Assembly: GCF_010672525.1 (NCBI RefSeq) | Contig: NZ_JAAHGH010000001.1 | Location: forward strand, 259,097-323,096 | DNA from: Okeania sp. SIO2B3 | Lineage (GTDB): Bacteria > Cyanobacteriota > Cyanobacteriia > Cyanobacteriales > Microcoleaceae | Length of the DNA: 64,000 nucleotides | Direction: 5' to 3' | Shown here: positions 1 to 64,000 of the stretch, one piece after another | How positions within the stretch are numbered: position 1 is the stretch's first letter | How the letters are laid out: every line of letters begins with the position of its first letter | The notes under the pieces: generated by a model | Told to the model about the DNA's origin: nothing | The model's input: only the letters and a program-made list of their open reading frames with translations | Database searches by the model: none | Program-made: the position numbers and the translations under genes

Positions 1-193
1 TATTGAAAAAATTAGGTGATTTTCCTTCCGACTTTTTAGCTAAATGTTCTGCGAGCTTTTGCTTGTCAGGGGCTGCCGTTATAGTTCTTTTGACATTTTT
101 TAGCTTACTGGTTTGCCATGCAGAACCTAAACCTACTCCGGGTAACGATAAAGCTGTAGCTAAATCGCTAGACTCTATTACTGCTGTTGTCAT
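1..193 (-). CDS. Partial hypothetical protein, 3' end outside window
   Basis: The ATG at 193 opens a minus-strand frame that stays open to the left edge (64 codons seen). It begins MTTAVIESSDLATALSLPG and continues with a basic, helix-prone stretch. The preceding gene ends in TGA overlapping this ATG (ATGA at 190-193), the usual sign of translational coupling in one operon. No family is recognised. A plus-strand frame over the same bases looks secretory but has only a TTG start and no ribosome site, so the minus-strand reading is preferred. Function unknown; probably belongs to the mobile element. Confidence 0.6.
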   Translation of the reverse strand, partial: MTTAVIESSDLATALSLPGVGLGSAWQTSKLKNVKRTITAAPDKQKLAEHLAKKSEGKSPNFFN

Positions 194-639
194 TTTTTCT
201 TAGATTTATTAGACGATTTTCCGGGACTGCGACCATACAACATATCATCAAGAATTTGCTTACGGTCTTTGTAGCTGATATATGTCTCTTGATTTTCTTT
301 CTCAAGATATTGCTGCTCTTCCCTCCCCTCAGTTTTTTTGGCCAACATTAGTTGGTAGTTATTGCGAAACTCTTCCAAAAATGGAGAGGGGTCTCCAACT
401 CCCAAAACTTGTCTGATGTCACGTCGAAGTTGTGCTGATTCCATCTCCAGTCGAATAACGTAAGCAGACAACTCTGCCGCCAAGTCAGTAGCTATCATCT
501 GAGCTTCCTCAGTAGCTGTTTTAGGCTTCCGCTTTGTGTATCTATCTCTGTTGGCTGGCTCCTTTAAAGCCTGTTTTGAATTGGCTCTACCAGCCCGTCC
601 CCTTTTACCCATAAAAAGTTTGCTGTATAATAGGACCAT
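190..639 (-). CDS. Small basic coiled-coil hypothetical protein
   Basis: 149 aa from the ATG at 639, or 140 aa from the in-frame ATG at 612 (MGKRGRAGRANSKQA), which may be the better start because the upstream residues look like leader. The N-terminus is strongly basic. The middle (about residues 45-75, IATDLAAELSAYVIRLEME) is a predicted amphipathic helix, and the C-terminus is Lys/Ser rich. It overlaps the next minus-strand gene by four bases (ATGA). A decayed second copy of its central helix lies upstream at 945-1080. No family recognised; a small DNA-associated or packaging-accessory protein would fit the composition, but that is a guess. Confidence 0.55.
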   Translation of the reverse strand: MVLLYSKLFMGKRGRAGRANSKQALKEPANRDRYTKRKPKTATEEAQMIATDLAAELSAYVIRLEMESAQLRRDIRQVLGVGDPSPFLEEFRNNYQLMLAKKTEGREEQQYLEKENQETYISYKDRKQILDDMLYGRSPGKSSNKSKKK

Positions 640-944
640 TACACAGCGGCCTAGTTGTGAGAAACAAAGCTGAAATGTTAAAAATTTCAGCTTTTAAATT
701 TACATTTCAGCGATTTTGGTTTCCACCCATTTTTGCAGGCAGGAATCTTTATAGAAAAATTCTAGAATATTAAACACCATGCTAATAGTAAAATTATGCA
801 TAAGTGCTGGTATCTTTTTCGCATCATTTGCACTTAAGATTTTCAGTATTGGCTATTGGCTCAAAAAAAACGTTGAACTTTTATAAAGATAATTTTCATG
901 TTCTTAATGATTTATATTTTTACGCTAGTAAAACATCAAAACCT

Positions 945-1080
945 TTATTGGTCTATATCTAATTCTAACCTTGCTACATAATCATCTATTTCTGCTTTAA
1001 GTCGTTTTGCTATTTCTCTTCTTAATCTATCATTATGCTTATCGCTATCTTGCTCGACTTTCTTGACTTTTTTTTTTATG
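945..1080 (-). pseudogene. Remnant of a paralogue of the 149-aa gene
   Basis: A minus-strand frame without a usable start codon follows a run of ten A bases (1068-1077 region) and reads KKVEQDSDKHNDRLRREIAK, then AEIDDYVARLELDIDQ and stop at 945. The end matches AELSAYVIRLEME of the neighbouring 149-aa protein (190-639). No ATG, GTG or TTG is available in frame, so this is more likely a truncated duplicate than an expressed gene. Slippage on the A-run is an alternative explanation. Confidence 0.4.
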
Positions 1081-1084
1081 GTGT

Positions 1085-1124
1085 GAGTAAAGTGTGAGTG
1101 ATTCTGCGAGTAAAGTGTGAGTGA
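1085..1124. repeat. Two direct 17-bp repeats, 23-bp period
   Basis: GAGTAAAGTGTGAGTGA occurs at 1085-1101 and 1108-1124. They lie in the 640-1152 gap, between the pseudogene remnant and the large module A gene. A regulatory or recombination role is possible. The rest of that gap (640-944) shows only AT-rich sequence. Confidence 0.5.
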
Positions 1125-1152
1125 GGCTGGCAGACTTGTTGATTATTATACA

Positions 1153-2958
1153 TCATTCAAAATCAATTTTCCTGTTTTGTATTGAGTCAAAAACTGACTC
1201 AACTTCATTGTTAAACTCTTCATAATTAATTATTAAATAAGTTTCAGCAATCAGTCGAGACAATAACTCTTTTTGGGGGTTTGATGCTTTAGATATTTCC
1301 TTTTTCATTTTGGCGATTTGTGATTCTAATTCCTCATGGGTAGGTTCCTCAGTATCTCCTTCTTTAAAACCTTTCTTGTCTTTTTTGCAAGCAGCATAAG
1401 CACCAAGCGAAGGGTCTATTGATGATGGAATCTTAGCCGTAACAGAAGTGGCTGGGAATCCTAAGAAGTCACCAATTTCTGTTAGTTGAAACCCGTTTTT
1501 TGCTGAGTTTCTGTAAGCTCCTAGCAATAACTTGGCCATCGCTATTAACAATGGCAATAAATCATTATTCGAGTCGTTAGACTCTTGTATTTTGCTATTG
1601 CTTTCTATTAGCGACTTAATAGCTAAAGTTCCAGTAGGATAATATTTTTCTATTTCTCCATCGTCATCTAAGTCAAGAGCAATTTCTCCAATCCCTACTT
1701 TTTCTAGATGCTTTTGGGTGGCAACCCATAAGTCTTTATAATTAAAATAAGGTGCTGTTTGAGCTTTGGGGTCTTCTCCAGGAAGCAATAAATGTTTAGG
1801 AAAAGTAATCCCGTTACTTAAGTTCAAACTATCTAATGCTTGCATATTTAAGTACAGCATTAAGCGATCGTATTCAGTAAAGCAACACTCTTGATTCATG
1901 GCTTCGTCCTTGTTATTATATTTACTATCTTCTGAATTGAATTGATTCTGGTGATTTTCACTGTTATAGGTGGGATACCAGGATTTATCGGCTCTAATGA
2001 CAATTATCGATTCTGGACTGCAAATGTTTGTTCGTAGATTAGTGGTAAAAAGATCAGCGTAATAATATGATACGTTCAACCTTTGTAACAACAAATTTAG
2101 TTGCCAACGGTACAAAATCTCTATTGATTGATCTAGAGCATAGCCACTAGCTACAGGGGTGTAATCAGCAGTTAAATCGGGCGACCTAGGATTTCTCCAA
2201 TCTGTAAATTCAGGATGCCACCCTTGAACACTCAAAAAAGATTTAATCCGCATATTTAATGATTTTATCTCAGAAGTATGCTCATTGGAAAATTGGCCTG
2301 GTTGCCCAGTTCTAGGAACTCTTGCTCCAGCAGAATTATCATAATCTTGATAAAAAATCATTCCAGTTCCGTCAAGCCAAACAGTTCTTTTTGTCCGAGT
2401 GATGTCCCTTAATGTTTTATTCTGGAAAGATTTAGAGTGAAAGTCATCACCCCTAAAACCTATAGAATTAAAAGAAACTAACAATAAATCATTGGGATTT
2501 CCTTCTGATTGTGGGGGACTATCGGGTGGCGGTTCTTGTAGTGGTTCATCAAGATTAGCAAAGCCTTCAAAAGAGTTTGGATCAAAGTATGATTCAGCTT
2601 GTTCTGTATCTCCGTCTTGTAATGTCTCCTCTTTGCACGCTGGAATTATTTCAACTTCTGTATGAGTGTAAACTCCATTTATATAATATTGCTTAATATA
2701 GGTACATTCGGTTTTTTCTACTTCTATCGTGTACAATCCGTTTAAGTATTCAAGCTTGCCTCCCCCTTTGGCATCAAATTCAATCCCCATGATTCCGATA
2801 CCTATCCCCACAGTCCCGCCATTTTCAGTGGATGCAACAATGCCTATTCCTGCTATTTCTAGATTAATTCCAAAGCCATTTTCAGAAGATTCTAGCTCTG
2901 AGCTAAGATTATTTTTTGAGCTAAGATTATTTTTAAGGCTTTTGCTGAGTTTATTCAC
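1153..2958 (-). CDS. Large module A protein, glycine-rich N-terminus, unknown
   Basis: 601 aa from ATG 2958. Residues 1-25 contain a short repeat (LKNNLSSKNNLSSELESS) mirrored by a repeated DNA word near 2900-2940. Residues 28-70 are Gly/Ile rich (GIGIVASTENGGTVGIGIGI), then a beta-rich part, an acidic/proline linker around 120-155, and a mostly helical C-terminal half. A motif ECCFTEYDRLMLYLNMQAL near residue 350 resembles ECCKATLSLLRQIY in the 740-aa protein of module B (30416-32638), so the two may be distant counterparts. It is divergent from the plus-strand gene at 2976, with only 17 bp between. Likely a structural or host-contact protein of the element; no family recognised. Confidence 0.6.
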   Translation of the reverse strand: MNKLSKSLKNNLSSKNNLSSELESSENGFGINLEIAGIGIVASTENGGTVGIGIGIMGIEFDAKGGGKLEYLNGLYTIEVEKTECTYIKQYYINGVYTHTEVEIIPACKEETLQDGDTEQAESYFDPNSFEGFANLDEPLQEPPPDSPPQSEGNPNDLLLVSFNSIGFRGDDFHSKSFQNKTLRDITRTKRTVWLDGTGMIFYQDYDNSAGARVPRTGQPGQFSNEHTSEIKSLNMRIKSFLSVQGWHPEFTDWRNPRSPDLTADYTPVASGYALDQSIEILYRWQLNLLLQRLNVSYYYADLFTTNLRTNICSPESIIVIRADKSWYPTYNSENHQNQFNSEDSKYNNKDEAMNQECCFTEYDRLMLYLNMQALDSLNLSNGITFPKHLLLPGEDPKAQTAPYFNYKDLWVATQKHLEKVGIGEIALDLDDDGEIEKYYPTGTLAIKSLIESNSKIQESNDSNNDLLPLLIAMAKLLLGAYRNSAKNGFQLTEIGDFLGFPATSVTAKIPSSIDPSLGAYAACKKDKKGFKEGDTEEPTHEELESQIAKMKKEISKASNPQKELLSRLIAETYLIINYEEFNNEVESVFDSIQNRKIDFE

Positions 2959-2975
2959 TTTATATTTATATTAGG

Positions 2976-3545
2976 ATGTTAGATAGAATTTCCGAACCAA
3001 TTAGCAGTTTTTTTAGTGCAAGGATTGATTCATCCACTGATATCACAATTATTGATTTTTCCGCAGAAACTAATTACTATAAAAGCATTATTTCGGGTAG
3101 TGATTATAATTTTAATTATGCCCTGGATTACCTGACCGCATCTTATTTATTGCCTTCTTTAATTGAAAAACCTTATAGAGAATACAAGGGAATAACTCAA
3201 GCGCAACGAACAGCAGAAGATGTGGAGTTCTCAAGAGAATACAACGAATTAACTTTTGATGAAAGAATTGAAAAATATTATGCAATAAGATTAGTGTTAA
3301 CAATTATTGATAATTCATTAAATATTCCTTTTGGAGAAATATTGTTGTATAATTCTTTGACAAGATTAAACCAGCCTTTGCTTCAGTATTTAGGCACACC
3401 AATAGTAGGTGATTCATGTACGTTGAAAGCTAAAGCTATAAATATCAAGCCTTTAGAATCAGACTCGCTCATAATTTCAGGTAGTTATAGAGGAAGTGTG
3501 AATTATACATTTGATAACGGGAATCACTCTTTAGTTTTTCCTTAA
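2976..3545 (+). CDS. Module A hypothetical protein, possible structural component
   Basis: 189 aa from ATG 2976 (MLDRISEPISSFFSARIDSS). Mixed alpha/beta, no signal peptide, no membrane segment. The C-terminus (LIISGSYRGSVNYTFDNGN) weakly resembles the end of the 180-aa module B protein at 29792 (IELSGFKINNDLTVKFENE); both also share a YLG-x-G stretch about 40-50 residues from the end. The four last bases overlap the convergent gene ending at 3542. Function unknown; its place between structural-type genes suggests a virion or tail-like part. Confidence 0.55.
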   Translation: MLDRISEPISSFFSARIDSSTDITIIDFSAETNYYKSIISGSDYNFNYALDYLTASYLLPSLIEKPYREYKGITQAQRTAEDVEFSREYNELTFDERIEKYYAIRLVLTIIDNSLNIPFGEILLYNSLTRLNQPLLQYLGTPIVGDSCTLKAKAINIKPLESDSLIISGSYRGSVNYTFDNGNHSLVFP

Positions 3546-4111
3546 TGTTCCTTCAATATTGGTTGCAGCAAAGATATACCTTCCTTGGTTAATCTTCCAA
3601 ATTTATTATTGTGAAAAAAAGGATTCTTTTTGAGGATAGGTTCGACATTAATTATTCGAGAAAATTTGGCGCAAAAAGTTGAGTAATTTTTGATTATTTT
3701 TTCTTTTTTTATTTTCATTTCAAACCAATACATGGATAATGGCAAAAGCCAAATATTATCAGATAAATTGTATAAAGTTTTCACTGCCTTGGCCCAAGCG
3801 TCATATAATTCTTTTGATTTATCCTCGTTGAGAATAAATTTTCTCCAGTTAGATTTAGAATAAAAAGACCTATCTTCTTTTTGACAGGGAATGAAAATAT
3901 TACTTTTTGATGCCTCAATAGCTTTTTCAGCTTTTTTTACTCCAACCAAATAAAATCCTGGAGAAAGGTATATTCGGTCATAATCTTGAGTTATCAAACT
4001 TTCTGTCATTTCTTTTAGTTCAATATCCCATGCTGGCAATCCAGGAATGCCTTTGTTGGCATCTGATGGTAAGTAAGTAGCGTGCGAGTCTCCTACAATT
4101 GCTATTTTCAT
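3542..4111 (-). CDS. SGNH-hydrolase-like protein
   Basis: 189 aa from ATG 4111. The N-terminus MKIAIVGDSHATYLPSD carries the GDSH block I seen in SGNH/GDSL esterases and in related domains that handle glycan O-acyl groups. A convincing C-terminal DxxH catalytic pair is not obvious, so the enzyme may be degenerate or act only as a binding fold. It lies 11 bp downstream of the 234-aa gene on the same strand, so the two are probably co-transcribed. In a phage-like setting such a protein could modify or bind surface glycans; this is inference. Confidence 0.45.
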   Translation of the reverse strand: MKIAIVGDSHATYLPSDANKGIPGLPAWDIELKEMTESLITQDYDRIYLSPGFYLVGVKKAEKAIEASKSNIFIPCQKEDRSFYSKSNWRKFILNEDKSKELYDAWAKAVKTLYNLSDNIWLLPLSMYWFEMKIKKEKIIKNYSTFCAKFSRIINVEPILKKNPFFHNNKFGRLTKEGISLLQPILKEH

Positions 4112-4122
4112 TTTAATTTTAA

Positions 4123-4827
4123 TTAATAACCTAATATGACGATCTTATTATTGATTGGATTAAAATCAATTACTGCACTTTTCCATTCTCCAGTTTCTAT
4201 TTTGACTGAGAAGAAGTACACCCATGATAATAGATTAGGGTTAAGAGTCATTTCATTAGGAGTGGTAGATAATTGAATAGCCAAACCTCCCTTTTTGACC
4301 CAACCAATTATGTTGTCAGGGAAGTAACCTAAATAATCGTCACTCCAACCGCCAAGCATTAACAATCCTAGCTTTGCCACTTTAATCGGATTAAGCCGAT
4401 GAACTTGGACATGAGGTGTGGCGGTAGTATCTATAGTAGTGAAAGCAGGGTCTACTTCTACAAGGAATGTGTACCCCTCAGTGTTTGAGATGCTTAAATC
4501 AAAGCTTTCAAAAGTTAAAATCTTATAGCCATCAATCCCTAGATCGGAATCGAGGCGATCGCGCAACCATGATTCACCGCTCCAGTCGTTATGAAAATTT
4601 TGCGGAAACTCAAAATTAGTTCCTGTTGGCATTTCTAGTCTGACTTTCAAAGGGACCGGCACTTCTTCGTCACCTCCTCCAATGCTTTGTGTACTTGGTG
4701 TTTTGAGCAATTCATAGATTAACTGTAAATAATTCCCAACATTAGCAATATTATTCTCAATATTAGAAAGTTTATCAGGAATGGTCTTGTCATCCCATTT
4801 TTTTATATTTAGGGGTGCTTCTCCCAT
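4123..4827 (-). CDS. Module A homologue of the 256-aa module B protein
   Basis: 234 aa from ATG 4827. Residues 15-45 form a short coiled coil (NIENNIANVGNYLQLIYELL), followed by a Gly/Asp linker (GGGDEEVPVPLKVRL) and a beta-rich domain. The layout and key strings match the protein at 28847-29617: GGGD linker, PLK, and YTFLVEVDPAFTTID against YTFKVDIDTTFLDMD. The shared plan of short N-terminal trimerisation-type helix plus beta body is typical of fibre or baseplate-associated proteins, but no named family is recognised. The start of the next plus-strand gene lies about 50 bp upstream, giving a divergent pair as in module B. Confidence 0.6.
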   Translation of the reverse strand: MGEAPLNIKKWDDKTIPDKLSNIENNIANVGNYLQLIYELLKTPSTQSIGGGDEEVPVPLKVRLEMPTGTNFEFPQNFHNDWSGESWLRDRLDSDLGIDGYKILTFESFDLSISNTEGYTFLVEVDPAFTTIDTTATPHVQVHRLNPIKVAKLGLLMLGGWSDDYLGYFPDNIIGWVKKGGLAIQLSTTPNEMTLNPNLLSWVYFFSVKIETGEWKSAVIDFNPINNKIVILGY

Positions 4828-4877
4828 GTTTATTCTTCATCTATAATATATTTACTTTAACGCAAACGCAAAATATT

Positions 4878-5408
4878 ATGTTATTTAACTCTACTGATGA
4901 ATTTAGTCCTTACACAACTTTGGAGGAAAGAACTTTCGCTTTGTTGCTCAAAGTAGATGAGACGGAGGGCAAATCTTCAACTAATCCTAATGGATTGGAC
5001 TATCTAACGGGCTTTTCTGTTAGTTACGAAAATCCAAAAACAGCAACCGGGACTATTGTCATCCCTGCAATTTTTATAGAGACTTCTGATGTTGATAGAG
5101 GCGAGATTAGAATAATTGACGCTTATAATTACGCTTATTCAGAAGTTGGTGGAGGCGACCAATTATGCACGAACATTAGTAGCGCTATTTATCAAGCTAT
5201 CTCAGCACAATATCGAGCTGAAAGGATATTAGATTTTAATTCAGCTCAAGTAGAGAATATTACCAGAGAAATTCAAGAGATAGATGTAGGAGACTTGGGC
5301 GCTAACTGCTTAATCAGCTTTGAGTTCAACTTGCCTGTCATAGTTGCTGGGAGTACAACAAAAGGTGCTGCTTATTTGCAGGGGAGTTACAGCGATTTAT
5401 TTGCTTGA
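4878..5408 (+). CDS. Module A hypothetical beta-rich protein
   Basis: 176 aa from the ATG at 4878 (MLFNSTDEFSPYTTLEERT). A longer frame back to 4815 uses a non-ATG start and runs into the promoter region of the divergent gene, so it is rejected. The C-terminus (LISFEFNLPVIVAG, then LQGSYSDLF) has beta character like the ends of the 189-aa and 180-aa proteins. It occupies the same divergent position relative to the 234-aa gene as 29792-30334 does to the 256-aa gene. A rho-independent terminator follows directly. Function unknown, probably structural. Confidence 0.55.
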   Translation: MLFNSTDEFSPYTTLEERTFALLLKVDETEGKSSTNPNGLDYLTGFSVSYENPKTATGTIVIPAIFIETSDVDRGEIRIIDAYNYAYSEVGGGDQLCTNISSAIYQAISAQYRAERILDFNSAQVENITREIQEIDVGDLGANCLISFEFNLPVIVAGSTTKGAAYLQGSYSDLFA

Positions 5409-5414
5409 CCGTCG

Positions 5415-5436
5415 AGCGTTCTTGACGCTTTTTTTC
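5415..5436 (+). terminator. Rho-independent terminator after the 176-aa gene
   Basis: AGCGT, loop TCTTG, ACGCT, then a run of seven T bases, beginning seven bases after the stop codon at 5408. Confidence 0.7.
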
Positions 5437-5601
5437 TAAATAATCTCTAAATAATTATCGATTTATTGATAAGTGAATTACTGCTGCGCTCTTTAGAACG
5501 ATTTGTTTACTTTTGATTCAATGCTCGTGCACTACTTTAATTTGTGTGATAAGATGTAAAGCAAACCTAATCACGAATTAAACTAACCGAGGAGCAGAAG
5601 T

Positions 5602-6261
5602 ATGGCTATACAGTTTGAGTCTCCGCGTCTTGAGGCTGCGGTAGAAAAAGTGTATTCACGGCTGGGGGACTTAGAATTGGGCAAATTAGAGGTCAGAATC
5701 CCAGCTCTTGAGTCAGGGGATGTTTCTATGCCAAAATTGGTAGTAGGAGAAGGCGAAATGAAATATGTTCTTTTTGACAATGAGACTGAAATTCAGTACC
5801 CTCCAGAATTGCAGCCACAATTCACTCCAGATGAAAGCACTTTTTACTGGCATCAAATCAAGCATCCGGAAAGGTTTTTTCACATTTATGGAGAGTTTGT
5901 ATCTTTAGGCACACCTCAAATAGCTCCTGCTATACTCAGCACTTATAACGCTGACAATGGCACGTCTTTCGGAGAACGGCCTATCGATAAAATCATAACT
6001 CCTATACGAAACTCATCTGGGCAGGATGTTCCTTTGGTTTTTTCTTGCGAGAGTGATTGGGTAAACTCCAGCAATGGAAATGTCGTAACCCATGTAGAAC
6101 CGTTGTTCGCTGTTTGGCGTAAGAATAGCAAAGAGATAGAGCTGAAGTTTGATAAAGCAACTTATTCCGTACCTTTTGGCACAGGTTTGGTATGGAATAT
6201 TAAAATGTCTTTTTGGGCTGCAGCTACTCTAGATTTGCCAGATATGGAAGAAGCAGATTAA
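5602..6261 (+). CDS. Module A homologue of the 236-aa module B protein
   Basis: 219 aa from ATG 5602, with a good ribosome site (GAGGAG) 10 bases upstream. N-terminal helix, then a beta-rich body. It aligns through most of its length with the protein at 33406-34116: GEGEMKYVLFD against GSTEMKFFYG, PPELQPQFTP against PDELQPLVEP, LSTYNADNGTSFG against LDDYNSNNGTSYT, and LVWNIKMSF against LTWNVKIKF. It lies just before the C39-like peptidase gene, whereas in module B the order is reversed. Likely a virion or secreted-particle component; no family recognised. Confidence 0.65.
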   Translation: MAIQFESPRLEAAVEKVYSRLGDLELGKLEVRIPALESGDVSMPKLVVGEGEMKYVLFDNETEIQYPPELQPQFTPDESTFYWHQIKHPERFFHIYGEFVSLGTPQIAPAILSTYNADNGTSFGERPIDKIITPIRNSSGQDVPLVFSCESDWVNSSNGNVVTHVEPLFAVWRKNSKEIELKFDKATYSVPFGTGLVWNIKMSFWAAATLDLPDMEEAD

Positions 6262-6368
6262 ACCTAGGACTACTAGACATAGATTGAGGGACTCTAGACA
6301 CGAGAGAAAGATGAGAATATAGAGCGGTAGTAGACTGTCTATCTATAAAACCACAAACGATGTTCAAT

Positions 6369-6397
6369 GCCTGACAATAGTGAGCATAGAGTCAGGC
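6369..6397 (+). terminator. Hairpin in the 219-aa to peptidase gap
   Basis: GCCTGAC at 6369-6375 pairs with GTCAGGC at 6391-6397. Only a weak T-run follows (CTTTAC), so it may be an attenuator or mRNA-protecting stem rather than a full terminator. Confidence 0.4.
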
Positions 6398-6418
6398 TTT
6401 ACACGATAACTCAACAAA

Positions 6419-6916
6419 ATGCGATTATTAGTTCCTTATTATTCTCAGCGTGACAATACAGTAGATTGGTGGCGAACTTGTAATGCTTCATCCATGGCAA
6501 TGTGCGCGCAATACCTCAAGCCTGGATGTATTTCTGGTGATGACGATTACCTCGATCGTCTAGCTGATTATGGCGACACTACAAACCACTCTGCTCATAC
6601 TGAATTACTGGCTTCATTAGGGATAAACAGTTCTTGGAGAACCGACTTAAGCTATGCAAGCTTGGATGCTCAATTGGAAAGAGGAAAACCTATCCCGATA
6701 GGCGTGTTACACAAAGGGACGTTAAATTATCCTAGTGGAGGCCACGTTTGTGTAGTGGTAGGTAAGGAATCAGGGGGTTATCTCTGTCATGATCCTTGGG
6801 GGAGAGGTTTTAGTTATGACGATGTTAATGGTAGAGATTGCTATTATCCTTACCAAAGTTTGAATGCTAGATGGCTAGTAGAGGGGCAAAATACTGGATG
6901 GGGAAGGATGTTTTAG
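6419..6916 (+). CDS. C39-like cysteine peptidase domain protein (module A)
   Basis: 165 aa from ATG 6419. It has the pattern of the peptidase C39_2 type: Gln-Arg-Asp before the nucleophile region (PYYSQRDN), a Cys in TCNASSMAM (near residue 26), a His in GGHVCVVVGKE (about residue 112), and an Asp in CHDPWGRG. No signal peptide, so export or release would need lysis or a holin. The homologue at 32819-33364 keeps all these motifs (SCNVTALAM, GHIVTVVGYDE, VHDPYGEW). In phage-like elements such domains occur as cell-wall peptidases or virion-associated lysins; the exact substrate is not evident. Confidence 0.7.
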   Translation: MRLLVPYYSQRDNTVDWWRTCNASSMAMCAQYLKPGCISGDDDYLDRLADYGDTTNHSAHTELLASLGINSSWRTDLSYASLDAQLERGKPIPIGVLHKGTLNYPSGGHVCVVVGKESGGYLCHDPWGRGFSYDDVNGRDCYYPYQSLNARWLVEGQNTGWGRMF

Positions 6917-6981
6917 TAACGTCCTCTATGCCCATCAAAACTTAACCAGGAAGATAATCTCCCTAACTTTGACATTGACTA

Positions 6982-7055
6982 AAGTGCTGACGGGGGTTGA
7001 ACCCGCAAATTCCTGCATGAAAGACAGGTGGCTTTACCAATTTGCCTACAGTACC
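6982..7055 (-). tRNA. tRNA-like gene, anticodon UUC (Glu)
   Basis: Read on the minus strand: acceptor GGTACTG pairs with CAGCACT (one mismatch), D-stem GGC/GCC, anticodon stem CCTGT/GCAGG with loop CTTTCAT (anticodon TTC), T-stem GCGGG/CCCGT with loop TTCAACC. The loop is close to the normal tRNA-Glu CTTTCAC loop. No CCA is encoded. The mismatch and GU pairs suggest a diverged, element-borne tRNA. Confidence 0.6.
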
Positions 7056-7083
7056 ATCTTTTAATTTTAGCAGGAAATTAACT

Positions 7084-7156
7084 GCGCTCTTGGCCGATTG
7101 GGGAGGCAACAAACTCATAATTTGTTTTTAGGTCGGTTCGATTCCGGCAGGGCGTT
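7084..7156 (+). tRNA. tRNA-like gene, anticodon CAU (Met or Ile2)
   Basis: Acceptor GCGCTCT pairs fully (with GU pairs) with AGGGCGT. D-stem GCC/GGC surrounds GATTGGGGA. Anticodon stem ACAAA/TTTGT holds loop CTCATAA (anticodon CAT). T-stem GTCGG/CCGGC holds loop TTCGATT. Elongator Met versus lysidine-modified Ile cannot be settled from the sequence by eye. It faces away from the tRNA-Glu-like gene 28 bp upstream. Confidence 0.65.
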
Positions 7157-7233
7157 TTGTCAAAGTTGCGATCGCAATTAGGGTATTATACTACACAATC
7201 AAACTGGACAGAAAATAAACTGATTCGAAAAAA

Positions 7234-7689
7234 ATGTACGATATCTTGACCGGGTTTGACTGGGGCAGAACTAATGTCACTTATGGTTTCAATCCCAATC
7301 TATCCTCTGAGCTTCAACATTCATTTAACGAAATAGCCTCTGAAATAACGTTAAATTCTCGTTTAACTTTAACCAGAAGCGCTTCCCCTGATATTTTGAT
7401 TGGGTTTGGCGATACTGAAGGTTTTCTGGGTTTGGCTTATTTTCCTGGAGATTTTCCAATAAGTGGAGATATTTTGTTGTCACCAGATTTGAGTCGGCAA
7501 CCTGAATTATATCAAGAGTTCGTGGCATGGCATGAGTTCGGTCATGCCCTAAACCCAGAGCATGAAGAAGATCGACAAGACTCAGTGATGGCTATTAACT
7601 TAGAAGGACTAGGGGTTGAGGACCTGCCTACTTCTTTTACCAATTATGATTGGTGGGCTTTGGACACCACCTATTACCACGTTTTATGA
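7234..7689 (+). CDS. Metzincin-type zinc metalloprotease (matrixin-like)
   Basis: 151 aa from ATG 7234. The zinc site HEFGHALNPEH fits HExxHxxGxxH except that the Gly is replaced by Asn, and a Met-turn (DSVMAIN) follows 12 residues later, as in metzincins. Upstream the domain has the expected beta sheet (DILIGFGD, LGLAYFPGD, DILLSPDL). No signal peptide or propeptide is visible, and the protein is short: just the catalytic core. It is the last gene of module A, directly before the tandem repeat region. Possible roles are virion maturation or degradation of host sheath protein; both are inference. Confidence 0.7.
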   Translation: MYDILTGFDWGRTNVTYGFNPNLSSELQHSFNEIASEITLNSRLTLTRSASPDILIGFGDTEGFLGLAYFPGDFPISGDILLSPDLSRQPELYQEFVAWHEFGHALNPEHEEDRQDSVMAINLEGLGVEDLPTSFTNYDWWALDTTYYHVL

Positions 7690-7699
7690 TTCATGACTA

Positions 7700-8179
7700 G
7701 TTAGGGAGATTATCTCCCTAACTTTGAGTGCTAAGAGTGCTAATTAAATTAATGGCAATTATTGTTCTTTCATCCCTAAACTCTTGGTTCTCGAAAATTT
7801 TTCAGTAATCCGGTCGCCAATCTTCCCAAGCGGTTAAGCCTTTAGTACATCAGGATATGTCTAGTTTTTGAAAACTGAAGAGAGGGTTAGGGAGTAGGGA
7901 TTAGTTTGTTGGGGAGGCAATCCCCTAACTTTGAGTGCTAAGAGTGCTAATTAAATTAATGGCAATTATTGTTCTTTCATTCCTAAACTCTTGGCTCTCG
8001 AAAATTTTTCAGTAATCCAATTGCCAATCTTCCCAAGCGGTTAAGCCTCTACTACATTAAGATATGTCTAGTTTTTGAAAACTAAAGGGAAGGTTGGGGA
8101 GTAGGGATTAGTTTGTTAGGGAGATAATCTCCCTAACTTTGAGTGCTAAGAGTGCTAATTAAATTAATGGCAATTATTA
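7700..8179. repeat. 207/208-bp tandem repeat with hairpins
   Basis: Two full units (7700-7907 and 7908-8114) and a partial third (8115-8179). Each unit starts with a palindrome such as GTTAGGGAGATTATCTCCC + TAAC and continues with TTTGAGTGCTAAGAGTGCTA. Units 1 and 2 differ by few substitutions; some are compensatory in the hairpin (GTTGGGGA/TCCCCTAAC at 7908). No open frame of note lies inside. A fourth, diverged copy is at 8794-8882, on the far side of the 125-aa gene. Confidence 0.8.
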
Positions 8180-8298
8180 GAGTTGCTGGGAAATAAAAGC
8201 TGAAAATTCATCAGAACGTCCTTCTTAATCTTAAATATATTTGAACAATATTCTTAGGATAAAGTATCAATGCAATCTTCATTAATATTACATCTAAT

Positions 8299-8676
8299 AT
8301 GTGTAAGTCAGTAAAAGCTATTGCGATTCAACTTTTTATTGAGAAGATGTTTCCTGTAGACCTTAATTTTATTAGATGGGAACTGGAATGCTTGAATATT
8401 GTTGAAGAAGGAGATATTTGCCGAATTTTAATTAACTGTAAGATTTCTGAATCATTTCTCAATATCTTCAATATATTTATATTGAAGAGAATAAATGTTT
8501 TCAAATTTCCTTGTCTTAATTTCAAATTTATTGTACACAAGGATAAAGCTGTTACTGATGCCACTTTAGATATTTATTGTTATGTGTTTTATTATTTAAA
8601 TTTAATCGACCTTCAAAGATTAAAACTTTTATTCAATAAATGGTTAAAAGATAAAGCTAAGATTCAAATTCCGTAG
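8299..8676 (+). CDS. Hypothetical protein between repeat copies
   Basis: 125 aa from ATG 8299 (MCKSVKAIAIQLFIEKMFPV). Rich in Ile, Leu, Phe and Lys, with several Cys; no signal peptide or clear membrane span. No family recognised. It is the only frame in the stretch between the third and fourth copies of the 207-bp repeat, so the repeats may have captured or flanked it. Coding status is moderate because the sequence is very AT-rich. Confidence 0.4.
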   Translation: MCKSVKAIAIQLFIEKMFPVDLNFIRWELECLNIVEEGDICRILINCKISESFLNIFNIFILKRINVFKFPCLNFKFIVHKDKAVTDATLDIYCYVFYYLNLIDLQRLKLLFNKWLKDKAKIQIP

Positions 8677-8793
8677 AGATAAGCTCCCCCATTTTGCGGT
8701 CGGGGAAAGGATATTATGCTACTTGCGAGTTTATAATAGACTTGTCGCTTTATAACTTTAAAAAGTTTCAAAACTATTGATGAATAAAAGGTT

Positions 8794-8882
8794 CTAGTTT
8801 TTGAAAACCCAATAGAGGGTTAGGGAGACAGTCCCCCTGACTTTTGAGTACTAAGAGCACTAATTAAATTAACAGCAGCTAT
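8794..8882. repeat. Diverged fourth copy of the 207-bp repeat unit
   Basis: It keeps CTAGTTTTTGAAAAC, the stem GTTAGGGAGACAGTCCCCC, and the tail TGAGTACTAAGAGCACTA. The stem is imperfect. The remaining bases of the 8677-9016 gap show nothing further that I can identify. Confidence 0.65.
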
Positions 8883-9016
8883 TATTTTTATTTTCCTGCT
8901 ACAGATGTATCGATAAAAGTGCGAAAGTATTAAGAACAAAAGCTTTGATTTAGCAAGGCTTCTGTCCGTTATACAGCTCCGGAGTTTCTTCACGGTGTAT
9001 ATGTATCAATCAAAAG

Positions 9017-9598
9017 TCAATTTTTCCTTTGACCTTCGTTGTTCGAGGTATTGATAACTCGATGCCGATTCCGGAACCAAACTGATTTGTTGACTCCTAT
9101 GAGTTGGCAAGCTTCTTTTACGGATTTGCCCTGTTCTATAAACAGAGCGATCGCCTGGAGTTTATCTAAGTTCACAGGTTTTCTTCCGCCCCACTTTTTC
9201 CCGGATGCCTTAGCAGCAGCTATTCCAGCCATTTGATTTTCAAGAATAATTTCTCTCTCAAACTCTGCAATTGAGCCTAATATCCCAAAAATCAATCTTC
9301 CCATCGCTGAATTTGTGTCTATACCTTCAGTGTGGGATTCAAACGTAATTTTTCTATCTCTCAGTTCTTGGAGAATTTCCAATAACCCGGCTGTAGATCT
9401 TCCAAGTCTACTAAGCTTCCAAACTTTCAAAGTATCTCCAGTTTTTAAAAACTTTAAGCATTCTTTGAGTTGTGGCCTTTCGTTGTCTTTGCCTGATTGT
9501 TTGTCAGTGAAGATTTTGCCGCAGTCTTTAAGTGATTCCAACTGTAGGTCTAGATTTTGATTCTCGCTGCTAACCCTGGCATATCCAATTTTGGCCAT
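9017..9598 (-). CDS. Serine recombinase (resolvase/invertase family)
   Basis: 193 aa from ATG 9598. The N-terminal catalytic domain (about 1-135) shows the nucleophile motif YARVSSENQ, the LSRLGRS motif, and GSIAEFEREIILEN leading into the long E-helix. A C-terminal helix-turn-helix (about 140-185, GKSVKEACQLIGVNKSVWF) binds DNA. Size and layout fit small resolvases/invertases of the Hin/Tn3 group rather than large serine integrases. Twin inverted repeats right upstream (9617-9678) are good candidates for its crossover or operator sites. It would resolve multimers or invert a segment of the element. Confidence 0.9.
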   Translation of the reverse strand: MAKIGYARVSSENQNLDLQLESLKDCGKIFTDKQSGKDNERPQLKECLKFLKTGDTLKVWKLSRLGRSTAGLLEILQELRDRKITFESHTEGIDTNSAMGRLIFGILGSIAEFEREIILENQMAGIAAAKASGKKWGGRKPVNLDKLQAIALFIEQGKSVKEACQLIGVNKSVWFRNRHRVINTSNNEGQRKN

Positions 9599-9616
9599 GT
9601 GTAAACCAATATTTTT

Positions 9617-9678
9617 GGGGTAAATTTTTCTACCCCATTGAAGGGGGGTTTTAGTTATAGGGGTAAATTTTCTACCCC
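9617..9678. promoter_or_regulatory. Twin inverted repeats upstream of resolvase
   Basis: GGGGTAAATTTTTCTACCCC at 9617-9636 and GGGGTAAATTTTCTACCCC at 9660-9678, centres about 42 bp apart. Both are near-palindromic. They sit in the resolvase promoter region, which fits res-type subsites or an autoregulatory operator. Confidence 0.6.
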
Positions 9679-9811
9679 ATTTGAGTGTTTGACGCTACTT
9701 CTAACAAAGCAGTCGCTATGAAGTACACTTCAAAGAGACTATATTTATATAACGAGATTTGAGGGCTTTTAGTAGTCTCTAAATACGGTCGTTTTTGTTA
9801 ATTGCAAAAAA

Positions 9812-9973
9812 GTGGGCATTCCCTATGGACTAAGGGCAGTACAAATATACCCACTAACCAATCTCCACCAGGGTCTCCTAAATACTGATAGCCGCCAGAG
9901 ATTCCTGTGAAGCCCCGGCGGTCAATCTACATTAGGGAGCATCACATTTGAAATTCTAACAAATTTCTTTTTT
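9812..9973 (+). ncRNA. Candidate structured RNA with terminator
   Basis: A nested hairpin (GTGGG 9812-9816 with CCCAC 9850-9854, inner CCCT/AGGG), a second stem (CCGCC 9892-9896 with GGCGG 9917-9921), and a terminator-like stem GAAATT/AATTTC with six T bases (9950-9973) follow each other on the plus strand in a 490-bp gene-free gap. No RNA family is recognised; a promoter was not located with confidence. It could be an antisense or regulatory RNA of the element. Confidence 0.35.
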
Positions 9974-10086
9974 GTCTTGGATACCCCTGGTTGGTTGGGG
10001 GATTGGGTTTTTAGTTTTAAGTGAATTAAAAAAAATAAAAATAAATTTTATCTGCCTTCACCAAGACTCAAAAATTCAATTAAATA

Positions 10087-11136
10087 TCAGCAATCATAAT
10101 TATTCCTTATCCCCCGGCCATTTCTTAAAATCGATAAGCTAGACTTATGAATAAAGTACTCGTGATTGGACACAAACCTCCTACTCCCCTCAGCCTTCTG
10201 GATTGAATAGCAACCCAATCCTTTTTCTGATAAAAGTCGCGATCGCCTAAATTTAACCTTCCTTAGTTGAACACTAGGCTCGTAAATGTTGGGCTTGCTT
10301 TCAAACCACCTCCCCTCTTTGTTTCTCCAGTATTTACCGTTTAACTCTGGGTAATCCTCCCCAGACAATGACGCTACATCTAGTGCTTTCCCATGGTAGC
10401 GATTCAATCTTTGATTAATATGGATGGATTGCAAAGGGGCACATTTTTTGAAATCCCTGATAGGACTTCCATCACATCTATAGTTATTAGAAAGATGACG
10501 CTGGACCGTCTTGGCACAAACACCCCGACGGTCTGCGACTCCTTGATGACTGGCCCCATAACTCAGGAATCCTTCTGAGACTCCTAACTGACAGCCAGAG
10601 CGCCAAAGTACCCGCGCCATTTTTGTCGCAGGGATGATTTTCTCTGGTTGTAAGGGCTTTGGGGCTAGCTTCTTGGCTTTTAAGACTTTCTTGATAAGTA
10701 ATTTTTCCTGGATTTTGGCGATCGCTTCACAATGAGCTGCAAATCTTGATTGTTTTTGAAGGGACTGAAGTTCTATTTCAGTGGAAAGTATTGTTAGTCG
10801 GTGGTTTGAAAAATCATCTAGACTAATTTCTGCTACGGGGCCAAAGTCTGTAAGGTTGGCTTGAGATGCTAATCGATGACTAGAGGTATAAAATAATTTG
10901 ACCCATGCTCCCATCCCTAATATTTGATTTGTGTCGTAATATCGCCACAGTCCCATTTTTTTACCTTCGCATAGCCAGCCTTTGAGAGTTTGGACTGCGA
11001 AATTAAGCGATCGCGCAGCACTTTCCAAGCTAAAGATTGCTTGGCCACTACCTCTTTCGTCTATATGTCTGGCATAGAGCCATAGAGCTAGCGGGTTTTT
11101 GTAGTGATGGAATAGTCGGGATGGGAATAGTATCAT
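10087..11136 (-). CDS. Winged-helix replication-initiator-like protein
   Basis: 349 aa from ATG 11136. The first 80 residues look like a helix-turn-helix (ESAARSLNFAVQTLKGWL), as in plasmid or phage initiators that read whether a short helix fits the DNA groove. A second helix-turn-helix-like region (HQGVADRRGVCAKTVQRHL) lies around residues 215-235, followed by a basic tail rich in Arg/Lys. It is highly basic overall. No catalytic motif is visible. The two DNA-binding regions and neighbours (resolvase, RHH regulator) suggest a replication or partition role, but a transcription regulator is equally possible. Confidence 0.45.
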   Translation of the reverse strand: MILFPSRLFHHYKNPLALWLYARHIDERGSGQAIFSLESAARSLNFAVQTLKGWLCEGKKMGLWRYYDTNQILGMGAWVKLFYTSSHRLASQANLTDFGPVAEISLDDFSNHRLTILSTEIELQSLQKQSRFAAHCEAIAKIQEKLLIKKVLKAKKLAPKPLQPEKIIPATKMARVLWRSGCQLGVSEGFLSYGASHQGVADRRGVCAKTVQRHLSNNYRCDGSPIRDFKKCAPLQSIHINQRLNRYHGKALDVASLSGEDYPELNGKYWRNKEGRWFESKPNIYEPSVQLRKVKFRRSRLLSEKGLGCYSIQKAEGSRRFVSNHEYFIHKSSLSILRNGRGIRNNYDC

Positions 11137-11145
11137 GAGTATTTT

Positions 11146-11167
11146 GTTAGGGAGATATCTCCCTAAC
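11146..11167. repeat. Perfect 22-bp palindrome of the GTTAGGGAGA family
   Basis: GTTAGGGAGAT reads as its own reverse complement into ATCTCCCTAAC. The same arm sequence occurs at 7700, 7908, 8115 and 8819, and half a copy at about 6950. Here it lies between the 92-aa and 349-aa minus-strand genes and could terminate or protect the transcript. Confidence 0.7.
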
Positions 11168-11176
11168 TCTGAGGGG

Positions 11177-11455
11177 TTAAACTTTGCCTAAATATTTACT
11201 TCGTGTAACTATTTCGGTCTTTTCTGTGGGACTTGAGACCACCTCTTTCCTTCTTTCGTATAAGTAGGGATGGCCTTTTATATACTTGATTTCTGTCCAA
11301 CGGGACTTGCATTTGTCTGAAGTGCTGGAAGTTGCGATCGCAGCTTCTGGTTGAGGCTCCAGCAGCAAGTCTTTGAGGGAGATTATCAATAATTCTATTT
11401 CTGGTTTTGACAAGCTTCTTGTTAATAATTTGATTTTTTCTAGGTTTTTATTCAC
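11177..11455 (-). CDS. Small hypothetical protein
   Basis: 92 aa from ATG 11455. A helical N-terminus (KIKLLTRSLSKPEIELLIIS) is followed by a linker and a basic C-terminal part with HPYLYERRKEV and RSKYLGKV; the YLG-K end is a common ending of short basic proteins on cyanobacterial mobile DNA, in my recollection. No named domain is recognised. It precedes the initiator-like gene on the same strand and may be co-transcribed with it. Confidence 0.5.
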   Translation of the reverse strand: MNKNLEKIKLLTRSLSKPEIELLIISLKDLLLEPQPEAAIATSSTSDKCKSRWTEIKYIKGHPYLYERRKEVVSSPTEKTEIVTRSKYLGKV

Positions 11456-11522
11456 TAGTTAATACCTTGTTTTTGTGGGTTAATATTTGTGGAATTGAGG
11501 CTTCTAATAACCACTCGAATAA

Positions 11523-11972
11523 CTACTCAAATAAAGCTTTTTCTGCTTTTACTCGTAGGACGAAAAGTCCCATCGCTAAAGAGTTTTGGTCGAAGTCATC
11601 TGATGAGATTACCTGGGCTATGATTTCATTTATATGCCTAGTAATTATTGACCCTAAAATGTATTCGTACTTTTCAAGGGGAGGAAGATTTATTTCTTTT
11701 GTTTCTTCTCTTAATCCCATTATTTTTGTGATAGGCCTATAATCTTTGGTAATTTTTGTAAAGGCTATAATATGAATATCTTTTTGATTTACTTTTGCTG
11801 AATGAGCGCTGTAAAAGGTAGGTTTAAATCCTATAGTTTTATAAAATCCATCATTGGTATTAGGCACTAATCCTGACTGGCTTTTGAACCTAATAAGTTC
11901 GATTATTTCTTCGTGCCAAAATATTAGATTTCCTAAACTTTTTATTGAGATTAAATCTTTTTCGATTCCCAT
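11523..11972 (-). CDS. Hypothetical protein in minus-strand accessory operon
   Basis: 149 aa from ATG 11972 (MGIEKDLISIKSLGNLIFWH). Soluble, mixed alpha/beta, no motif recognised. It lies 36 bp downstream of the 169-aa gene. Together with that gene and the paralogous 118-aa and 110-aa genes it forms a minus-strand cluster, read away from the RHH regulator. Function unknown. Confidence 0.5.
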   Translation of the reverse strand: MGIEKDLISIKSLGNLIFWHEEIIELIRFKSQSGLVPNTNDGFYKTIGFKPTFYSAHSAKVNQKDIHIIAFTKITKDYRPITKIMGLREETKEINLPPLEKYEYILGSIITRHINEIIAQVISSDDFDQNSLAMGLFVLRVKAEKALFE

Positions 11973-12008
11973 ATTGTTTCTAATGGTTGTGTTGGAACAG
12001 CTAGGAGG

Positions 12009-12518
12009 TTAAATATCAAAAACTTTTTCAAGAATGGTTGAGGCTGAGTTGGATAAGTCGGATTGTAATCCTTTCATATATCTCTCTATTTCTTCCTTGG
12101 CTTGATTATAATTTTTCTCAGATATTTTCTCGGTTTCTTTGAATATGTATTTAGACAACCTTCCTACTGAGACATTATGTAGTCTACAAAATGATTCGCC
12201 GAGCTTATTATCTACTTTTGAGACGAATCTAGCAGTAAATTTTATGTCTATATTGGCCTCGCAAACATATTTATCCCCTCTCTTCTTGATAGTTCTGTTT
12301 GTTGTGTTCAACAAATTAATAGAGCAAATAACATACCCAAAGAACTTTTTTCTAAGCCGAACCTCTGTCATTTGTGTACATAAAGCTTGTTCTACTTCTT
12401 TGATATAAACATCTGGTATTTGTTTGAAAAAATGTTTAGGCATCTGCCCAAAAAATCTATGTTCTACTGATACTTGGTTTTGCCAATTTAGGGCTTTTAA
12501 TTGATTTAATATGCTCAT
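12009..12518 (-). CDS. Hypothetical protein in minus-strand accessory operon
   Basis: 169 aa from ATG 12518 (MSILNQLKALNWQNQVSVEH). Basic, with a beta-rich core and a C-terminal helical stretch (about 120-165, KETEKISEKNYNQAKEEIE) likely forming a coiled coil. No family recognised. It follows the 118-aa gene by 24 bp. Confidence 0.5.
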   Translation of the reverse strand: MSILNQLKALNWQNQVSVEHRFFGQMPKHFFKQIPDVYIKEVEQALCTQMTEVRLRKKFFGYVICSINLLNTTNRTIKKRGDKYVCEANIDIKFTARFVSKVDNKLGESFCRLHNVSVGRLSKYIFKETEKISEKNYNQAKEEIERYMKGLQSDLSNSASTILEKVFDI

Positions 12519-12542
12519 CTGTTTGCTTAAGGAATCAAGGTT

Positions 12543-12899
12543 CTATTTATCGCGTAATTTTTCTCTCTCTTGCTCTGCTATTCTGTTGAACGCCTTTGTA
12601 TCACCAACTGCTATTTGTGCCATTCTTTCTATTGAGAATTCGTCCAGTAAGTCTATTTCTTTAGTCCTTTCCTTATAGAGTATTTTGAATAGTTCAAATA
12701 CTTGTCTTCGTTCTTCTTCCTCTGCTGCTGCTTTTTTGGCAGCCTGTGTTGGAAGCACAATGCCTCCTAAAATGCTTACAAAGTTGTCAAAGTTGTTAAC
12801 TATTAACCTACTAATTTCTGATGAGTCAATAGCTTTTTGTATAGCTTTAGCTATGGCGCTTTCTACTTTAAAAGTGTATGGTTTGATTTTAATTTTCAT
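12543..12899 (-). CDS. Paralogous small protein 2 of a pair
   Basis: 118 aa from ATG 12899, overlapping the upstream gene by four bases (ATGA). It shares with the 110-aa neighbour the core VFELFKILYKERTKEIDLLD (neighbour: IFEVFKIIFKEKYECSEVDL), so the two arose by tandem duplication. The N-terminal half has an Ala/Glu-rich helix. No family recognised; heteromer formation by the pair is plausible. Confidence 0.55.
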   Translation of the reverse strand: MKIKIKPYTFKVESAIAKAIQKAIDSSEISRLIVNNFDNFVSILGGIVLPTQAAKKAAAEEEERRQVFELFKILYKERTKEIDLLDEFSIERMAQIAVGDTKAFNRIAEQEREKLRDK

Positions 12900-13228
12900 T
12901 TGTTGTTTGTTCCTTGCTCTATCTCATTTGACATTTCTTCCTCGAAGCGATCGACAACTCTAATAGCTTGTTTTGTCATCCACCCAACAGCATATTCTAG
13001 GTCTACTTCAGAACATTCATATTTTTCTTTAAAGATGATTTTAAACACCTCAAATATTCTATGTTCTCTGCCGTTTAGGTTGGTGTCTATTCCGCTTTTA
13101 ACACCTTCCGATACGGCGTTTTTTACTCCCGTAATTTCGTATTCTAGTCCGCTGCAAATTCCTCCTTCAATGGCTTCTTTTATTCCATCGACTGAGTGTT
13201 GGGGTAGTTCTATTTCTATTCGTTCCAT
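12896..13228 (-). CDS. Paralogous small protein 1 of a pair
   Basis: 110 aa from ATG 13228 (MERIEIELPQHSVDGIKEAI). Acidic, helical; the core IFEVFKIIFKEKYECSEVDL matches the downstream 118-aa protein. The N-terminus repeats a short Gly-Ile-x-x-Ala/Val theme (GIKEAIEGGI, GVKNAVSEGV). It is the first gene of a four-gene minus-strand cluster, just below the terminator of the RHH gene, so it likely has its own promoter in 13229-13265. Function unknown. Confidence 0.55.
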   Translation of the reverse strand: MERIEIELPQHSVDGIKEAIEGGICSGLEYEITGVKNAVSEGVKSGIDTNLNGREHRIFEVFKIIFKEKYECSEVDLEYAVGWMTKQAIRVVDRFEEEMSNEIEQGTNNK

Positions 13229-13265
13229 TTGATTAATTGTTGATTAATTGAGTCATTTTTCCATG

Positions 13266-13296
13266 AAAAAATCCGACGGTATTAACTACCGTCGGA
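13266..13296 (-). terminator. Rho-independent terminator of the RHH gene
   Basis: Minus-strand stem TCCGACGGTA/TACCGTCGGA with a five-base loop, followed by six T bases, starting four bases after the stop codon at 13300. It closes the transcript of the RHH and coiled-coil frames and supports both belonging to one gene. Confidence 0.85.
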
Positions 13297-13299
13297 CTT

Positions 13300-13485
13300 T
13301 TATTCTTCTTCGGTGTGATGCTGGGGCGACCCTAATACTTCTTGTTCTAGTGCAACAAGTCTTTCTTCAAATATTTGAGTGAACTGTTTGTTTTCGTCTA
13401 GCCTTTGTTCAAGTCTGCCACGATGCGCCCCTACATATTCATAGAAAGCCTCTTTTAACAGTTCCAACTGGCTCGCTAGTTTTTT
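13300..13485 (-). CDS. Coiled-coil extension read by likely -1 frameshift
   Basis: In the -1 frame from the slippery site the reading continues LASQLELLKEAFYEYVGAHR and then an acidic coiled coil (DENKQFTQIFEERLVALEQE) to the stop at 13300. It lacks a convincing own ATG; a TTG within QLELLKEAF is the only weak option, although the AAGGAGG before the ATG of EAMLKN could also serve internal initiation in the other frame. The codon pattern and residue bias are protein-like only after the slip site, not before it. Fusion to the RHH domain by frameshift is the simplest reading; a sequencing indel is the alternative. Confidence 0.55.
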   Translation of the reverse strand, partial: KKLASQLELLKEAFYEYVGAHRGRLEQRLDENKQFTQIFEERLVALEQEVLGSPQHHTEEE

Positions 13486-13670
13486 AGCATGGCCTCCTTC
13501 TCTGTTAATGGTGATGGATTTACTTTTTCCCTGACCAACCGTTCCAGCATTTCGCTCCGACTGACCTGCTCCTCCTTCCTTAGTTTGTCCAGGTAGCTCA
13601 TCGCTGTCTTGGTCAGGGACACACCTGTCTTTACCTTGAGTTCTCCGTACTTCTGATGCTCTGTTTTCAT
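13476..13670 (-). CDS. Ribbon-helix-helix DNA-binding regulator
   Basis: 64 aa from ATG 13670, with ribosome site GAGGA. The sequence ELKVKTGVSLTKTAMSYLDK, then LRKEEQVSRSEMLERLVREK, fits the ribbon-helix-helix fold of CopG/ParG type. The frame ends in a TAG preceded directly by A AAA AAC, a -1 slippery heptamer (13479-13485), with AAGGAGG seven bases before it and a possible stem behind it. A -1 shift would add 59 residues of coiled coil and give 123 aa. Operators TACCATG repeats lie upstream (13755-13795). Likely an autoregulating partition or copy-control regulator of the element. Confidence 0.7.
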   Translation of the reverse strand: MKTEHQKYGELKVKTGVSLTKTAMSYLDKLRKEEQVSRSEMLERLVREKVNPSPLTEKEAMLKN

Positions 13671-13754
13671 TTCCTCTATTGGTTTTGATACTCATTGTAA
13701 CACCATCCATGCTTTGTAACACCATTTATACTTTTGACACTAGAGTTATTGAGT

Positions 13755-13795
13755 TACCATGTTGACATGGTATATTTATTGAGTTACCATGTCAA
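13755..13795. promoter_or_regulatory. Operator repeats between divergent RHH gene and main operon
   Basis: Half-sites TACCATG (13755-13761), CATGGTA (13766-13772) and TACCATG (13785-13791); TTGACATGGTA at 13762-13772 is the exact inverse of TACCATGTCAA at 13785-13795. ATTGAGTTACCATGT occurs twice directly. Such multiple short half-sites suit a ribbon-helix-helix repressor acting on both the minus-strand RHH gene and the plus-strand operon at 13967. The rest of the 13726-13966 gap holds a stem GGGGCT/AGCCCC at 13924-13949 in the presumed leader. Confidence 0.65.
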
Positions 13796-13966
13796 TCATA
13801 AGCCAAAGAAAAGGGGGAAGTTAACAGGAGAATCTAACCAACAAAAGCATGACATAACGACTCCTTGGTCGTTCAAGCTGACTTAAAAATTTCTAAATTA
13901 CTTAATTTATATCCATCTGCCAGGGGCTTACTTCTTGCCAAGTCAGCCCCTTACCTATAAAACAAA

Positions 13967-14215
13967 ATGTTGCCTTGCCAAGTTAAGCAATACTTTCTAT
14001 TAATCCAAAGTGCTGGAATAAGAACGGCCAACCGATACCGCAAATTAGTTGAATCGGCCACTTATCGCGATCGCAAAAATCCTCTGAGGCCAACTAAGAG
14101 GCGATCGCGCAAAGCTAGAAAGGCCATTTATGAAAAACGGTTTAGGGACAAAAAAAGGCGACGCCAATTTGATGATTACCGAAACAAACGTCCAGATTGT
14201 AAAAAGAGGTATTAA
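13967..14215 (+). CDS. Small highly basic protein, first gene of main operon
   Basis: 82 aa from ATG 13967. Nearly a third of the residues are Arg or Lys (RPTKRRSRKARKAIYEKRFR), so nucleic-acid binding is likely. Its stop overlaps the next start by one base (TAATG). No ribosome site is clear, and a GGGGCT/AGCCCC stem precedes it. No family recognised. Confidence 0.5.
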   Translation: MLPCQVKQYFLLIQSAGIRTANRYRKLVESATYRDRKNPLRPTKRRSRKARKAIYEKRFRDKKRRRQFDDYRNKRPDCKKRY

Positions 14216-14541
14216 TGACTGAAACAGAAACTGATTACTTAATATCCAAAATCAAAAAAGAACTGCCAAAAATTCTTAAAGATGAGACCCTTAGCGTGAA
14301 TATTTCCAGTCCTTTCTTTGCAGAAGTGATGGGAGAACACATCAGACAGGCAATTCACGAAAACAAAGCCAATTTACATCATCTTATAGTTGATATTTAC
14401 AAAGAATTGGTTATAAAAATTTGGCAGTCTGAGCAAGACTTAACATCCGAGGAAATCAAAATTCAATTACAACGTGCTTTTCGGTTTAGCCAGTTAACCG
14501 TTGAGGTTTGTCAAGAAAGTTTTAATTCATTAGGAGTTTGA
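14215..14541 (+). CDS. Hypothetical helical protein
   Basis: 108 aa from ATG 14215, coupled to the upstream gene (TAATG). All-alpha, soluble (KIKKELPKILKDETLSVNIS, HHLIVDIYKELVIKIW). No family recognised. Next gene begins three bases after its stop. Confidence 0.5.
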   Translation: MTETETDYLISKIKKELPKILKDETLSVNISSPFFAEVMGEHIRQAIHENKANLHHLIVDIYKELVIKIWQSEQDLTSEEIKIQLQRAFRFSQLTVEVCQESFNSLGV

Positions 14542-14544
14542 ATA

Positions 14545-15537
14545 ATGGTAACAGCAGTACAACAACAATTATTTGACATAGCAACATTTGTCCACAAATC
14601 AGAGACAGAATTTGTGGAGAAGCGTCCCCATTTAGGGAAAGTTATTGAATTCAAGGCTGAGACTGGACCTAAGCAGTTATCAATGGAAGAGTTTTTGAGT
14701 TCTTTGCCTAAAACAGAGTTGACGGAAAAACGTCGCACTCAATGTCGAGTTCCGGTTGTTAAATCTAACCCTCGACGTAAACAGTTATCGCGGGAAGAGT
14801 TTCTGAATTCTTTACCTAAAACAAAATTGACAGAAAAATGTCGCACTCAAACTCAGGTTGTTGAACCTAAGCCTCAGCCTGTCCAGTCATTGGAATTATT
14901 AGAAAAGTGCTATACTAATTCCCCATCACTAACTCCTAAACCACGAAAAATTCATAAAATTCAGTGGTATCGAAAATTCTTTTGGCGCAAGCAAATTCCT
15001 ATTGAAAAAATCCGGGAATGGGGCGGTGGCGACTGTAGGCGCAAAGACACATATATCAAGGCTTACGCTTTTTATCTGGACGTAGTTACAGCTCCCCCTG
15101 TGGAAAACTTCAAACCACCTTTCCCTAAACCACCCGCACCACCAATTCCTACTGAACCTGATGAGAATCTTGACGAACCAGAAACAGAAACTTTACCAGG
15201 TAAATTCAAGAAAGGCGATCGTATCTACTGCCTGGAGCATGAAAATTTCGGAGAAGTTTCCGGGGTAAGCTTGGATGGCGCTGTTGGCGTCGTTTTGAGT
15301 GATGGACGACGAATGTCTGGATTAAATCCAGACCTGCTCGAACCCGAACATTACCACCGGAATGCTTCAGTGGGCGATACGATTAAAATTATTTCTGGTG
15401 TTGGTTTGGCAGGCGATCGCCACGGGCAAATAGTTGAAGTAACTAGAATTAACCAATGCGGTGTCTTTTACAACTTTGAGGGCAAAGAATATTGGGAGCA
15501 GGAAAGTGGTTATATGAAAGTGGGGGTTGACTGGTGA
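14545..15537 (+). CDS. Repeat-containing protein with SH3-like C-terminus
   Basis: 330 aa from ATG 14545. Residues about 45-70 and 75-105 are an internal repeat (KQLSMEEFLSSLPKTELTEK and KQLSREEFLNSLPKTKLTEK), probably short linear binding motifs. A proline-rich linker (PPFPKPPAPPIPTEP) leads to two SH3/KOW-like beta units (GKFKKGDRIYCLEHENFGEV and SVGDTIKIISGVGLAGDRHG). It ends in a GTGA overlap with the next gene. Such proteins often act as scaffolds; no exact family is recognised. Confidence 0.55.
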   Translation: MVTAVQQQLFDIATFVHKSETEFVEKRPHLGKVIEFKAETGPKQLSMEEFLSSLPKTELTEKRRTQCRVPVVKSNPRRKQLSREEFLNSLPKTKLTEKCRTQTQVVEPKPQPVQSLELLEKCYTNSPSLTPKPRKIHKIQWYRKFFWRKQIPIEKIREWGGGDCRRKDTYIKAYAFYLDVVTAPPVENFKPPFPKPPAPPIPTEPDENLDEPETETLPGKFKKGDRIYCLEHENFGEVSGVSLDGAVGVVLSDGRRMSGLNPDLLEPEHYHRNASVGDTIKIISGVGLAGDRHGQIVEVTRINQCGVFYNFEGKEYWEQESGYMKVGVDW

Positions 15538-16157
15538 AAGAATGCCCAATAGGGCTTGATTGCAGTCTTTTTCCTGATAATGTTGTCTATGGCGTTAGTT
15601 ATTGCATTAATCACTATGAATGCAGACGCTTGGGTGAGGGCTTGCACTTACCTTATGAAGTGTATCCGGGTAGATTAATGGTTTCTATCTACGGTTACTC
15701 TGAAAACACCCTAGACGACTTGAAAGAGTGCGGATGGGCTGAAGCTTGGCGTATTCCCTATTCTTTTTCTGAGAAGGAAGATGGTGAAGATTATTCTTGG
15801 TTGGAAGTTTATTTTCCTTACGACCCAGACTCGGATGATAATTGCATCATTGAGGCTTATCAGCAGGCAGGCTGGCATGAGCCCGTTGATAATCCTAATT
15901 ATAGCGATACTTTTATAACAAAGGAGGCTGAAGATAGGGCAAGGAAGGAATTTCCACAACTTCTTCCTGATTTTTGTTCTCGTGTCGATTATTGCGACGA
16001 CCTTCCTGATGTCGATGGTTGCTACGGCCTTTTTGATGTCGATTTTTACGACGGTCTCGAACTCGACGAAAATGGAACTATTTGTATTATGCCAACTGTC
16101 GAATCTTTCCCTTTAGAATTTTTCGGGTTTAAACCAGATGGAAGCGACTCGTTGTAA
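15534..16157 (+). CDS. Acidic hypothetical protein
   Basis: 207 aa from GTG 15534, overlapping the upstream stop (GTGA). Strongly acidic, many Asp/Tyr and several Cys (CPIGLDCSLF, YCINHYECRR). The C-terminal third repeats a VDYCDD / VDGCYG / VDFYDG theme. No domain recognised. The acidity recalls DNA mimics, but this is only a composition argument. Confidence 0.5.
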   Translation: MKECPIGLDCSLFPDNVVYGVSYCINHYECRRLGEGLHLPYEVYPGRLMVSIYGYSENTLDDLKECGWAEAWRIPYSFSEKEDGEDYSWLEVYFPYDPDSDDNCIIEAYQQAGWHEPVDNPNYSDTFITKEAEDRARKEFPQLLPDFCSRVDYCDDLPDVDGCYGLFDVDFYDGLELDENGTICIMPTVESFPLEFFGFKPDGSDSL

Positions 16158-16503
16158 GTGTTTTCTTTGCAGCGAAGGAGGTAAATTGACTAACTATTAT
16201 ACAAATTCGTTATTATCTCTTAACTCGATAAAAGGTTATCTCCGTATTGATTTTTTAAACTCAAAGCTTTATGAATTTGCTCCTGATGAATATGATTGGA
16301 TTAAAGGCATATTAGCTTCAGCACCTCACCTATCGAAGGCAGTTAACATGAATCCCGGTGATGTGATATGGATATTTCCGTCAAAGAGGCTTCCAACATC
16401 CAGACGAGTTTTTGAGACAGAAGATGGCGAAAAAGAACTGATTTCTATTGCTATTCATACTTCTAGTGAATTAACCACAATAGAACAACATAATACAGAA
16501 TAA
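16138..16503 (+). CDS. Small Cys-containing hypothetical protein
   Basis: 121 aa from ATG 16138, overlapping the preceding gene by 20 bases. The N-terminus has a CKCFLC motif that could hold a metal. The rest is mixed alpha/beta. A strong hairpin follows the stop (16523-16559). No family recognised. Confidence 0.45.
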   Translation: MEATRCKCFLCSEGGKLTNYYTNSLLSLNSIKGYLRIDFLNSKLYEFAPDEYDWIKGILASAPHLSKAVNMNPGDVIWIFPSKRLPTSRRVFETEDGEKELISIAIHTSSELTTIEQHNTE

Positions 16504-16522
16504 GCCTTGAAAATCAATAAAA

Positions 16523-16559
16523 ATCAACTCATCAAATACTTTGCGCCTAGTGAGTTGAT
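16523..16559 (+). terminator. Hairpin between the 121-aa and 122-aa genes
   Basis: ATCAACTCA and TGAGTTGAT pair perfectly over nine bases with a 19-base loop. There is no T-run, so it may mark an mRNA end processed elsewhere or an operator rather than a classical terminator. Confidence 0.4.
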
Positions 16560-16664
16560 AGATTCTTTCTGCGAAATTTTTGAATAAAATTATTTTGCTA
16601 AACTGCTTGACTACCGACCTCAAGTTCGCTAGCATTAAACTACATCAAAGATGGAAAAGGAGGA

Positions 16665-17033
16665 ATGAATTACCACCGCAACACTAAATTAGAAGTGCAA
16701 GAACTGATATCAAGAATTTTAGGCAACAATGACTGGATTGAACGCGATGATTTGACTCAATCGCTCAACATTAAAAAATCCCAGTTTTATGCTGATATCA
16801 CTTTACTTAAAGACTCTTGCTTGCCAGGCTTCAGTTACTTCCCGCGAGACAGTTATCTCGATCGCGAATCGGCAGAAATTATGATTTGTTTCCGCTGGAT
16901 TGTTGGTAGGTACAGGAGTCGCGGGCAAGGAGTCATCCACGCATTGCCGTTATTAAATGAGGTTAGAAATGTCAACAAACAGCAACAACAACATCCTGGC
17001 GACTGTATCGAAGTCAAATCAGTTGCCATCTGA
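16665..17033 (+). CDS. Helix-turn-helix protein
   Basis: 122 aa from ATG 16665, with a strong ribosome site (GGAGGA). Residues 25-50 (WIERDDLTQSLNIKKSQFYA) read as a helix-turn-helix that chooses DNA targets, followed by a conserved-looking FRWIVGRYRSRGQG stretch. Its end overlaps the next gene by about 65-75 bases in another frame. Possibly an operon regulator. Confidence 0.5.
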   Translation: MNYHRNTKLEVQELISRILGNNDWIERDDLTQSLNIKKSQFYADITLLKDSCLPGFSYFPRDSYLDRESAEIMICFRWIVGRYRSRGQGVIHALPLLNEVRNVNKQQQQHPGDCIEVKSVAI

Positions 17034-17289
17034 TCGTAAAAAACTAGAGTTAACTGAAATTATCGATGATGCTAAACGAACCGCCAGGGAGGACATAATT
17101 ACATGGGGGCAAGTTTATCAGCATTATTATCAAGAATACAAAGAAGATGCACGGATGATTATTTGTGCAAAATTGCGCAATAATTTGCCTTCCATCGATG
17201 GGGATTTGGATGAGTCTATGTTCAACGATTTACCCAGCCCCTCTATGTTCATTTCCCACGCTGAAACTACCACAGGAGGAACGAAGTAA
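16969..17289 (+). CDS. Hypothetical protein
   Basis: 106 aa from ATG 16969 (MSTNSNNNILATVSKSNQLP); an in-frame ATG at 16957 would add four residues. Central helical region (TEIIDDAKRTAREDIITWGQ). Stop codon overlaps the next ATG by one base. The long overlap with the preceding gene is typical of compact phage operons. No family recognised. Confidence 0.5.
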   Translation: MSTNSNNNILATVSKSNQLPSDRKKLELTEIIDDAKRTAREDIITWGQVYQHYYQEYKEDARMIICAKLRNNLPSIDGDLDESMFNDLPSPSMFISHAETTTGGTK

Positions 17290-17792
17290 TGGGTTTTTTA
17301 GCTCAAAGATTGGGTGTAGAGAAATCAGCCAAACAAGATAATAGCTTGGGTAGCGGGAATCACCAAATTAACAGCAATTCAATTATTAATGGCGGCGCTG
17401 GGGGTCGATTTTCTCCCACTAATAATCCAGAGTGGGGGAACATTCAATCAGTTCCTACGGTAGATAAAAGTCGTCCGCTTACGCCTTCAGAGGCAAAAGC
17501 TTTGACTGCTCACCGAAAGCAGGTGGCCGAACTGAGAAAGTCCAGTCGAATTGGATATCAAGAGTTGCAGCGCATCGATAACCATGAAGCTAAGATTCAT
17601 GCTTCTTGGGGAAAGTATGTCCAGAACAACGCTAAAACCGGACTAAAGCAAGCCCGAATTAACGCTGGAGTAGGGCGAACTTTGCACAGTTTGCGCCCTG
17701 GGTATGCAAAAGCTAATGCTTCATTAGAAAGAGCTGACAATTCAGCTCAAAATCAAATTAATGCTTTAGCTCAACAGATGAATCAACTGTAA
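17289..17792 (+). CDS. Hypothetical Asn/Ala-rich protein
   Basis: 167 aa from ATG 17289, coupled to the gene before (TAATG). A flexible Asn/Gly-rich N-terminus (residues 20-60) leads to a helical, basic C-terminal half (about 75-165, RKQVAELRKSSRIGYQELQR). A hairpin follows its stop. No family recognised. Confidence 0.5.
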   Translation: MGFLAQRLGVEKSAKQDNSLGSGNHQINSNSIINGGAGGRFSPTNNPEWGNIQSVPTVDKSRPLTPSEAKALTAHRKQVAELRKSSRIGYQELQRIDNHEAKIHASWGKYVQNNAKTGLKQARINAGVGRTLHSLRPGYAKANASLERADNSAQNQINALAQQMNQL

Positions 17793-17799
17793 ATTAATA

Positions 17800-17825
17800 G
17801 TAGGCAAGGTGTCACGCTTGCCTAC
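17800..17825 (+). terminator. Hairpin after the 167-aa gene
   Basis: GTAGGCAAG (17800-17808) and CTTGCCTAC (17817-17825) pair perfectly around an 8-base loop. No long T-run follows, so attenuation is as likely as termination. Confidence 0.5.
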
Positions 17826-17856
17826 TAATTTATTCTTAGGAACCGACTATAGAAAC

Positions 17857-18087
17857 ATGATACATCGTTTCATTGCCTGTTGCAACATAGGCTTAATTTC
17901 CTTTTCTTTTCTTAGTTATCTGGCCAGGATTAATTATGAATTGTTGCCCCCTTTCTTGTCCGCAGCTTTATTAATAATTATTTTAGCTGGATTAATAATT
18001 TATCTTGAAAAGAACCCTCTGGTTAGAATCGTTTGTTGGACTATTTTGGGATGTTTAATACTGGGGGGATTGATTCAATGGACGTAA
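17857..18087 (+). CDS. Small membrane protein
   Basis: 76 aa from ATG 17857. Three hydrophobic segments are visible: CCNIGLISFSFLSYLA, AALLIIILAGLIIYL and IVCWTILGCLILGGLI. An earlier GTG at 17809 lies in the loop of the preceding hairpin and is not used as the start here. It overlaps the next gene by 10 bases. Role unknown; holin-like in shape, but its place in the early-type operon argues against that. Confidence 0.5.
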   Translation: MIHRFIACCNIGLISFSFLSYLARINYELLPPFLSAALLIIILAGLIIYLEKNPLVRIVCWTILGCLILGGLIQWT

Positions 18088-18659
18088 ATTTATTGAAGTT
18101 TGTCCGACTGAGAGATTCTGTTAAATTGAGCAGGACTTGTTTGCAAGGGACTTGTTTAGGAACTTCAGTTTGCAGCTTTTTTTTATGGCTAATTCCTCCT
18201 TTTACAACCCAAAATCATACGATTAGAATAGGTAGTTTGTTCTTGGGTTTTGGGTTAAGCAGTGCTGGTTTAATTTCTTCTCAAAAGCTTCAGCAACATC
18301 GGAGTTTATATGAGGCTTTAGACCTTGCGGAAAAGACTGCTTTTAACCAACATTTAGCAGAGTTAACTTATAATCCTCCATTGGCTTGCGAGGAGAGTCA
18401 ATCTGGGTATTTTTCTGAATATGATGCAACAGATGTGCCAGAGCCTTTGCAGCCAGAAATAGTTCCAGATTGTGGTTCCAGTAACAGTTCCCCAGAATTT
18501 TCCGGCAAGCTAATATTGGAAATTAAGAAGGAACTGGAACTTGGAACTAGCGACACTCGCATCATCAAGGAAGTGTTGCATTGCTCTGGGAGGAAGTGGG
18601 ACGAAGGGAAGGCTAAATTAGCTGAAATTAAGACTTTGATTCAAGATTTAAAAGCTTGA
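18078..18659 (+). CDS. Membrane-anchored protein with soluble C-terminal domain
   Basis: 193 aa from ATG 18078. Two hydrophobic segments at about residues 25-75 (TSVCSFFLWLIPPF, IGSLFLGFGLSSAGLI) are followed by a soluble tail. The last 50 residues (LILEIKKELELGTSDTRIIK, then EVLHCSGRKWDEGKAKLAEI) read like a helix-turn-helix segment found at the C-terminus of other element-encoded proteins. It overlaps the preceding membrane gene, so the two may act together. The stop codon lies in the first base-paired arm of the hairpins at 18658. Confidence 0.5.
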   Translation: MDVNLLKFVRLRDSVKLSRTCLQGTCLGTSVCSFFLWLIPPFTTQNHTIRIGSLFLGFGLSSAGLISSQKLQQHRSLYEALDLAEKTAFNQHLAELTYNPPLACEESQSGYFSEYDATDVPEPLQPEIVPDCGSSNSSPEFSGKLILEIKKELELGTSDTRIIKEVLHCSGRKWDEGKAKLAEIKTLIQDLKA

Positions 18660-18772
18660 TAGCCCTTGGTCAGAAATGGGCTTTTGTTCCCTATGAATTT
18701 CTTGGGCTATCAATTAAGAGCGCAGAAGATGAAATGGGCTTTTGTGCCCCAAAAGATTCATGCGCTCTTTTT
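18658..18772 (+). ncRNA. Twin stem-loops 5' of the IS110-like gene (candidate bridge-type RNA or terminators)
   Basis: Hairpin 1: GATAGCCC/GGGCTATC (18658-18665, 18704-18711) with inner GGG/CCC and an AGAAAT/ATTTCT helix. Hairpin 2: GAGCGCA/TGCGCTC (18718-18724, 18761-18767) with inner GGGC/GCCC, then five T bases. Both hold the same core, AAATGGGCTTTTGT followed by T or G and CCC. Outer arms differ. This double internal-loop plan resembles the paired guide loops of IS110 bridge RNAs, but hairpin 2 also fits a plain terminator. Confidence 0.4.
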
Positions 18773-18792
18773 ATAATTATACTTATTTTTAT

Positions 18793-19980
18793 ATGCCAAA
18801 AGTCTTGGGTTTTGATGTTTGTAGAGGAAAGATAGTTTGTTGCTTGTTAGACAAGAGACCCCAAAAAGTCAGCAAGTATTATTTGGAAAATAATAAATAT
18901 TATCACATTGAAAATAATCAATCAGGAGTAGAACTGTTGAAAGTCTTATCTCCTGATTTTGCGGTAGGTGAACCTACGGGGATTAAGTATTTAAAATTCT
19001 GGGAAAAATGGTTGGCAAAAATTGGCTGTGAAGTTTCTTTAATTCCTAATCAAGCTCTTCCTTCTTACAGACAATTTTTAGGTTTGCCAGACAAAGATGA
19101 TGAGGCTGATGCTTTGGCGTTGGCTTGTTATTGGTTCGATTATTCTGATAACCCTAGAAAGTTTGTTTCGCGGAAGGACTCTGATATTAATGTTTTGAGA
19201 GAGTTGATTTTTCGTAGGATATTCCATGAAGAATCAGCTACCAAATATATCAATGTAGTTCATCAAGATTTAGGTTATGAATTTCCCGAAGTTTCTACAG
19301 TTAAATCGCCAAGGAGAATTTTGAAATCTCCTGCTGTTTTTTGGCGCTGGTTAGCAGATCCTGAAATAGAGTTGAGTCGATATGACGATTTATATGCAGA
19401 TTCCTGTGGATTTGGTTTGTCAGTTTTTACTGAATTTAATGCTGATATTGTTTGCCGACTTGGCGAGCATTGTAAAATTATCGAACAACAGATTGATAGG
19501 ATTTTATTAAAAAATAAGTTTACTGAGTATATTGAAGTTTTTGAAGAATTTGGATTTGGATTGCCTCATCAGGCAATTTTGTTGTCTCAACTTTACCCAT
19601 TAGAGAGATTTTATGGCCCAGACGGAAAACCGGAGGTAATTTATTCTGTTGGCAAAAATTCTGGAAAGCTAACCAAGAAGCCTTTGAGTTTACGTAGAGT
19701 TAGAAAAATTTTAGGTGTTGCCCCTACTCGTGATTGGAGTGGGGGGAAGCGGAGGCATAAAAAAGGCGGAAGCGATTTATGCAGATTAAGCTTGTGGCAG
19801 TGGAGTTTTGTTAGGATTGAGCCTGAGCGATCGAGATTAAAAAATGAAGTAGGGGATTATTTGCACGGTATTTATTTGAGCGAGAAACAATCGGGTAAAC
19901 CGATCGCTAAAGTTAGGCGGAAAGTGTGGGCCAAGGCTGTGGAAATTATGTTTAATAAATTAGTAGATGCACTAAGATGA
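18793..19980 (+). CDS. IS110-like DEDD recombinase/transposase
   Basis: 395 aa from ATG 18793. The N-terminal RuvC-like domain opens with VLGFDVCRGKIVCC (first Asp), has VGEPTG (Glu) and DKDDEADALALA (Asp pair), giving the DEDD order of IS110. The C-terminal Tnp20-type part shows LGVAPTRDWSGGKRRHKKGG, whose Ser-Gly-Gly-Lys matches the catalytic-serine region of IS110 enzymes, and ends with VWAKAVEIMFNKLVDAL. IS110 enzymes use a structured non-coding RNA from the element end. This one sits inside an ordered operon, so it may be a domesticated recombinase rather than a free IS. Confidence 0.7.
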   Translation: MPKVLGFDVCRGKIVCCLLDKRPQKVSKYYLENNKYYHIENNQSGVELLKVLSPDFAVGEPTGIKYLKFWEKWLAKIGCEVSLIPNQALPSYRQFLGLPDKDDEADALALACYWFDYSDNPRKFVSRKDSDINVLRELIFRRIFHEESATKYINVVHQDLGYEFPEVSTVKSPRRILKSPAVFWRWLADPEIELSRYDDLYADSCGFGLSVFTEFNADIVCRLGEHCKIIEQQIDRILLKNKFTEYIEVFEEFGFGLPHQAILLSQLYPLERFYGPDGKPEVIYSVGKNSGKLTKKPLSLRRVRKILGVAPTRDWSGGKRRHKKGGSDLCRLSLWQWSFVRIEPERSRLKNEVGDYLHGIYLSEKQSGKPIAKVRRKVWAKAVEIMFNKLVDALR

Positions 19981-20020
19981 AATTCACTACCTTCATCATC
20001 AAACCGCCCCTGTTGAGCTA

Positions 20021-20284
20021 ATGATGCTACCTGAAGGCTACATTTTAAAAATTAATTGTCGATTAGCCAATGAATCTCAAAAATTAGCTGCGAAAAGTGA
20101 GCGGTATGTTCGTTTTGACAAAGAATATATCAAGTACCGAGTGACTCAACTCTTATCAAAGATAACGTCGGGAGATAAGGTAAGTGTCCTTGCTTCTCTA
20201 ATCGCAGAAATAGAGACTCTCAAAGCTGCTTCGCCTGTAGAGAAAATAGAGGAGAAAAATGAGATCGAAAACGAACAAGTATAA
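20021..20284 (+). CDS. Small hypothetical protein
   Basis: 87 aa from ATG 20021 (MMLPEGYILKINCRLANESQ). Helical, with an acidic C-terminus (EKIEEKNEIENEQV). Overlaps the next gene by 26 bases in another frame. No family recognised. Confidence 0.5.
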   Translation: MMLPEGYILKINCRLANESQKLAAKSERYVRFDKEYIKYRVTQLLSKITSGDKVSVLASLIAEIETLKAASPVEKIEEKNEIENEQV

Positions 20285-20729
20285 TGCCAAGAGAGTTGTA
20301 TTGCACGGCATTAAATTCGACTCCATTTATGAGAGTCAAGTCTATGAAAAGCTTTGCTCTTTAGTAAACAAGGCGTTTATCAGCCCTCATGCTAGAGCTG
20401 CTTATTTAGGAAATGACACTCTAAATAGCAGGGAACTTTGTATCTCCAATACAAGTTGGAGGGTGGACTTTTTGGTGCGACGCAAGACAGATACTAGAGT
20501 ATTTGCTTTGGAGGCTAAAGGTAGGTTCCTCCAGAGTGACAAGTTCAAGTTCTTGCTCTGGCAGTTATACCAGGACATCCCTCTTCTGGTGGTTCATTTG
20601 AACGATAAAAAGCCAAGAGGGTTTCACTCTAGCGGACTTGTTCATTTTATATCTTGGCGTCATTTTAGCCTGATGTCGCAAGTCGATTTGGTCGAACTAT
20701 TGCAGCTAATTCGCGATCGCTCTAGATGA
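20259..20729 (+). CDS. DUF1064-type phage nuclease (PD-(D/E)XK-like)
   Basis: 156 aa from ATG 20259. The start KYNAKRVVLHGIKFDSIYES is the hallmark of DUF1064 proteins, followed by SWRVDFLVRR and FALEAKGRFLQSDKFK, giving the E...D...ExK nuclease pattern. Phages and plasmids use such enzymes in DNA replication or recombination. It overlaps the next gene by four bases (ATGA). Confidence 0.75.
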   Translation: MRSKTNKYNAKRVVLHGIKFDSIYESQVYEKLCSLVNKAFISPHARAAYLGNDTLNSRELCISNTSWRVDFLVRRKTDTRVFALEAKGRFLQSDKFKFLLWQLYQDIPLLVVHLNDKKPRGFHSSGLVHFISWRHFSLMSQVDLVELLQLIRDRSR

Positions 20730-21193
20730 TTACTAATCAAATCAAAAGAGACATCAACCTTCTTTTGTTAATAGAAGAGCTACAATTTCTTTGTGGCTTA
20801 ACCCCAGAAGAGTTTGACGTCTTCTGCCCTCCGCGTTATCGATGGGGAAGTAAGGAGAAATTTTCCTTACTTCCGAAAAAGCGCTTAACTCTACGCGAGA
20901 GAAGCTCGGTTAGAAAACTAAAAGATAATAGGTACTTGGTTATAAATGTGCCCCACTACCAGTCAGGTTGCATTTATGTAGTCTTCCCGGATGAAGGTAT
21001 GTTTCCAGTGTTCTCTGCAATTGCGAATATCTTAAATGCCCAATTGGAGAACGCGACTATTGAAGTATCTTTAGATAGTGAAGAGTGGAGGGAATGGCTG
21101 TTGCTCGTGGAGACAAACCCTTCGCTTCCATTCAGTACCGCGTTTCGCAAGCTCTTAGCGAGCGAAGCTCAAGGCCTGCTTACAGAAATTTAG
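20726..21193 (+). CDS. Hypothetical protein after the nuclease
   Basis: 155 aa from ATG 20726 (MITNQIKRDINLLLLIEELQ). Soluble, with a basic stretch (KKRLTLRERSSVRKL) near residue 55 and a beta part (RYLVINVPHYQSGCIYVVFP). No family recognised. Tight coupling to the DUF1064 gene suggests a partner in the same DNA-processing step. Confidence 0.5.
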   Translation: MITNQIKRDINLLLLIEELQFLCGLTPEEFDVFCPPRYRWGSKEKFSLLPKKRLTLRERSSVRKLKDNRYLVINVPHYQSGCIYVVFPDEGMFPVFSAIANILNAQLENATIEVSLDSEEWREWLLLVETNPSLPFSTAFRKLLASEAQGLLTEI

Positions 21194-21202
21194 GACAAGA
21201 AT

Positions 21203-21970
21203 ATGTCAAATTACAAGAATTACGACGGCAAAATTGCATCCAAGCTCACTGATGAAAAAATACAAACTTTTGAGCTTGGAGTTAAGTATGGCACGACTAA
21301 GCTACAAGCCGGAGAGGACGATAAGATTCTCAAAGGAATATGCAAGGTTGAAATCAAGGATAACGCCATTGTCCTTCTCGGTTACTTTGAATTAGATTCT
21401 TTCAATTTCTGCAAAAACATACCTGACGGCAAGGATTCAGAAGGAAAAACAAAGTGGAAGAAGGAGCCAGTTCCTGTTGACGCTGGAAAAATCCATTGCA
21501 TTATCATTCCAAGCGAGATTTACGGAAAGGAAGTTACAGACTTTTCTGTATTCAAAGTAGTCTTTGAGAAGATACTGTCATCATCAGGTGACATTAAAGT
21601 CTTCGATCTTCAATTTCCTTTACACTCTTTATACTATGATGAGTACTACAAATCCGAGCTTAAGCTACATGGAGATCCTAGCTTTAATACTCCAGACATA
21701 GACTGGCAGGCACTCACTGTCAGTAAAGGAAGCCGACCTCCGCGGATCATCATTACTGAGGCGACTGGTGATAAGGCTCAAGAAATTTTATCTTCATCTC
21801 CTCCAGACGTTTCGGCTAGTAGCAAAAAAAATTATAGCTATGGCGAGTCTACAACTGAGAAACTTAAGTCCAGGCTGGAGTTCTTGAAATCTAATTCGTC
21901 AGGTATCAAGGAAGTAGCTGAAGGATTGGGCGTGGAGATAGGAATTGTCTTACGAGCGTTGATGTCATAA
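21203..21970 (+). CDS. Hypothetical DNA-metabolism operon protein
   Basis: 255 aa from ATG 21203. The first 160 residues are beta-rich (CKVEIKDNAIVLLGYFELD, then KIHCIIIPSEIYGKEV), and a Ser-rich linker leads to a C-terminal helical hairpin (about 215-255, KSRLEFLKSNSSGIKEVAEG) that looks like a helix-turn-helix. An OB-type single-strand binder is a possible reading because of its place before the ATPase, but no signature proves it. Confidence 0.5.
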   Translation: MSNYKNYDGKIASKLTDEKIQTFELGVKYGTTKLQAGEDDKILKGICKVEIKDNAIVLLGYFELDSFNFCKNIPDGKDSEGKTKWKKEPVPVDAGKIHCIIIPSEIYGKEVTDFSVFKVVFEKILSSSGDIKVFDLQFPLHSLYYDEYYKSELKLHGDPSFNTPDIDWQALTVSKGSRPPRIIITEATGDKAQEILSSSPPDVSASSKKNYSYGESTTEKLKSRLEFLKSNSSGIKEVAEGLGVEIGIVLRALMS

Positions 21971-21998
21971 GCAGTTTTCCTTTTATATAAGTCTTTTC

Positions 21999-22016
21999 TG
22001 CAAGTAATTACTTGCA
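21999..22016. promoter_or_regulatory. 18-bp palindrome upstream of the ATPase gene
   Basis: TGCAAGTAATTACTTGCA is a perfect palindrome 38 bp before the ATPase start. The same word, with one arm changed (TGCAAGTAATTACTTGTA), is at 29726-29743 upstream of a module B gene, so one regulator may control both. Confidence 0.6.
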
Positions 22017-22053
22017 TAAAAGAAAAAACAAGACAAAACAAAATGGAGAAGTA

Positions 22054-23490
22054 ATGAATAACATTTGGGCAGAGAATTTAGAGAGGAACAAGAAAGCTAT
22101 TGATTCCTCTGAGGCAAGAGTTGTTAAAGTCCTAGAAAGGATTAAATGGGTTAATCCCGAAATGCACAAAAAGCATGAGGCTATCTACTGTGGTTATTTT
22201 CTTGAAGGAGAACCGCTACTTGAAGATCAGCGGTTGATATACTCTTCAGAGCTAGGATTTAAAGTCGTTGAAGCTAGAGATATTGTTGCTTTTCAAAAAT
22301 GTGACACCTCCAAGGGTGAAGAAAATCTAGAATTAATTTCAAAGACAGTTTCTCAACCAAAAGTACGAAAAAAAGGAAAATTCTCAAGAGAAGATACACG
22401 AGACCAGTATACTGAATACTGTGACCCAAGTAATCCTATCGCACTTCAGCTAGAAGAGTTGATCTGTAATTTGACCACTATTTCAAACCCAGAAATAGTG
22501 ATGCCAGTCTTGATATCGACATTAATGATACCATCTGCGCTGTGTAGCAACTATCTTATTACCGTTTTCTGGGGTAAGTCAGGTACTGGCAAGTCATCTG
22601 CTCTAAGGTTAGCAAGCGAAATGTATGATTGCCCTACTCTGTCTTCTACAGCGACCTACGCTGGAATCAGGAACCATATAGAAAGCTGTCGCATCTCTGT
22701 AGACGACAATGGTGAAGAGTCAGAAGAGAACATCATTATTTGTATAGATGATTGCAGCGAGAACACTTTCAAGGAGGAAAAAATCTATACCCTCTTAAAA
22801 ACAGGAACTTCTATTTCTAATGCAAAAACTGCAATCAGCAGCGCCGAAACTGGTAAAAACCAATCTTTCAACTCAGCGTGTCCAAAAGCCGTAAGCACTT
22901 GCGATCCTTTCTGGACACTCCCTGAATTTCACGAAATCCGAAGGAGGATAATAATAATTCCTACAGAAAAAGAAAATCGAGATTTCGTTGATAAAGAAAT
23001 GCTGGTTTTCAATGAGGGAAGCGACTTCCCTCTAGCAGACGTGATTCGTAATTTTTGGCTTGAGAAGCAAAAAGAATTCAAAATCCTCCTAAAAAGACTT
23101 CGTGGTGAGGAAAAGGAGTTGATTGCTTCTATGGCGGTAGTCTATGACATGGAAATCCCTGCTGCTAAGGACAAGGTAAAAGAATATAGGAAATATATTA
23201 AATCTATACTATTCAAGCCCGATCCTAAGCACTCGTACATCAACCAATACCTCGAAAGGAAAGAGGCAGAAGCTATGAGGACTAACGAAAAAAGGAAGAA
23301 GGATGGAGATGAACTTTTAGTAGCAGTGATTATCCCTGCTGCTACCATCAGGCAGGAATTTAAACAGGGAGTTGAAAATGGAGTTTTTGATTCCATCAAT
23401 ACTCAAACTATTTCTCAAATAATGAGAGAAAAGTGCTATGAGCTGAAAAACCTTTCGGGGTCTTGGTATTGGGTGAAACCTTTCGCATAA
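22054..23490 (+). CDS. P-loop ATPase, DUF927/primase-helicase-like
   Basis: 478 aa from ATG 22054, ribosome site GGAG eight bases upstream. Walker A FWGKSGTGKSSALRLAS near residue 175, Walker B IIICIDDCSE near 230, and an Arg-rich segment EIRRRIIIIPTEKE near 305 that may carry the arginine finger. This order resembles DUF927-type helicases of phages and plasmids. The C-terminal 120 residues are helical and end with a winged-helix-like part (TIRQEFKQGVENGVFDSINT). Best reading: the replicative ATPase/helicase of the element. A DNA-packaging ATPase is less likely because no nuclease domain is attached. Confidence 0.65.
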   Translation: MNNIWAENLERNKKAIDSSEARVVKVLERIKWVNPEMHKKHEAIYCGYFLEGEPLLEDQRLIYSSELGFKVVEARDIVAFQKCDTSKGEENLELISKTVSQPKVRKKGKFSREDTRDQYTEYCDPSNPIALQLEELICNLTTISNPEIVMPVLISTLMIPSALCSNYLITVFWGKSGTGKSSALRLASEMYDCPTLSSTATYAGIRNHIESCRISVDDNGEESEENIIICIDDCSENTFKEEKIYTLLKTGTSISNAKTAISSAETGKNQSFNSACPKAVSTCDPFWTLPEFHEIRRRIIIIPTEKENRDFVDKEMLVFNEGSDFPLADVIRNFWLEKQKEFKILLKRLRGEEKELIASMAVVYDMEIPAAKDKVKEYRKYIKSILFKPDPKHSYINQYLERKEAEAMRTNEKRKKDGDELLVAVIIPAATIRQEFKQGVENGVFDSINTQTISQIMREKCYELKNLSGSWYWVKPFA

Positions 23491-23517
23491 GACGTACTTT
23501 CTTTGGTTAAGTTGGTG

Positions 23518-23560
23518 CTAACAGGGTTCCAAGGAACCCTGTTAGACACTTACTAAGTGT
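23518..23560. promoter_or_regulatory. Two abutting perfect palindromes
   Basis: CTAACAGGGTTCC and GGAACCCTGTTAG (23518-23545) pair with a 2-base spacer, and ACACTTA-C-TAAGTGT (23546-23560) follows at once. They lie between the ATPase gene and the next gene; terminator, operator or both. Confidence 0.6.
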
Positions 23561-23586
23561 CATCCCAAGTACTTTACGATTTTAAA

Positions 23587-24009
23587 ATGGCACCAAAATT
23601 ACCTAATATCAGAGGAGAAAGCGACTTCCCTCTAATCCCTAATATTGATCTAAGTTCACTGGAAAGCATTGAGGTGATATCTCAATGGGAGCCTTATCAA
23701 CCTTTTTGCGTCACAGACGTTGCACATACAATAAATCATTATTACACCTTTATTTGCGAGATATCAAGGGACTCAAAACCTCACTCGATCTCATCGAGGG
23801 CTGTAAAAATCATTGAATCCCTTTCTATAAGGGCATCCTATCTAGGGTCTCTAGACCTAGCGTCGTCTATTTCTGCTAAAGCCCTTGTCGTCAGGCGGAT
23901 AAAAGAAAGTCTGATAGCCCAATCCTTCATTGCTAACCTGATGCGCCAGGATGCGACCAAAGAGATGAAAATTCTTTCTCTAAGAGAAGATCGATTCTTC
24001 TCTAGTTAG
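23587..24009 (+). CDS. Hypothetical protein
   Basis: 140 aa from ATG 23587 (MAPKLPNIRGESDFPLIPNI); a GTG at 23557 would add 10 residues but lies inside the palindrome. Helical from residue 60 on (SRAVKIIESLSIRASYLGSL). No family recognised. The stretch 24010-24177 after it holds no gene I can support. Confidence 0.45.
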   Translation: MAPKLPNIRGESDFPLIPNIDLSSLESIEVISQWEPYQPFCVTDVAHTINHYYTFICEISRDSKPHSISSRAVKIIESLSIRASYLGSLDLASSISAKALVVRRIKESLIAQSFIANLMRQDATKEMKILSLREDRFFSS

Positions 24010-24177
24010 GAAGATCAACTCCAAAAATGTTAATCAGACACGCACTAAGTGCTGTTGAAGAAAAATGATAACTACGAGGTTTATGGTTAAAGCAATAATA
24101 TTCGGTGCCCTTGTGGCTGCTTTGTACGTACAGACACTGCTGATTATATCGTTTCTGATTGAGCACAATTAGCCAAA

Positions 24178-24888
24178 ATGACAAGAATGGTAAAAAACAA
24201 AAATACAGACTATTGGGGGACTCCCTGTGAAATCAAAACGCTCATCAAGAATGTATTAGGGGAGATAAATATCGATCCTTGCGCTGAAGATTTGCTAACT
24301 AAGAACATCTGGGCAAATCAGTATTTCACCGTCAAGACTGACGGACTGACAAAAGATTGGGTTGGTAAAATTTACATGAACCCTCCTTACTCCAACCCTG
24401 CTCCATGGGTAGAAAAATTCTTCTTTGAATACGAAAAAGGGAATATGAAAGAGGGGATAGGGCTACTTCCTGCCTCTACCGATACTCGATGGTTTGGAGA
24501 GGTATGGAAGCGATCGCGAGCTATCTGCTTTTGGTATGGCAGGATTAAATTCTTGGATATATTAGATGGATACGAGGAGAAATATCCGGCAGCTAAAGGG
24601 AGTGTTTTTGTCTATTGTGGAAGCGACGAACAAAAATTCAATCAAATTTTTTGCCCTTTTGGAGAAATTATCTCTCGGAACAAAATAATTATGCCTATCA
24701 ATCATTCTCAAAAATGGCCTCGACGAAAGGGGAACGAAATAACTTCTGCAAAGCTGACAGAAAAAGATGTTAGGGCAATCAGGAGGTGTCTCTATACGCC
24801 CTCGAAAGAACTTGCTGATTACTACAAAGTGTCTGTAACAACTATAGATCGTGTAAAAGCCAGAAAGTCGTGGAAGCACGTCAAATAG
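24178..24888 (+). CDS. Phage-type DNA N6-adenine methyltransferase (Dam family)
   Basis: 236 aa from ATG 24178. The start DYWGTPCEIKTLIKNVLGEI and NIDPCAED are typical of the phage DNA N-6-adenine-methyltransferase family, and the catalytic motif IV is MNPPYSNPAPWVEKF. Residues about 190-236 add a helix-turn-helix (PSKELADYYKVSVTTIDRVK), which could direct the enzyme to DNA or act in regulation. It methylates adenine, probably to protect the element from host restriction; the site is unknown. Last gene before a strong terminator. Confidence 0.85.
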   Translation: MTRMVKNKNTDYWGTPCEIKTLIKNVLGEINIDPCAEDLLTKNIWANQYFTVKTDGLTKDWVGKIYMNPPYSNPAPWVEKFFFEYEKGNMKEGIGLLPASTDTRWFGEVWKRSRAICFWYGRIKFLDILDGYEEKYPAAKGSVFVYCGSDEQKFNQIFCPFGEIISRNKIIMPINHSQKWPRRKGNEITSAKLTEKDVRAIRRCLYTPSKELADYYKVSVTTIDRVKARKSWKHVK

Positions 24889-24907
24889 CGTCAACCACTC
24901 AATATAT

Positions 24908-24937
24908 AGAGAAGTTAAGCTTAACTTCTCTCTTTTT
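24908..24937 (+). terminator. Rho-independent terminator of the main operon
   Basis: AGAGAAGTTAAG is followed by its exact inverse CTTAACTTCTCT and then CTTTTTATT. It ends the long plus-strand operon that begins at 13967. Confidence 0.85.
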
Positions 24938-24962
24938 ATTCCTTTTGCCAATTAAAACACTC

Positions 24963-25412
24963 ATGCAGCATACAATTATTCACGAAGACCCATTCATCTT
25001 TCTCGCTGAAATGCCTAGGAGTCGCTTAACTCTAGAAGACGGAAAGCTCCTAAGGAGAACTTCTTTCGCAATAAAATTTTTGCAGGAACTGCCTCCTTTG
25101 CACCCATTCATTATTCATTCACAAGAAGAAATCTTGATCTGCATCTTAGATAGTTATGGGGTCAGAAAGAGAGATGTCGAGATGATTCCATCGAAGGTCT
25201 TTGTAGAGCTTGATCTCTGTCCCGCCGTGATTGAAATTGATTGTTCACTAACCCTGATGGTATATATCCTGGGTAGTATATCTGGCAAAACCTCTCAAGA
25301 GGAGGTTAACGAGATAGTTTCCCAGGCTGCAAGCTTTAAAGCTTGCAGTGATTTTCTAAAATGCAACAAGGCAGTTGAGAAACGTTATATTTCAACCGAA
25401 ATAAAAATATGA
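24963..25412 (+). CDS. Hypothetical protein after the operon terminator
   Basis: 149 aa from ATG 24963 (MQHTIIHEDPFIFLAEMPRS). A longer frame would start inside the methyltransferase and cross the terminator, so it is rejected. Mostly helical. No family recognised. A GAATAGTC/GACTATTC stem begins at its stop codon. Confidence 0.45.
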   Translation: MQHTIIHEDPFIFLAEMPRSRLTLEDGKLLRRTSFAIKFLQELPPLHPFIIHSQEEILICILDSYGVRKRDVEMIPSKVFVELDLCPAVIEIDCSLTLMVYILGSISGKTSQEEVNEIVSQAASFKACSDFLKCNKAVEKRYISTEIKI

Positions 25413-25438
25413 ATAGTCACGGCTGAAAACGACTATTC
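25411..25438 (+). terminator. Stem-loop at end of the 149-aa gene
   Basis: GAATAGTC (25411-25418) pairs with GACTATTC (25431-25438). No T-run. Confidence 0.4.
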
Positions 25439-25463
25439 CGCTGAATGAAGGCGCGTGTTGAAC

Positions 25464-25501
25464 TTTATACTATAAATTACTTATATAATTTATAGTATAA
25501 A
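25464..25501. repeat. 16-bp perfect AT-rich inverted repeat
   Basis: TTTATACTATAAATTA (25464-25479) and TAATTTATAGTATAAA (25486-25501) flank a 6-base spacer. It sits between the end of the plus-strand genes and the start of module B, and could be an operator or origin-type AT-rich site. Confidence 0.6.
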
Positions 25502-25530
25502 TAAAATATCACTCAATAACGTCAACATAA

Positions 25531-25665
25531 GTGAAGAAAAGAAACCCTTCACCACATCCTAGGCCAATAGTAACCGCACTCATTGCAGTAATAATTGCAA
25601 TGAGTTTCGTTTTCTATATCTGTGCTACCGCACCTAGGACAGACAATTCTATTCCCAAAAAGTAA
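25531..25665 (+). CDS. 44-aa single-span membrane peptide
   Basis: A GTG at 25531 opens a frame ending at 25665. It has a basic, proline-rich N-terminus (KKRNPSPHPRP), one membrane span (IVTALIAVIIAMSFVFYI) and a short polar tail (TAPRTDNSIPKK). The charge layout is convincing for a membrane peptide, but no ribosome site is clear, part of it forms a DNA hairpin (25578-25605), and it overlaps the opposite zinc-ribbon gene by 17 bases. If real, it could be a holin or spanin-like partner for the neighbouring 97-aa membrane protein. Confidence 0.3.
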   Translation: MKKRNPSPHPRPIVTALIAVIIAMSFVFYICATAPRTDNSIPKK

Positions 25666-25831
25666 ATCCACAATTCTTGCAAGTATATTCATTATCAGTC
25701 TCTAATATTTCAACGATATTTCCGCACATTGGGCACTCAAGGATACATTCATCTTCGATACTGTCATGCTCCCCCTCGCCACTATTCAAAGTCTGTTTTT
25801 GTCCTGACTCTTCTATACCCTTTAGATTCAC
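25649..25831 (-). CDS. Small zinc-ribbon protein
   Basis: 60 aa from the ATG at 25831. The C-terminal half is a zinc ribbon: CPMCGNIVEILETDNEYTC followed by KNCGFTFWE, two CxxC knuckles 15 residues apart. The N-terminal half is acidic and overlaps the end of the 97-aa gene in another frame, so the true start may be nearer the ribbon. Role unknown; such ribbons bind nucleic acid or protein. Confidence 0.5.
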   Translation of the reverse strand: MNLKGIEESGQKQTLNSGEGEHDSIEDECILECPMCGNIVEILETDNEYTCKNCGFTFWE

Positions 25832-26075
25832 TCCATTCCTCCAGATTGATTAAGCGTATCTGTATGTTTCTGGCTGTATTCTCATAAGAAAAAAAGAGTT
25901 CCTCTGTCTCTTTGACTTCTCGATTAAGATCGGATACCACTTCCTCTATCTTCTTTATTTGCTCAGAATTTGCTCTCATCTTAGCATACAGCACTCCGAT
26001 TTGAAATACAGTAGTCATAACTCCCCCAAATAAAGCAATTAAGACTCCTACTATTTCCCAGTCGATTGTTCTCAT
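25782..26075 (-). CDS. Membrane-anchored coiled-coil protein, holin/spanin-like
   Basis: 97 aa from ATG 26075. One N-terminal membrane span (IVGVLIALFGGVMTTVFQIG), then a coiled coil (about 35-75, RANSEQIKKIEEVVSDLNRE) and a basic end. This shape is common for phage lysis accessory proteins found near the end of structural modules. Not assignable to a named family by eye. Confidence 0.55.
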   Translation of the reverse strand: MRTIDWEIVGVLIALFGGVMTTVFQIGVLYAKMRANSEQIKKIEEVVSDLNREVKETEELFFSYENTARNIQIRLINLEEWSESKGYRRVRTKTDFE

Positions 26076-26155
26076 ACATTGACTCCGTATCCAAATATTA
26101 AAAACGTAACAAAAGAGGAGCAGGAGTCTCTGTTATAGTTAATATGCTTTTCCTC

Positions 26156-26476
26156 TCAAACCTCCTCCCATAGTCTTAAATAGTATGTATTTAAACCCAC
26201 CCAACGTGCAGGCTCAAATACAATCTGCCAATAATTGTCGATATATTGACTGAATGATGACGCCGATATTAGTTGTCTGTACTCCAGCCAAACTTTTTTG
26301 TAAGAAAGGAGAACAGGAGCCAATTCCCCTGCTAAAATTCCACAATTTCCTGCGAATTTCCAAGTGGGTCGCCCTTCTGTAGTAACCTGAAGGAGAATAG
26401 TGTTCTTCCCTTTAGCAATCAGGGGACTGCCATAGCTCTCTTCAGTCAATTCGGCTTCATCTTTGATTATCCACAT
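26156..26476 (-). CDS. Module B hypothetical protein
   Basis: 106 aa from ATG 26476, whose start overlaps the stop of the 226-aa gene by one base. Rich in Trp and Tyr (WLEYRQLISASSFSQYIDNY), beta-type, no signal peptide. The aromatic content suggests a ligand-binding or structural beta protein. No family recognised. Confidence 0.5.
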   Translation of the reverse strand: MWIIKDEAELTEESYGSPLIAKGKNTILLQVTTEGRPTWKFAGNCGILAGELAPVLLSYKKVWLEYRQLISASSFSQYIDNYWQIVFEPARWVGLNTYYLRLWEEV

Positions 26477-27156
26477 TACGGCCCTGAGATATCTATTTTT
26501 GTGAGATTGTCTGTATAGTCTCCAGGTGGACGAGCAATACTAGATTTTTCCACCCAATAAAGGAGAGGGATCTCGGTCGGGTCTGCGAATTTACTCAGCC
26601 AAGTCCCAAAAGCGGCTATAGAAACAGCGTCCGGTACCCTCATTCCTATTTTCTTGATATATCCAGTCTTCTTCACTCCTTTCACCGTTTGATCGACAGG
26701 GGACTTGACTCTTACAATGAAGCGTTTCCCTACTATTTGCTTATTTTTGATGCGAGTCTCATCCATGTTTTTCGTATTAGCCTTGTTTGACGTGTTAGTC
26801 GGTGTCGAACCTTCGTCCCCTTCTTCTGTCGCCTTATTTATTCGAGGGACGTACACTTTCGCTGTATCAGCTACAGCAACTCTTGTGTTAGCAGCCGTTA
26901 GGTCCGCGTCTGTCTGGATCTTTAAGGCGTGGGCAAGGTTGTGAGGTACTGATACAGGGATATAGTATCCTGTCCCTGTAGTAGATATAAGAATTTTGCT
27001 TGTGATAGGGAGAGATTTATCCAGCCTCCCTTCGTTAATTTCCTCAAGCTCTGCTTTCGTATTCCCAGTCCCGGCGTTTCCATCAGCGTTCAGCCCCTTC
27101 GGATCGACAGCAGGACTATTCTGCTTCTCCTTCTGGGTTGGTCTTTCTGTTGCCAT
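26476..27156 (-). CDS. Module B hypothetical protein with disordered N-terminus
   Basis: 226 aa from ATG 27156. Residues 1-45 are polar and disordered (TQKEKQNSPAVDPKGLNADG). The rest is beta-rich, with a second disordered insert near 105-130 (EEGDEGSTPTNTSNKANTKN). Coupled to the 106-aa gene. Likely a structural protein of the element; no family recognised. Confidence 0.55.
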   Translation of the reverse strand: MATERPTQKEKQNSPAVDPKGLNADGNAGTGNTKAELEEINEGRLDKSLPITSKILISTTGTGYYIPVSVPHNLAHALKIQTDADLTAANTRVAVADTAKVYVPRINKATEEGDEGSTPTNTSNKANTKNMDETRIKNKQIVGKRFIVRVKSPVDQTVKGVKKTGYIKKIGMRVPDAVSIAAFGTWLSKFADPTEIPLLYWVEKSSIARPPGDYTDNLTKIDISGP

Positions 27157-27261
27157 TTATCCTCTTAAAAATATATTCACTATAAATATATATCTTCTAA
27201 ACCAGCTCAGGCGACGATTAGAGCAAATAAACCAGTGCTCTAATATTAGAGCATTGCCATT

Positions 27262-28809
27262 CTAATCGATAGAGCTTTTGAACGCTTCATTTAGGAGGAA
27301 GTCGAAGTTAACGGGCTTCGACTTTTCTCCAAAATTAAATCTCCTAGTTATGTTTTGCTTAGACTCCGCTATTAAGCCCTGATTTTGATATTTTGTCGCT
27401 CTTTCATAATTTCTGACATAAAAATGGCTAAGATACATAGGCTGATGTTTCCGTGGCTTCCATCTGGGAGTGATCTCGCCGTCTAGCTCGCTATAGTATG
27501 GAGTCCCTACTGCTTCGACTTCAGTTATCTTTAATAGCACTTCAGATAGCCTAAATGCTTCTTTTTTTGAATTCCCTCTGCAAACTATTTTTCTTCCGTT
27601 CTTCAAATCTCGGCTGACAGTAACATTGCCATCAGTAAAGGCGCTAGGCCTAAAAGATGTTTCTAAAAGCTCCCAGGTGAATTTGGAGCGATCGACATTA
27701 GGTATCTTAGGGCAATGCCTTGCAAGCGTCTTCCTATTCTCCTTTCCCCAAGGGGTATCTAGAGTGGAGTAGAATACAAGCTCTATCTCAATACCATTAC
27801 TACTGATAACAGGCTGGTCGTCATTCGTTACCGATACATTTCCTATGTCTCTATTGTCAAGGAGTACTTGATTGGCGTTAATTGATATAACCTGGTTCCT
27901 TAGTTCGTCAGGAGTTCCATGGAGATAGACCCTTTCGCTTTGATTACGGTTAGGTTCATAAATGACTGTTTGAGGACTTGCTTGATTAATTGATTGTAAC
28001 TGCAATTGATCCCATAGATAAGTCATATTAAAAGCGGTATCCCAGAAAGCGTCAGTGAATTCCTCTTTGAATTCCTCAATATTGTTTTGGAGTTGATCGT
28101 CTTTTATCGCTTCTATCTTTTGATTCAAAGCTTCAGAGAAAGACCATTCTGAAGCTTCCTTCTCCCCCCATTGATCTATTATCTTAGGGTCGATGCCAAC
28201 ATTTTTTGATATTTCCCTCAACACAGGATCTTTGTACGCTTTTCTAATGAAAGCGCGAGTATTTTTGAAAGCAGCAAGAAAGCCAGCGTTCACTGAACTC
28301 TGAGCCATTAGGAGTAACAACTGCTGTGTATCACTTAATATCTCAGCGAAGTAGTCGTCAGCCGTGTTGATTAGTAGTAATTTAGCAGCGACCGGATTTA
28401 TATAGAAAGCTAAAGCGCCCCCTATCCCGATCGCAGTAATTGAACCTATTTGTTTCCCCAACACTCCGAATACTCTTGTCTGAATAGAGTTGAATAATCC
28501 TTCTATTTGCTTATCTATCTGCTCATCTGAGATTTGAAAGTTGAATTCCCATATATAGTCGAATCCTTCCTTGAACCAGTCAAGAATATTTGTTGCAGTG
28601 AATTCGATGCTAGCCAAAGCCGTCTTCAACCCTGAAGTTAGGAACCCTAATAAACTTCCTACTCCGCGAACGATAGATGCCAAAAAACCAAGTTCAGTTT
28701 GGGTTTGAATACTCGTCGATTGAATGGTTCTCAAGCCTTCGCTATTACCGGTTATAGCCTGCCTGACTTGGATGCCTGAAAATGAATCCCTTGTTAAATT
28801 AAATGCCAT
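27262..28809 (-). CDS. Module B large protein with hydrophobic helices
   Basis: 515 aa from ATG 28809. Residues 40-75 and 120-165 contain long hydrophobic helices (LASIVRGVGSLLGFLTSGLK; SITAIGIGGALAFYINPVAA), so the N-terminal half may insert into membranes or form a helical core, as in tape-measure or pore-forming virion proteins. The C-terminal half (from about 290) is beta-rich and basic. No family recognised. It lies between the 226-aa and 256-aa genes on the same strand. There is no counterpart in the visible module A. Confidence 0.55.
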   Translation of the reverse strand: MAFNLTRDSFSGIQVRQAITGNSEGLRTIQSTSIQTQTELGFLASIVRGVGSLLGFLTSGLKTALASIEFTATNILDWFKEGFDYIWEFNFQISDEQIDKQIEGLFNSIQTRVFGVLGKQIGSITAIGIGGALAFYINPVAAKLLLINTADDYFAEILSDTQQLLLLMAQSSVNAGFLAAFKNTRAFIRKAYKDPVLREISKNVGIDPKIIDQWGEKEASEWSFSEALNQKIEAIKDDQLQNNIEEFKEEFTDAFWDTAFNMTYLWDQLQLQSINQASPQTVIYEPNRNQSERVYLHGTPDELRNQVISINANQVLLDNRDIGNVSVTNDDQPVISSNGIEIELVFYSTLDTPWGKENRKTLARHCPKIPNVDRSKFTWELLETSFRPSAFTDGNVTVSRDLKNGRKIVCRGNSKKEAFRLSEVLLKITEVEAVGTPYYSELDGEITPRWKPRKHQPMYLSHFYVRNYERATKYQNQGLIAESKQNITRRFNFGEKSKPVNFDFLLNEAFKSSID

Positions 28810-28846
28810 TGTTTTTAATTATATATTCACTATTTTGTTCTAAGAA

Positions 28847-29617
28847 TTAATACCCCCCTAGTGTGAAAGTCTGCGTTCCGGTGTCGTATTGGGTGATAAT
28901 ACATCCCTGACCTCCATCATTGATAGTACTGGAGGTAAAATGAATAAAACCAGGGGTATTGTGAGGGGTTATTCTAAATTCACCGCCATTAGGTGGTAAC
29001 GAAGCTACACAAGTACTGTCTTTAATCCTGCCAATCATTGAGGCTATTTCGTCTCCTCCTACGTTCCAACTTTCAACGATAGCTAAAGGAGATAGTTCAG
29101 ACAAAATTTTGATTAAATCAAAATAAAAAACTAGGATGGGGCGAACTTCAGCCCCAATAACTTCTCCTGCCGAATTCTTAAGTTTTCTTTTAGAGGTCTT
29201 ATCCATGTCGAGAAAGGTTGTGTCAATATCAACCTTAAAAGTGTATTCTTTTCCTGGTTGATAGCAGGAAAGGCCAGCTAGTTTATGCCCTGTTACGCCT
29301 TGATCACTGTCAATACTTTGTGCGAGTATATATTCCCAATCGGAATATATACTTTGCAAGAAAGATAGTGGCAAGTCTTGCCCAAGCTTTGCCCCTGTCC
29401 CAACCCATTTCTTAATTTTTAGTGGAATTTCCATATCTCCTCCTGTATCGTCTAAACTCATATCATCTCCTCCTCCAAACAGGAGATATATATCGTCCAA
29501 TTTGTTAAACACTTGCAGTAAAGCATTTCTGATTCCTGTCATCTCAGCGATCGACTTAGTATCGTCAATCTTGAAATCACTGAAGTTCGTTATTTTTACT
29601 GGAGCATTTCCTCCCAT
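28847..29617 (-). CDS. Module B homologue of the 234-aa module A protein
   Basis: 256 aa from ATG 29617. N-terminal short coiled coil (TGIRNALLQVFNKLDDIYLL), Gly/Asp linker (GGGDDMSLDDTGGD), PLKIKKW, then a beta domain with YTFKVDIDTTFLDMD. All these occur in the same order in 4123-4827. The pair of homologues is one of the main links between the two modules. Divergent from the gene at 29792 across the shared palindrome. Probably a fibre- or baseplate-type structural protein. Confidence 0.6.
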   Translation of the reverse strand: MGGNAPVKITNFSDFKIDDTKSIAEMTGIRNALLQVFNKLDDIYLLFGGGDDMSLDDTGGDMEIPLKIKKWVGTGAKLGQDLPLSFLQSIYSDWEYILAQSIDSDQGVTGHKLAGLSCYQPGKEYTFKVDIDTTFLDMDKTSKRKLKNSAGEVIGAEVRPILVFYFDLIKILSELSPLAIVESWNVGGDEIASMIGRIKDSTCVASLPPNGGEFRITPHNTPGFIHFTSSTINDGGQGCIITQYDTGTQTFTLGGY

Positions 29618-29725
29618 ATTTTACCCCTCTCCTTCTTTTTATCCAAGAATGTCTTTCTTTATTTATGTGTTTTAGTATAAAATTTTTTTATCTTGAGTGG
29701 ATACACTCTTGCAAAATTTCATTTA

Positions 29726-29743
29726 TGCAAGTAATTACTTGTA
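29726..29743. promoter_or_regulatory. Second copy of the TGCAAGTAATTACTTG palindrome
   Basis: TGCAAGTAATTACTTGTA lies in the divergent promoter region of module B, 49 bp before the gene at 29792. It differs by one base from the perfect copy at 21999-22016. Confidence 0.6.
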
Positions 29744-29791
29744 TAAGTTATATAAGAAACAGAAGTACACGAGTATCAAAAAGAGAAAATC

Positions 29792-30334
29792 ATGGCAGGG
29801 TTATTAAATTCTAGTGGAACAACCATAACTAGATTAGAATCCTCCACGTTGAAGAGCGATCTCATTATCGTGGAGGACGAAATTATCGGTCTTTTTGATG
29901 GATTGAGCGACTACAAAGTCGGCATCATATTTGCGGTTGTAGATATAAGACTGCAAGTGAATTTAGCTAGTCTAAACTTAGCTACGGTTCCAGTCATTAG
30001 ACCAGAGGACAGCAGCGCACGTAAAGTGAAACAAACAATTACGTCAGAATTAGCCAGTGAAAGACTAGGCATAGAACTTAAAGTAAATGAAAAATCAATA
30101 TTAAGGAAGAGAATTGTTAATTACGGAAAATCAAACACAATTCCTTTGATGTCAAAAATAAGTGGGACAGCAAAATATCTAGGAAGAGGAGACATCCTTT
30201 CCGCTTCCTTGGTGGACTTAGGATATGGATTGACGCTAGGTGATGACTATATCGATATTGCCTGTGATTATTTGATAGAATTAAGCGGGTTCAAGATAAA
30301 CAACGATCTCACTGTGAAGTTTGAAAATGAATAA
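29792..30334 (+). CDS. Module B hypothetical protein
   Basis: 180 aa from ATG 29792, with a purine-rich ribosome site (AAGAGAAA). Mixed alpha/beta; the C-terminus (LIELSGFKINNDLTVKFENE) is similar to the ends of the module A proteins at 2976 and, less so, 4878. Same divergent position next to the 256-aa gene as 4878 has next to the 234-aa gene. Probably structural. Confidence 0.6.
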   Translation: MAGLLNSSGTTITRLESSTLKSDLIIVEDEIIGLFDGLSDYKVGIIFAVVDIRLQVNLASLNLATVPVIRPEDSSARKVKQTITSELASERLGIELKVNEKSILRKRIVNYGKSNTIPLMSKISGTAKYLGRGDILSASLVDLGYGLTLGDDYIDIACDYLIELSGFKINNDLTVKFENE

Positions 30335-30415
30335 TTTAGACGAGGTAAATAGCGTCAATTCTGCTTCCAGGATTAAAGACATAATAAAAAAACTTGTTAC
30401 TAACTCTTAAAAATA

Positions 30416-32638
30416 ATGGTGGAATTTGAGAACAGAGAAGAAGAAGCGGAAAAAAAAAGAAGATTTATATTTGAAGCTGCGATCGCCGTTTTCAAAAGGA
30501 AAGGAACTCCTATTTTCGCTATACTCCCGCCTAAACCAGCCTTAGACGGAATTCCTACGTATGACGATAGAGGGTTCTACAATAATGATCCTGAAGAAGA
30601 TTTTCCACAAAGTGATTTCCCAACTATAGAAGAAGTAGAGGAAGCATTAAGGGATCTTGATAGCTCTGACTTGCTCGACGATATCGTGGATGAATGGGGG
30701 GAGGAGATGCAAGATTTAATAGATGAACTTGAAGAAGAGATTGAAAATTTAGAAGAAACTGAGGACGAACTTCCAGATGCCATAGAGGAAACCGAAGAGG
30801 TCTCGTACGAAGAAGACATCCCTGATGAAGAGGACAGCGAAGAAGACACTAAGGAGAAGTGCTGGATTATATCATTAGGGGTAGGTGATAAAAAAATCAC
30901 GTTTAGCACTTGCGATAAAAAAATAGAAAAAAAAGACCCAAATAAACCACCAGATATTGATTTAGAAGAAAAAGATACAATAGATCCTCCTATACCCCCG
31001 ACTGAACCAGGCAGACTGATTTGTCCTATTAACAAAATAATTTTTCGAGTTACCAAGACTGGAAGGTATAAAGAAGAGATTGAGCCTATAGCTGAATATA
31101 TTGTAGGATGGTTTACGCCGACATTTGAGACCAAATACCTATTAGAGCCTCATGGTATTGATTACAGTATTATTTCTGGGGCGACAGAAAGCTTTACCGC
31201 CTGGAACGTAGCGTGGGATTATAGTGAAAGCGAATTCGGCCCAAAGACATCAGGAGGGGCTACTCTTTACGCATCCTCTTTTGGAGAGAGTTCAAACACA
31301 ACAAATAGTCTGTTTGAAGAGTTTAAGTTATTGTCAGGATACAGCTTCCCTGACAGTGCCACTGATTATCTTAAATTTATAAGAAAAGATGAAACTACTA
31401 GGACTCTAATCAGATATTCTTCTGCAAGAAGTGATGCTTGCTATATACTACCGTTAGGAGAAGAGCCTCCTCCTAGCCTTAGCCCACCATCAGTTGAAGA
31501 AGTTGATGATTTAATCGTAGAAGAAAAGGACGGTGACAAAATGAGTGATGAATGTTGCAAAGCTACTTTATCTTTGTTGAGGCAAATATATCATGTAACC
31601 GGAGGGGCAGAAGATTCCCTATATCCCTCGGAGGTGACAATTGATGAGTCTGACGACGTGATAGAGGTTAACAATATTAAAGAGAAAATCGATCTTCTCT
31701 CTCTTCCTGGGCAAAAGTCGAACGTCGATAATACCCTTCTTCAGGGCATAGCAAACGTGACAGGAACAAGTGCAACACCTTTATACCCATATCCATCAGG
31801 AGAAGAAGGCGAGCAAGTAAACAACCTTCTAGAAGAGATCCGTGAGAAACTTGCTGTCTTAATAGAAATTGCTAAAGTAACAGGTGCGCTGGAGGGATAC
31901 GGGAAACTTCCTGAAACGATGATAGGGAATGACCCTAAGCAGATAGACATCAGTAATACCCCTGAGATGCTTTTGTACATTTTTAAATACTTAGATAGCG
32001 TTCTAGGGCAATATCCTATCGAAACAAAGATAGAAGATGCTGACATATCAAAAGAGGGGGAGCAACCCGAAGTAATCAAGTTACCTAATATTTCTGAAGC
32101 ATTAGCTGAACTTTATGGCGTAGCATATACTAACGCTATAAATATAAAAGACAAGCGACTAGAAGTCGCTACTAACGCTGAAATTTATTTTATTAAAAAG
32201 AATCTGTTCCAAACAAAGTATATGATTAATTCAATAATTGAATGGCTAGGATTTGAACCTGACCTAACAAGGAAGAAGCTTAAATTCGCAACAAATCCAA
32301 AGAAAAGAAAGTATGATGAGTTCCTGGAGCCTAGCGAGAGAAATGTAGAGGTTTTAGAATTCAAGGAAGATAAAAAGAATAAAGATTTTCGGTATTACCT
32401 AGACAAGTTACTGAGATCCGCTACTACGATTCAGAAGGCTTTCGGTATTCCTGTAAACCCAGGAGATATCTCTGGCAGCATTTTGAGTTTCATAAAAGGT
32501 TTAGGAAACGATCCTGCCGAAGAGTGGAATCAATTCAAAGAGGAACTAGAAGACGGGAAATTCACTGACGACGACTTAGGAAGTGGAGATAACCCCAGAA
32601 TAAGCAGCCCTACATCAAAGGACGAATCGAATAGCTAG
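30416..32638 (+). CDS. Large acidic module B protein with VTG repeats
   Basis: 740 aa from ATG 30416. Residues about 60-145 are extremely acidic (EEEIENLEETEDELPDAIEE). A Cys/Pro-rich part follows, then a beta domain at about 220-340. Residues about 385-500 hold three copies of a helical repeat: LLRQIYHVTGGAEDSLYP, LLQGIANVTGTSATPLYP and VLIEIAKVTGALEGYGKLP. The C-terminus (about 560-700) is helical and basic, then acidic. ECCKATLSLLRQIY resembles a motif in the 601-aa module A protein. A fibre or long structural protein is likely. No family recognised. Confidence 0.6.
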   Translation: MVEFENREEEAEKKRRFIFEAAIAVFKRKGTPIFAILPPKPALDGIPTYDDRGFYNNDPEEDFPQSDFPTIEEVEEALRDLDSSDLLDDIVDEWGEEMQDLIDELEEEIENLEETEDELPDAIEETEEVSYEEDIPDEEDSEEDTKEKCWIISLGVGDKKITFSTCDKKIEKKDPNKPPDIDLEEKDTIDPPIPPTEPGRLICPINKIIFRVTKTGRYKEEIEPIAEYIVGWFTPTFETKYLLEPHGIDYSIISGATESFTAWNVAWDYSESEFGPKTSGGATLYASSFGESSNTTNSLFEEFKLLSGYSFPDSATDYLKFIRKDETTRTLIRYSSARSDACYILPLGEEPPPSLSPPSVEEVDDLIVEEKDGDKMSDECCKATLSLLRQIYHVTGGAEDSLYPSEVTIDESDDVIEVNNIKEKIDLLSLPGQKSNVDNTLLQGIANVTGTSATPLYPYPSGEEGEQVNNLLEEIREKLAVLIEIAKVTGALEGYGKLPETMIGNDPKQIDISNTPEMLLYIFKYLDSVLGQYPIETKIEDADISKEGEQPEVIKLPNISEALAELYGVAYTNAINIKDKRLEVATNAEIYFIKKNLFQTKYMINSIIEWLGFEPDLTRKKLKFATNPKKRKYDEFLEPSERNVEVLEFKEDKKNKDFRYYLDKLLRSATTIQKAFGIPVNPGDISGSILSFIKGLGNDPAEEWNQFKEELEDGKFTDDDLGSGDNPRISSPTSKDESNS

Positions 32639-32699
32639 GCACTTTCTGCCTGTAGTAACTCCGCGAATATTTTATGACTATCGGAGAAGCATCAACCTA

Positions 32700-32742
32700 G
32701 TTTATATAATAAAATTATTATATAAAATTATTATATAAACAA
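32700..32742. repeat. AT-rich direct and inverted repeats before the module B peptidase
   Basis: TTTATATAATAA is followed by TTATTATATAAA and again TTATTATATAAAC. Pure A/T sequence of this kind could be a promoter or unwinding site. Confidence 0.5.
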
Positions 32743-32818
32743 AATAATCAAAACCTCAGTTGATATCGACTACAATACAAAAGTATCCCAACCCTAAACC
32801 TTGTCAGGACACATAGAA

Positions 32819-33364
32819 ATGGCAGAACTTGAACTAGACGTAGAATATCTCTCTCAGAATGATAATTGGCACAACCCAAGTGGTAGCTGCAATGTTACCG
32901 CCTTAGCAATGGTATTGAATAATCTAGGCATAGAACGGTATCCTAGATACAAAGAGTACTCTCAGTTTGAAGATGAATTATACCAATATGCTTTAGACCA
33001 TAGTTACTCAAGGCATAGCCCGTATGATTTGAGGCAAATTGCGGAAAATTATGGAGCGAACGCCTCCTTCCGCTCGCAAAGCTCTATAGAAGAATTGAAA
33101 TCGTGGATGGATAAATGGAATCTACCTGTAATTATCCATGGGTACTTCACAAGCTTCGGGCACATAGTAACAGTCGTGGGATACGACGAGAACGGTCTTA
33201 TTGTGCATGATCCTTACGGTGAATGGTTTTCTACTGGATACCGTAAGGACTTGAGTGGGGCGTATTTACACTATTCGTACGAATTAATCAAGCGGACTTG
33301 CCTCCCAGATGGGTTTCTTTGGTGTCATTTTGTCCGGAATCTTAAAGATGATAAAAAGAGCTGA
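32819..33364 (+). CDS. C39-like cysteine peptidase domain protein (module B)
   Basis: 181 aa from ATG 32819; an upstream TTG at 32801 would add six residues. The catalytic pattern is the same as in the module A copy: EYLSQNDNW before the nucleophile, Cys in SCNVTALAM, His in GHIVTVVGYDE, Asp in VHDPYGEW. No signal peptide. It lies 41 bp before the 236-aa gene; the order is swapped compared with module A. Probably a wall-active or maturation peptidase. Confidence 0.7.
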   Translation: MAELELDVEYLSQNDNWHNPSGSCNVTALAMVLNNLGIERYPRYKEYSQFEDELYQYALDHSYSRHSPYDLRQIAENYGANASFRSQSSIEELKSWMDKWNLPVIIHGYFTSFGHIVTVVGYDENGLIVHDPYGEWFSTGYRKDLSGAYLHYSYELIKRTCLPDGFLWCHFVRNLKDDKKS

Positions 33365-33405
33365 AATTTGCGCTATAATGAGGAGAAATAGGACATACCA
33401 AAACA

Positions 33406-34116
33406 ATGCCGGGCAAAATTCAATTAACTAGACATGAAGAAACGATCGCGATGCTTCATAAGATCGCGATCGGTCAACAAAAACTTGTTGATGTTCTCTC
33501 GGGAGAAGGAAACACGGTACAGGTGAGTGTCAAAGAGTTGGCAACTCCCGCGGAGGAAGTAAGCCAACTCTTGGTTGGATCTACTGAAATGAAATTCTTC
33601 TACGGGCAGGACGGAAGTCCATACCCGGATGAGTTACAACCTCTAGTAGAGCCGTTAAAAAATACCTTCAATTATGAACAAGTCCGAGTAGGCAGTGACC
33701 TATTCTATATCGAAGGGGAATACGAAGCTATGAATATTGCACAGCTCCCTACGACCGTATTGGACGACTATAACTCAAATAATGGTACCTCTTACACGGC
33801 TAAAAGCAAGACAGAGGAATATCTGCGAATCCCCCTAATGAGGTTTGCCGGCTCAAGGAAACGTCTCGATAGCGACTTAGATCATTTATGGGTAAATACT
33901 CAAAATGGAGATGAAATAGACTGGCTAGAACCGCTTGACGCATTCTCTCTTCCTAGCAGTGACCTCATTAAGTTAAGGTACGACGAGGAAGATGGTCGTT
34001 ATCCAGTTTTGTTCGGAGATAATTTGACTTGGAACGTCAAGATTAAATTCTCTGGGCTTATCAAGGCATATATGCCAGAAGAAATGGTCGACCAAGACAT
34101 TGCCCAAAATATTTAA
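33406..34116 (+). CDS. Module B homologue of the 219-aa module A protein
   Basis: 236 aa from ATG 33406. N-terminal helix (ETIAMLHKIAIGQQKLVDVL) and beta body with TEMKFFYG, YPDELQPL, LDDYNSNNGTSY and LTWNVKIKF, all matched in 5602-6261. The clear homology between the two proteins, with low identity outside these blocks, indicates an old duplication or two separate captures. A 32-bp palindrome follows. Function unknown, probably a particle component. Confidence 0.65.
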   Translation: MPGKIQLTRHEETIAMLHKIAIGQQKLVDVLSGEGNTVQVSVKELATPAEEVSQLLVGSTEMKFFYGQDGSPYPDELQPLVEPLKNTFNYEQVRVGSDLFYIEGEYEAMNIAQLPTTVLDDYNSNNGTSYTAKSKTEEYLRIPLMRFAGSRKRLDSDLDHLWVNTQNGDEIDWLEPLDAFSLPSSDLIKLRYDEEDGRYPVLFGDNLTWNVKIKFSGLIKAYMPEEMVDQDIAQNI

Positions 34117-34123
34117 TAATATT

Positions 34124-34155
34124 TACTTTACCCCAGAAATTTCTGGGGTAAAGTA
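34124..34155. terminator. 32-bp perfect palindrome between convergent genes
   Basis: TACTTTACCCCAGAAA is followed directly by its inverse TTTCTGGGGTAAAGTA. Placed between the end of module B and the end of the integrase gene, it most likely ends transcription from both sides. An attachment-site role is an alternative because of the integrase next to it. Confidence 0.6.
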
Positions 34156-34236
34156 TGTTAACGCTCTTGAGTGTTGGCAGTGTTATAAATTTCTCGTCAA
34201 CACCGTTACGTCACCTTTTTGATGGGAGAAACGAAT

Positions 34237-35595
34237 TTATAGTTGATAAATGATTTTTAGAATATCCCGATCAAAATCCAAGCCTTGGGCTTCGAGCCTT
34301 TCCAAGGCCAACTCATAACTCAAAGGTTGCTTGCTGTGATTCATTAGTAAATCGATCTCAGTTTTTAAATTTTTTCTTGATTTATAAACCCGATCGTTTA
34401 CAGCGACAGAATGCCCCAGTATCCTTGCCCTTATCTCTTGAGGTATCCCATATTTCTCTCCTAATTGATTGGCTAAATGTCTAAAAGCATACGCCTGGCT
34501 TACTGGGCAATCCATTCTCTTAAGGGACTGAGAAAAGCGATCGCTGAAGCCTCTCACTATCACTTCAGGTTTATTTGAATTAGGTTCATAAATAGGCAGA
34601 CAAACGTCCTTTAAATGTAATTCATCCCAAATACCTTTATCTGTAACCATCGGACGAGATATCCTTTGTCCAGTCTTGGTCGATGCTCCGAAGTATGTAA
34701 ACTCGCCAACAACCAATAACATATCTTTGTTGTTAACGTCAGTGATAGCAGGTATTGTCGCATCATCTTTCGCCCAAGGAACTTCCAGATTTTCTACTGC
34801 TGCTATTTCGCTCGGACGCAATCCATACATCACACACATCGCAGATACCCATAGCCATCCCCTCCTCCTCTCTGCCACATCTGTAGGTAAAGATGACAGC
34901 TCTCGGGAACGAAGCTGATGCCATGAATGAAAATCGTCCCAGCTACAACTCTGCTTTTCTGAGAATATTGTTTGTTTGGGGTTAATTTCATCCAGGGTCT
35001 TAATTAAGCTTGCATTCCCAGAGCGACTAGCGACATCCTTAAGGAAATAATAAGCGTCTCTAAAAGATTTCGTCCCCTGTTCCCAGGAGAACAATACTTT
35101 TTGAATTCCATTCCAGTCAGGATAAACATCTCGCTTAGAAATTTTTTTAAAATAATACTCCTTAGTTCTTTTGAATGAATTTTGGTCGCTTAAATTGTTG
35201 CGATCGCGTTTCCTCCCTGTATTTTTGTGAAACCCATTAAAGTAATTCTCTTCTATTTCTTGGAATATCTGCTCATAAGTCTTTAAGTCGTTCTCGATCT
35301 CGCTTATCTCAAGGATTTCTTTATCGTACCAATCCCAGAAATCACTAGCTAGCAAGAAAGTTTTCAGTGCATCAGCCACTTTTTTGGCCTTGCTGACCGC
35401 AATAATAATACCTTCTTCAGTGAATTGAGTATTGCAAGCCTTACTACTGCGTTTTCCACTATCTGGGAATACAAATTGGAGTAACAAATATTTATTACCT
35501 TGCAATTTCAAGGATACCCCTTTTGGACATTCTTTCTTTTTCCGGTGGAAAAAGGCCAATAAGTCTTCAAAACTTGTATATTGATTTTTACTCAT
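34237..35595 (-). CDS. Tyrosine recombinase/integrase
   Basis: 452 aa from ATG 35595. The C-terminal catalytic domain shows the first Arg in MYGLRPSEIAAVE (about residue 255), a likely beta Lys in FGASTKTGQRISRP, the second Arg in AYAFRHLANQLG (box HxxR has Tyr in place of His), the LGHS motif, and the nucleophile Tyr in NDRVYKSR. The N-terminal 180 residues look like an arm-binding and core-binding part. It lies at the right edge of the accessory region, beside rsmA, and is the likely enzyme for integration of the element. Confidence 0.85.
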   Translation of the reverse strand: MSKNQYTSFEDLLAFFHRKKKECPKGVSLKLQGNKYLLLQFVFPDSGKRSSKACNTQFTEEGIIIAVSKAKKVADALKTFLLASDFWDWYDKEILEISEIENDLKTYEQIFQEIEENYFNGFHKNTGRKRDRNNLSDQNSFKRTKEYYFKKISKRDVYPDWNGIQKVLFSWEQGTKSFRDAYYFLKDVASRSGNASLIKTLDEINPKQTIFSEKQSCSWDDFHSWHQLRSRELSSLPTDVAERRRGWLWVSAMCVMYGLRPSEIAAVENLEVPWAKDDATIPAITDVNNKDMLLVVGEFTYFGASTKTGQRISRPMVTDKGIWDELHLKDVCLPIYEPNSNKPEVIVRGFSDRFSQSLKRMDCPVSQAYAFRHLANQLGEKYGIPQEIRARILGHSVAVNDRVYKSRKNLKTEIDLLMNHSKQPLSYELALERLEAQGLDFDRDILKIIYQL

Positions 35596-35633
35596 TTTTT
35601 ACTCACCCGGCTTTATTTTGAGTAAGTAAAATC
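35580..35633. promoter_or_regulatory. Inverted repeats at the integrase start
   Basis: TTGATTTTTACTCA (including the start codon region) is mirrored by TGAGTAAGTAAAATCAA 25 bp away; TTTTTTACTCA occurs once more between them. This suits an autoregulatory site or a recombinase arm site. The rest of 35634-35818 holds no gene. Confidence 0.45.
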
Positions 35634-35818
35634 AACGCTATATCGTAATTACAGGTCTGTCCTCCGCTTCGAGTCCCATCGTTCGCCCTTTGTCAAGTTA
35701 TGGAGTCTTAAGCATCCAAACCTAGAAGGATGATTCGTTGGCGACTTTTACTCATAATTTACCAAAAAATTGGGGTATGTGCCTCGCCCTTAACGAAGAA
35801 AGTGTTGCTTAAGTTTTG

Positions 35819-36637
35819 CTACAACTCTTCTATACTATTTGCTAGTGCTATCCACTCCTGCACACTTAAATCTTCTGCACGGACTTGAGGATTTACTTTT
35901 AACTTTTCTAATAATGGGAAGAGGCGATCGCGTTCAATAACTGCCTTAAGATTATTTCTTAACATTTTCCGTTTACTAGCAAAACCTAATTTAACTAACA
36001 TTTCCATTTGTTTAGGATTATTTGCCTGGGGTTCTATTAATTGAGGGCGTAGTCTTACTACTGCTGAATCAACTTTTGGTGGAGGATAAAATGCCTTGGC
36101 AGGTACATCACAAATAAATTCACAATTTGCTAAATATTGGATTTTTACTGATAGGGAACTATAAGCTTTTGAGTCTGGTTGAGCGCAAATTCTATCTGCT
36201 ACTTCTTTTTGTAATAATAAGACGATTAAATCATAAGTATTAGCCACAGGTTGGGCAATTGTTCCTAAGAGTTTTTCAAGAATCGGACCGGTAATATTAT
36301 AAGGTATATTCGCCACAACTTTATTGGGATTTTGGAAAGTAGGAAATTGTGCTAAATTTGTTTCTAAATCTAGGGATAAAATATCTCCTTGTAACAATAA
36401 AAAATTTTCTACTCCGCCAATTTTTTTGACTAATTTCTGACATAAATCTCTGTCAATTTCGACTGCAACAACTGACTCTGCTAGAGGCAATAAACGATGA
36501 GTTAGAATACCTGTACCTGGTCCAATTTCTAAGACGCGATCGCTATCTGATAATTCAGCAGCTTGAACAATTTTATTAAGTGCTTTTTCACTCCTCAACC
36601 AATGTTGAGCAAATCTTTTTCGGGGTTGAATAGTCAT
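35819..36637 (-). CDS. rsmA: 16S rRNA dimethyladenosine transferase RsmA/KsgA
   Basis: 272 aa from ATG 36637, full family length. SAM-binding motif LEIGPGTGILTHRLL (about residue 36), acidic end VVAVEIDRDL, catalytic NIPYNITGPIL (about 108), and FYPPPKVDSAVVRL (about 180). It dimethylates the two adjacent adenines in the 3' hairpin of 16S rRNA during 30S assembly. First clear core gene of the chromosome to the right of the element. Confidence 0.97.
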   Translation of the reverse strand: MTIQPRKRFAQHWLRSEKALNKIVQAAELSDSDRVLEIGPGTGILTHRLLPLAESVVAVEIDRDLCQKLVKKIGGVENFLLLQGDILSLDLETNLAQFPTFQNPNKVVANIPYNITGPILEKLLGTIAQPVANTYDLIVLLLQKEVADRICAQPDSKAYSSLSVKIQYLANCEFICDVPAKAFYPPPKVDSAVVRLRPQLIEPQANNPKQMEMLVKLGFASKRKMLRNNLKAVIERDRLFPLLEKLKVNPQVRAEDLSVQEWIALANSIEEL

Positions 36638-37282
36638 GTTGGTTGTTGTTAAAATTATATAGCAGGAAGAAGGGGCAAGAATAAAGTAGGAAATTCTACA
36701 AAAAAATTGATAATTTGAAGGAGAATATTTTCTGTTATCCTCTGATTATCTGACAAATAGTTTGGGAGTTTTTCAAATGTTTTATTTGCTGATTTACGAT
36801 AATTTTATCTTGGTAAAATCTTTACTAGACTTATAAATTTATAAATAGACTTAGATATGAATAGGAGACTAGCTTCAAAATAATTAAGAATTAAGAATTA
36901 AGAATTAAGAATTAAGAATTCGGTAATATTAATCATAAATTCTGTCATGTAATATATAGGAGTTCTCATACTCGTCAGGTACGCGCATTATGCCTTCATA
37001 AATACGGTAAGTTTTAACGCTTACTACTTATAGTAATCCACGCATAGGTTGTAAGATTTTACCGTAGGGGGTTGGTCTCCAAATCCCTTGGCGCTTAGGT
37101 TTGGAGACCAAACCCCTAGAGTTTTTTCTCACGAATGATTTCTTATGGCTATACTTCAGGTATAATAAACGTTGTATATAAATATAGTCATATATAGTTA
37201 GATATAGTCTTTAGAAATTTGGGCGACTATTGACATAATCTAACTTTGTCGGTAATAATAGAAAATTAAAGAGTCTCAAGAG
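36638..37282. other. Intergenic region with 7-bp tandem repeat
   Basis: No gene supported. At 36882-36919 the heptamer AATTAAG is repeated about five times. GTTTGGAGACCAAACCCC with an inverted partner occurs near 37065-37112 (a stem around GGTTTGG). A palindromic octamer run (ACTGATAA three times) begins at about 37325, just to the right, inside the decayed gene. Confidence 0.6.
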
Positions 37283-37652
37283 TCAGTGATCTGAGTTCAA
37301 TAGGGTGAAATTCCTGGACTGACAACTGATAACTGATAACTGATAACTGAAATGACACGCTACCTCTAGACACATAAGAACATAAGTCCAAGCCTCTGTA
37401 TTATAACCAAGTAGAAATCGAATCAGGGAGATAATCAAAAAAGAGGAAAAGAAAAAGTAGTCCCAAATGTCTTTGACCATGGGATAGAGGAGCCAGTGCG
37501 CCCTTGCGGGTCCCCCGACTTGAAGCAACTGGCGTGGTGTTGTAGTGCCTCCTCCGGAGGAGCTGCGCTAACACGAGCGTCAGGGTAACACCTGCAAAAT
37601 AAGGATCAGTATCTATAGAAGCACCAAAAACATCTATTTTCATAATAGACAT
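37283..37652 (-). pseudogene. Small membrane-protein gene interrupted by a repeat insertion
   Basis: From 37652 one frame reads MKIDVFGASIDTDPYFAGVT and LTLV, which is protein-like, then enters repeat DNA (LLRRRHYNTTPVASSRGTRK). A second frame beyond the repeat, ending near 37283, reads PMVKDIWDYFFFSSFLIISL and LGYNTEAWTYVLMCLEV, again protein-like with one membrane span. The repeat between them contains CCTCCTCCGGAGGAGCTGCG, also found at 58415-58440. So an intact small membrane protein was probably split by this insertion. The original family is not known to me. Confidence 0.45.
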
Positions 37653-37882
37653 TTCCAGAATTTTGTATTGAATAACAACTTTACAGGAGATTATAGTAAA
37701 TTCTCAAAATCTTCAAAGTTTCCTAAGTATTATTTAGATGCAGGGGTATTAATAGCATTTTAAAAAAATAATTTTACCAATAATTAAAGACGATAAAAAG
37801 ACTTTACAGGAGATGTCAATTTGACTAATTAAGATAAGTGATGAACCGTGCCTTTTCTTGCCTTATGCATTCTGTCTTCCCG

Positions 37883-39229
37883 CTACATTTCAGTAAAATG
37901 TTTATACAATAAATGATGGATAAATTGATAGCGATCGCCTACTCTTTGCAATAATAAACGACTCGCAGCATAATTGAGAAAACGACGATAATTCCAGGGA
38001 ATATGTCCATTAAAAAATAGAATAATCCGCAGCACAAAATTTTTTAGTCCGGGCAAACCAAAAAACATCCCAATAATTACACCTCCAATAGAACCACTAA
38101 TTAAACCTTGGTATAAATCGAAAACCAAGGTAAAAATAAACCCAAAAATAAACCCCCAAAATAACACACTAATCAAATTAACAATTAACTGATATGCCTG
38201 TAACTCGCCGTTAGAATCTAACCAAGCTGGCCGTAGTTTTTCTATTGTAAATTCCTGACTGTTATCTGCGGCCATTCGTTGTGCTAGCCATGCTAACCAT
38301 CGTCTTGTCTGTTCCGGCAGTGGTTCTCGGCCTTTAGAATACCAATTATAGTTATTATCTCGCCCTAATTGACGACGAATATAAGCATTTAATAAATATT
38401 TTTCTCTTCCCTTTTGAGAAGTAATTCTTCTCCAAGCAGCAATTAAAATTTCCTCATAAGCTAAGGTCATCATACTTAACATTAATGGTATTTCAGCTAA
38501 GTTTAATAACTCTGGTTCATCCTGAAGATAATGCCAAAGTTCTCTACTACTAGCTGCTAATAAATAATCTTGAATCTGACCTGTGGTTAAAGGCTGTAAT
38601 AATACAGCAGCATTTAATTTAAACTTAGTCCGACAATTTTTATAAGCGGTAAAACTACTGCAAATAACTAAGTCCTTTGGTTGCAAATATACTGATAATT
38701 TATTAATTTCTTCTAAGCAACTTTTAGATAATTCTGGAGATACTCGATCAAATCCATCTATTAGAAGTGACAATTGTTGATTTTCTAACCAATCTCTAAT
38801 GACCTTTTTGGGTATCTTGTACTTAAATTTAATTTGATTAACTAACCAATCTAAAATATCCTGATTTTTATTTTGCCATGCCGAAAGGTCTAATAATACT
38901 GGGATTGATGTTTGTGGTTCTTTTTCCGCCCGAATTACTAGCTTTCTAGCTAATTCTAGTAAAGTTGTAGTTTTTCCACCCCCAGGATTTCCTAATATAA
39001 GTAATTTTCCTTTCATTCTGTCAAAAACTTGGATAATACTTATTTTTTCTGGTAGTTGAAAACTAGGGCGCTTTCCTACTTTTACTTCTATATCCCAAGA
39101 ACGTTTTAACTGTTGGGGGGGTCGCTGACGAACAAGATTAACTATCACTGCATGGTGTAGAGACTGCGATCGCAGTTGCAGAACTTCTCTTTTAACTGTA
39201 TTTAATAGTTTATCGCGATTTCTTTGCAC
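37883..39229 (-). CDS. NACHT-domain NTPase with C-terminal membrane segments
   Basis: 448 aa from ATG 39229. Walker A LILGNPGGGKTTTLLELA (about residue 75) and Walker B LSLLIDGFDRV (about 150) identify a NACHT STAND ATPase; the second acidic residue of the usual LDGLDEV box is Arg here. Residues about 345-400 contain two or three hydrophobic spans (LISVLFWGFIFGFIFTLVFD, IGGVIIGMFFGLPGL), and the end has the common FIHHLLYKHF box. The short N-terminus holds no effector domain. NACHT proteins in bacteria sense infection or signals; a role in defence or signalling here is inferred from family alone. Confidence 0.8.
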   Translation of the reverse strand: MQRNRDKLLNTVKREVLQLRSQSLHHAVIVNLVRQRPPQQLKRSWDIEVKVGKRPSFQLPEKISIIQVFDRMKGKLLILGNPGGGKTTTLLELARKLVIRAEKEPQTSIPVLLDLSAWQNKNQDILDWLVNQIKFKYKIPKKVIRDWLENQQLSLLIDGFDRVSPELSKSCLEEINKLSVYLQPKDLVICSSFTAYKNCRTKFKLNAAVLLQPLTTGQIQDYLLAASSRELWHYLQDEPELLNLAEIPLMLSMMTLAYEEILIAAWRRITSQKGREKYLLNAYIRRQLGRDNNYNWYSKGREPLPEQTRRWLAWLAQRMAADNSQEFTIEKLRPAWLDSNGELQAYQLIVNLISVLFWGFIFGFIFTLVFDLYQGLISGSIGGVIIGMFFGLPGLKNFVLRIILFFNGHIPWNYRRFLNYAASRLLLQRVGDRYQFIHHLLYKHFTEM

Positions 39230-39663
39230 CTTCGTATATTTCTATTGTTAGATGATTGAGTTAGCTGTTATATAAGCATTTAGCTATCAGCAGTCAGCTA
39301 TTCCTTTCCTTCGGAATGCTACGCAAACAGCAATTAGTAATGAATAATTACTTCTAAGGTTTTGTCCTCAGGCCCATAGCAGTAACTTTTTATTATTTTT
39401 CAATTTCAAAGGTTGTTTTTACCTTTCCCAAAATTAATAGCTGAAGTCCGCAGTTCCGACCTAGGAGGCTAACTAATAGCTGATGGCTGTTAGCTCCGCA
39501 TTCCACAGGAAATGCTTACCCTGTTATTTTGATTTAACTATATTTATAGTTAAAATATTAACAGCATATATCAGTCTTAATAGGTAATAGTGATACTTGT
39601 GATCAAAATGCAAATTAGCCAATAAAGTGAACATAAAATCTAGTGTATAAAGGGTGAAAAATT
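39230..39663. other. Intergenic region with repeat scraps
   Basis: No gene supported. It holds GGAATGCTACGCAAACAGC (39316-39334), similar to GGAGATGCTACGCAAACAG at about 54278, and a TAGCTGATGGCTG repeat. The AT-rich end near 39540-39660 probably carries the promoter of the SH3 gene. Confidence 0.5.
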
Positions 39664-40443
39664 ATGTCATTCAACATAGGACAACTAATCGTTACAGGAA
39701 TAACTGGCCTTGCTAGTGCTACCTCTGTTGCTTATTTCACAATTCAGTCTGATTCGTCACAATTTACTACTAATTCTTTACAGACACAAAAATTGGATAG
39801 CAACCTAGTTTCACTGGCTCCTAAACATCAACTAAAATCTTCATATTCAACTCCTAATTCCTCAGATTTAGTTAGTCAAAATTCTAGTCCCGTTGTGATT
39901 ACACCATCAACATCGGGATGTAAAGTTAGTATGGCCATAGTAGATGATCCTGAACCACCTCTAAATGTTCGTAACAGTCCAGAAGTTAGAGAAGGCAATA
40001 AAGTTGCTCAACTTAACAATAATACCTTTGTTTCTGTCGCAGATGAAAAATCTGGCTGGCTACAAATTACCGATCCAGTTATAGGTTGGGTTGCCAAGAA
40101 CCGGACTCGTAGTACTTGTCAGAGAGTAGATAAGACTATTACTTTTTCTCCAGAAAGTGACACAGCTATTGTTAGAGGGGAGATGATTGGTACTGGTAAT
40201 CATAATTATCGGGTCAGGATGATCCAGGGTCAGACCATGACTATCAAAAATTTTGGGGATGTATTTCCGGCAATTATTAGTCCTGATGGCCAACTTATGG
40301 CAAGGGAACCTAATATTAAAGGTAATGAAAATGAATGGACAGATACTGTGCCTATTAGTGGAGTATATACTTTAGAATTAGATTCTAATTTCCGTGGATT
40401 TGAATATGAATTTTTAGTAGAAATTAAAGAAAATAGGAAATAG
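39664..40443 (+). CDS. Exported protein with bacterial SH3 domain
   Basis: 259 aa from ATG 39664. The first 30 residues form a hydrophobic export signal or anchor (LIVTGITGLASATSVAYF). A Ser/Thr/Asn-rich linker runs to about residue 85. Residues 88-155 are an SH3b domain (PLNVRNSPEVREGNKVAQL, then SGWLQITDPVIGWVAKN). The C-terminal 95 residues are a beta domain like the PPC type (VYTLELDSN near the end). It likely works outside the cytoplasmic membrane, binding peptidoglycan or protein. It is followed at once by GGGAATAG microsatellite DNA. Confidence 0.7.
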   Translation: MSFNIGQLIVTGITGLASATSVAYFTIQSDSSQFTTNSLQTQKLDSNLVSLAPKHQLKSSYSTPNSSDLVSQNSSPVVITPSTSGCKVSMAIVDDPEPPLNVRNSPEVREGNKVAQLNNNTFVSVADEKSGWLQITDPVIGWVAKNRTRSTCQRVDKTITFSPESDTAIVRGEMIGTGNHNYRVRMIQGQTMTIKNFGDVFPAIISPDGQLMAREPNIKGNENEWTDTVPISGVYTLELDSNFRGFEYEFLVEIKENRK

Positions 40444-40470
40444 GGAATAGGGAATAGGGAATAGGGAATA
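40443..40470. repeat. GGGAATAG short tandem repeat
   Basis: Octamer GGGAATAG in about three and a half copies, starting at the last base of the stop codon of the SH3 gene. Typical cyanobacterial short tandem repeat. Confidence 0.75.
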
Positions 40471-40551
40471 GAAATAGGGATTTGTAGCAAACATTTATCA
40501 AACTGCTGTAATAATTATTGTTGTAGTGGAGTTCGCGTAATGGTGAAGATA

Positions 40552-43500
40552 TTATTTTTTAATTTCTCCCACACTCCCCATCTCCCCATCCCCCCATCTC
40601 CCCATCTCCCCATCTCCCCTACTCCCCCAGTCAATAAAATGGGGGATTTTAATTATAAATTCTGTGCCTTTTTCTAGAGCAGAAATACATTCTAATTCCC
40701 CCTCGTGGTGTTCAACAATAACTTGATAGCTAATTGCTAAACCTAATCCTGTACCTTGACCCACTGGTTTTGTGGTAAAGAAAGGGTCAAATATTCGCTT
40801 TTGTACTGCTTCACTCATACCCATACCATTGTCAGTTATCCTAATTGTTATTTGATTTTCTGTCTCTATCTCTGTAGTAATAGTAATTTGAGGAAGGGAA
40901 TTGCTTGATTCTTTTCTGATTGGTTGTACTGCATCAATAGCATTACCAATAATATTCATAAATACCTGGTTTAGTTCGCCGGGATAGCATCTTACTTTGG
41001 GTAATTGACCGTAATTTTTAACAATTTTAATTTCCAATTCATGGGGTTTAGCTTTGAGATTATTTTGGAGAATCATTAGAGTAGAATCTATTCCTTCATG
41101 TATATCTACATTCTTAACTTCTGATTCATCAAGGCGAGAAAAATTGCGTAAAGATGCTACAATTTCTTTAATTCGATTAGCCCCTATTTTCATAGAAGTT
41201 AGTATTTTTGGCAAATCTTCAACTAAAAAATCTAAATCTACTTCTTCTATAATATCTGTTACTTCCGGAACAGATTCTGGATAATATTGCTGATATAGTT
41301 TAATGATATTTAATAAGTTTTCAGCATATTCTTGAGTATGGTCTAGATTGCCATAAATAAAGTTAACAGGATTATTAATTTCGTGAGCTACTCCTGCTAC
41401 TAACTGACCTAAAGAAGACATTTTTTCTGTTTGAATTAGTTGGGTTTGAGTCTGTTTTAATTCTTCTAAAGTTTGAGCTAGACGTTGATTTTTTTCGTTT
41501 AATTCTTGGGTGCGTTGCTCTACTTTTTTTTCTAAAGTATCGTAAAGCAAAGCATTTTCTAGAGAAATAGCTGCTTGGGTGGTAATCATTTCTAATAACT
41601 GTAATCTTTCTGGGGTAAATGCACCTGTTGTTAAATTGTTTTCTAAGTAGATAATACCGATAAGTTTACCTTGCTTGATAATAGGAGTACATAATATAGA
41701 TTGAGGTTGCTTTCGTTTGAGATAGGGGTCGTTTACCCATGTTGCTTCTATAGTAGCGTCATCGAATACCTGGAATTGTTGGGTTCGCCACACATAGTTA
41801 ATTAATGCTTGGGGTAACTCTTGAGTTGCTGAAATGGGTATGACCGGACGCTCAAAATTTTGTAAATACTGCTGAGGATCTACAACATGAGTTATTGCTT
41901 CTAGAATTAACTGCTGTTCTTTGAGTAGGATAAGAGCGCATTTTTGGGCACCAGCATTTTCCATCATCAGTCGAATTAATGTTGATAGTAAGTTTTCTAG
42001 TTTTACTTCTCCAGATAGAGTTTGATAAGTTTTGAGTACAGTTGATAGATCGAGGATATTTTCTCTGTTGGTGCTTGGTATCTGGGAAGTTGCCAGGGAG
42101 TCGCTATTTTCAGAGGAGCCAAGAAAAACTGATGTTAGTAGTTGTGGGTAGCGTTTTTCTAAATCTTTGACTTTTGTTAGCGCTCCCCAATTAATATATC
42201 CATAGTAAGCTTCTAACATATAGGTTTTGGCAATTTTGCTTTTACCCCACTCTAGATAGAATTTGGCACAGAGTTCGTTTGCGAGAGCTGCTTCTTGGAT
42301 ATATTTGTTTTCTGTAGCAAGGGCGATCGCTTGTTCGTAAGTTTCTATCGCTTCGAGTTTTTTTCCGAGTATTCTTTGTTTTTCTGCTGTTATTAAATAA
42401 TATTTATGGGAGTGGTTTGTTGGTGCGTGTTTTGCCCAAAACTTCATTTTTTCTTGATTAGCAGTTACTTCTTCTAGTATGTGCTTTAGTTGTTTAGTTT
42501 CTGCATCTGAGTAATAAGCTAATTTAGCTAGTGAGCTATAAAAGTAATATACAGGAAAATAAAATAACCCAGTTACACCGTTAACATATTCTTCTGCTAG
42601 AATTGCATAATCTTTTGAGCTTTGAAAATTTCCCAAGAAATAGGACAGAATTAATTTATTGAAGTAAATTTGAAATAAAGCATAGCGGTCGTTAATATTT
42701 TCATAGAAAGGAATAAATTTTGTCTCATTAAAAGCACTGCCTGATAATAATTCAGGATTTTCTGTCTCCCCAAGTAAATTCAGTACAGCTTGATGATAAA
42801 TCTGATTATAATAATAATTATTTTTTTGTTTAAGCTGCTTTAGAGAATTGCTATAATTTGCTATTTCTGACTCTAGTTTATTTAGAGATATACCTGCTAA
42901 GTAAGAGTAACCACAGTAGTGAAGAATGCTATAAGCAGCATACTCTAAATCTCCTGTTTCTAAACCAATTTTATAAGCTTCAAGCAAATAAGGAAAAATT
43001 TCTTGAACATGATTTTTCCAATGTTCTATGGCATTGTAAACCACTTGAAATACTTTCGTTTTGAGGTGTTTACTATGAAATTTTTCGAGCAACTCACAGG
43101 CAAGTCTACCAAACTGATATCCTATATCTATCTCTTGTTCTACACTACATAAAAGTAAACCATAATTGGCACAAAAAAAAGCAAATAATGGAGAAATACC
43201 TACTTGTAAAGATAGATCAATTGGTTCACATATAATCAGTGGTAATAGTTCTGGTTTACCAACAAATGTCAAAGAAAAAATTGATGATAAAATCTGCATT
43301 GCTGCTAATTTTTGTTGGTCTTGTATCAATGGTAAATTAATCAGTTCATCAATATTTTTTCCTTTCAATTTATCCTTAGTTGTTTGCAAGCATTTTTGAA
43401 TATATGATTGAGTTGGATTTTTGGGAAAGCTAATACCAAGAAGTTCTAAAACAGATAAACTAATAGTTAAAGCTTCTTGTAGTTTACTTAGAGCAATGTA

Positions 43501-46065
43501 GGCTTGTATTTTAATTTCATAGATGTTGACTTTATCCAAGAGATTATTAGCTTTTTCTAATACAATATCAACTAACTTCTCCATTTCTTCAAAATCACCA
43601 TTCAAGTAGGTAGCTTCTGCTCCTTCTTCATATAATGTCAATGTTAGTTGATATTGAGTTGACCAACTATTTTCAGTTAGTAGATTTATCCCTGTATTAA
43701 AATAAGATATTGCTGTTTTATAAGCAGTAGAAACTTTAGCCTTAATTCCAGCTTTTAAATTTAAACTTGCTAATTCTTCCCTAGCTTCTGCTTCTGTAAT
43801 TAATTCCACACCATAATTGAGTTGATTGACAATTTCAAATATTTTTTCTTCTAGTTGGTCATCCGCCGTACTATTTAAGAGTAATCTGCCAATTTTCAGA
43901 TGAATCTCTTGTTTTTTCTGTTGTGGAATTAGACTATAAGCTGCTTGTTGAACCCGGTCGTGGAGAAAATGATAAATTGGTGTTTGTAAATCGGTTATTT
44001 CAGGCAAACGATCGTCATTTTCTCCCTGATAAAATTTATAGGTTTCGTCCTCTGGCAAAATCAATCCTTCTGATAAAGCATTCCACAAAATCAACGCAGT
44101 TTCTGACAGATGTTTTTCAGAAACAATAGATAGAGTTTTTAAATCAAACTTGTTACTAATACAAGCTGCTAATTGCAATATTTCCTGAGTTGAAGGGAGT
44201 AATTTTTGTATTTGGGCAGCCATTAATTCTATTACATCTCCCCTTGCTGCCAAAGTTTTAATTTCTGGCAAGTTGAACAACCATTTATCCTGTTGATAAT
44301 TATAAAAAATTAATCCTTCTTTGTGGAGAGACTTGATAAACTGATTGCTAAAAAAAGGATTACCTTGAGTTTTTTGATAAATTTGTTCGGTAAGTAGTAG
44401 TGATTCCTGTGGAGAATAATTGACAGTATCAGCCACTAAATTATTGAGTGCCCACTGACTCAAAGGAGTGAGAATAATTTGATTAACAACAGCACCTATT
44501 TCTTTGATTTCCTCAACAGTTAATATCAAAGGATGTCCAGAATTTACTTCATTATCTCGATAAGCTCCTATCAGTAATAAATAGTTAATGTCAACTTTTT
44601 CCATTACCAACTTCATCAACTTCAACGAAGCTAAATCTGCCCATTGTAAGTCATCAAGAAATATTACTAAAGGATGTTCAGCTTGAGCAAATACAGAGAT
44701 AAAATTTGAGAATAATAAATTGAAGCGATTTTCTGCTGCACTTGGAGATAGTTCCGTGGCCAGGGGTTGTTTGCCAATCAATAATTCTAATTCGGGAATT
44801 ACATCAATTATAGCTTGTGCTTCTTCTCCTAATACTTGTTGTAATTCAGTAGCGATCGCCTGTAACTTTTCTTCTGGTTCGCTTAAAATTTGCTTAATCA
44901 ATTCTTGAAAGGCATTTAACCAAGCATAAAATGGAATATTTCGTTGAAATTGGTCAAACTTTCCAGAAATAAAATAACCTCGTTTATTGAGGATAGGTTT
45001 GTGAATTTCATTAACTAACGCTGATTTTCCAATACCAGAAAATCCCCCGACCAACATCAGTTCTATTTTAGATTTATTTTTGTTACAAATGCGGTTAAAA
45101 GCTGTTAGTAATATCTCGATTTCTTGTCCTCGCCCATAAAGTTTTTCCGGTATAATTAAGCAGTTGTTATTATCTTTTTCTCCCAAGTCAAATAATCTGA
45201 TTTTTCCAGTACTTTCCCACTCAGATTGACATCTTTCTAGATCGTGGCGCAATCCTGCTGTTGTTTGATAACGTTCTTCTGGTATTTTTGTCATCAATTT
45301 CAGCACAATAGCATTGAGAGCTGCTGGTAATTTTGGATTTAGCTTAATTATAGATTGTGGTTGACGAGCAATGTGAAAATGAACTAATTCTATAGGATCT
45401 GTTGATTGAAAAGGGAGTCTTCCAGTCAATAATTCATAAAATGTAATTCCCAACGAGTAAAAATCACTGCGATAATCAATACCTCGATTCATCCGCCCAG
45501 TTTGTTCGGGAGACATATAGGCAAGAGTACCTTCAAGAGTATGAGGATTGCGTATTTCTGGAGTCTCTTTAGGTAACTTAGTAGTACTACTAAAATCAAT
45601 TATTTGGATTTGTTTAGTTTGGGGATTAATAATAATATTATGAGGTTTAATATCTTTATGAATAATCTGATGTTGGTGTAATATTTCTAGTGAATTAACT
45701 ATTTGCAGAGCAATGTGAAAAAATTGATTAATGTATGTAGAAAAGCTGTTGAAATTAGAAGTATTTTGATTGTTGATAAATTGATTTAGAGAGATACCCC
45801 CAAAATCTTCCATTACTAATATTAAACGTTGCTCAAATTTTTCCAGAGCAAGCATTTTTACTATTCCTGGAAAATTCAAATTTTTGATAAGTGTGTAAGC
45901 ATTGCGATATCTAGTCAATTCGTTGAAATTAGGATAGGGATGATGCGACAGCTTCAGGATGACTGGTTTTTGGTATGACTTTCCCTTAGCACGATGAACA
46001 ACAGTGCGATCGCTGACGTATATTTTTTCTACGAGTTCATAGTTAAGTATTTTGTGCATCAGCAA
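40552..46065 (-). CDS. HstK-type Ser/Thr kinase - AAA ATPase - GAF - histidine kinase
   Basis: 1837 aa from ATG 46065. Residues 1-275: Ser/Thr kinase (VILKLSHHP, catalytic HKDIKPHN, IDFSSTT in the DFG place). About 305-620: AAA_16-type ATPase (GGFSGIGKSALVNEI, LVIFLDDLQWAD). About 690-1290: TPR-like helical repeats. About 1340-1490: GAF sensor. About 1505-1560: coiled coil. Then HisKA with AHEINNP, and HATPase with NAIDAV, DNGMGM and GTGLGLAIS. This multi-domain plan is that of cyanobacterial HstK kinases. The last 26 residues (RGDGEMGRWGDGEMG) are coded by microsatellite DNA. It likely links ligand sensing to phosphorelay; targets unknown. Confidence 0.9.
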   Translation of the reverse strand: MLMHKILNYELVEKIYVSDRTVVHRAKGKSYQKPVILKLSHHPYPNFNELTRYRNAYTLIKNLNFPGIVKMLALEKFEQRLILVMEDFGGISLNQFINNQNTSNFNSFSTYINQFFHIALQIVNSLEILHQHQIIHKDIKPHNIIINPQTKQIQIIDFSSTTKLPKETPEIRNPHTLEGTLAYMSPEQTGRMNRGIDYRSDFYSLGITFYELLTGRLPFQSTDPIELVHFHIARQPQSIIKLNPKLPAALNAIVLKLMTKIPEERYQTTAGLRHDLERCQSEWESTGKIRLFDLGEKDNNNCLIIPEKLYGRGQEIEILLTAFNRICNKNKSKIELMLVGGFSGIGKSALVNEIHKPILNKRGYFISGKFDQFQRNIPFYAWLNAFQELIKQILSEPEEKLQAIATELQQVLGEEAQAIIDVIPELELLIGKQPLATELSPSAAENRFNLLFSNFISVFAQAEHPLVIFLDDLQWADLASLKLMKLVMEKVDINYLLLIGAYRDNEVNSGHPLILTVEEIKEIGAVVNQIILTPLSQWALNNLVADTVNYSPQESLLLTEQIYQKTQGNPFFSNQFIKSLHKEGLIFYNYQQDKWLFNLPEIKTLAARGDVIELMAAQIQKLLPSTQEILQLAACISNKFDLKTLSIVSEKHLSETALILWNALSEGLILPEDETYKFYQGENDDRLPEITDLQTPIYHFLHDRVQQAAYSLIPQQKKQEIHLKIGRLLLNSTADDQLEEKIFEIVNQLNYGVELITEAEAREELASLNLKAGIKAKVSTAYKTAISYFNTGINLLTENSWSTQYQLTLTLYEEGAEATYLNGDFEEMEKLVDIVLEKANNLLDKVNIYEIKIQAYIALSKLQEALTISLSVLELLGISFPKNPTQSYIQKCLQTTKDKLKGKNIDELINLPLIQDQQKLAAMQILSSIFSLTFVGKPELLPLIICEPIDLSLQVGISPLFAFFCANYGLLLCSVEQEIDIGYQFGRLACELLEKFHSKHLKTKVFQVVYNAIEHWKNHVQEIFPYLLEAYKIGLETGDLEYAAYSILHYCGYSYLAGISLNKLESEIANYSNSLKQLKQKNNYYYNQIYHQAVLNLLGETENPELLSGSAFNETKFIPFYENINDRYALFQIYFNKLILSYFLGNFQSSKDYAILAEEYVNGVTGLFYFPVYYFYSSLAKLAYYSDAETKQLKHILEEVTANQEKMKFWAKHAPTNHSHKYYLITAEKQRILGKKLEAIETYEQAIALATENKYIQEAALANELCAKFYLEWGKSKIAKTYMLEAYYGYINWGALTKVKDLEKRYPQLLTSVFLGSSENSDSLATSQIPSTNRENILDLSTVLKTYQTLSGEVKLENLLSTLIRLMMENAGAQKCALILLKEQQLILEAITHVVDPQQYLQNFERPVIPISATQELPQALINYVWRTQQFQVFDDATIEATWVNDPYLKRKQPQSILCTPIIKQGKLIGIIYLENNLTTGAFTPERLQLLEMITTQAAISLENALLYDTLEKKVEQRTQELNEKNQRLAQTLEELKQTQTQLIQTEKMSSLGQLVAGVAHEINNPVNFIYGNLDHTQEYAENLLNIIKLYQQYYPESVPEVTDIIEEVDLDFLVEDLPKILTSMKIGANRIKEIVASLRNFSRLDESEVKNVDIHEGIDSTLMILQNNLKAKPHELEIKIVKNYGQLPKVRCYPGELNQVFMNIIGNAIDAVQPIRKESSNSLPQITITTEIETENQITIRITDNGMGMSEAVQKRIFDPFFTTKPVGQGTGLGLAISYQVIVEHHEGELECISALEKGTEFIIKIPHFIDWGSRGDGEMGRWGDGEMGSVGEIKK

Positions 46066-46390
46066 ACCCTAAATTTTTAATAAATATCCTATAGTATTAT
46101 ACCATTTTGAAAAAAGAATGTTACAAGTAGTAAGCAGTATTAAAATAATTTATAGGAAATATTATTGGACGAAAAAGATAAATTACTACTATAAGGTTTC
46201 AGGAAACCGAAAAATTATGAAAAATGACTGCCAGAATCATAAAACCCAGATGGGTATTGAACTTGTAGCTTGTTAAATAGATACCAAATGGCTTCTATAC
46301 AGTTATCGCAATCTTTACTTCCATTCAATGCACATATAAAATGTCGGAATATCCCAAGATTTTTCCCACTCTCATTCTTCCTTTCTAGTG

Positions 46391-46974
46391 ATATCATGTC
46401 CGTTGGGGCGCGTTTGTGTAAACCCAAGAGTGAATATAGCAATGTGCGCTGGCATATTTACAAATTACAAGAACTGTCCAATAGCTAAAAGCCTTATATT
46501 ATCGGTTTTTTATTCCCCCTTCCGGAGCTGTTGCCTCACAGGAGTGCGCATTCCGCAAGCGAGCTGGCGTCGTCGCGGGGTCGCACCGCTGTTGCCAGAT
46601 GAGCTGTTGCCTGCGCACAGCGCTATATCTGGAAATTTAAGTTTTTTTCTTGCTCTTAAGCATTCCTGCTTCTTTCCTCTTCCTTCTTCCCTCTTCCTTC
46701 TTGCTTCTTCCTTACCTTAGCTATACAATACCGATGCTACCGGACATGATATGACTCCTGAATTATACGATCGCTAATTATCCAGATACTAATATCATGT
46801 TCGGTTGAATACTTACACTTTGGAGGAAGGAAGGCAGAAGGCAGCGGGAGCTGGAGGCAGAAGCGGTGCGACCCCGCGTCGGCGTCAGCTCGCTTGCGGA
46901 ATGCGCACCAAGAGAGGGAAGAAAGGGTTAAAAGGGATCAAGTTTTTTTATAACTGATTATCCGAACATGATAT
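46391..46974. mobile_element. Two adjacent MITE-like elements, TIR ATATCATGTYCGG
   Basis: Unit 1 runs from ATATCATGTCCG (46391-46402) to CGGACATGATAT (46741-46752). Unit 2 runs from ATATCATGTTCGG (46792-46804) to CCGAACATGATAT (46962-46974). Neither has a transposase. Inside unit 1 is a longer repeat (46440-46630) that recurs at 54209-54440, and inside unit 2 a reversed piece of it (GCGGTGCGACCCCGCG). The remaining parts of the 46066-47061 gap show no gene. Confidence 0.65.
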
Positions 46975-47061
46975 AAGATACTATATGAGATCAAATCCGT
47001 TTAATTCGGTATAAAAAAATGTTCCATCTGACCGCCATTGCCAAATCTTTCTTGACCTCCC

Positions 47062-50000
47062 CTACTCCCCTACTCCCCTACTCCCTATTTCTTGGTTTAA
47101 CTCTTCTTGAACTCGTTCCCATTCAGTTTCAACTAGAGAAAGAATTTCAAGAGCTTTTTTTAAATTAAAATCTGCTCCAGACTCAATCACAGCACGAGTC
47201 ATGTGCTCTAATTCTTGACACAATTGAGAAAAATTAATTGCTCCTAGTAAAGCACTACTAGACTTCAGAGTATGAGAAGCTCCTTTTAATGCAGTATAAT
47301 CATGTTTTTTGATAGATTTCCTCATAATATCCATGTGCTTATTACCATCAACAAGATAGTCTTGTATCAAAATAATTAGAGTATCTGGTTCATCATCATA
47401 AAGATTGCGGAAATCTTCTAAAGTTTTGGGATTTATCGCTGATTTTTTCTCATCTTCTGCTTCTAATATATTCTCCAATAAATCTAAATCTGTAGCTATA
47501 GCTCGATCGCTTTCTGGTGAATTCTCTAAATCAATTAAATTTTCGTCAACTGCTGCCAATTCTTGTAAACCTGCTTGAGAAATAAGCTTGATTTCATCAT
47601 CATTACTGGGAAGCAAACTACTACTTGACCCTGGAGTGGGAAATGTATTCTTAACTAATGCTGCTTCCTCCAACTGAAAGTTGGATTTTACTTTACCGTT
47701 GATAAATTTCTGCTGCTTATAAGTAACTGGTTTCTTCGGAGGATCTCTTTTGACCAATGCTGAATCATTTCTAGACGTTGATTTCTCCTTTCGTATTGGC
47801 AACTTGCACCTGTTGAGAGCTTCCACTAATTGATCGCGACGAATTGGTTTGGTCACATAATCATCCATACCAGCATTGAGACATTTATCACGATCGCCCT
47901 GCATAGCATTAGCTGTCATCGCAATTATCCAAGGACGTTTTTCTTCTGGATAATCTTGATGAATACGACGAGTGGTCTCTATCCCATCCATCTCTGGCAT
48001 CTGTACATCCATTAAGATCACATCATAGGGTACTCGCTTGAGAACCTCTAAAACTTCTATTCCATTAGCAGCTACATCTGCACGATAACCGATTCTTTCT
48101 AGTAAGTGTATTGCTACTTTCTGATTAATTACATTATCTTCTGCTAACAAGATACGGAGATGAGAGCGATCGCTACTTCTCTCGCTAAACTTTTGAAAAT
48201 ATTTCAGACCTAAACTAGGAGTTTTTGTACTAACTGTTGCATCTGCTGTAGTACCAAATACTTGCAATAAAACATTATAAAATTGAGACTGTTTCACTGG
48301 TTTATTCAAAAAACCAGCTAAATTAACTTTTGCCTCTTGTAGTTCTCGGAAAATTTCTGCCTTGCCGAGATAAGTAAACATTAATAAGGGCAAAGATAAC
48401 AAACTATTTTGCTTGGCATTTTGTTCAGCTTCCAACTTCCGAATCTTTCTCACTAATGTCAACCCATCCATATCTGAAAGATTCATAGCAATAATTCCTA
48501 TATCAAAATCTCTTCTCTGGTTCAACCAGCTCAAAGCTTTTGTACCAGAATCAGCAATTATAGGTATCATTTCCCATGAATTAACTTGTTGTTTTATTAC
48601 CTCTTGATTAACAAGATGACTTTCCACAACTAATAATTTTTTACCTTTTAAGAAACTATCAATTCCTTCAGAAGAAGGAACTGTAATTGCTGCGGCTTGA
48701 ATCGTAAAATAAAAGGTTGAACCTCTATTAACTTTTTCAGGTTTAACAAAGTAAGGAGGTGGAGAACCTGCTATATTTACTAGAGATTCATTAGTATTTG
48801 AATTGGCAATATTTACTTCGTTTTCTCGGTTATTCTCATTAGTTTTTGACTGAATATTTTCCCTATTTTCTTCTGTCAATTCATCTATTTCTTTCTGCTG
48901 AGAAATCACCCACATTTTACCGCCCATCATTTCACTTAAACGTTGACTAATGGCTAATCCTAAACCTGTACCACCATATTGTCTAGTTGTAGAAGCATCT
49001 ACTTGGGAAAAAGCTTTAAACAAGCGGTACATGCGGTCTCGAGGAATACCAATACCTGTATCTTTCACCGCAAACTGAATGTCATAAGTACCTGTGATTT
49101 TACTAGGAGCTTCACAATTAGATATTTGCTCGTAATCTATATCTTCTAATCGATCATTTTGACTAACTTTTCGAGCCGTTACAGAAACAACCACTTCTCC
49201 TTTTTCTGTAAACTTCACAGCATTTCCTAGCAAATTAACCAACACTTGACGCAGCCTTGTTACATCTCCCACAATCATTCCTGGTACAGAATTATCAATT
49301 AAACAAGCAAGCTCTAAATCTTTATGTGCTGCCCTCGGTGCTAATAATTCTAACGCCTCTTCAACACAGTTCCTAATATCCAAAGAACTTTGTTCTAATT
49401 CCAATTTACCAGATTCTATTTTAGTAAAATCAAGAATATCATTAATAATAGTTAAAAGCGCATCTCCACTGGTGCGAATAGTCTCTACAAAATCTCGTTG
49501 TTCTGAAGTTAATTCCATATCTAATAGCAGACTTGTCATCCCAATTACACCATTCATTGGGGTGCGAATTTCATGACTCATCATTGCTAGAAATTCACTC
49601 TTAGCACGGTTTGCTACTTCTGCTGCTTGTCGAGCTTGTTCTAGAGCTTGATTTTGAGCTTCCAACTGTTGTTTATGAGTAACTTCTGACTCTAATATTT
49701 TCGCCTGAGCTAATGTTAACCCTACCTGAGCGGCGACATCTTCTAATAAGTCTATTTCATCCTTAGTCCACTGACGCATATAATCACATTGATGCAAATT
49801 AATAATACCATTTGGCTGTCCTTGATAAGAAGTGCGAACTGCCAACATTGACCTAACATTTAGCCTCCGATACATCGGTGCAGATGATTTTAATAAAGGG
49901 TCTGAAAATATATCTGGAGTAGCGATCGCTTTGTCTTCTGATAATAATGTTTCTGTATGAGAATTGTAAGTAACTACAATATCTAAATCTAAAGTTGATT

Positions 50001-52707
50001 CATAACCAGTTTCCAAATATTCAGCAACACAAGGGAGATGAGGATAAGGTTGAGAAAGATAATTATGAATTGAACAACGGTTGACTCCAAATACTCGCCC
50101 AATTTCGGTAGCAGTAGTCTGAAAAATTTCTTTAGTGTCTAACCTAGAGCGAATTTCTTGAGTAATTTGTTTGAGCAATAAAATATGCTGATATTTTTTC
50201 TGCAAGGTTTCTATAGCATCTTGTCGCAACAATTCGCCACCGATATAAGTCGCCATTAACTTTAAAACTTCTATATCTGTTGAACTCCATTTATTCTTCG
50301 CAAGACGACTGCTAAAACTGAGAGTGCCATACATTCTTCCCAAAACAAAAATTTTAGTGCCAAGATAAGATTCTACGCGACGCACAGTATATGCTGGATG
50401 ATGTCGCCACTGAGAATTTCTCGCAGATCCGATCGCTAGAGGTTTATTGGAGCGCAATACTTCCCGATCGAATGTCTGCTCAATGGCGAAAGCGTCTCCT
50501 TTGGCTATTCCAAATAAGAAATCTTCTGGTAAGTGAGCCGCAATGACCTCATAACGTTCTCCTAAAACTTTTCCTAATAGTCCTATATCCATGCCAAACC
50601 GACGGCATCCCATGTCTAATAATGCAACTATTTTGCTTTCAAAAGAGTTATCTGCGTTAGTAGTAACTTCATATAATTCTCTAATTGCTTTTTCATTAGC
50701 TTGCAAATTTTCTTGGGTTGCTATCCTCGCAGAAATATCGCTAAGGGTACTTACCATACCAGTAATATTGCCTTTGCGGTCTGCTACCAATGTACTATTC
50801 ATTTCTACTGAACAATAATTCCCATTTTTGGTTAACCACTTCAATTGATAGCAACCTGCAACTAATTTTTTATTACTAGCAACCAACTCTATATTTTCAT
50901 TTTCTTGGGTATTCTCTGCTGAAGAATTTAATTTATTTCTATCTTCTGGGTGAATGAACTCTAAATAATTTCTACCTAAGCTATTTTCACAAGTAAAACC
51001 TGTAATTTTTTCCCAGGTCTCATTTAAGAATATTAAATTACCTGTAGCATCAGTTTTCAAAGCTATCTCTTGAATATTATTAATTATTTCTGTGTACTGT
51101 TTGACTTGAGATTTTAGTTTGATTTCTGTTTCTTTAGACTGAGTAATATCTATCAAACTTCCCACCATTCTCACTGGTGTTCCCGATTTCCATAATGCTT
51201 TTCCTCTGTCTATAACCCAGATAAAACTATGATCTTTGCGTTTTATGCGATATTCTATTCGGTAGGATAAAGATTTATTTGCTAAATGTTCTTGAACAGC
51301 TGCACTGACTTTGTTGATATCTTTTGGATGAATTCTATTTAACCATTCATCAATTTTATGGGAAATTTCATCATCTCTATAGCCCAACATTTTTTTCCAC
51401 TGAGATGAGTAAAATATTTCATTTGTTTTGATATTCCAATCCCAAACTCCATCTTGATTTCCTTCAATTGCTATAACTGTACTTTCTTCTGTTTTGAGAT
51501 GAATTTTTTCTAAATTTTCCCGCTCTATAACAGATTGCTTTAGTTTTTCATCATTTTTTTGCAATTGAATAGATGTTTTTTCTATATAATTATGAAAGCG
51601 AATTAATGATTGATATAATGATTTAGGTAAAAGTATTTGTTGAATGATTTTTGTAGTAGTAATAATATTAGTTGTCTGGCCTGTGGGAGCTTGTACAATT
51701 AGAGGCAGCAGATAATAACTTTTTTTCATTAAACCTAAAGCTACTTCTACACTGGCCTGAGAACGGACTAGCATTGGTAAAGTATTACAAACTGTCTCAG
51801 CTTTAGTTTTATTAAAATCTATTTTTAATGCTTGTAATTGTACTATATCTCTACTGCTAATTGTCCCTAATATTTTAGTCGATTTCTGACTTTGATATGG
51901 ATTTTCTTTGGTTTCAGTAATCAGAATATAACTAATATTATGGGTAAACATCAGTTGGGCAATTTGCCGAATTGAGAAAGAAGATGAAGCTTGAATAATT
52001 TGAGATTCAGAGATTTGTTCTAATTGATTAATTTGGATTAAGTTAGTTGGTAAAGTTAAGGATGAGTCAAAGGTTATTTTGTTTGCATTATTGTGAGCTT
52101 CTAATTCTTGTTTTTGGGATGCGACCTTAGTACCATTTTTATTATTAGTACCATTTTTATTAATAGATGCCTCCCCTTGCCTGTTGACTATTAAATTTAG
52201 ACTCTTGTTATTTGTCTGAGGCAGATCGAAGATTAAACTGCGGGTAGTCACTAGGCCAATAAGCTCTTCTGAGTCATTAACAATAGGTAAATGGCTGATT
52301 TGATGCTTTTCTAATATTGCGAGGAGAGCAAAGATATCTGGAATTTCCGATAGTCGGGCTGTTATTATAGATCTAATCATAATTTGAGCAATGGGAAATC
52401 CACTTAGGGAAGCGCTAATAGAAATTAGCTGTACTAAGTCTCGCTCAGTAAATATACCAATGATTGGCCCGAAAGATTGTAGCTTTGTATCTTGAGATTT
52501 GGAGCCATTACTTTGGCTTTGAGATTCTGTAGTGCGATCGCTTTGTGGAGATATTTTTACTACATGAGAAGGAGAGGATGATTCTACAATTAACACACAA
52601 CTTGCACCTGTACTACTCATATAGATAATGACATCTTCTATAGGAGTTTCTGGTGTAGCGGTAAAGGGACTATAATTAATGGCCTGACTGATGGAGGGAA
52701 TAAACAT
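47062..52707 (-). CDS. Hybrid histidine kinase: CBS-PAS-GAF-HK-REC-REC-HPt
   Basis: 1881 aa from ATG 52707. Order: two CBS pairs (about 1-170 and 215-375), two PAS/PAC units (about 415-540 and 545-670), two GAF domains (about 690-850 and 875-1025), HisKA with [15 protein letters not shown] (about 1060), HATPase with NAVKFTEKG and [12 protein letters not shown], then REC1, REC2 ([20 protein letters not shown]) and HPt ([12 protein letters not shown] near 1800). REC1 reads [13 protein letters not shown], with Ala in the phospho-acceptor place, so it is likely inactive. It is soluble. The CBS units may bind adenine nucleotides, coupling energy state to the relay. Its end (SRGVGE) lies in microsatellite DNA. 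Confidence 0.9.
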
Positions 52708-53373
52708 ATTAGATGACTCTGATGATGTTTGAGCAAAAATATAACGATGTAGAAATTAGTACCTAATAATGCAAGTTTGAAGATTTACTTTTGTCTGACT
52801 GATATAACTTTTCTGTCATAGTTACCTCAATTTCCAGAATAATTTTTAACTAATGCTAATTTCTACATTTTGCAGCTATTTATGATCATGAGGGACTTTG
52901 AAGCTCTATTAACAACTTGCAAACTCCAAAGTAATACCTCTGAAATTAATCATAGAGGTTTCAAGCCTAGTTTATCTAGGATAATTCTTGTAAAACTCAA
53001 AACCAAATAAATTACAATACAGAAATTATCAATTTATCTAAATTTTTGCACCAGTTAATTTTGACTTCTTTCTGTAAAATATCTACTGTACACCCTGTTA
53101 GAAACTTCTCTTTTGGACAAATTGTCAATTTCAATTATAGTACTTATACTACTTAAAGTAAGCCTGCACTTTATAGCTTAAATTAATTATGGCTGAAGCT
53201 TAATGCTGAAAAAATATGCAGAAATTTAATAGTTTTATTTTGATTAAATTATATCATTTAATTAAAATTTTGTCAATCTATGATTCCCATAACATTATAG
53301 TTCTAAGGAACTTCAAAAAAAAGTAAATAGACAAATAATTGTAATCAATTGAAACAGCAGGAGCAAATATACT
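52708..53373. other. Intergenic region, promoters of divergent genes
   Basis: No gene supported. AT-rich throughout. It separates the minus-strand hybrid kinase from the plus-strand ExbB gene and must hold both promoters. ACCTCTGAAATTAATCATAGAGG near 52936-52958 is a weak inverted repeat (CCTCT/AGAGG). Confidence 0.5.
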
Positions 53374-54171
53374 GTGACCTTTGAAGAGTTGATTCAGAAA
53401 GGAGGCCCAGCGATGTGGCCTCTGCTAGTTTTATCAATTCTGTCCCTTAGTACCATAATAGACCGCTTATGGTTCTGGACAAATCTATTGATTAAGGAAA
53501 AACAAACTGTGAGCCGAGTATTAGAAGCGGCACGTCGTGACTGGAGTATAGCTACAGAAATGGCTAGACGCACTCTAAAACAACCTATTGGTCGTTTTCT
53601 CTATGCTCCTCTGCGATTACAAAACCCAGAACCTGAAGTGTTTAAATTGGCACTAGAGGCTTCTGCCGATGATGAGTTGGCCTCAATGCGTAAGGGAGAT
53701 AAATTGCTAGAAGGGGTTATTGCTTTGGCTCCGATGTTGGGGTTACTAGGTACTGTTTTGGGTCTTATTGGCTCCCTTAGTTCGATTCGCCTTGGGGATC
53801 TAGGCACTTCTTCAACTGCAGGGGTGACAGTTGGTATTGGTGAAGCTTTAATCAGTACTGCTGCTGGTTTGGTAGTAGCTATTTTTAGTTTAGTATTTTA
53901 TCGATTATTTCAAAGTTTGTTATTTAATCAAATAAAGGTTTTTCGGAAATCTGGCAATGAATTAGAATTACTCTACCGACAATATTGGCAACAGACATCT
54001 TTAAATAATTTAAATAAATACAATTCACCAGATAATAATACTTATTTTCCCCCTACATGGACGCAGAATTCTCAGAGTATTCCAGATTCTTTAGAACAGA
54101 ATACAAAACCAACAGATTCTCCAGGGGAAAAGGATATTGATAAAACTATAGATGAGACAGATAATAATTAA
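53374..54171 (+). CDS. exbB: MotA/TolQ/ExbB proton channel family protein
   Basis: 265 aa from GTG 53374. Membrane spans at about 13-35 ([20 protein letters not shown]), 120-142 ([20 protein letters not shown]) and 160-185 ([20 protein letters not shown]), with the family motifs LLGTVLGLI and TAAGLVVAI. The C-terminal tail is polar and disordered ([20 protein letters not shown]). With the ExbD-like protein downstream it forms an inner-membrane proton-driven motor that energises an outer-membrane transporter. The 300-bp gap to exbD is filled by a dispersed repeat. Confidence 0.9.
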
Positions 54172-54199
54172 TAATTAATAATTGTTGAAAGGAGGTACT

Positions 54200-54445
54200 G
54201 ATATAACAATGTGCGCTGGCATATTGACAAGTTACAAGAACTGTCCAATAGTTAAAAGTTTTATATTATTCCAACGGAGATGCTACGCAAACAGTTTTTT
54301 ATTCCCCCAGATGAACTGTTGCCTCACAGGAGTGCGCATTCCCTCTCTTGGTCGGCGTTCCGCAAGCGAGCTGGCGTCGTCGCGGGGTCGCACCGCTGTT
54401 GCCTGTTGCCTGTTGCCTGCGCACAGCGCTATAACTGATAACTGA
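54200..54445. repeat. Dispersed repeat between exbB and exbD
   Basis: AATGTGCGCTGGCATATT, CAAGAACTGTCCAATAG, GCGAGCTGGCGTCGTCGCGG and TGCGCACAGCGCTATA all occur in the same order in 46440-46630. It has small inserts, including TGTTGCC in three tandem copies near 54398-54418. It splits what is normally a tight operon. Confidence 0.8.
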
Positions 54446-54472
54446 AGTGAATTTTTTCCAAATCAAAAAACA

Positions 54473-55033
54473 ATGAAACTTAATCAAGAATTTGCTACTG
54501 AAGAAGTTAGGATTGAATTAATACCTCTAATTGATGTCATATTCTGCATTCTAACTTTCTTCCTTTTAGCGGCTTTACAACTCACTCGTCAACAGGCAAT
54601 TAATGTTGACTTACCAAAAGCTAGCACGGGTAAACCTCAATCACAAGATATGTTACTTGTAAGTGTAAATGATGTGGGAAAAACCTTTATTGAACAACAA
54701 GCTGTAAATGCAGTTGAACTCGAAAAATTTGTGCGGAGATATCATCAAGTTAATCCTCGTGGAGTCGTTGTATTATATGCTCCGAAAGAAGCAAGATACA
54801 ATGATGTTGTGCAAGTTCTAGATTTATTGCGAGAAGTAGGAGGCGATCGTGTGGCTCTAGCAACTTTACCAGGCGCACCTCAAACAGGTCCTGGTGCTAC
54901 TACCAATACTGATAATACTGATTCTTCAGTTACTCCCTCTGAGTCTGAGTCCAAACAACAACCCACTCCAGCAAGGACAGTCAACCCCAATGAATTTCAG
55001 TTACCTACTGCTCCTGAGTCATCTGCAGATTGA
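54473..55033 (+). CDS. exbD: ExbD/TolR-like biopolymer transport protein
   Basis: 186 aa from ATG 54473. One N-terminal membrane span with the conserved Asp (LIPLIDVIFCILTFFLLAAL), then the periplasmic domain (VSVNDVGKTFIEQQAVNAVE; VVVLYAPKEARYNDVVQVLD), ending in a Thr/Pro/Ser-rich tail. It partners the ExbB-like channel; the membrane Asp carries the proton path. Length is typical. Confidence 0.92.
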   Translation: MKLNQEFATEEVRIELIPLIDVIFCILTFFLLAALQLTRQQAINVDLPKASTGKPQSQDMLLVSVNDVGKTFIEQQAVNAVELEKFVRRYHQVNPRGVVVLYAPKEARYNDVVQVLDLLREVGGDRVALATLPGAPQTGPGATTNTDNTDSSVTPSESESKQQPTPARTVNPNEFQLPTAPESSAD

Positions 55034-55258
55034 GTCTTTTCATTTGATGCAAATATCTGTTTCCTGTTGCCTAAAAAAACTTTTTTTAATATTACTTGAG
55101 CTATTGGTAGGGTGTGTTTTGCTACCGCACAACTCCCCTACGCGATTTTTGTTGTGACTATGAGGTTCAGAGATAGGCAAAAGCTCTGTAGTAATAGCGA
55201 TCGCTTCTAATGCACAGAGGGAAAATTTGGCAAAAAAACTTCCCCTGATGTTGAGGAG

Positions 55259-56541
55259 GTTTCCATTAATTCCGCTTCAAACGAAGCACTAGATCCCAAC
55301 TCCGCACAAGCGGGCGATAGCTGTAGCTCTGAGGTTTCCATTAATTCCGCTTCAAACGAAGCACTAGAGGATGGCTGATAGATTTAGCGAATTCATGGTC
55401 TCCTCTGTTGTTTCCATTAATTCCGCTTCAAACGAAGCACTAGAGTCACACTGACCGCTCGGGTTGCGGTATTGAGAAATGTTTCCATTAATTCCGCTTC
55501 AAACGAAGCACTAGAGTCAAATTGACACTTTTAAGAATGGAGAGTTAGAAGTTTCCATTAATTCCGCTTCAAACGAAGCACTAGAGTGAAGCAATAGGTC
55601 AAGCATTAATTCAGCAGACTCTCTCGTTTCCATTAATTCCGCTTCAAACGAAGCACTAGAGTTAAAAAATTAAAACATGTTAGTTTTTCTCTAGCAGTTT
55701 CCATTAATTCCGCTTCAAACGAAGCACTAGAGTGATTAAAAAAAATACTGAAGAGCAAAAAGTAAGAGGTTTCCATTAATTCCGCTTCAAACGAAGCACT
55801 AGAGACGAGATGCTCTAAAAGAAGTCCTAACTCATTAACGTTTCCATTAATTCCGCTTCAAACGAAGCACTAGAGAGCTCTCAACATTGAGTCCGTCACA
55901 AACAGCCAACGGTGGGGTTTCCATTAATTCCGCTTCAAACGAAGCACTAGAGGTGATATACGAGTTTTTGTTTTTCGGTCAAACTCCAGCTGCGTTTCCA
56001 TTAATTCCGCTTCAAACGAAGCACTAGAGAATGGTTTTGGGAGTCGCATTTTGGACCTTTAGTTTCCATTAATTCCGCTTCAAACGAAGCACTAGAGGCC
56101 GGGTATTTACTCACATTATTTTCACGTAGCAGGTCAAGTCGTTTCCATTAATTCCGCTTCAAACGAAGCACTAGAGGCAGTTGAAAGGGGAGGTCTTGAC
56201 CCTGAAACTGCTGACGTTTCCATTAATTCCGCTTCAAACGAAGCACTAGAGCTGATCGAGTGTCTGAAAGAGTAAAAAATCCTAATCGTTTCCATTAATT
56301 CCGCTTCAAACGAAGCACTAGAGACAAAGCAAAGATTCCGTTTTAAACCAACCAAAGTTTCCATTAATTCCGCTTCAAACGAAGCACTAGAGTGGATACC
56401 GTGTACCTCTTGTATCTGAGTATCCAAAGTTTCCATTAATTCCGCTTCAAACGAAGCACTAGAGACAGAATTTCATTCTGTACTTAGACAACGATAAATC
56501 CTATTGTTTCCATTAATTCCGCTTCAAACGAAGCACTAGAG
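55259..56541 (-). CRISPR. CRISPR array, 18 repeats of 36 nt, 17 spacers
   Basis: Plus-strand repeat begins GTTTCCATTAATTCC, has the stem GCTTC-AAAC-GAAGC, and ends CACTAGAG. Repeats start at 55259, 55334, 55410, 55481, 55551, 55626, 55697, 55769, 55840, 55917, 55994, 56062, 56141, 56216, 56288, 56357, 56429 and 56506. Spacers are 32-43 nt. The left-most repeat has its last base changed (CTAGAT). The reverse complement ends in AATGGAAAC, like the 5' handles of cyanobacterial crRNAs, so transcription on the minus strand with the leader at the right is likely. No cas gene is in the window. Confidence 0.97.
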
Positions 56542-56947
56542 AGTTCAGTTTTAGAACCACGACACAGTAAGACTTTCAGACCCCCAAATATACACGCCCC
56601 TTTGATAAAAAAATCAACAAAGCAATTTTTGCCAAAATGACCACCCTCAAACCCGCTCCTGGCAAAGCACATACACGGGTAAACGAGAGAATCAGGGTTT
56701 TAGCGATTCTCAGAGGCGTGTATGTGGGGTATCATGCAAAGATGAAAAACTACCTTTTAACCATTCCTTAAAGACTATAAATGACTAAAAAAGCACTGCT
56801 ATTCATTTTAAAAGTTTCTTTATACCTACCTCCTTACTTTTTATCTTAACTTTAAGTATACAAATTGTCAACCCCTTTGGAAAGTCAGAAGTTAGAATTT
56901 AGAAGTCAGAAGTCAGGAGTCAGATTTTTTTTCAAATTTGATTTTTC
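56542..56947. other. Presumed CRISPR leader side with nested hairpin
   Basis: CACATACACG (56668-56677) pairs with CGTGTATGTG (56717-56726); inside it GAGAATC (56687-56693) pairs with GATTCTC (56705-56711). The right part (56760-56880) is AT-rich, as leaders often are. Near 56885-56930, TCAGAAGTTAG-type short direct repeats occur. No gene supported. Confidence 0.5.
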
Positions 56948-57085
56948 GGCGTTGCTGATTCTGGGTATGATGCAAGCCCCCCTAGCCCCCCAATTTTGGG
57001 GGGAATAAAACTCTAGAAGTCCCCCAATTTTGGGGGATGCGCGGGGGCTTGAATCGCGTATTCATACTTTAAATTCAGCAACGCC
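56948..57085. mobile_element. 138-bp MITE with 8-bp target duplication
   Basis: Left end GGCGTTGCTGATTCTGGGTA, right end reversed GGCGTTGCTGAATTTAAAGT. Inner arms hold AAGCCCCC and a CCCCCAATTTTGGGGG core on both sides. GATTTTTC occurs at 56940-56947 and again at 57086-57093, a clean 8-bp target-site duplication. There is no transposase. It inserted in the 3' end of the cytosine methyltransferase gene. Confidence 0.85.
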
Positions 57086-57986
57086 GATTTTTCAGATATT
57101 CTAAAATACTATTTGCCACATATTCAGCTAACTTTACAGGAACAGCATTACCAATCATTTGTTCTAAATTTGTTTTACAACCTTCCCAAATAAAACCTTC
57201 AGGAAATGTCTGTAAATAGCTTCTTTCTATTGTTGTTAATGGTCGAATTTCTGAGGATAATTTTGCTGAATCTCCTGGATGATTTTGATAAGTTTGAGGA
57301 ATTGGTCGATTCACTCCTCTGACCGTAGCACTAGGTTCATCAATACTAAATATTGCTCGTCTTTTATAACTTCTGGGATGACGATAATAATGTTTTATTT
57401 CTAATTTATCCCCAAAATAATCTTTAACTGTCATCGGTTTTTTGGCTAAATAAGTTTCTAAGTATGGTTCAATTTCTTTGTCTTTACCTCCATAAACTCC
57501 TATCAAAAAAAATCTCTTTCTCTTTTGAGGCACCCCACAGAAACTTGCATCAATAATTTTTTCACTCATGCCATATCCAGCAGCTTTAAAAATCTCTTTA
57601 GTCATTCGATATTTTGTATATTTAATAAATTGACTAACATTTTCCATCACAACAATTTGAGGCAAAATATTAGCCACTATTTGAGCAAAGGAAATAGTTA
57701 AATTTCCTCTACCTAAATCTTCATTACGCTTGCCTGCACTAGAAAAGTCTTGACAAGGAGGACCGCCAATAATTAGGTCTGGTTTAACTTGAATAAAAGT
57801 TTGATAATTAAAATCAGTTTTGCTCAAATCATATTGATAAATTGGGTGATTAAAATTTTGACGATAGACCTTAATTGCTGGCTCCCAGTTATCAAAAGCA
57901 GCAACTATATTAAAACCTGCATTTTGAAAGCCTAACGACATACCACCACATCCACAGAAAAGGTCAATTACGTTTATTTTGTGCAT
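57075..57986 (-). CDS. DNA (cytosine-5) methyltransferase
   Basis: 303 aa from ATG 57986. Motif I DLFCGCGGMSLGFQNAGF, motif IV GGPPCQDFSSAGKR with the catalytic Cys, motif VI MENVSQF, motif VIII QKRKRFFLIGV, and motif X MIGNAVPVKLAEYVANSI are all intact. It transfers a methyl group from SAM to C5 of cytosine in a specific site not predictable here. No restriction enzyme is next to it, so it is a solitary enzyme or the remnant of a system. Its last residues (KNRRC) and stop codon come from the inserted MITE; before insertion the end would have read KNQI. Confidence 0.95.
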   Translation of the reverse strand: MHKINVIDLFCGCGGMSLGFQNAGFNIVAAFDNWEPAIKVYRQNFNHPIYQYDLSKTDFNYQTFIQVKPDLIIGGPPCQDFSSAGKRNEDLGRGNLTISFAQIVANILPQIVVMENVSQFIKYTKYRMTKEIFKAAGYGMSEKIIDASFCGVPQKRKRFFLIGVYGGKDKEIEPYLETYLAKKPMTVKDYFGDKLEIKHYYRHPRSYKRRAIFSIDEPSATVRGVNRPIPQTYQNHPGDSAKLSSEIRPLTTIERSYLQTFPEGFIWEGCKTNLEQMIGNAVPVKLAEYVANSILEYLKNRRC

Positions 57987-58112
57987 CTATATTCCAAATA
58001 GCAGTCAGCAATTAGCATTATAGTTCTCAGCTTTTAATATTGTATATGATGGTAATATTAGGAAAGCGCTGTTATTAAATGATTAAATTAGAACTAATAA
58101 GGAGGTAATGTT

Positions 58113-58379
58113 ATGACTATTATTCTTGATAATTTAGAGCCAGAAATCCTGGAAAAATTACAGAATCAAGCTTTAAATAACGGTAGGACTTTAACAGAGG
58201 AGATTCAAGTTATTTTGACGAAAGAATTAGCAAATAAAACAATTAAAACTCCTGAAGAATTAGGATGGAGTAGAGGTTTCTTTGAGAGAACGGCTGGTTC
58301 TTGTGCAGATGACCCTATTGTAATTGATAATGGAGGCATTGATGAAAGTTTAGATGATAGTGTGCAAGAATGTTTCTGA
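58113..58379 (+). CDS. FitA-like antitoxin
   Basis: 88 aa from ATG 58113, ribosome site AAGGAGG. The N-terminal part (IILDNLEPEILEKLQNQALN, then NGRTLTEEIQVILTKEL) is a ribbon-helix-helix of the FitA type, and the C-terminus (SRGFFERTAGSCADDP) is the flexible toxin-binding tail. It should bind and neutralise the PIN toxin downstream and repress its own promoter. Confidence 0.8.
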   Translation: MTIILDNLEPEILEKLQNQALNNGRTLTEEIQVILTKELANKTIKTPEELGWSRGFFERTAGSCADDPIVIDNGGIDESLDDSVQECF

Positions 58380-58537
58380 AGGGTAATTTCAGTTATAAGT
58401 TATCAGTTATCAGTTAGCCTCCTCCGGAGGAACTGCGTTAACATTACCTCTGCAATAAGGAGGATTTTCATAAGAAATAGTCTCTTTTTTTATTCCTTTA
58501 AAAAGGGAGGTTTTAGACTACAATTTTTCGGTTAAAG
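58380..58537. repeat. Repeat insertion between antitoxin and toxin
   Basis: TTATCAGTTATCAGTTAG is followed by CCTCCTCCGGAGGAACTGCG, shared with 37545-37570. Toxin-antitoxin genes normally overlap or touch, so this 158-bp spacer was probably added by the repeat. Confidence 0.6.
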
Positions 58538-58948
58538 ATGAGGTATTTACTAGACACTAATGTAATTGTTAGGTATTTGAATCGGCGCTCTACTCTAATC
58601 AGAGAAAGACTAAAGCAAATAGCTGTTAAGGATGTGTTTGTTTGCTCTGTCGTCAAAGCTGAGTTATTTTATGGTGCAAATAAAAGTAATAATCCTGCCC
58701 AAACATTATTAAGACAAAAGGAGTTTTTGTCAGAATTTATTTCGCTTGATTTTGATGATAAATCAGCGGAAGTTTATGGCATAATTCGAGCAAATTTAGA
58801 GAAAAAAGGGACTCCTGTAGGGAGTAATGATTTACAAATTGCTGCCATAGCAATGGCAAATAATTTAACTTTAGTTACTCATAATACTAGGGAATTTGAA
58901 CGAATTGACGGGCTAATTTATGAGGACTGGGAAGAGGAGAGGGAGTGA
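58538..58948 (+). CDS. vapC: PIN-domain toxin (VapC/FitB family)
   Basis: 136 aa from ATG 58538. PIN acidic residues are in place: LLDTNVIVRYL (Asp), VKAELFYGA (Glu), GSNDLQIAAIA (Asp) and the C-terminal THNTREFERIDGL (Asp/Glu region). It is a Mg-dependent ribonuclease that cuts RNA when the antitoxin is lost. No strong ribosome site is seen before the ATG, perhaps because the repeat insertion separated it from its partner. Confidence 0.88.
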   Translation: MRYLLDTNVIVRYLNRRSTLIRERLKQIAVKDVFVCSVVKAELFYGANKSNNPAQTLLRQKEFLSEFISLDFDDKSAEVYGIIRANLEKKGTPVGSNDLQIAAIAMANNLTLVTHNTREFERIDGLIYEDWEEERE

Positions 58949-59068
58949 GGAGAATTCGGAGCTATCTTGGTTTCATTATTTGGGCTTAAAAATTCTGTAA
59001 GTCCCAATAGTAGGAGCAAACAACTTTTCGCCCCTACTAATTTTTCCTATCTCTCTCTAGAGACAATA

Positions 59069-59581
59069 TTAACCAATATTTACCTTCACAACTTTATTCT
59101 TTTCTGCTTCAGCTTTAGGTAAATGTAGATGCAAAATACCATCTTTATATTCAGCTTTTACTTGGTCATTTTGAACCCTCGCTGGTAGAGAAATTACTCG
59201 TTGGAAAGCACCGTAACGAAATTCAGAACGAGTCATACCTTTTTCCTCAGTTTTAACTTCCTGACGACGCTCTCCTTTAATTGCTACAGCTTCCGCAGTT
59301 ACTTGTACATCTACATCCTTAGCTTCTAAACCAGGAATTTCCAGTTTTAAATCAATAGCATCATGGTTTTCTTCCATTTCTGCTGCTGGTGTAAATGCTA
59401 TTCCTTTTTCCTCACCTTTTAAATCAATAGCATCATGGTTTTCTTCCATTTCTGCTGCTGGTGTAAATGCTATTCCTTTTTCCTCACCGTTTAAATAAGG
59501 AGCAAAATTGTCAAAAACACGATTCATTTCTTTCTGTAATGAATCAATTTCACGCCATGGAGAAAAACGTACAATAGCCAT
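59069..59581 (-). CDS. Hsp20 small heat-shock protein with internal duplication
   Basis: 170 aa from ATG 59581. The alpha-crystallin domain runs from about residue 75 to the end (LKLEIPGLEAKDVDVQVTAE; VISLPARVQNDQVKAEYKDG, ILHLHLPKAE). Before it the 24-residue unit GEEKGIAFTPAAEMEENHDA plus IDLK occurs twice in a row, coded by a 72-bp tandem duplication; a usual homologue has one copy. The chaperone keeps unfolding proteins soluble. The duplication lengthens the segment before the crystallin domain and could alter oligomer size. Followed by a large gap. Confidence 0.95.
   Translation of the reverse strand: MAIVRFSPWREIDSLQKEMNRVFDNFAPYLNGEEKGIAFTPAAEMEENHDAIDLKGEEKGIAFTPAAEMEENHDAIDLKLEIPGLEAKDVDVQVTAEAVAIKGERRQEVKTEEKGMTRSEFRYGAFQRVISLPARVQNDQVKAEYKDGILHLHLPKAEAEKNKVVKVNIG
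59346..59489. repeat. 72-bp tandem duplication inside hsp20
   Basis: Copies 59346-59417 and 59418-59489 differ only in the last base. The reading frame is kept (24 codons each). The near-identity shows that the event is recent. Confidence 0.9.
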
Positions 59582-60088
59582 AGTTGTTGCCTCCTAAATA
59601 AATGTTTTATGTATGAATTGAATTGGTTGTTGTTTCTAATTGTAGGGGCGAATGGCATTCGCCCTTAAGTTCGGTTAATAACAGAGATGCGATCGCAATT
59701 TCCGTACTTCAGTTTTCAAACTACCAAAAACAAACCCTTGAAAACTCAGTTGAAGTTGTTTTCATTCAACTTGTCTTTAATGTAATCTAAGTAGAAAAAT
59801 AATTGAATTCGGTTCCTTCCTACTGTGCGATCGCAATTTCCGAACATCTATAATTTTCTGGCAAAAAATATCGTTGTTAGTTTCTATAGAACCCCTAAGT
59901 GGTATCTTTGTATGCAGTATGTGTTTTTGGTTACGGTCTTCAGTTAGGGTTTCCTTTGGTAGAGCGACCTACAGGACTGGTGAAGTCAGGAAATTCAGCA
60001 AGGAGAATAGGGGAAAAAAGTAGAAAAATACTCCCCACTCCCCTACTCCCCCACTCCCCCACTCCCCTACTCTCCTACTCCCTCTTTT
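59582..60088. other. Intergenic region with hairpin and C-rich microsatellite
   Basis: GGGCGAATG and CATTCGCCC at 59646-59664 form a hairpin. At 60030-60085 CCCCTACTCCC-type heptamers and octamers repeat. CGATCGC sites at 59690 and 59827 belong to the HIP1 type. No gene supported. Confidence 0.55.
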
Positions 60089-60376
60089 CTAATGTCCTCT
60101 AGGATTTTGACAAAATACATAAGTATCAAACATTGCCCCCACTAAACTAAAAGTGACAGCAATAACCAAACATCCTTGGCTGGGATGGCCATTGCCAAAC
60201 GTGGCCAAGAAATGCCAAATTTGGGCAACACCAGATTGACCAATTGTCCGTAAACTGGGAAAATGACTAATTAAGGCAAAGCTCGTCCAGCTAGCCCCAA
60301 TTAACACAATAGGAGTTACAAAGCTAAAGATACTTGTAACTAACAAAGAACGTAGAAGATTAGGCAAAATATTCAT
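60089..60376 (-). CDS. Small conserved-type membrane protein
   Basis: 95 aa from ATG 60376. Two hydrophobic spans (LVTSIFSFVTPIVLIGASWT; CLVIAVTFSLVGAMFDTYVF). No signal or catalytic motif. It lies divergent to the MlaE-type permease, 196 bp apart. I believe similar short proteins occur in other cyanobacteria, but I cannot name the family. Confidence 0.6.
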   Translation of the reverse strand: MNILPNLLRSLLVTSIFSFVTPIVLIGASWTSFALISHFPSLRTIGQSGVAQIWHFLATFGNGHPSQGCLVIAVTFSLVGAMFDTYVFCQNPRGH

Positions 60377-60572
60377 ATATGTAAAAATAAGTTCAGTCAG
60401 AATGCCACCTCAGTCGCAAGTAAGCCTATATGGCTTACTTTCTAAGATAGAGAGCGATCGCTTAAAATCAGTCAATCTGTCAGAAAACTTCAACCTTGGT
60501 TAAACAATCTTGTTGAAGATTGGTAAATTTCTCTCATTCATTTCCTTTAGTGTTCTAATTTATTAATTTCTA

Positions 60573-61370
60573 TTGAGTAAGGTTACTTTTAAGTTAAATT
60601 TCGGGGTATGGGGGCAACGGATGTTGGCGGCAGCATATTTAGCAGGCCAAGTCTTTTTTCATGTCCTAAAGGGCAAAATTCATCGTCGTAACACTGTTGA
60701 GCAAATGGCGATAGTTGGTCCAGAATCATTACTTATTGTCTTACTGACAGCTAGTTTTGTAGGTATGGTATTTACCATTCAGGTTGCCAGGGAACTTGTT
60801 TCCTTCGGTACAGCTAATATGGTTGGGGGTATGTTGGCTATAACTTTAACCAGGGAACTAGGTCCTGTATTGACAGCAGTTGTTGTCGCGGGGCGAGTAG
60901 GTTCGGCATTTGCAGCGGAAATTGGCACAATGAAAGTGACAGAGCAAATTGATGCTCTATATATGCTGAAAACCGATCCGGTAGATTATTTAGTTATTCC
61001 TAGAGTTATTGCTTGTGCTGTAATGATGCCAATCTTAACTTTGTTATGTTTGATAGCTGCTATATTGGGAGGACTTATGGTAGCAGTTAATATGTATGAT
61101 ATTCCCCAGAGTATATATATTAGTTCTGTCCATACTTTTCTAACACTTTGGGATTTGTGCAGTGGATTAGCTAAATCAATGGTATTTGGTGTTTTAGTTG
61201 CTGTAATTGGTACAAGTTGGGGTTTAACTACTACTGGTGGGGCGAAAGGAGTAGGCCAATCTACAACTACAGCAGTTGTGACAGCCTTAATATCTATTTT
61301 TATCTTTAATTTCTTTCTATCTTGGGCAATGTTTCAAGGTGTTGGTGGAGCAATGAAGCAAAGTTTTTAA
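60573..61370 (+). CDS. mlaE: MlaE-type ABC lipid transporter permease (Ycf63 group)
   Basis: 265 aa from TTG 60573; the next in-frame ATG lies about 16 codons later and would cut into the conserved start. The MlaE family core is clear: IVLLTASFVGMVFTIQVARE, ITLTRELGPVLTAVVVAGRV, and GSAFAAEIGTMKVTEQIDAL. Five to six membrane spans. With an ATPase and an MCE-domain protein elsewhere it moves lipids between the membranes; in chloroplasts the counterpart is TGD1. Confidence 0.93.
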   Translation: MSKVTFKLNFGVWGQRMLAAAYLAGQVFFHVLKGKIHRRNTVEQMAIVGPESLLIVLLTASFVGMVFTIQVARELVSFGTANMVGGMLAITLTRELGPVLTAVVVAGRVGSAFAAEIGTMKVTEQIDALYMLKTDPVDYLVIPRVIACAVMMPILTLLCLIAAILGGLMVAVNMYDIPQSIYISSVHTFLTLWDLCSGLAKSMVFGVLVAVIGTSWGLTTTGGAKGVGQSTTTAVVTALISIFIFNFFLSWAMFQGVGGAMKQSF

Positions 61371-62045
61371 TGTTAGGGAATAGGGGTGATGGGGAGATGG
61401 GGACCCACCCCTCGCCCCTCCCCCTCCCAGGAGGGGAATTTGGGGTGATGGGGAGATGGGGAGTAGGTTTTTTAAATTCTTGATTTTTGCTTTCCTTCTG
61501 TTAATCTAGGAGCAGGCCAACTAATTATTTTGTTATTTTGTTTGTAAATTATATCAAATCTGTTTTATTGGACATAAAAAAGTTCTCCAATCGTCATAAC
61601 TACGCTCATCTTTGTAATTCTCTCTCCTTCTGACTCCTGACTTAATCATTCTATAACTGTTTAACCGGATTTGATATTAAAAGTCAAAATTAGTCACTTA
61701 TGTCTGACCTATTGTCAACGAAAAACTAAAAACATTCATTTGAAATTGATTTTTAGGAGCGTAATTTTGATGATTTTAAGCAAATTAGATTTTTCTGAGT
61801 TTTGAGGATGTTTAAACTGATAAATTATTCATGCTATCTATCATATTAAATCCCGTAGCATCGGTGTTATTTAATATTAAAGATAAGAGTCTATGATCTA
61901 GGGATAAATGGCAATTCACCCTTACCCATTGTATGAAAATCGAAAGAATTATATTACTCCGATTTCTCGGGAACCGTAGCCAACGAACTTGATATTACTA
62001 CCTTTTACATAAATAATTGTGCCATTGAGCAAATAAAATAAAACT
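61371..62045. other. Intergenic region with G-rich repeats and a MITE-like element
   Basis: GATGGGGAGATGGGGA-type repeats at 61385-61467 include CCTCCCAGGAGGGGA. ATATCAAATC (61551-61560) and GATTTGATAT (61668-61677) border a 127-bp MITE-like element without a gene. 61678-62045 shows nothing else that I can name, apart from the presumed promoter of the next gene. Confidence 0.55.
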
Positions 62046-62450
62046 ATGACTACTATTTCTACATCCGAAGCCAAACAAACTATCGAACTTGCCCCTAATT
62101 ATAAAATTCCTCTAGTACTAATAATTAGTGCATTGCCTTTGGCCTTTTGGCAACCATGGGTAAGTCTAGCGATCGCTCTATTTGGTCTATTTCTATTATT
62201 TCAAACAGCAACTATCCGTCTTAAATTTACTGATATAACCCTAGAAGTATATCGTTCAGAAAAACTAATACGAAACTTTCCTTATCAAGATTGGCTAAAC
62301 TGGGAAATATTCTGGTCTCCTGTCCCAATTTTGTTCTATTTTAGAGAAGTTAAAAGTATCCACTTTCTACCAATTATTTTTGACCCTAAAACACTGAAAA
62401 TTTGTCTAGAAAAACACTTACCCTCAAATCAGAATTCAATAGAAGCGTAG
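62046..62450 (+). CDS. DUF3119 family protein
   Basis: 134 aa from ATG 62046. Two membrane spans (IPLVLIISALPLAFWQPW; VSLAIALFGLFLLFQTA), then the soluble part with LKFTDITLEVYRSEKLIRNF, YQDWLNWEIFWSPVPILFYF and IFDPKTLKICLE. This pattern is that of DUF3119, found in cyanobacteria and plastids and commonly upstream of a DUF3086 gene, as here. Function not established. Confidence 0.85.
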   Translation: MTTISTSEAKQTIELAPNYKIPLVLIISALPLAFWQPWVSLAIALFGLFLLFQTATIRLKFTDITLEVYRSEKLIRNFPYQDWLNWEIFWSPVPILFYFREVKSIHFLPIIFDPKTLKICLEKHLPSNQNSIEA

Positions 62451-62821
62451 TCAATCTCTGTTATACCAAGGGTGAAAAAAGAATGCTATATTTTAAGTGG
62501 TACTTCAATTATTAAGTAATTAACACAGACTGAATAACTTTTTTGATAATTATTAGCTAGTTATTGTTAATTATTCTTATTTTTACTTCTCGCTCTCGGA
62601 CATTGCATACAACGTCCCTACCCACTCCCCTATTTCCCCTCCTGGGAGGGGTTAGGGGTGGGTCCCCCGCAATGCGAAAATTTAGCAAACATTTATCACC
62701 CTTGATATTACTCGTTCCCTTTGAGCAAATATCTACAAAAGCTTAAAGTAGAAAATGAAAACCATTCAGTTTAAAACTCTGGATGAAAATAGCATAAAGT
62801 CTTGATAATTTTTTTCCCATT
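62451..62821. other. Gap before the DUF3086 gene
   Basis: CCCCTCCTGGGAGGGG at 62637-62652 is a palindrome, related in reverse to the one near 61425. No gene supported; a short frame here is repeat-derived. Confidence 0.5.
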
Positions 62822-64000
62822 ATGTACCCAGACGAAACACAACCAGAAGAACAAAAAAACCAATCAACAACAACTTCAAATAATATAAATGAAATAGTTC
62901 CTTCACCTTGGGATTTAGATGAAGAGGTTGAGACTCAAGTCATTCCAACAGATGAACAAAGTGTCAAACCTTACAAAACTGCTGTAACTCAACCAATAGA
63001 TGCAGAGTATGTTCCATTAGTTGAAGAAAATTCTACAGATACTCCTAATATCAAGGAAGAACCTACAATTCCCCCAATTGTAGAAGAGAATTCTACAGAT
63101 ACTCCTAATATCAAAGAAGAACCTACAACTCCCCCAGTTGAAGACATTGAAATAGAATTAACACCACCAGTTAATGGCCTTCAACAGCAACAAGAAGAAA
63201 ATTTAAAGGAAGAAATAGCTACTCTACAACAAACCAAGGCCAAATTACAGCAAGAAATAATGGCGCAAACTGAGGCCATAGGGCGTCTGCTACCTGAAGC
63301 TTTGAATCAGTTGGAGTCCCGTAGACAAATATTGCAAGTAGAAGTCGAAAAACTAGAACGTCGCAAAGAACGTATTCAGAAAGAGATGCGAACTACTTTT
63401 GCAGGTGCTTCTCAAGATTTAGCAATTAGAATTCAGGGATTTAAAGATTACTTAGTAGGAAGTTTACAAGATTTAGCTCTTGCTGCCGAACAGTTAGAAT
63501 TAACCCCACAGATACAGGAACCTCCAACGCCTTCTGTTATGGAAAATTCTCCTCGGTCTGTCAGAAATGCTGAAACTCCTCAATTTGCAGAAATGGGTTT
63601 TGAGGAGCAAGCTAGACAAATTCGCCAAATTCTTGATGAATATCGGAAGATGCCAGATTATTATGGCCCGCCCTGGAAATTACGGCGTACATTTGAACCT
63701 ATTCATGCAGAAAGAGTTTCTAACTGGTTTTTCGTTCAAGGTGGTCGTGGCGCCCTGCGAACTATGGGTAGTCGCTTGCAAAATATTTTGGTTGCTTCGG
63801 CAATTTTTTCTGTATTAAGAGATTTGTATGATACACGAGTACGCGCTCTGATACTTGCTAATTCCCCGGAACGTTTAGGAGAATGGCGTCGGGGTTTACA
63901 AGATTGTCTAGGGATTGACCGCCGTGATTTTAGCCCAGATAGAGGTGTAGCTTTGTTTGAAGACCCAGAAATCTTGGCCCAAAAAGCAGATCGATTGGTA
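62822..64000 (+). CDS. DUF3086 family protein, 3' end outside window
   Basis: Open from ATG 62822 to the right edge (393 codons). Residues 1-115 are disordered and acidic and hold a repeat: EENSTDTPNIKEEPTIPP and EENSTDTPNIKEEPTTPP. A coiled coil runs from about 125 to 195 (EEIATLQQTKAKLQQEIMAQ). From about 200 on comes the DUF3086 part (GASQDLAIRIQGFKDYLVGS; VSNWFFVQGGRGALRTMGSR; LGEWRRGLQDCLGI). The family occurs in cyanobacteria beside DUF3119; role unknown. The in-frame repeat suggests slippage. Confidence 0.88.
   Translation, partial: MYPDETQPEEQKNQSTTTSNNINEIVPSPWDLDEEVETQVIPTDEQSVKPYKTAVTQPIDAEYVPLVEENSTDTPNIKEEPTIPPIVEENSTDTPNIKEEPTTPPVEDIEIELTPPVNGLQQQQEENLKEEIATLQQTKAKLQQEIMAQTEAIGRLLPEALNQLESRRQILQVEVEKLERRKERIQKEMRTTFAGASQDLAIRIQGFKDYLVGSLQDLALAAEQLELTPQIQEPPTPSVMENSPRSVRNAETPQFAEMGFEEQARQIRQILDEYRKMPDYYGPPWKLRRTFEPIHAERVSNWFFVQGGRGALRTMGSRLQNILVASAIFSVLRDLYDTRVRALILANSPERLGEWRRGLQDCLGIDRRDFSPDRGVALFEDPEILAQKADRLV

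Follow-up and report, generated by a model that had tools for sequence, protein, structure and literature searches.

Two diverged copies of a candidate late module on one integrated element in Okeania sp. SIO2B3

The integrated element and its genes

The window analysed here is a 64,000-nucleotide stretch of the Okeania sp. SIO2B3 contig NZ_JAAHGH010000001.1, and its first 35.7 kb (1..35733) form the right-hand part of a 46,710-bp insertion at tRNA-His that is flanked by a perfect 66-bp direct repeat. The left copy, attL, lies to the left of the window (G000:C1:248054-248119, equal to L004:8958-9023), the right copy, attR, repeats the 3' end of tRNA-His at 35668..35733 (forward strand), and the empty integration site was found in a sister Okeania genome (G325:C77), so that att repeats, a recombinase and an empty site, the features of an integrative element, are all present. 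The left 11 kb outside the window encode a BRO anti-repressor, a Dda-like helicase and a further part of the first of two gene sets, module 1, which reaches to about C1:254,658 (L004:15562); the left limit at 1153 in the original prediction was therefore too far to the right.

The left part of module 1 includes a c0C protein of 392 aa (L004:18002-19180), which follows a c0N protein of 338 aa with a glycine-rich hydrophobic stretch that begins inside the window (1..193, reverse strand; L004:19177 to window position 193). Three further genes on the reverse strand encode a 601-aa protein of core family c1 (1153..2958; hhalign to the c1 profile, probability 97.4, E 1e-11), a conserved module protein of 189 aa (3542..4111) that was judged by eye to be possibly SGNH/GDSL-like and has a 57% identical homologue in G325 (dN 0.32, dS saturated), and a 234-aa protein of family A1 (4123..4827; dN/dS about 0.13 against G325). 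On the forward strand lie a divergent gene for a 197-aa protein (4815..5408), conserved from about Met 22, with a 74% identical homologue in G325 and related to family c35 of other elements (hhalign probability 92.5, E 5e-7), a predicted receptor-binding knob of family A2 (219 aa, 5602..6261), its fold taken from a 236-aa homologue in module 2, and a predicted endolysin, a C39-type cysteine peptidase of 165 aa (6419..6916; Pfam Peptidase_C39_2 9.5e-11, PHROG endolysin 2.1e-51).

In module 2 the reverse strand carries, from the left, a small 97-aa protein with an N-terminal transmembrane helix (25782..26075), a holin candidate on its position and hydrophobicity with a weak match to P21 holin (0.045), and a 226-aa protein (26476..27156) that stands where the c30 core family would be expected and is, by this position only, a candidate structural protein. 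The proposal that this protein and a 228-aa protein form one coat family with c30 is unsupported, as hhalign finds no homology. These are followed by a 515-aa core protein (27262..28809) that combines c0N and c0C, is 29% identical over 479 aa to a 521-aa protein in G296 and has a match on a circular Tolypothrix plasmid (2e-33), and by a 256-aa A1 protein (28847..29617), for which AlphaFold gave no usable fold (pLDDT 32). The forward strand then carries a divergent gene of family c11 (180 aa, 29792..30334; 37% over 177 aa to the copy on contig C60), a 740-aa core protein of family c1 (30416..32638; hhalign probability 99.3, E 5e-20), a second predicted C39-type endolysin of 187 aa (32801..33364; Pfam 5.3e-20, PHROG endolysin 3e-13) and the 236-aa A2 protein (33406..34116), a predicted receptor-binding knob on an AlphaFold model and a structure search.

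The remaining genes are those of a mobile element. A site-specific recombinase of 452 aa (34237..35595, reverse strand) adjoins attR; its C-terminal motifs and position suggest a tyrosine recombinase, no Pfam or PHROG match of its own was found, and a 320-aa relative lies beside the module in L077. Sequence motifs point to a serine recombinase of DNA-invertase type at 9017..9598 (reverse strand), and one element protein matches a DNA-invertase PHROG (4e-61). A 349-aa protein (10087..11136, reverse strand) is the probable replication initiator, with homologues on the circular plasmids pMIC7113.08 and Tolypothrix unnamed14 and a 55% identical one in G325. An IS110-like DEDD recombinase of 412 aa (18742..19980, forward strand; cluster c7), which recurs across the element family, matches Pfam DEDD_Tnp_IS110 at 1.4e-5, just under the cut-off, and a transposase PHROG at 8.6e-12. 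The 492-aa AAA-type ATPase (22012..23490, forward strand) has replication-like features and a P-loop, GKSGTGKSS; Pfam and PHROG searches gave no family match for it.

An 18-bp palindrome, which we regard as a candidate operator, has four sites spread over both halves of the element and none elsewhere in the DNA examined. The sequence AAGTAATTACTT within it is found at 22002..22013, at the 5' end of the 492-aa ATPase gene, and again as AAGTAATTACTT at 29729..29740 in the divergent promoter region of module 2. Together with the 66-bp att repeat and the empty site, this shared palindrome supports the earlier view that both gene sets belong to one element. Two tandem or separate elements were considered and dropped, given the single att pair, the empty site and the lack of a third att copy within the unit; the 46.7-kb element may have arisen from two older ones that fused or of which one came to lie inside the other. 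An invertible host-contact cassette was considered and rejected, as long inverted repeats flank neither cassette.

Two diverged modules and their predicted functions

The homology of the three protein pairs named in the original prediction is borne out, with shuffle z-scores of 20-37: BLASTP gave E 3e-11 (z 19.6) for the A1 pair, 7e-26 (z 37.2) for the A2 pair and 2e-11 (z 23.0) for the C39 pair, although the second C39 reading frame starts at 32801 and not at 32819. The genes that diverge from the 234-aa and 256-aa genes had been described as placed alike, which they are, but the 197-aa and 180-aa proteins show no mutual similarity (z -1.3); a third copy, which lies on contig C60, has members of both families. 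The duplication extends beyond the named pairs, as the 601-aa and 740-aa proteins both match core family c1 (hhalign 97% and 99%), although direct comparison of the two shows no resemblance, and the 515-aa protein unites in one chain what module 1 encodes as separate proteins of 338 aa and 392 aa, the c0N part matching the former. Most of the module genes tested are under purifying selection.

The 219-aa and 236-aa A2 proteins are predicted to be receptor-binding knobs. In the AlphaFold model of the 236-aa protein, built from an alignment of three sequences and the one good model of five, residues 57-225 are mostly above pLDDT 80 and the N-terminal 52 residues have no resolved structure. Viral attachment knobs top the list of a structure search with this model, the best Z of 8.7 being near the level common for unrelated models; among them are the Dettilon tailspike, the receptor-binding proteins of Listeria phage PSA and of TP901-1, reovirus sigma1 and adenovirus knobs. 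A viral structure library returned phage tail-fibre models at E 3e-5 to 5e-4, and proteins of related elements match PHROG tail-fibre families at up to 6e-20. With the endolysin matches, these results indicate host-attachment and lysis proteins of the tailed-phage type, and integration, attachment and lysis are supported as functions of the element.

A family of elements and the search for virus hallmarks

The core profile matches 106 of the 391 genomes of the order and 27 of 386 in a sample of the phylum, and in every untruncated neighbourhood read the core families stand together in one gene block, accompanied in every case by element-type genes. Relatives include four dispersed chromosomal copies of 14-15 kb in one chromosome, a tandem dimer of 15.4-kb units that are 100% identical, and complete circular plasmids of 15.6-37 kb (CP019638, CP019637, NZ_CP064893 and NC_019743), of which CP019638 and CP019637 carry ParA/ParB-type genes. 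Single-module elements are about 14-21 kb, and several complete circular elements consist of the module for about half of their length. Complete circular copies occur in the culture-collection strains Tolypothrix sp. PCC 7601 and Allocoleopsis franciscana PCC 7113. The gene content varies: a VapE-like replication helicase lies beside the module in L077, the G355 unit carries an amidase unrelated to the C39 endolysins, and long coiled coils occur among the c5 proteins, some of which match tail-fibre or minor-head PHROGs weakly.

The core families, including the 601-, 740- and 515-aa proteins, gave nothing significant in searches of Pfam, PHROG and PDB sequences. No relatives were found among 50,697 phage genomes, nor in IMG/VR with short exact patterns (A3, A4, A9, A10 and two single proteins), the latter a weak negative, with A7 too diverse for a search pattern; open-licence papers contained no description of the family.

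The original statement that no capsid, portal or terminase is recognisable in the window holds for the whole Okeania genome, which has no match to large terminase (PF03354 or PF03237), portal (PF04860) or HK97-fold capsid (PF05065), while control genomes were positive; a very diverged capsid could escape these sequence profiles. The TerL, portal and HK97 families tested are likewise absent from six of eight carrier genomes, and the Zot-type morphogenesis ATPase of inoviruses (PF05707) gave no match in any of the eight or in the Okeania genome. Neither the 25 top PHROG families listed for the Okeania element nor those for four complete relatives include standard head or packaging genes, families of sheath, tube or baseplate proteins did not appear, and no packaging ATPase common to all members of the element family was found.

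Interpretation and comparison with known systems

Three kinds of element had been proposed, namely a phage-plasmid with two host-contact cassettes, a satellite and an extracellular device, and the phage-plasmid is the best supported, because of the knob-like predicted fold of A2, the C39 endolysin family, the circular plasmid relatives and ParA/ParB. We consider it somewhat more probable than not that this is a temperate, phage-plasmid-like element of a new family, which makes a host-gripping particle and here has two diverged late modules. The site-specific recombinase would integrate the element at tRNA-His, as the att repeats and empty site support, and the element may excise as a circle, circular relatives being in existence, and replicate from its own initiator. 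The shared palindromic operator, with its four sites, may switch both the early genes and late module 2; c1, c0N, c0C and small partners would then build the particle, with a putatively trimeric A2 knob as the tip that binds a new cyanobacterium, and the C39 endolysin and the small membrane protein would release it by lysis. The particle may carry the element DNA. Since no known fold or family could be assigned to the core proteins, it is the attachment and lysis genes that suggest such a particle. With two diverged modules the element probably has either adhesion of two different specificities or two kinds of particle that can replace each other.

The main rival, possible if rather unlikely, is a satellite family in which each element brings genes for integration, replication, adhesion and lysis, and a helper tailed phage supplies the capsid for packaging. 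It would account for the missing capsid, portal and terminase genes, for single-module elements of such small size and for the VapE-like helicase, which is common in satellites. However, these elements conserve adhesion and lysis genes along with many that look structural, of the kinds that known satellites usually borrow from the helper, 46.7 kb is large for a satellite, and six of the eight carriers have none of the four tailed-phage families tested, although a helper would not have to reside in the same genome.

A DNA-free device, tailocin-like or an extracellular adhesion or killing apparatus borne as cargo by plasmids and integrative elements, seems improbable, since in every case read the module is carried by DNA that integrates or replicates itself and can form about half of it, whereas tailocins are usually fixed loci on the chromosome. 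The presence of adhesion and lysis genes where there are no packaging genes would suit such a device, as would the coiled coils and weak PHROG matches of the c5 proteins, but the sheath, tube and baseplate families were not seen. Least probable of all is an ordinary tailed prophage whose standard head and tail genes were overlooked. Tail-fibre, endolysin, anti-repressor and integrase-type genes are indeed phage-like, yet by profile search this reading is largely refuted: the Pfam terminase, portal and capsid families are missing genome-wide, the same gap appears among the top families of the four relatives, and the left 11 kb hold none of the terminase and capsid genes that, according to the original prediction, would have made this an ordinary prophage if they lay just past the left edge.

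Going beyond the phage-plasmid-like reading, it can tentatively be proposed, at rather less than even likelihood, that these elements are an undescribed family of cyanobacterial viruses whose c1/c0N/c0C virion has no relation to known capsid and tail systems. They would occur in about a quarter of the sampled Cyanobacteriales genomes and have been missed by virus detection for want of a shared hallmark gene, Okeania having two complete, interchangeable virion modules. If this is confirmed, an ecologically important phylum harbours a common class of virus-like elements that has been overlooked, since its structural genes have no match in the reference sets searched here. An element whose two diverged particle modules share a candidate operator would also have an unusual means of widening its host range. 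The circular copies in culture-collection strains open the question of particle and capsid to direct test.

Among known systems, the A2 proteins share their predicted fold with the receptor-binding proteins of TP901-1, PSA and p2, reovirus sigma1 and adenovirus fibre knobs (Z about 5-8, 86-137 residues aligned), but at only about 10% sequence identity; such viral knobs are trimeric beta-sandwich heads that follow an N-terminal stalk. Both C39 proteins match the PHROG 10051 endolysin family, which has a C39-type peptidase domain (2e-51 and 3e-13), but are single-domain proteins that cover only the C-terminal part of its 455-position profile. Phage-plasmids are temperate phages maintained as plasmids (PMC10879196), and the circular relatives resemble them in their ParA/ParB, integrase, endolysin and tail-fibre-like genes; being an autonomous circular replicon with partition genes is a trait of these relatives, the Okeania copy being integrated. 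The family differs from phage-plasmids in that no capsid, portal or terminase is recognised and no relative occurs among the phage records searched. With the PICI, P4-like and PICMI satellites (PMC10803314) it shares small integrative elements that have no head genes, one with a VapE-like helicase, but unlike these satellites it keeps a large structural-looking, adhesion and lysis gene set of its own.

The duplicated module and the element that carries it

The window lies within the 10.0-Mb genome of the source Okeania (G000:C1:259097-323096), and the original prediction that three pairs of its proteins are homologous, forming two diverged copies of one late gene set (modules 1 and 2), was borne out by BLASTP and by z scores of 19.6, 37.2 and 23.0 against shuffled controls. 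The duplication extends beyond that description; both the 601-aa and 740-aa proteins match one core family (c1), the 515-aa protein is a single-chain fusion of what in module 1 are two proteins, of 338 and 392 aa, and contig C60 of the same genome holds a third copy of the gene set. Genes had also been described as diverging alike in both modules, which holds for their divergent placement, with no sequence similarity found between the 197-aa and 180-aa proteins.

A perfect 66-bp direct repeat of a tRNA-His 3' end is present at L004:8958-9023, in DNA spanning the left edge of the window, and at window 35668-35733, a spacing of 46,710 bp within which no third copy was found. In another Okeania (G325) the site is empty, with both flanks adjoining at identities of 95.8% and 98.4% and 77 bp separating the matched parts. 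The repeat pair and the empty site therefore show that the element reaches 11 kb left of the window, and this left 11 kb encodes a BRO anti-repressor, a Dda-like helicase and the remainder of module 1. An 18-bp palindrome around AAGTAATTACTT has four sites, two in the left half of the element (L004:13088 and L004:13777) and two in the right half (window 22002 and 29729), the last of these within the divergent promoter region of module 2; no further sites occur among the 118 loci scanned. We infer a regulator common to both halves; the element may nevertheless descend from two elements that fused or nested at an earlier time.

Inside the element, between its two halves, are tRNA-Glu and tRNA-Met genes, followed by 2.3 repeats of a 207-bp unit containing a tRNA-like fragment (together at window 6982-7156 and 7700-8178). 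At window 7234-7689, between the modules, is a gene for a matrixin-like metalloprotease (Pfam Peptidase_M10, slightly below the cut-off). Outside the element, two very long ORFs of 1837 and 1881 aa occupy the minus strand at window 40552-46065 and 47062-52707.

Spread and mobility of the relatives

Within the order, a profile built on c0C, the core protein of 392 aa, matches 106 of 391 genomes, which belong to 56 of 150 genera; a second profile matches 27 of 386 genomes sampled across the phylum, and five of these fall outside the order. In all neighbourhoods read without truncation, c0 shares a gene block with c1 or c5, usually followed by a 190-230-aa protein, an ~80-aa protein, the 150-aa c2 and a small protein that has a membrane helix at its N terminus. 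The core families have no significant match in Pfam, PHROG or PDB-sequence searches. In most close pairs tested dN is well below dS (about 0.07-0.3), a set that leaves out one small, misaligned pair (c34).

Four copies of ~14-15 kb, 92-98% identical, lie in differing places and orientations in the complete chromosome of G299, and G355 carries a tandem dimer, 100% identical, with a unit of 15,393 bp and a 4-bp core, ATTC. Complete circular plasmids with the module are pHT582-2 (15.6 kb, with ParA/ParB), pHT582-1 (37 kb), Tolypothrix sp. PCC 7601 unnamed14 (20.8 kb) and Allocoleopsis franciscana pMIC7113.08 (20.8 kb); the last two encode homologues of window 10087-11136, which is probably a replication initiator gene.

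IS110-like DEDD recombinases recur across the elements (window 18742-19980, L068:12365-13564, L014:11430-12725, L016:8709-9968 and L020:13733-15166) and not as lone IS copies; the core of the G355 unit is only 4 bp. At the end of that 15.4-kb unit (G355:C10 ~55,420-55,514, L069) an apparent single CRISPR repeat, GTTTCAATCCCTAGCAGGGAG...TTGCAAC, was seen by eye, which the element may carry as a solitary repeat. An 11.1-kb module in G247 is flanked by direct repeats of 57 bp that contain a palindrome (L077:1733-1789 and 12842-12898), and the recombinase gene lies outside.

Predicted attachment and lysis proteins

The predicted structure of the 236-aa A2 protein has a mean pLDDT of 72.8, with residues 57-225 mostly >80, in a model built from three sequences for which four of five models were poor. 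The VIA comparison was led by Noumeavirus NMV_189 (Z 8.7), the Dettilon tailspike (8.2) and the Listeria phage PSA receptor-binding protein (7.3), followed by a tail needle, the TP901-1 and p2 receptor-binding proteins, reovirus sigma1 heads and adenovirus knobs. Plain Foldseek against the PDB gave no match <0.001, and a viral library gave seven, tail-fibre-type proteins among them. Taken one by one the scores are modest; it is the number of viral attachment heads among independent rows that makes A2 appear to be one. Relatives also carry matches to PHROG tail-fibre families.

Both C39 proteins (window 6419-6916 and 32801-33364) match one PHROG endolysin family; the amidase encoded by the G355 unit (Amidase_3, 1.5e-30) is unrelated to them, and weak matches of L,D-transpeptidase-like type occur in other relatives. 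Judged from these matches, the lysis enzyme appears to be swapped for non-homologous ones among relatives, as in phages.

Packaging genes and the nature of the element

The absence of capsid, portal and terminase genes, first noted for the window, extends to the whole Okeania genome, where the families for terminase (PF03354, PF03237), portal (PF04860) and HK97 capsid (PF05065) have no match, nor does Zot (PF05707); positive controls in named genomes gave matches for the terminase, portal, HK97 capsid and Zot searches. An ordinary prophage is thereby largely excluded, and we consider it very improbable. Two other carrier genomes have one terminase each, on contigs different from those bearing the module. 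A tblastn search of 50,697 phage records found no relative, nor did scans of IMG/VR, a weak negative since they work from short patterns. The Tolypothrix plasmid (L101:13323-14513) and the G355 unit (L068:14728-15870) both encode a P-loop ATPase, 41% identical between them, with a hydrophobic stretch at its N terminus; it is a candidate packaging ATPase, not common to all members.

A DNA-free device is unlikely, because the module is always found travelling on element DNA. We favour, by a modest degree, a temperate element of phage-plasmid-like type that produces its own particle, a reading that agrees with integration, the circular forms, the genes for attachment and lysis and a conserved core that looks structural; that there is a particle, what DNA it holds and what the core proteins do are what we infer. 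The main rival, a plausible minority reading, is a satellite packaged in the capsid of a helper. Should the core prove to be a new capsid system, this phage-plasmid-like element would be categorically new.

Follow-up and report, generated by a model that had tools for sequence, protein, structure and literature searches.

A conserved -1 frame junction in cyanobacterial RHH regulator genes that points to programmed frameshifting combined with an upstream start

In the 64,000-nucleotide stretch of DNA analyzed here (the window), a short RHH regulator gene is followed in frame -1 by a helical tail, and this architecture is conserved in a family of cyanobacterial genes. On the sequence evidence, programmed -1 frameshifting at a heptamer at the junction probably yields an RHH-helix fusion in addition to the RHH protein, and a frame -1 start located 5' of the RHH gene is likely to yield a leader-helix protein.

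The regulator (CopG/Arc-type, 64 aa) is encoded in frame 0 on the minus strand at 13476..13670. The 64-aa protein matches Pfam RHH_1 with an E-value of 4.8e-6 and a score of 26.8 bits, above the cut-off of 20.5, and, in PDB profile comparison, CopG, Rv0298 and NikR with E-values of 7e-5 to 0.04; its single-sequence AlphaFold2 model has a pLDDT of 76. Read on the minus strand, the gene extends from ATG (13670) to GAG AAG GAG GCC ATG CTA AAA AAC TAG (13476). The frame-0 stop TAG (13478-13476) follows immediately 3' of the slip heptamer A AAA AAC (13479..13485), which was recognized from the sequence and from comparison within the clade, and the Shine-Dalgarno-like AAGGAGG (13493..13499; anti-SD pairing energy -11.0) lies 7 nt 5' of the heptamer. 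From the heptamer onward, frame -1 encodes the tail (13300..13485, minus strand), which is conserved, is matched by the tail profile and is predicted to be one long helix; it adds 59 residues past the heptamer and ends with TAA at 13302-13300. An intrinsic-terminator-like palindromic stem is located 3-4 nt past this stop (13272..13296, minus strand); the palindrome was listed on the plus strand by the scan, and TTTTTT trails the stem on the minus strand. The slip site directly before TAG, the AAGGAGG seven bases upstream of it and the 59-residue extension ending near a terminator had all been described in a first-pass annotation of this DNA, and the sequence bears them out.

The open frame -1 reaches far beyond the tail in the upstream direction. 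The full -1 ORF (13300..13725, minus strand) comprises 141 aa from the ATG at 13725, a leader overprinted on the RHH gene and then the helix, with more in-frame ATGs at 13710 and 13695. The latter lies 25 nt 5' of the RHH ATG, and no strong SD sequence was seen by eye in front of it. In the AlphaFold2 model of the -1 ORF, the residues before 78 have a pLDDT of about 42-58, indicating a disordered leader, and residues 78-131 form one helix with a pLDDT of about 90-96 that starts at the slip site. The first-pass annotation had the tail reached by a frameshift; the -1 junction is there, but the annotation overlooked that frame -1 is open from 13725, so that a frameshift is not strictly needed. 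With a start of its own, this open frame is another way to reach the tail and probably gives a third product, likely the disordered leader joined to the helix.

When 59 relatives were searched, the hypothetical fusion being the query, the two halves were found in adjacent frames in other genomes and in paralogues. Wider searches detected the tail in two groups of genomes: in 56 of 217 from one family, which named loci show to comprise Nostoc, Calothrix, Tolypothrix, Anabaena and relatives, and in 40 of 388 from the order; the genome sets overlap between searches, and the loci, fetched by profile match, are a non-random sample. A scan of genome contigs with the -1 ORF of the window as query found no relative, and one with a closer alignment of Nostocaceae tails as query found 15 loci, Calothrix sp. 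PCC 7716 being among the carriers. Named plasmids, phages and viral contigs yielded no tail, and blastn of the whole window against plasmids gave no match. A total of 166 RHH-tail pairs were extracted by script from the fetched loci, 121 of them with unique DNA, and clustering at about 70% identity gave a nonredundant set of 72 genes.

Relative to the RHH gene, the tail lies in frame -1 in 120 of the 121 unique cyanobacterial pairs, in frame +1 in none and in the same frame in one. The frame -1 statistics exclude the in-frame pair as well as row L002, which was misregistered. The 120 also exclude 17 tail matches for which no RHH was detected, and 12 of these were inspected by eye: most have a diverged RHH frame with the end LGK or LGE, L130, L158 and L198 appear broken, and the junction of L134 has no listed heptamer in phase. 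The first-pass annotation had proposed looking among homologues for a form fused in a single frame. Such a form exists, once among the unique pairs (L033/L003), and reads TTA AAA AAA CTA, with TTA AAA AAC TA in its two tandem neighbours. This locus (L033, G004:C42:43000-47000) holds three tandem paralogues; in the middle copy RHH and tail are fused and frame -1 is no longer open.

In 119 rows out of 120, the heptamer at the junction belongs to one of a small number of slip-type classes. These are GGGAAAA (68), GGGGGAA (29), GGAAAAG (6), AAAAAAT (4) and AAAAAAC (4), and more rarely GGGGGAG, GGGAAAG and GGCAAAG (2 each), ACGAAAG (1) and GGGAAAC (1). The row misregistered by the script, L002, truly has AAAAAAC, which brings A AAA AAC/T to 9 instead of 8. 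The place of the heptamer relative to the tail is identical across classes; A AAA AAC/T is typical of the clade of the window, and G GGA AAA or G GGG GAA is found elsewhere. At the other codon positions of the nonredundant RHH genes (4015 positions in 72 genes), X XXA AAN or X XXT TTN in phase occurs just 9 times. The first-pass annotation had regarded its reading as open to refutation by homologues with only the short form and an unconserved slip site; the heptamer is conserved in the family. The G GGG GAA/G rows (29+2 of 120) do not have a canonical X XXY YYZ heptamer, and at G GGG GAA full re-pairing is limited to the P-site Gly tRNA. A AAA AAC is a weak slip site in E. coli.

The coding signal changes frame at the same place. 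Among 77 pairs of moderate divergence, differences are distributed over the frame-0 codon positions as 482/319/959 upstream of the heptamer and as 242/1141/547 downstream of it. The substitution periodicity thus flips from frame 0 to frame -1 at the heptamer, with third positions accounting for 959 of 1760 differences before it (frame 0) and for 1141 of 1930 after it (frame -1), and the heptamer positions themselves are nearly invariant. When the 72 nonredundant genes are anchored at the site, frame 0 has Leu at codon -1 in 69 and Leu, Ile or Val at codon -2 in most, where the frame -1 residues are variable; past the site, frame -1 has conserved Ile/Val/Leu at +2, Leu at +3, Leu at +6 and Leu/Ile at +9. 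A hydrophobic pattern conserved through the join is expected if the joined protein is made.

Frame -1 is kept free of stops through the RHH gene. The 72 genes contain 6 stops in this frame against 113.8 +- 7.8 expected from within-gene synonymous-codon shuffles, and 66 of them have none at all against 14 expected; stops in frame +1 are not reduced (433 vs 391 expected). The depletion is confined to the three stop trinucleotides across codon boundaries (6 vs 113), other trinucleotides starting with T being undepleted. Control RHH genes with no tail have 133 -1 stops against 151.3 +- 7.6 expected, with no comparable depletion. In a side observation, 13 of 39 control RHH genes with no detected tail are free of -1 stops (3.6 expected), and it is possible that undetected tails occur among them.

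Freedom from stops extends only as far up as the RHH start; further upstream, stops are back to background. Of 71 genes, 60 have an in-frame -1 ATG, GTG or TTG 4-34 nt 5' of the RHH start, at a distance of 13 nt in 28 genes and of 16 nt in 14, L041 having been dropped from this count since no start lies near its profile match; a comparable start codon in frame +1 is found in 17 of 71. Of the 11 genes with no near -1 start, several have an RHH start placed too far downstream by the script. The median SD pairing is -4.55 at the upstream -1 start vs -2.2 at the RHH start. In the 14 named intact Nostocaceae loci the upstream start is exactly 13 nt from the RHH start in 13 and 10 nt in the other, and in the clade of the window it lies 22-31 nt before the RHH ATG.

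These features bear on the main rival explanation, that of two overlapping genes and no frameshift, in which the RHH gene is nested in an independent -1 ORF whose C-terminus is the tail. It would account for the avoidance of stops along the entire RHH gene, with its limit just above the upstream start, and for the in-frame start codon with an SD-like sequence in most members, regularly spaced in the Nostocaceae. We nevertheless consider it unlikely. Stop freedom in the overprinted part goes beyond chance, but amino-acid constraint of the kind expected of overlapping genes is not found there: in the 72 genes no amino-acid conservation was seen in frame -1 5' of the heptamer, and in the 77 pairs the rate of change at frame-0 third positions of the RHH part (0.31-0.34) matches that at third positions of the tail (0.30-0.34). 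Moreover, the tail is kept despite a -1 stop inside the RHH gene in at least five nonredundant genes (L161, L204, L207, L209, L213 and one gene of L201). An overlapping ORF alone is therefore insufficient, because of the switch of conservation from one frame to the other exactly at the heptamer, the natural RHH-tail fusion and the members with -1 stops in the RHH gene. Slipping alone is insufficient as well, because the stop avoidance and the upstream start remain. As frame -1 is passable before the heptamer but its amino acids are unconstrained, the simplest reading is that ribosomes started upstream must reach the helix.

Translational coupling, in which reinitiation after the RHH frame would occur at a start codon of the tail near the stop, is very improbable. 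The frame-0 stop lies 0-1 codons past the junction in 65 of 120 rows, as coupling would have it, and at most 15 codons past it in all others except the misregistered L002; a TTG is present at +7 in 10 of 72 genes and also in the window. But the conserved helix starts at the heptamer, ahead of such codons, and reinitiation was rejected because 38 of the 72 nonredundant genes have no -1 ATG, GTG or TTG from 10 codons before to 15 codons after the site.

Slippage of RNA polymerase on the A run, by which an added A would fuse the frames in the transcript, has equally little probability. The window has six A and the fused paralogue seven, but six A is short for efficient polymerase slippage. Slippage was rejected as a general cause, since most of the family has G GGA AAA or G GGG GAA with no long homopolymer. 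A sequencing error or a decayed gene in the window is hardly credible, although a single-base indel would join the frames, and indel, error and decay were rejected because the -1 architecture recurs in all but one of the unique pairs from many genomes, never as +1, with the tail under selection in frame -1.

Preferring programmed -1 frameshifting together with the upstream start, we consider the possible stimulators of the slip. In the 72 nonredundant genes, GGAG is found exactly 11 nt 5' of the heptamer in 15 and 14 nt in 9, and the SD pairing energy of the family, -4.87 vs -4.03 in synonymous shuffles, shows a modest excess. For the window, dnaX-type SD stimulation had been proposed in the first-pass annotation. 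The SD-like AAGGAGG is present, but its spacing of 7 nt is closer than the family peaks at 11 and 14 nt; the SD-like stimulator of dnaX has a spacing of 10 nt. The annotation had also placed a stem just 3' of the slip site, which finds no support: downstream structure in the window is not significant (z between +0.7 and -0.8 over 40-100 nt) and in the family it is weak (mean z -0.66 vs -0.27 in an upstream control stretch). A downstream stem was rejected as stimulator. A downstream stem or pseudoknot is not required in every known case of -1 frameshifting. The broader proposal of one gene giving a 64-aa and a 123-aa form by a -1 slip gains strong comparative support from the frame relation of the pairs, the heptamer, the periodicity flip and the fusion, and needs amending with respect to the stem, the SD spacing and the open -1 frame.

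We infer that ribosomes starting at the RHH ATG would produce the short DNA-binding protein (64 aa in the window), a fraction of them slipping -1 at the heptamer, with the aid of the SD-like sequence in part of the family, and producing the RHH domain with the long C-terminal helix (123 aa in the window). Starts in frame -1 just 5' of the RHH start would give the disordered leader with the same helix. Judged by RHH repressors whose C-terminus is an oligomerisation helix, the long form probably forms oligomers or shows cooperative binding to operators. The slip would then set the ratio of two binding modes, those of the short and the long form, and the leader-helix, which has no DNA-binding domain, could titrate the long form via the helix. 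We give an even chance to the reading that about 400 nt make three proteins (RHH, RHH-helix and leader-helix) from two modules by two starts and one slip. In this three-protein reading the sole role of the leader would be to carry ribosomes to the helix, the -1 frame being open and its amino acids free, and the three forms would be a built-in switch of a mobile element, consisting of a binder, a cooperative binder and a titrating partner.

Among known systems, the phage P22 Mnt repressor has an RHH domain followed by a C-terminal oligomerisation helix and forms tetramers. The window family shares the RHH domain with Mnt and NikR/CopG, and its predicted C-terminal helix may correspond to that of Mnt, but those proteins are encoded in a single frame, and the tail of the window family had no sequence match to Mnt in PDB profile comparison. 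Bacillus subtilis cdd reportedly undergoes -1 frameshifting at CGA AAG; the junction heptamer of one RHH family member (L128) is A CGA AAG, but the cdd gene is unrelated, and most RHH members have other heptamers. The cro gene of phage A2, a lysogeny-switch regulator, is said to have a frameshift product, as proposed here, but A2 Cro is an HTH protein. To our knowledge, frameshifting is rarely documented in bacterial DNA-binding regulators.

Bacterial -1 programmed frameshifting of the dnaX and IS3 types is treated in a review (PMC5009743). The RHH family resembles these in the slip heptamer, a candidate upstream SD-like stimulator (in part of the family), the frame-0 stop at or after the site and a long form that the slip would make; it differs in having no supported downstream stem, in its G GGG GAA sites and in a -1 frame that is open upstream with its own start. 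The same review describes FseA of a Mesorhizobium ICE, in which msi172 and msi171 are joined by a +1 frameshift (PMC5009743). As proposed for the RHH gene, the frameshift fuses two reading frames to give a transcription regulator carried by a mobile element, but the shift is +1, the product is an excision activator and the protein families are others. A literature search, including passages of Antonov 2013 (PMC3711429) and Atkins 2016 (PMC5009743), found no paper on frameshifting in RHH regulators. If the proposed reading is true, frameshifting is a trait of this whole RHH family, with interchangeable slip sites and many copies per genome. Frameshifting alone would not predict a -1 frame open upstream of the slip site, and the combination is a clean, testable case of stop avoidance with no amino-acid constraint and of two close starts in different frames. 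Standard annotation picks one frame or the other, and the long regulator is thereby missed.

Upstream of the gene, the window contains two operator-like 22-nt direct repeats, 30 nt apart (13741..13792), overlapped by divergent sigma-70-like promoters (13795-13767, minus strand; 13762-13790, plus strand), and a 19-nt direct repeat pair (TTGTAACACCAT...; 13695..13732) between promoter and start. The window and, as judged by eye and uncounted, some other loci have the promoters in divergent placement. Direct repeats of at least 10 nt lie upstream of 35% of 71 genes vs 9% in a control stretch; as candidate RHH operators, such repeats are only suggestive. As a separate observation, an inverted pair, TTGACATGGTA / TACCATGTCAA, occurs at 13755-13795 of the window, overlapping with the divergent promoter-like sites.

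Many loci of the family contain integrase-like, IS110-like transposase, primase-like and collagen-like genes, and when 16-18 kb surroundings were compared, 9 of 17 genomes had a member of the IS110-like family next to the RHH gene. In the window, an IS110-like DEDD transposase-like gene related to those near RHH genes is located at 18742-19980 on the plus strand. In one genome (G018), an element exceeding 8 kb that carries the RHH gene together with an IS110-like gene and a short tyrosine integrase is present in at least 12 copies (L234, L235, L236, L253). Most inspected family members are in mobile-element-like surroundings on cyanobacterial chromosomes, which suggests that the RHH-tail family are regulators of mobile elements; the IS110-like gene could be the recombinase of elements with the RHH gene.

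Several Nostocaceae loci encode, 3' of the RHH gene, tail-fibre-like proteins of 700-900 aa with collagen-like and alanine-zipper sequences (L242:11799-13907 and relatives). Elsewhere in the window, the ORF pair at 58113-58379 and 58538-58948 (plus strand) has, by eye, the look of a VapBC-type toxin-antitoxin system. Many genomes also have RHH-like matches within ORFs that are about 500-2000 aa long (G016:C23, G028:C46, G019:C1 and others).
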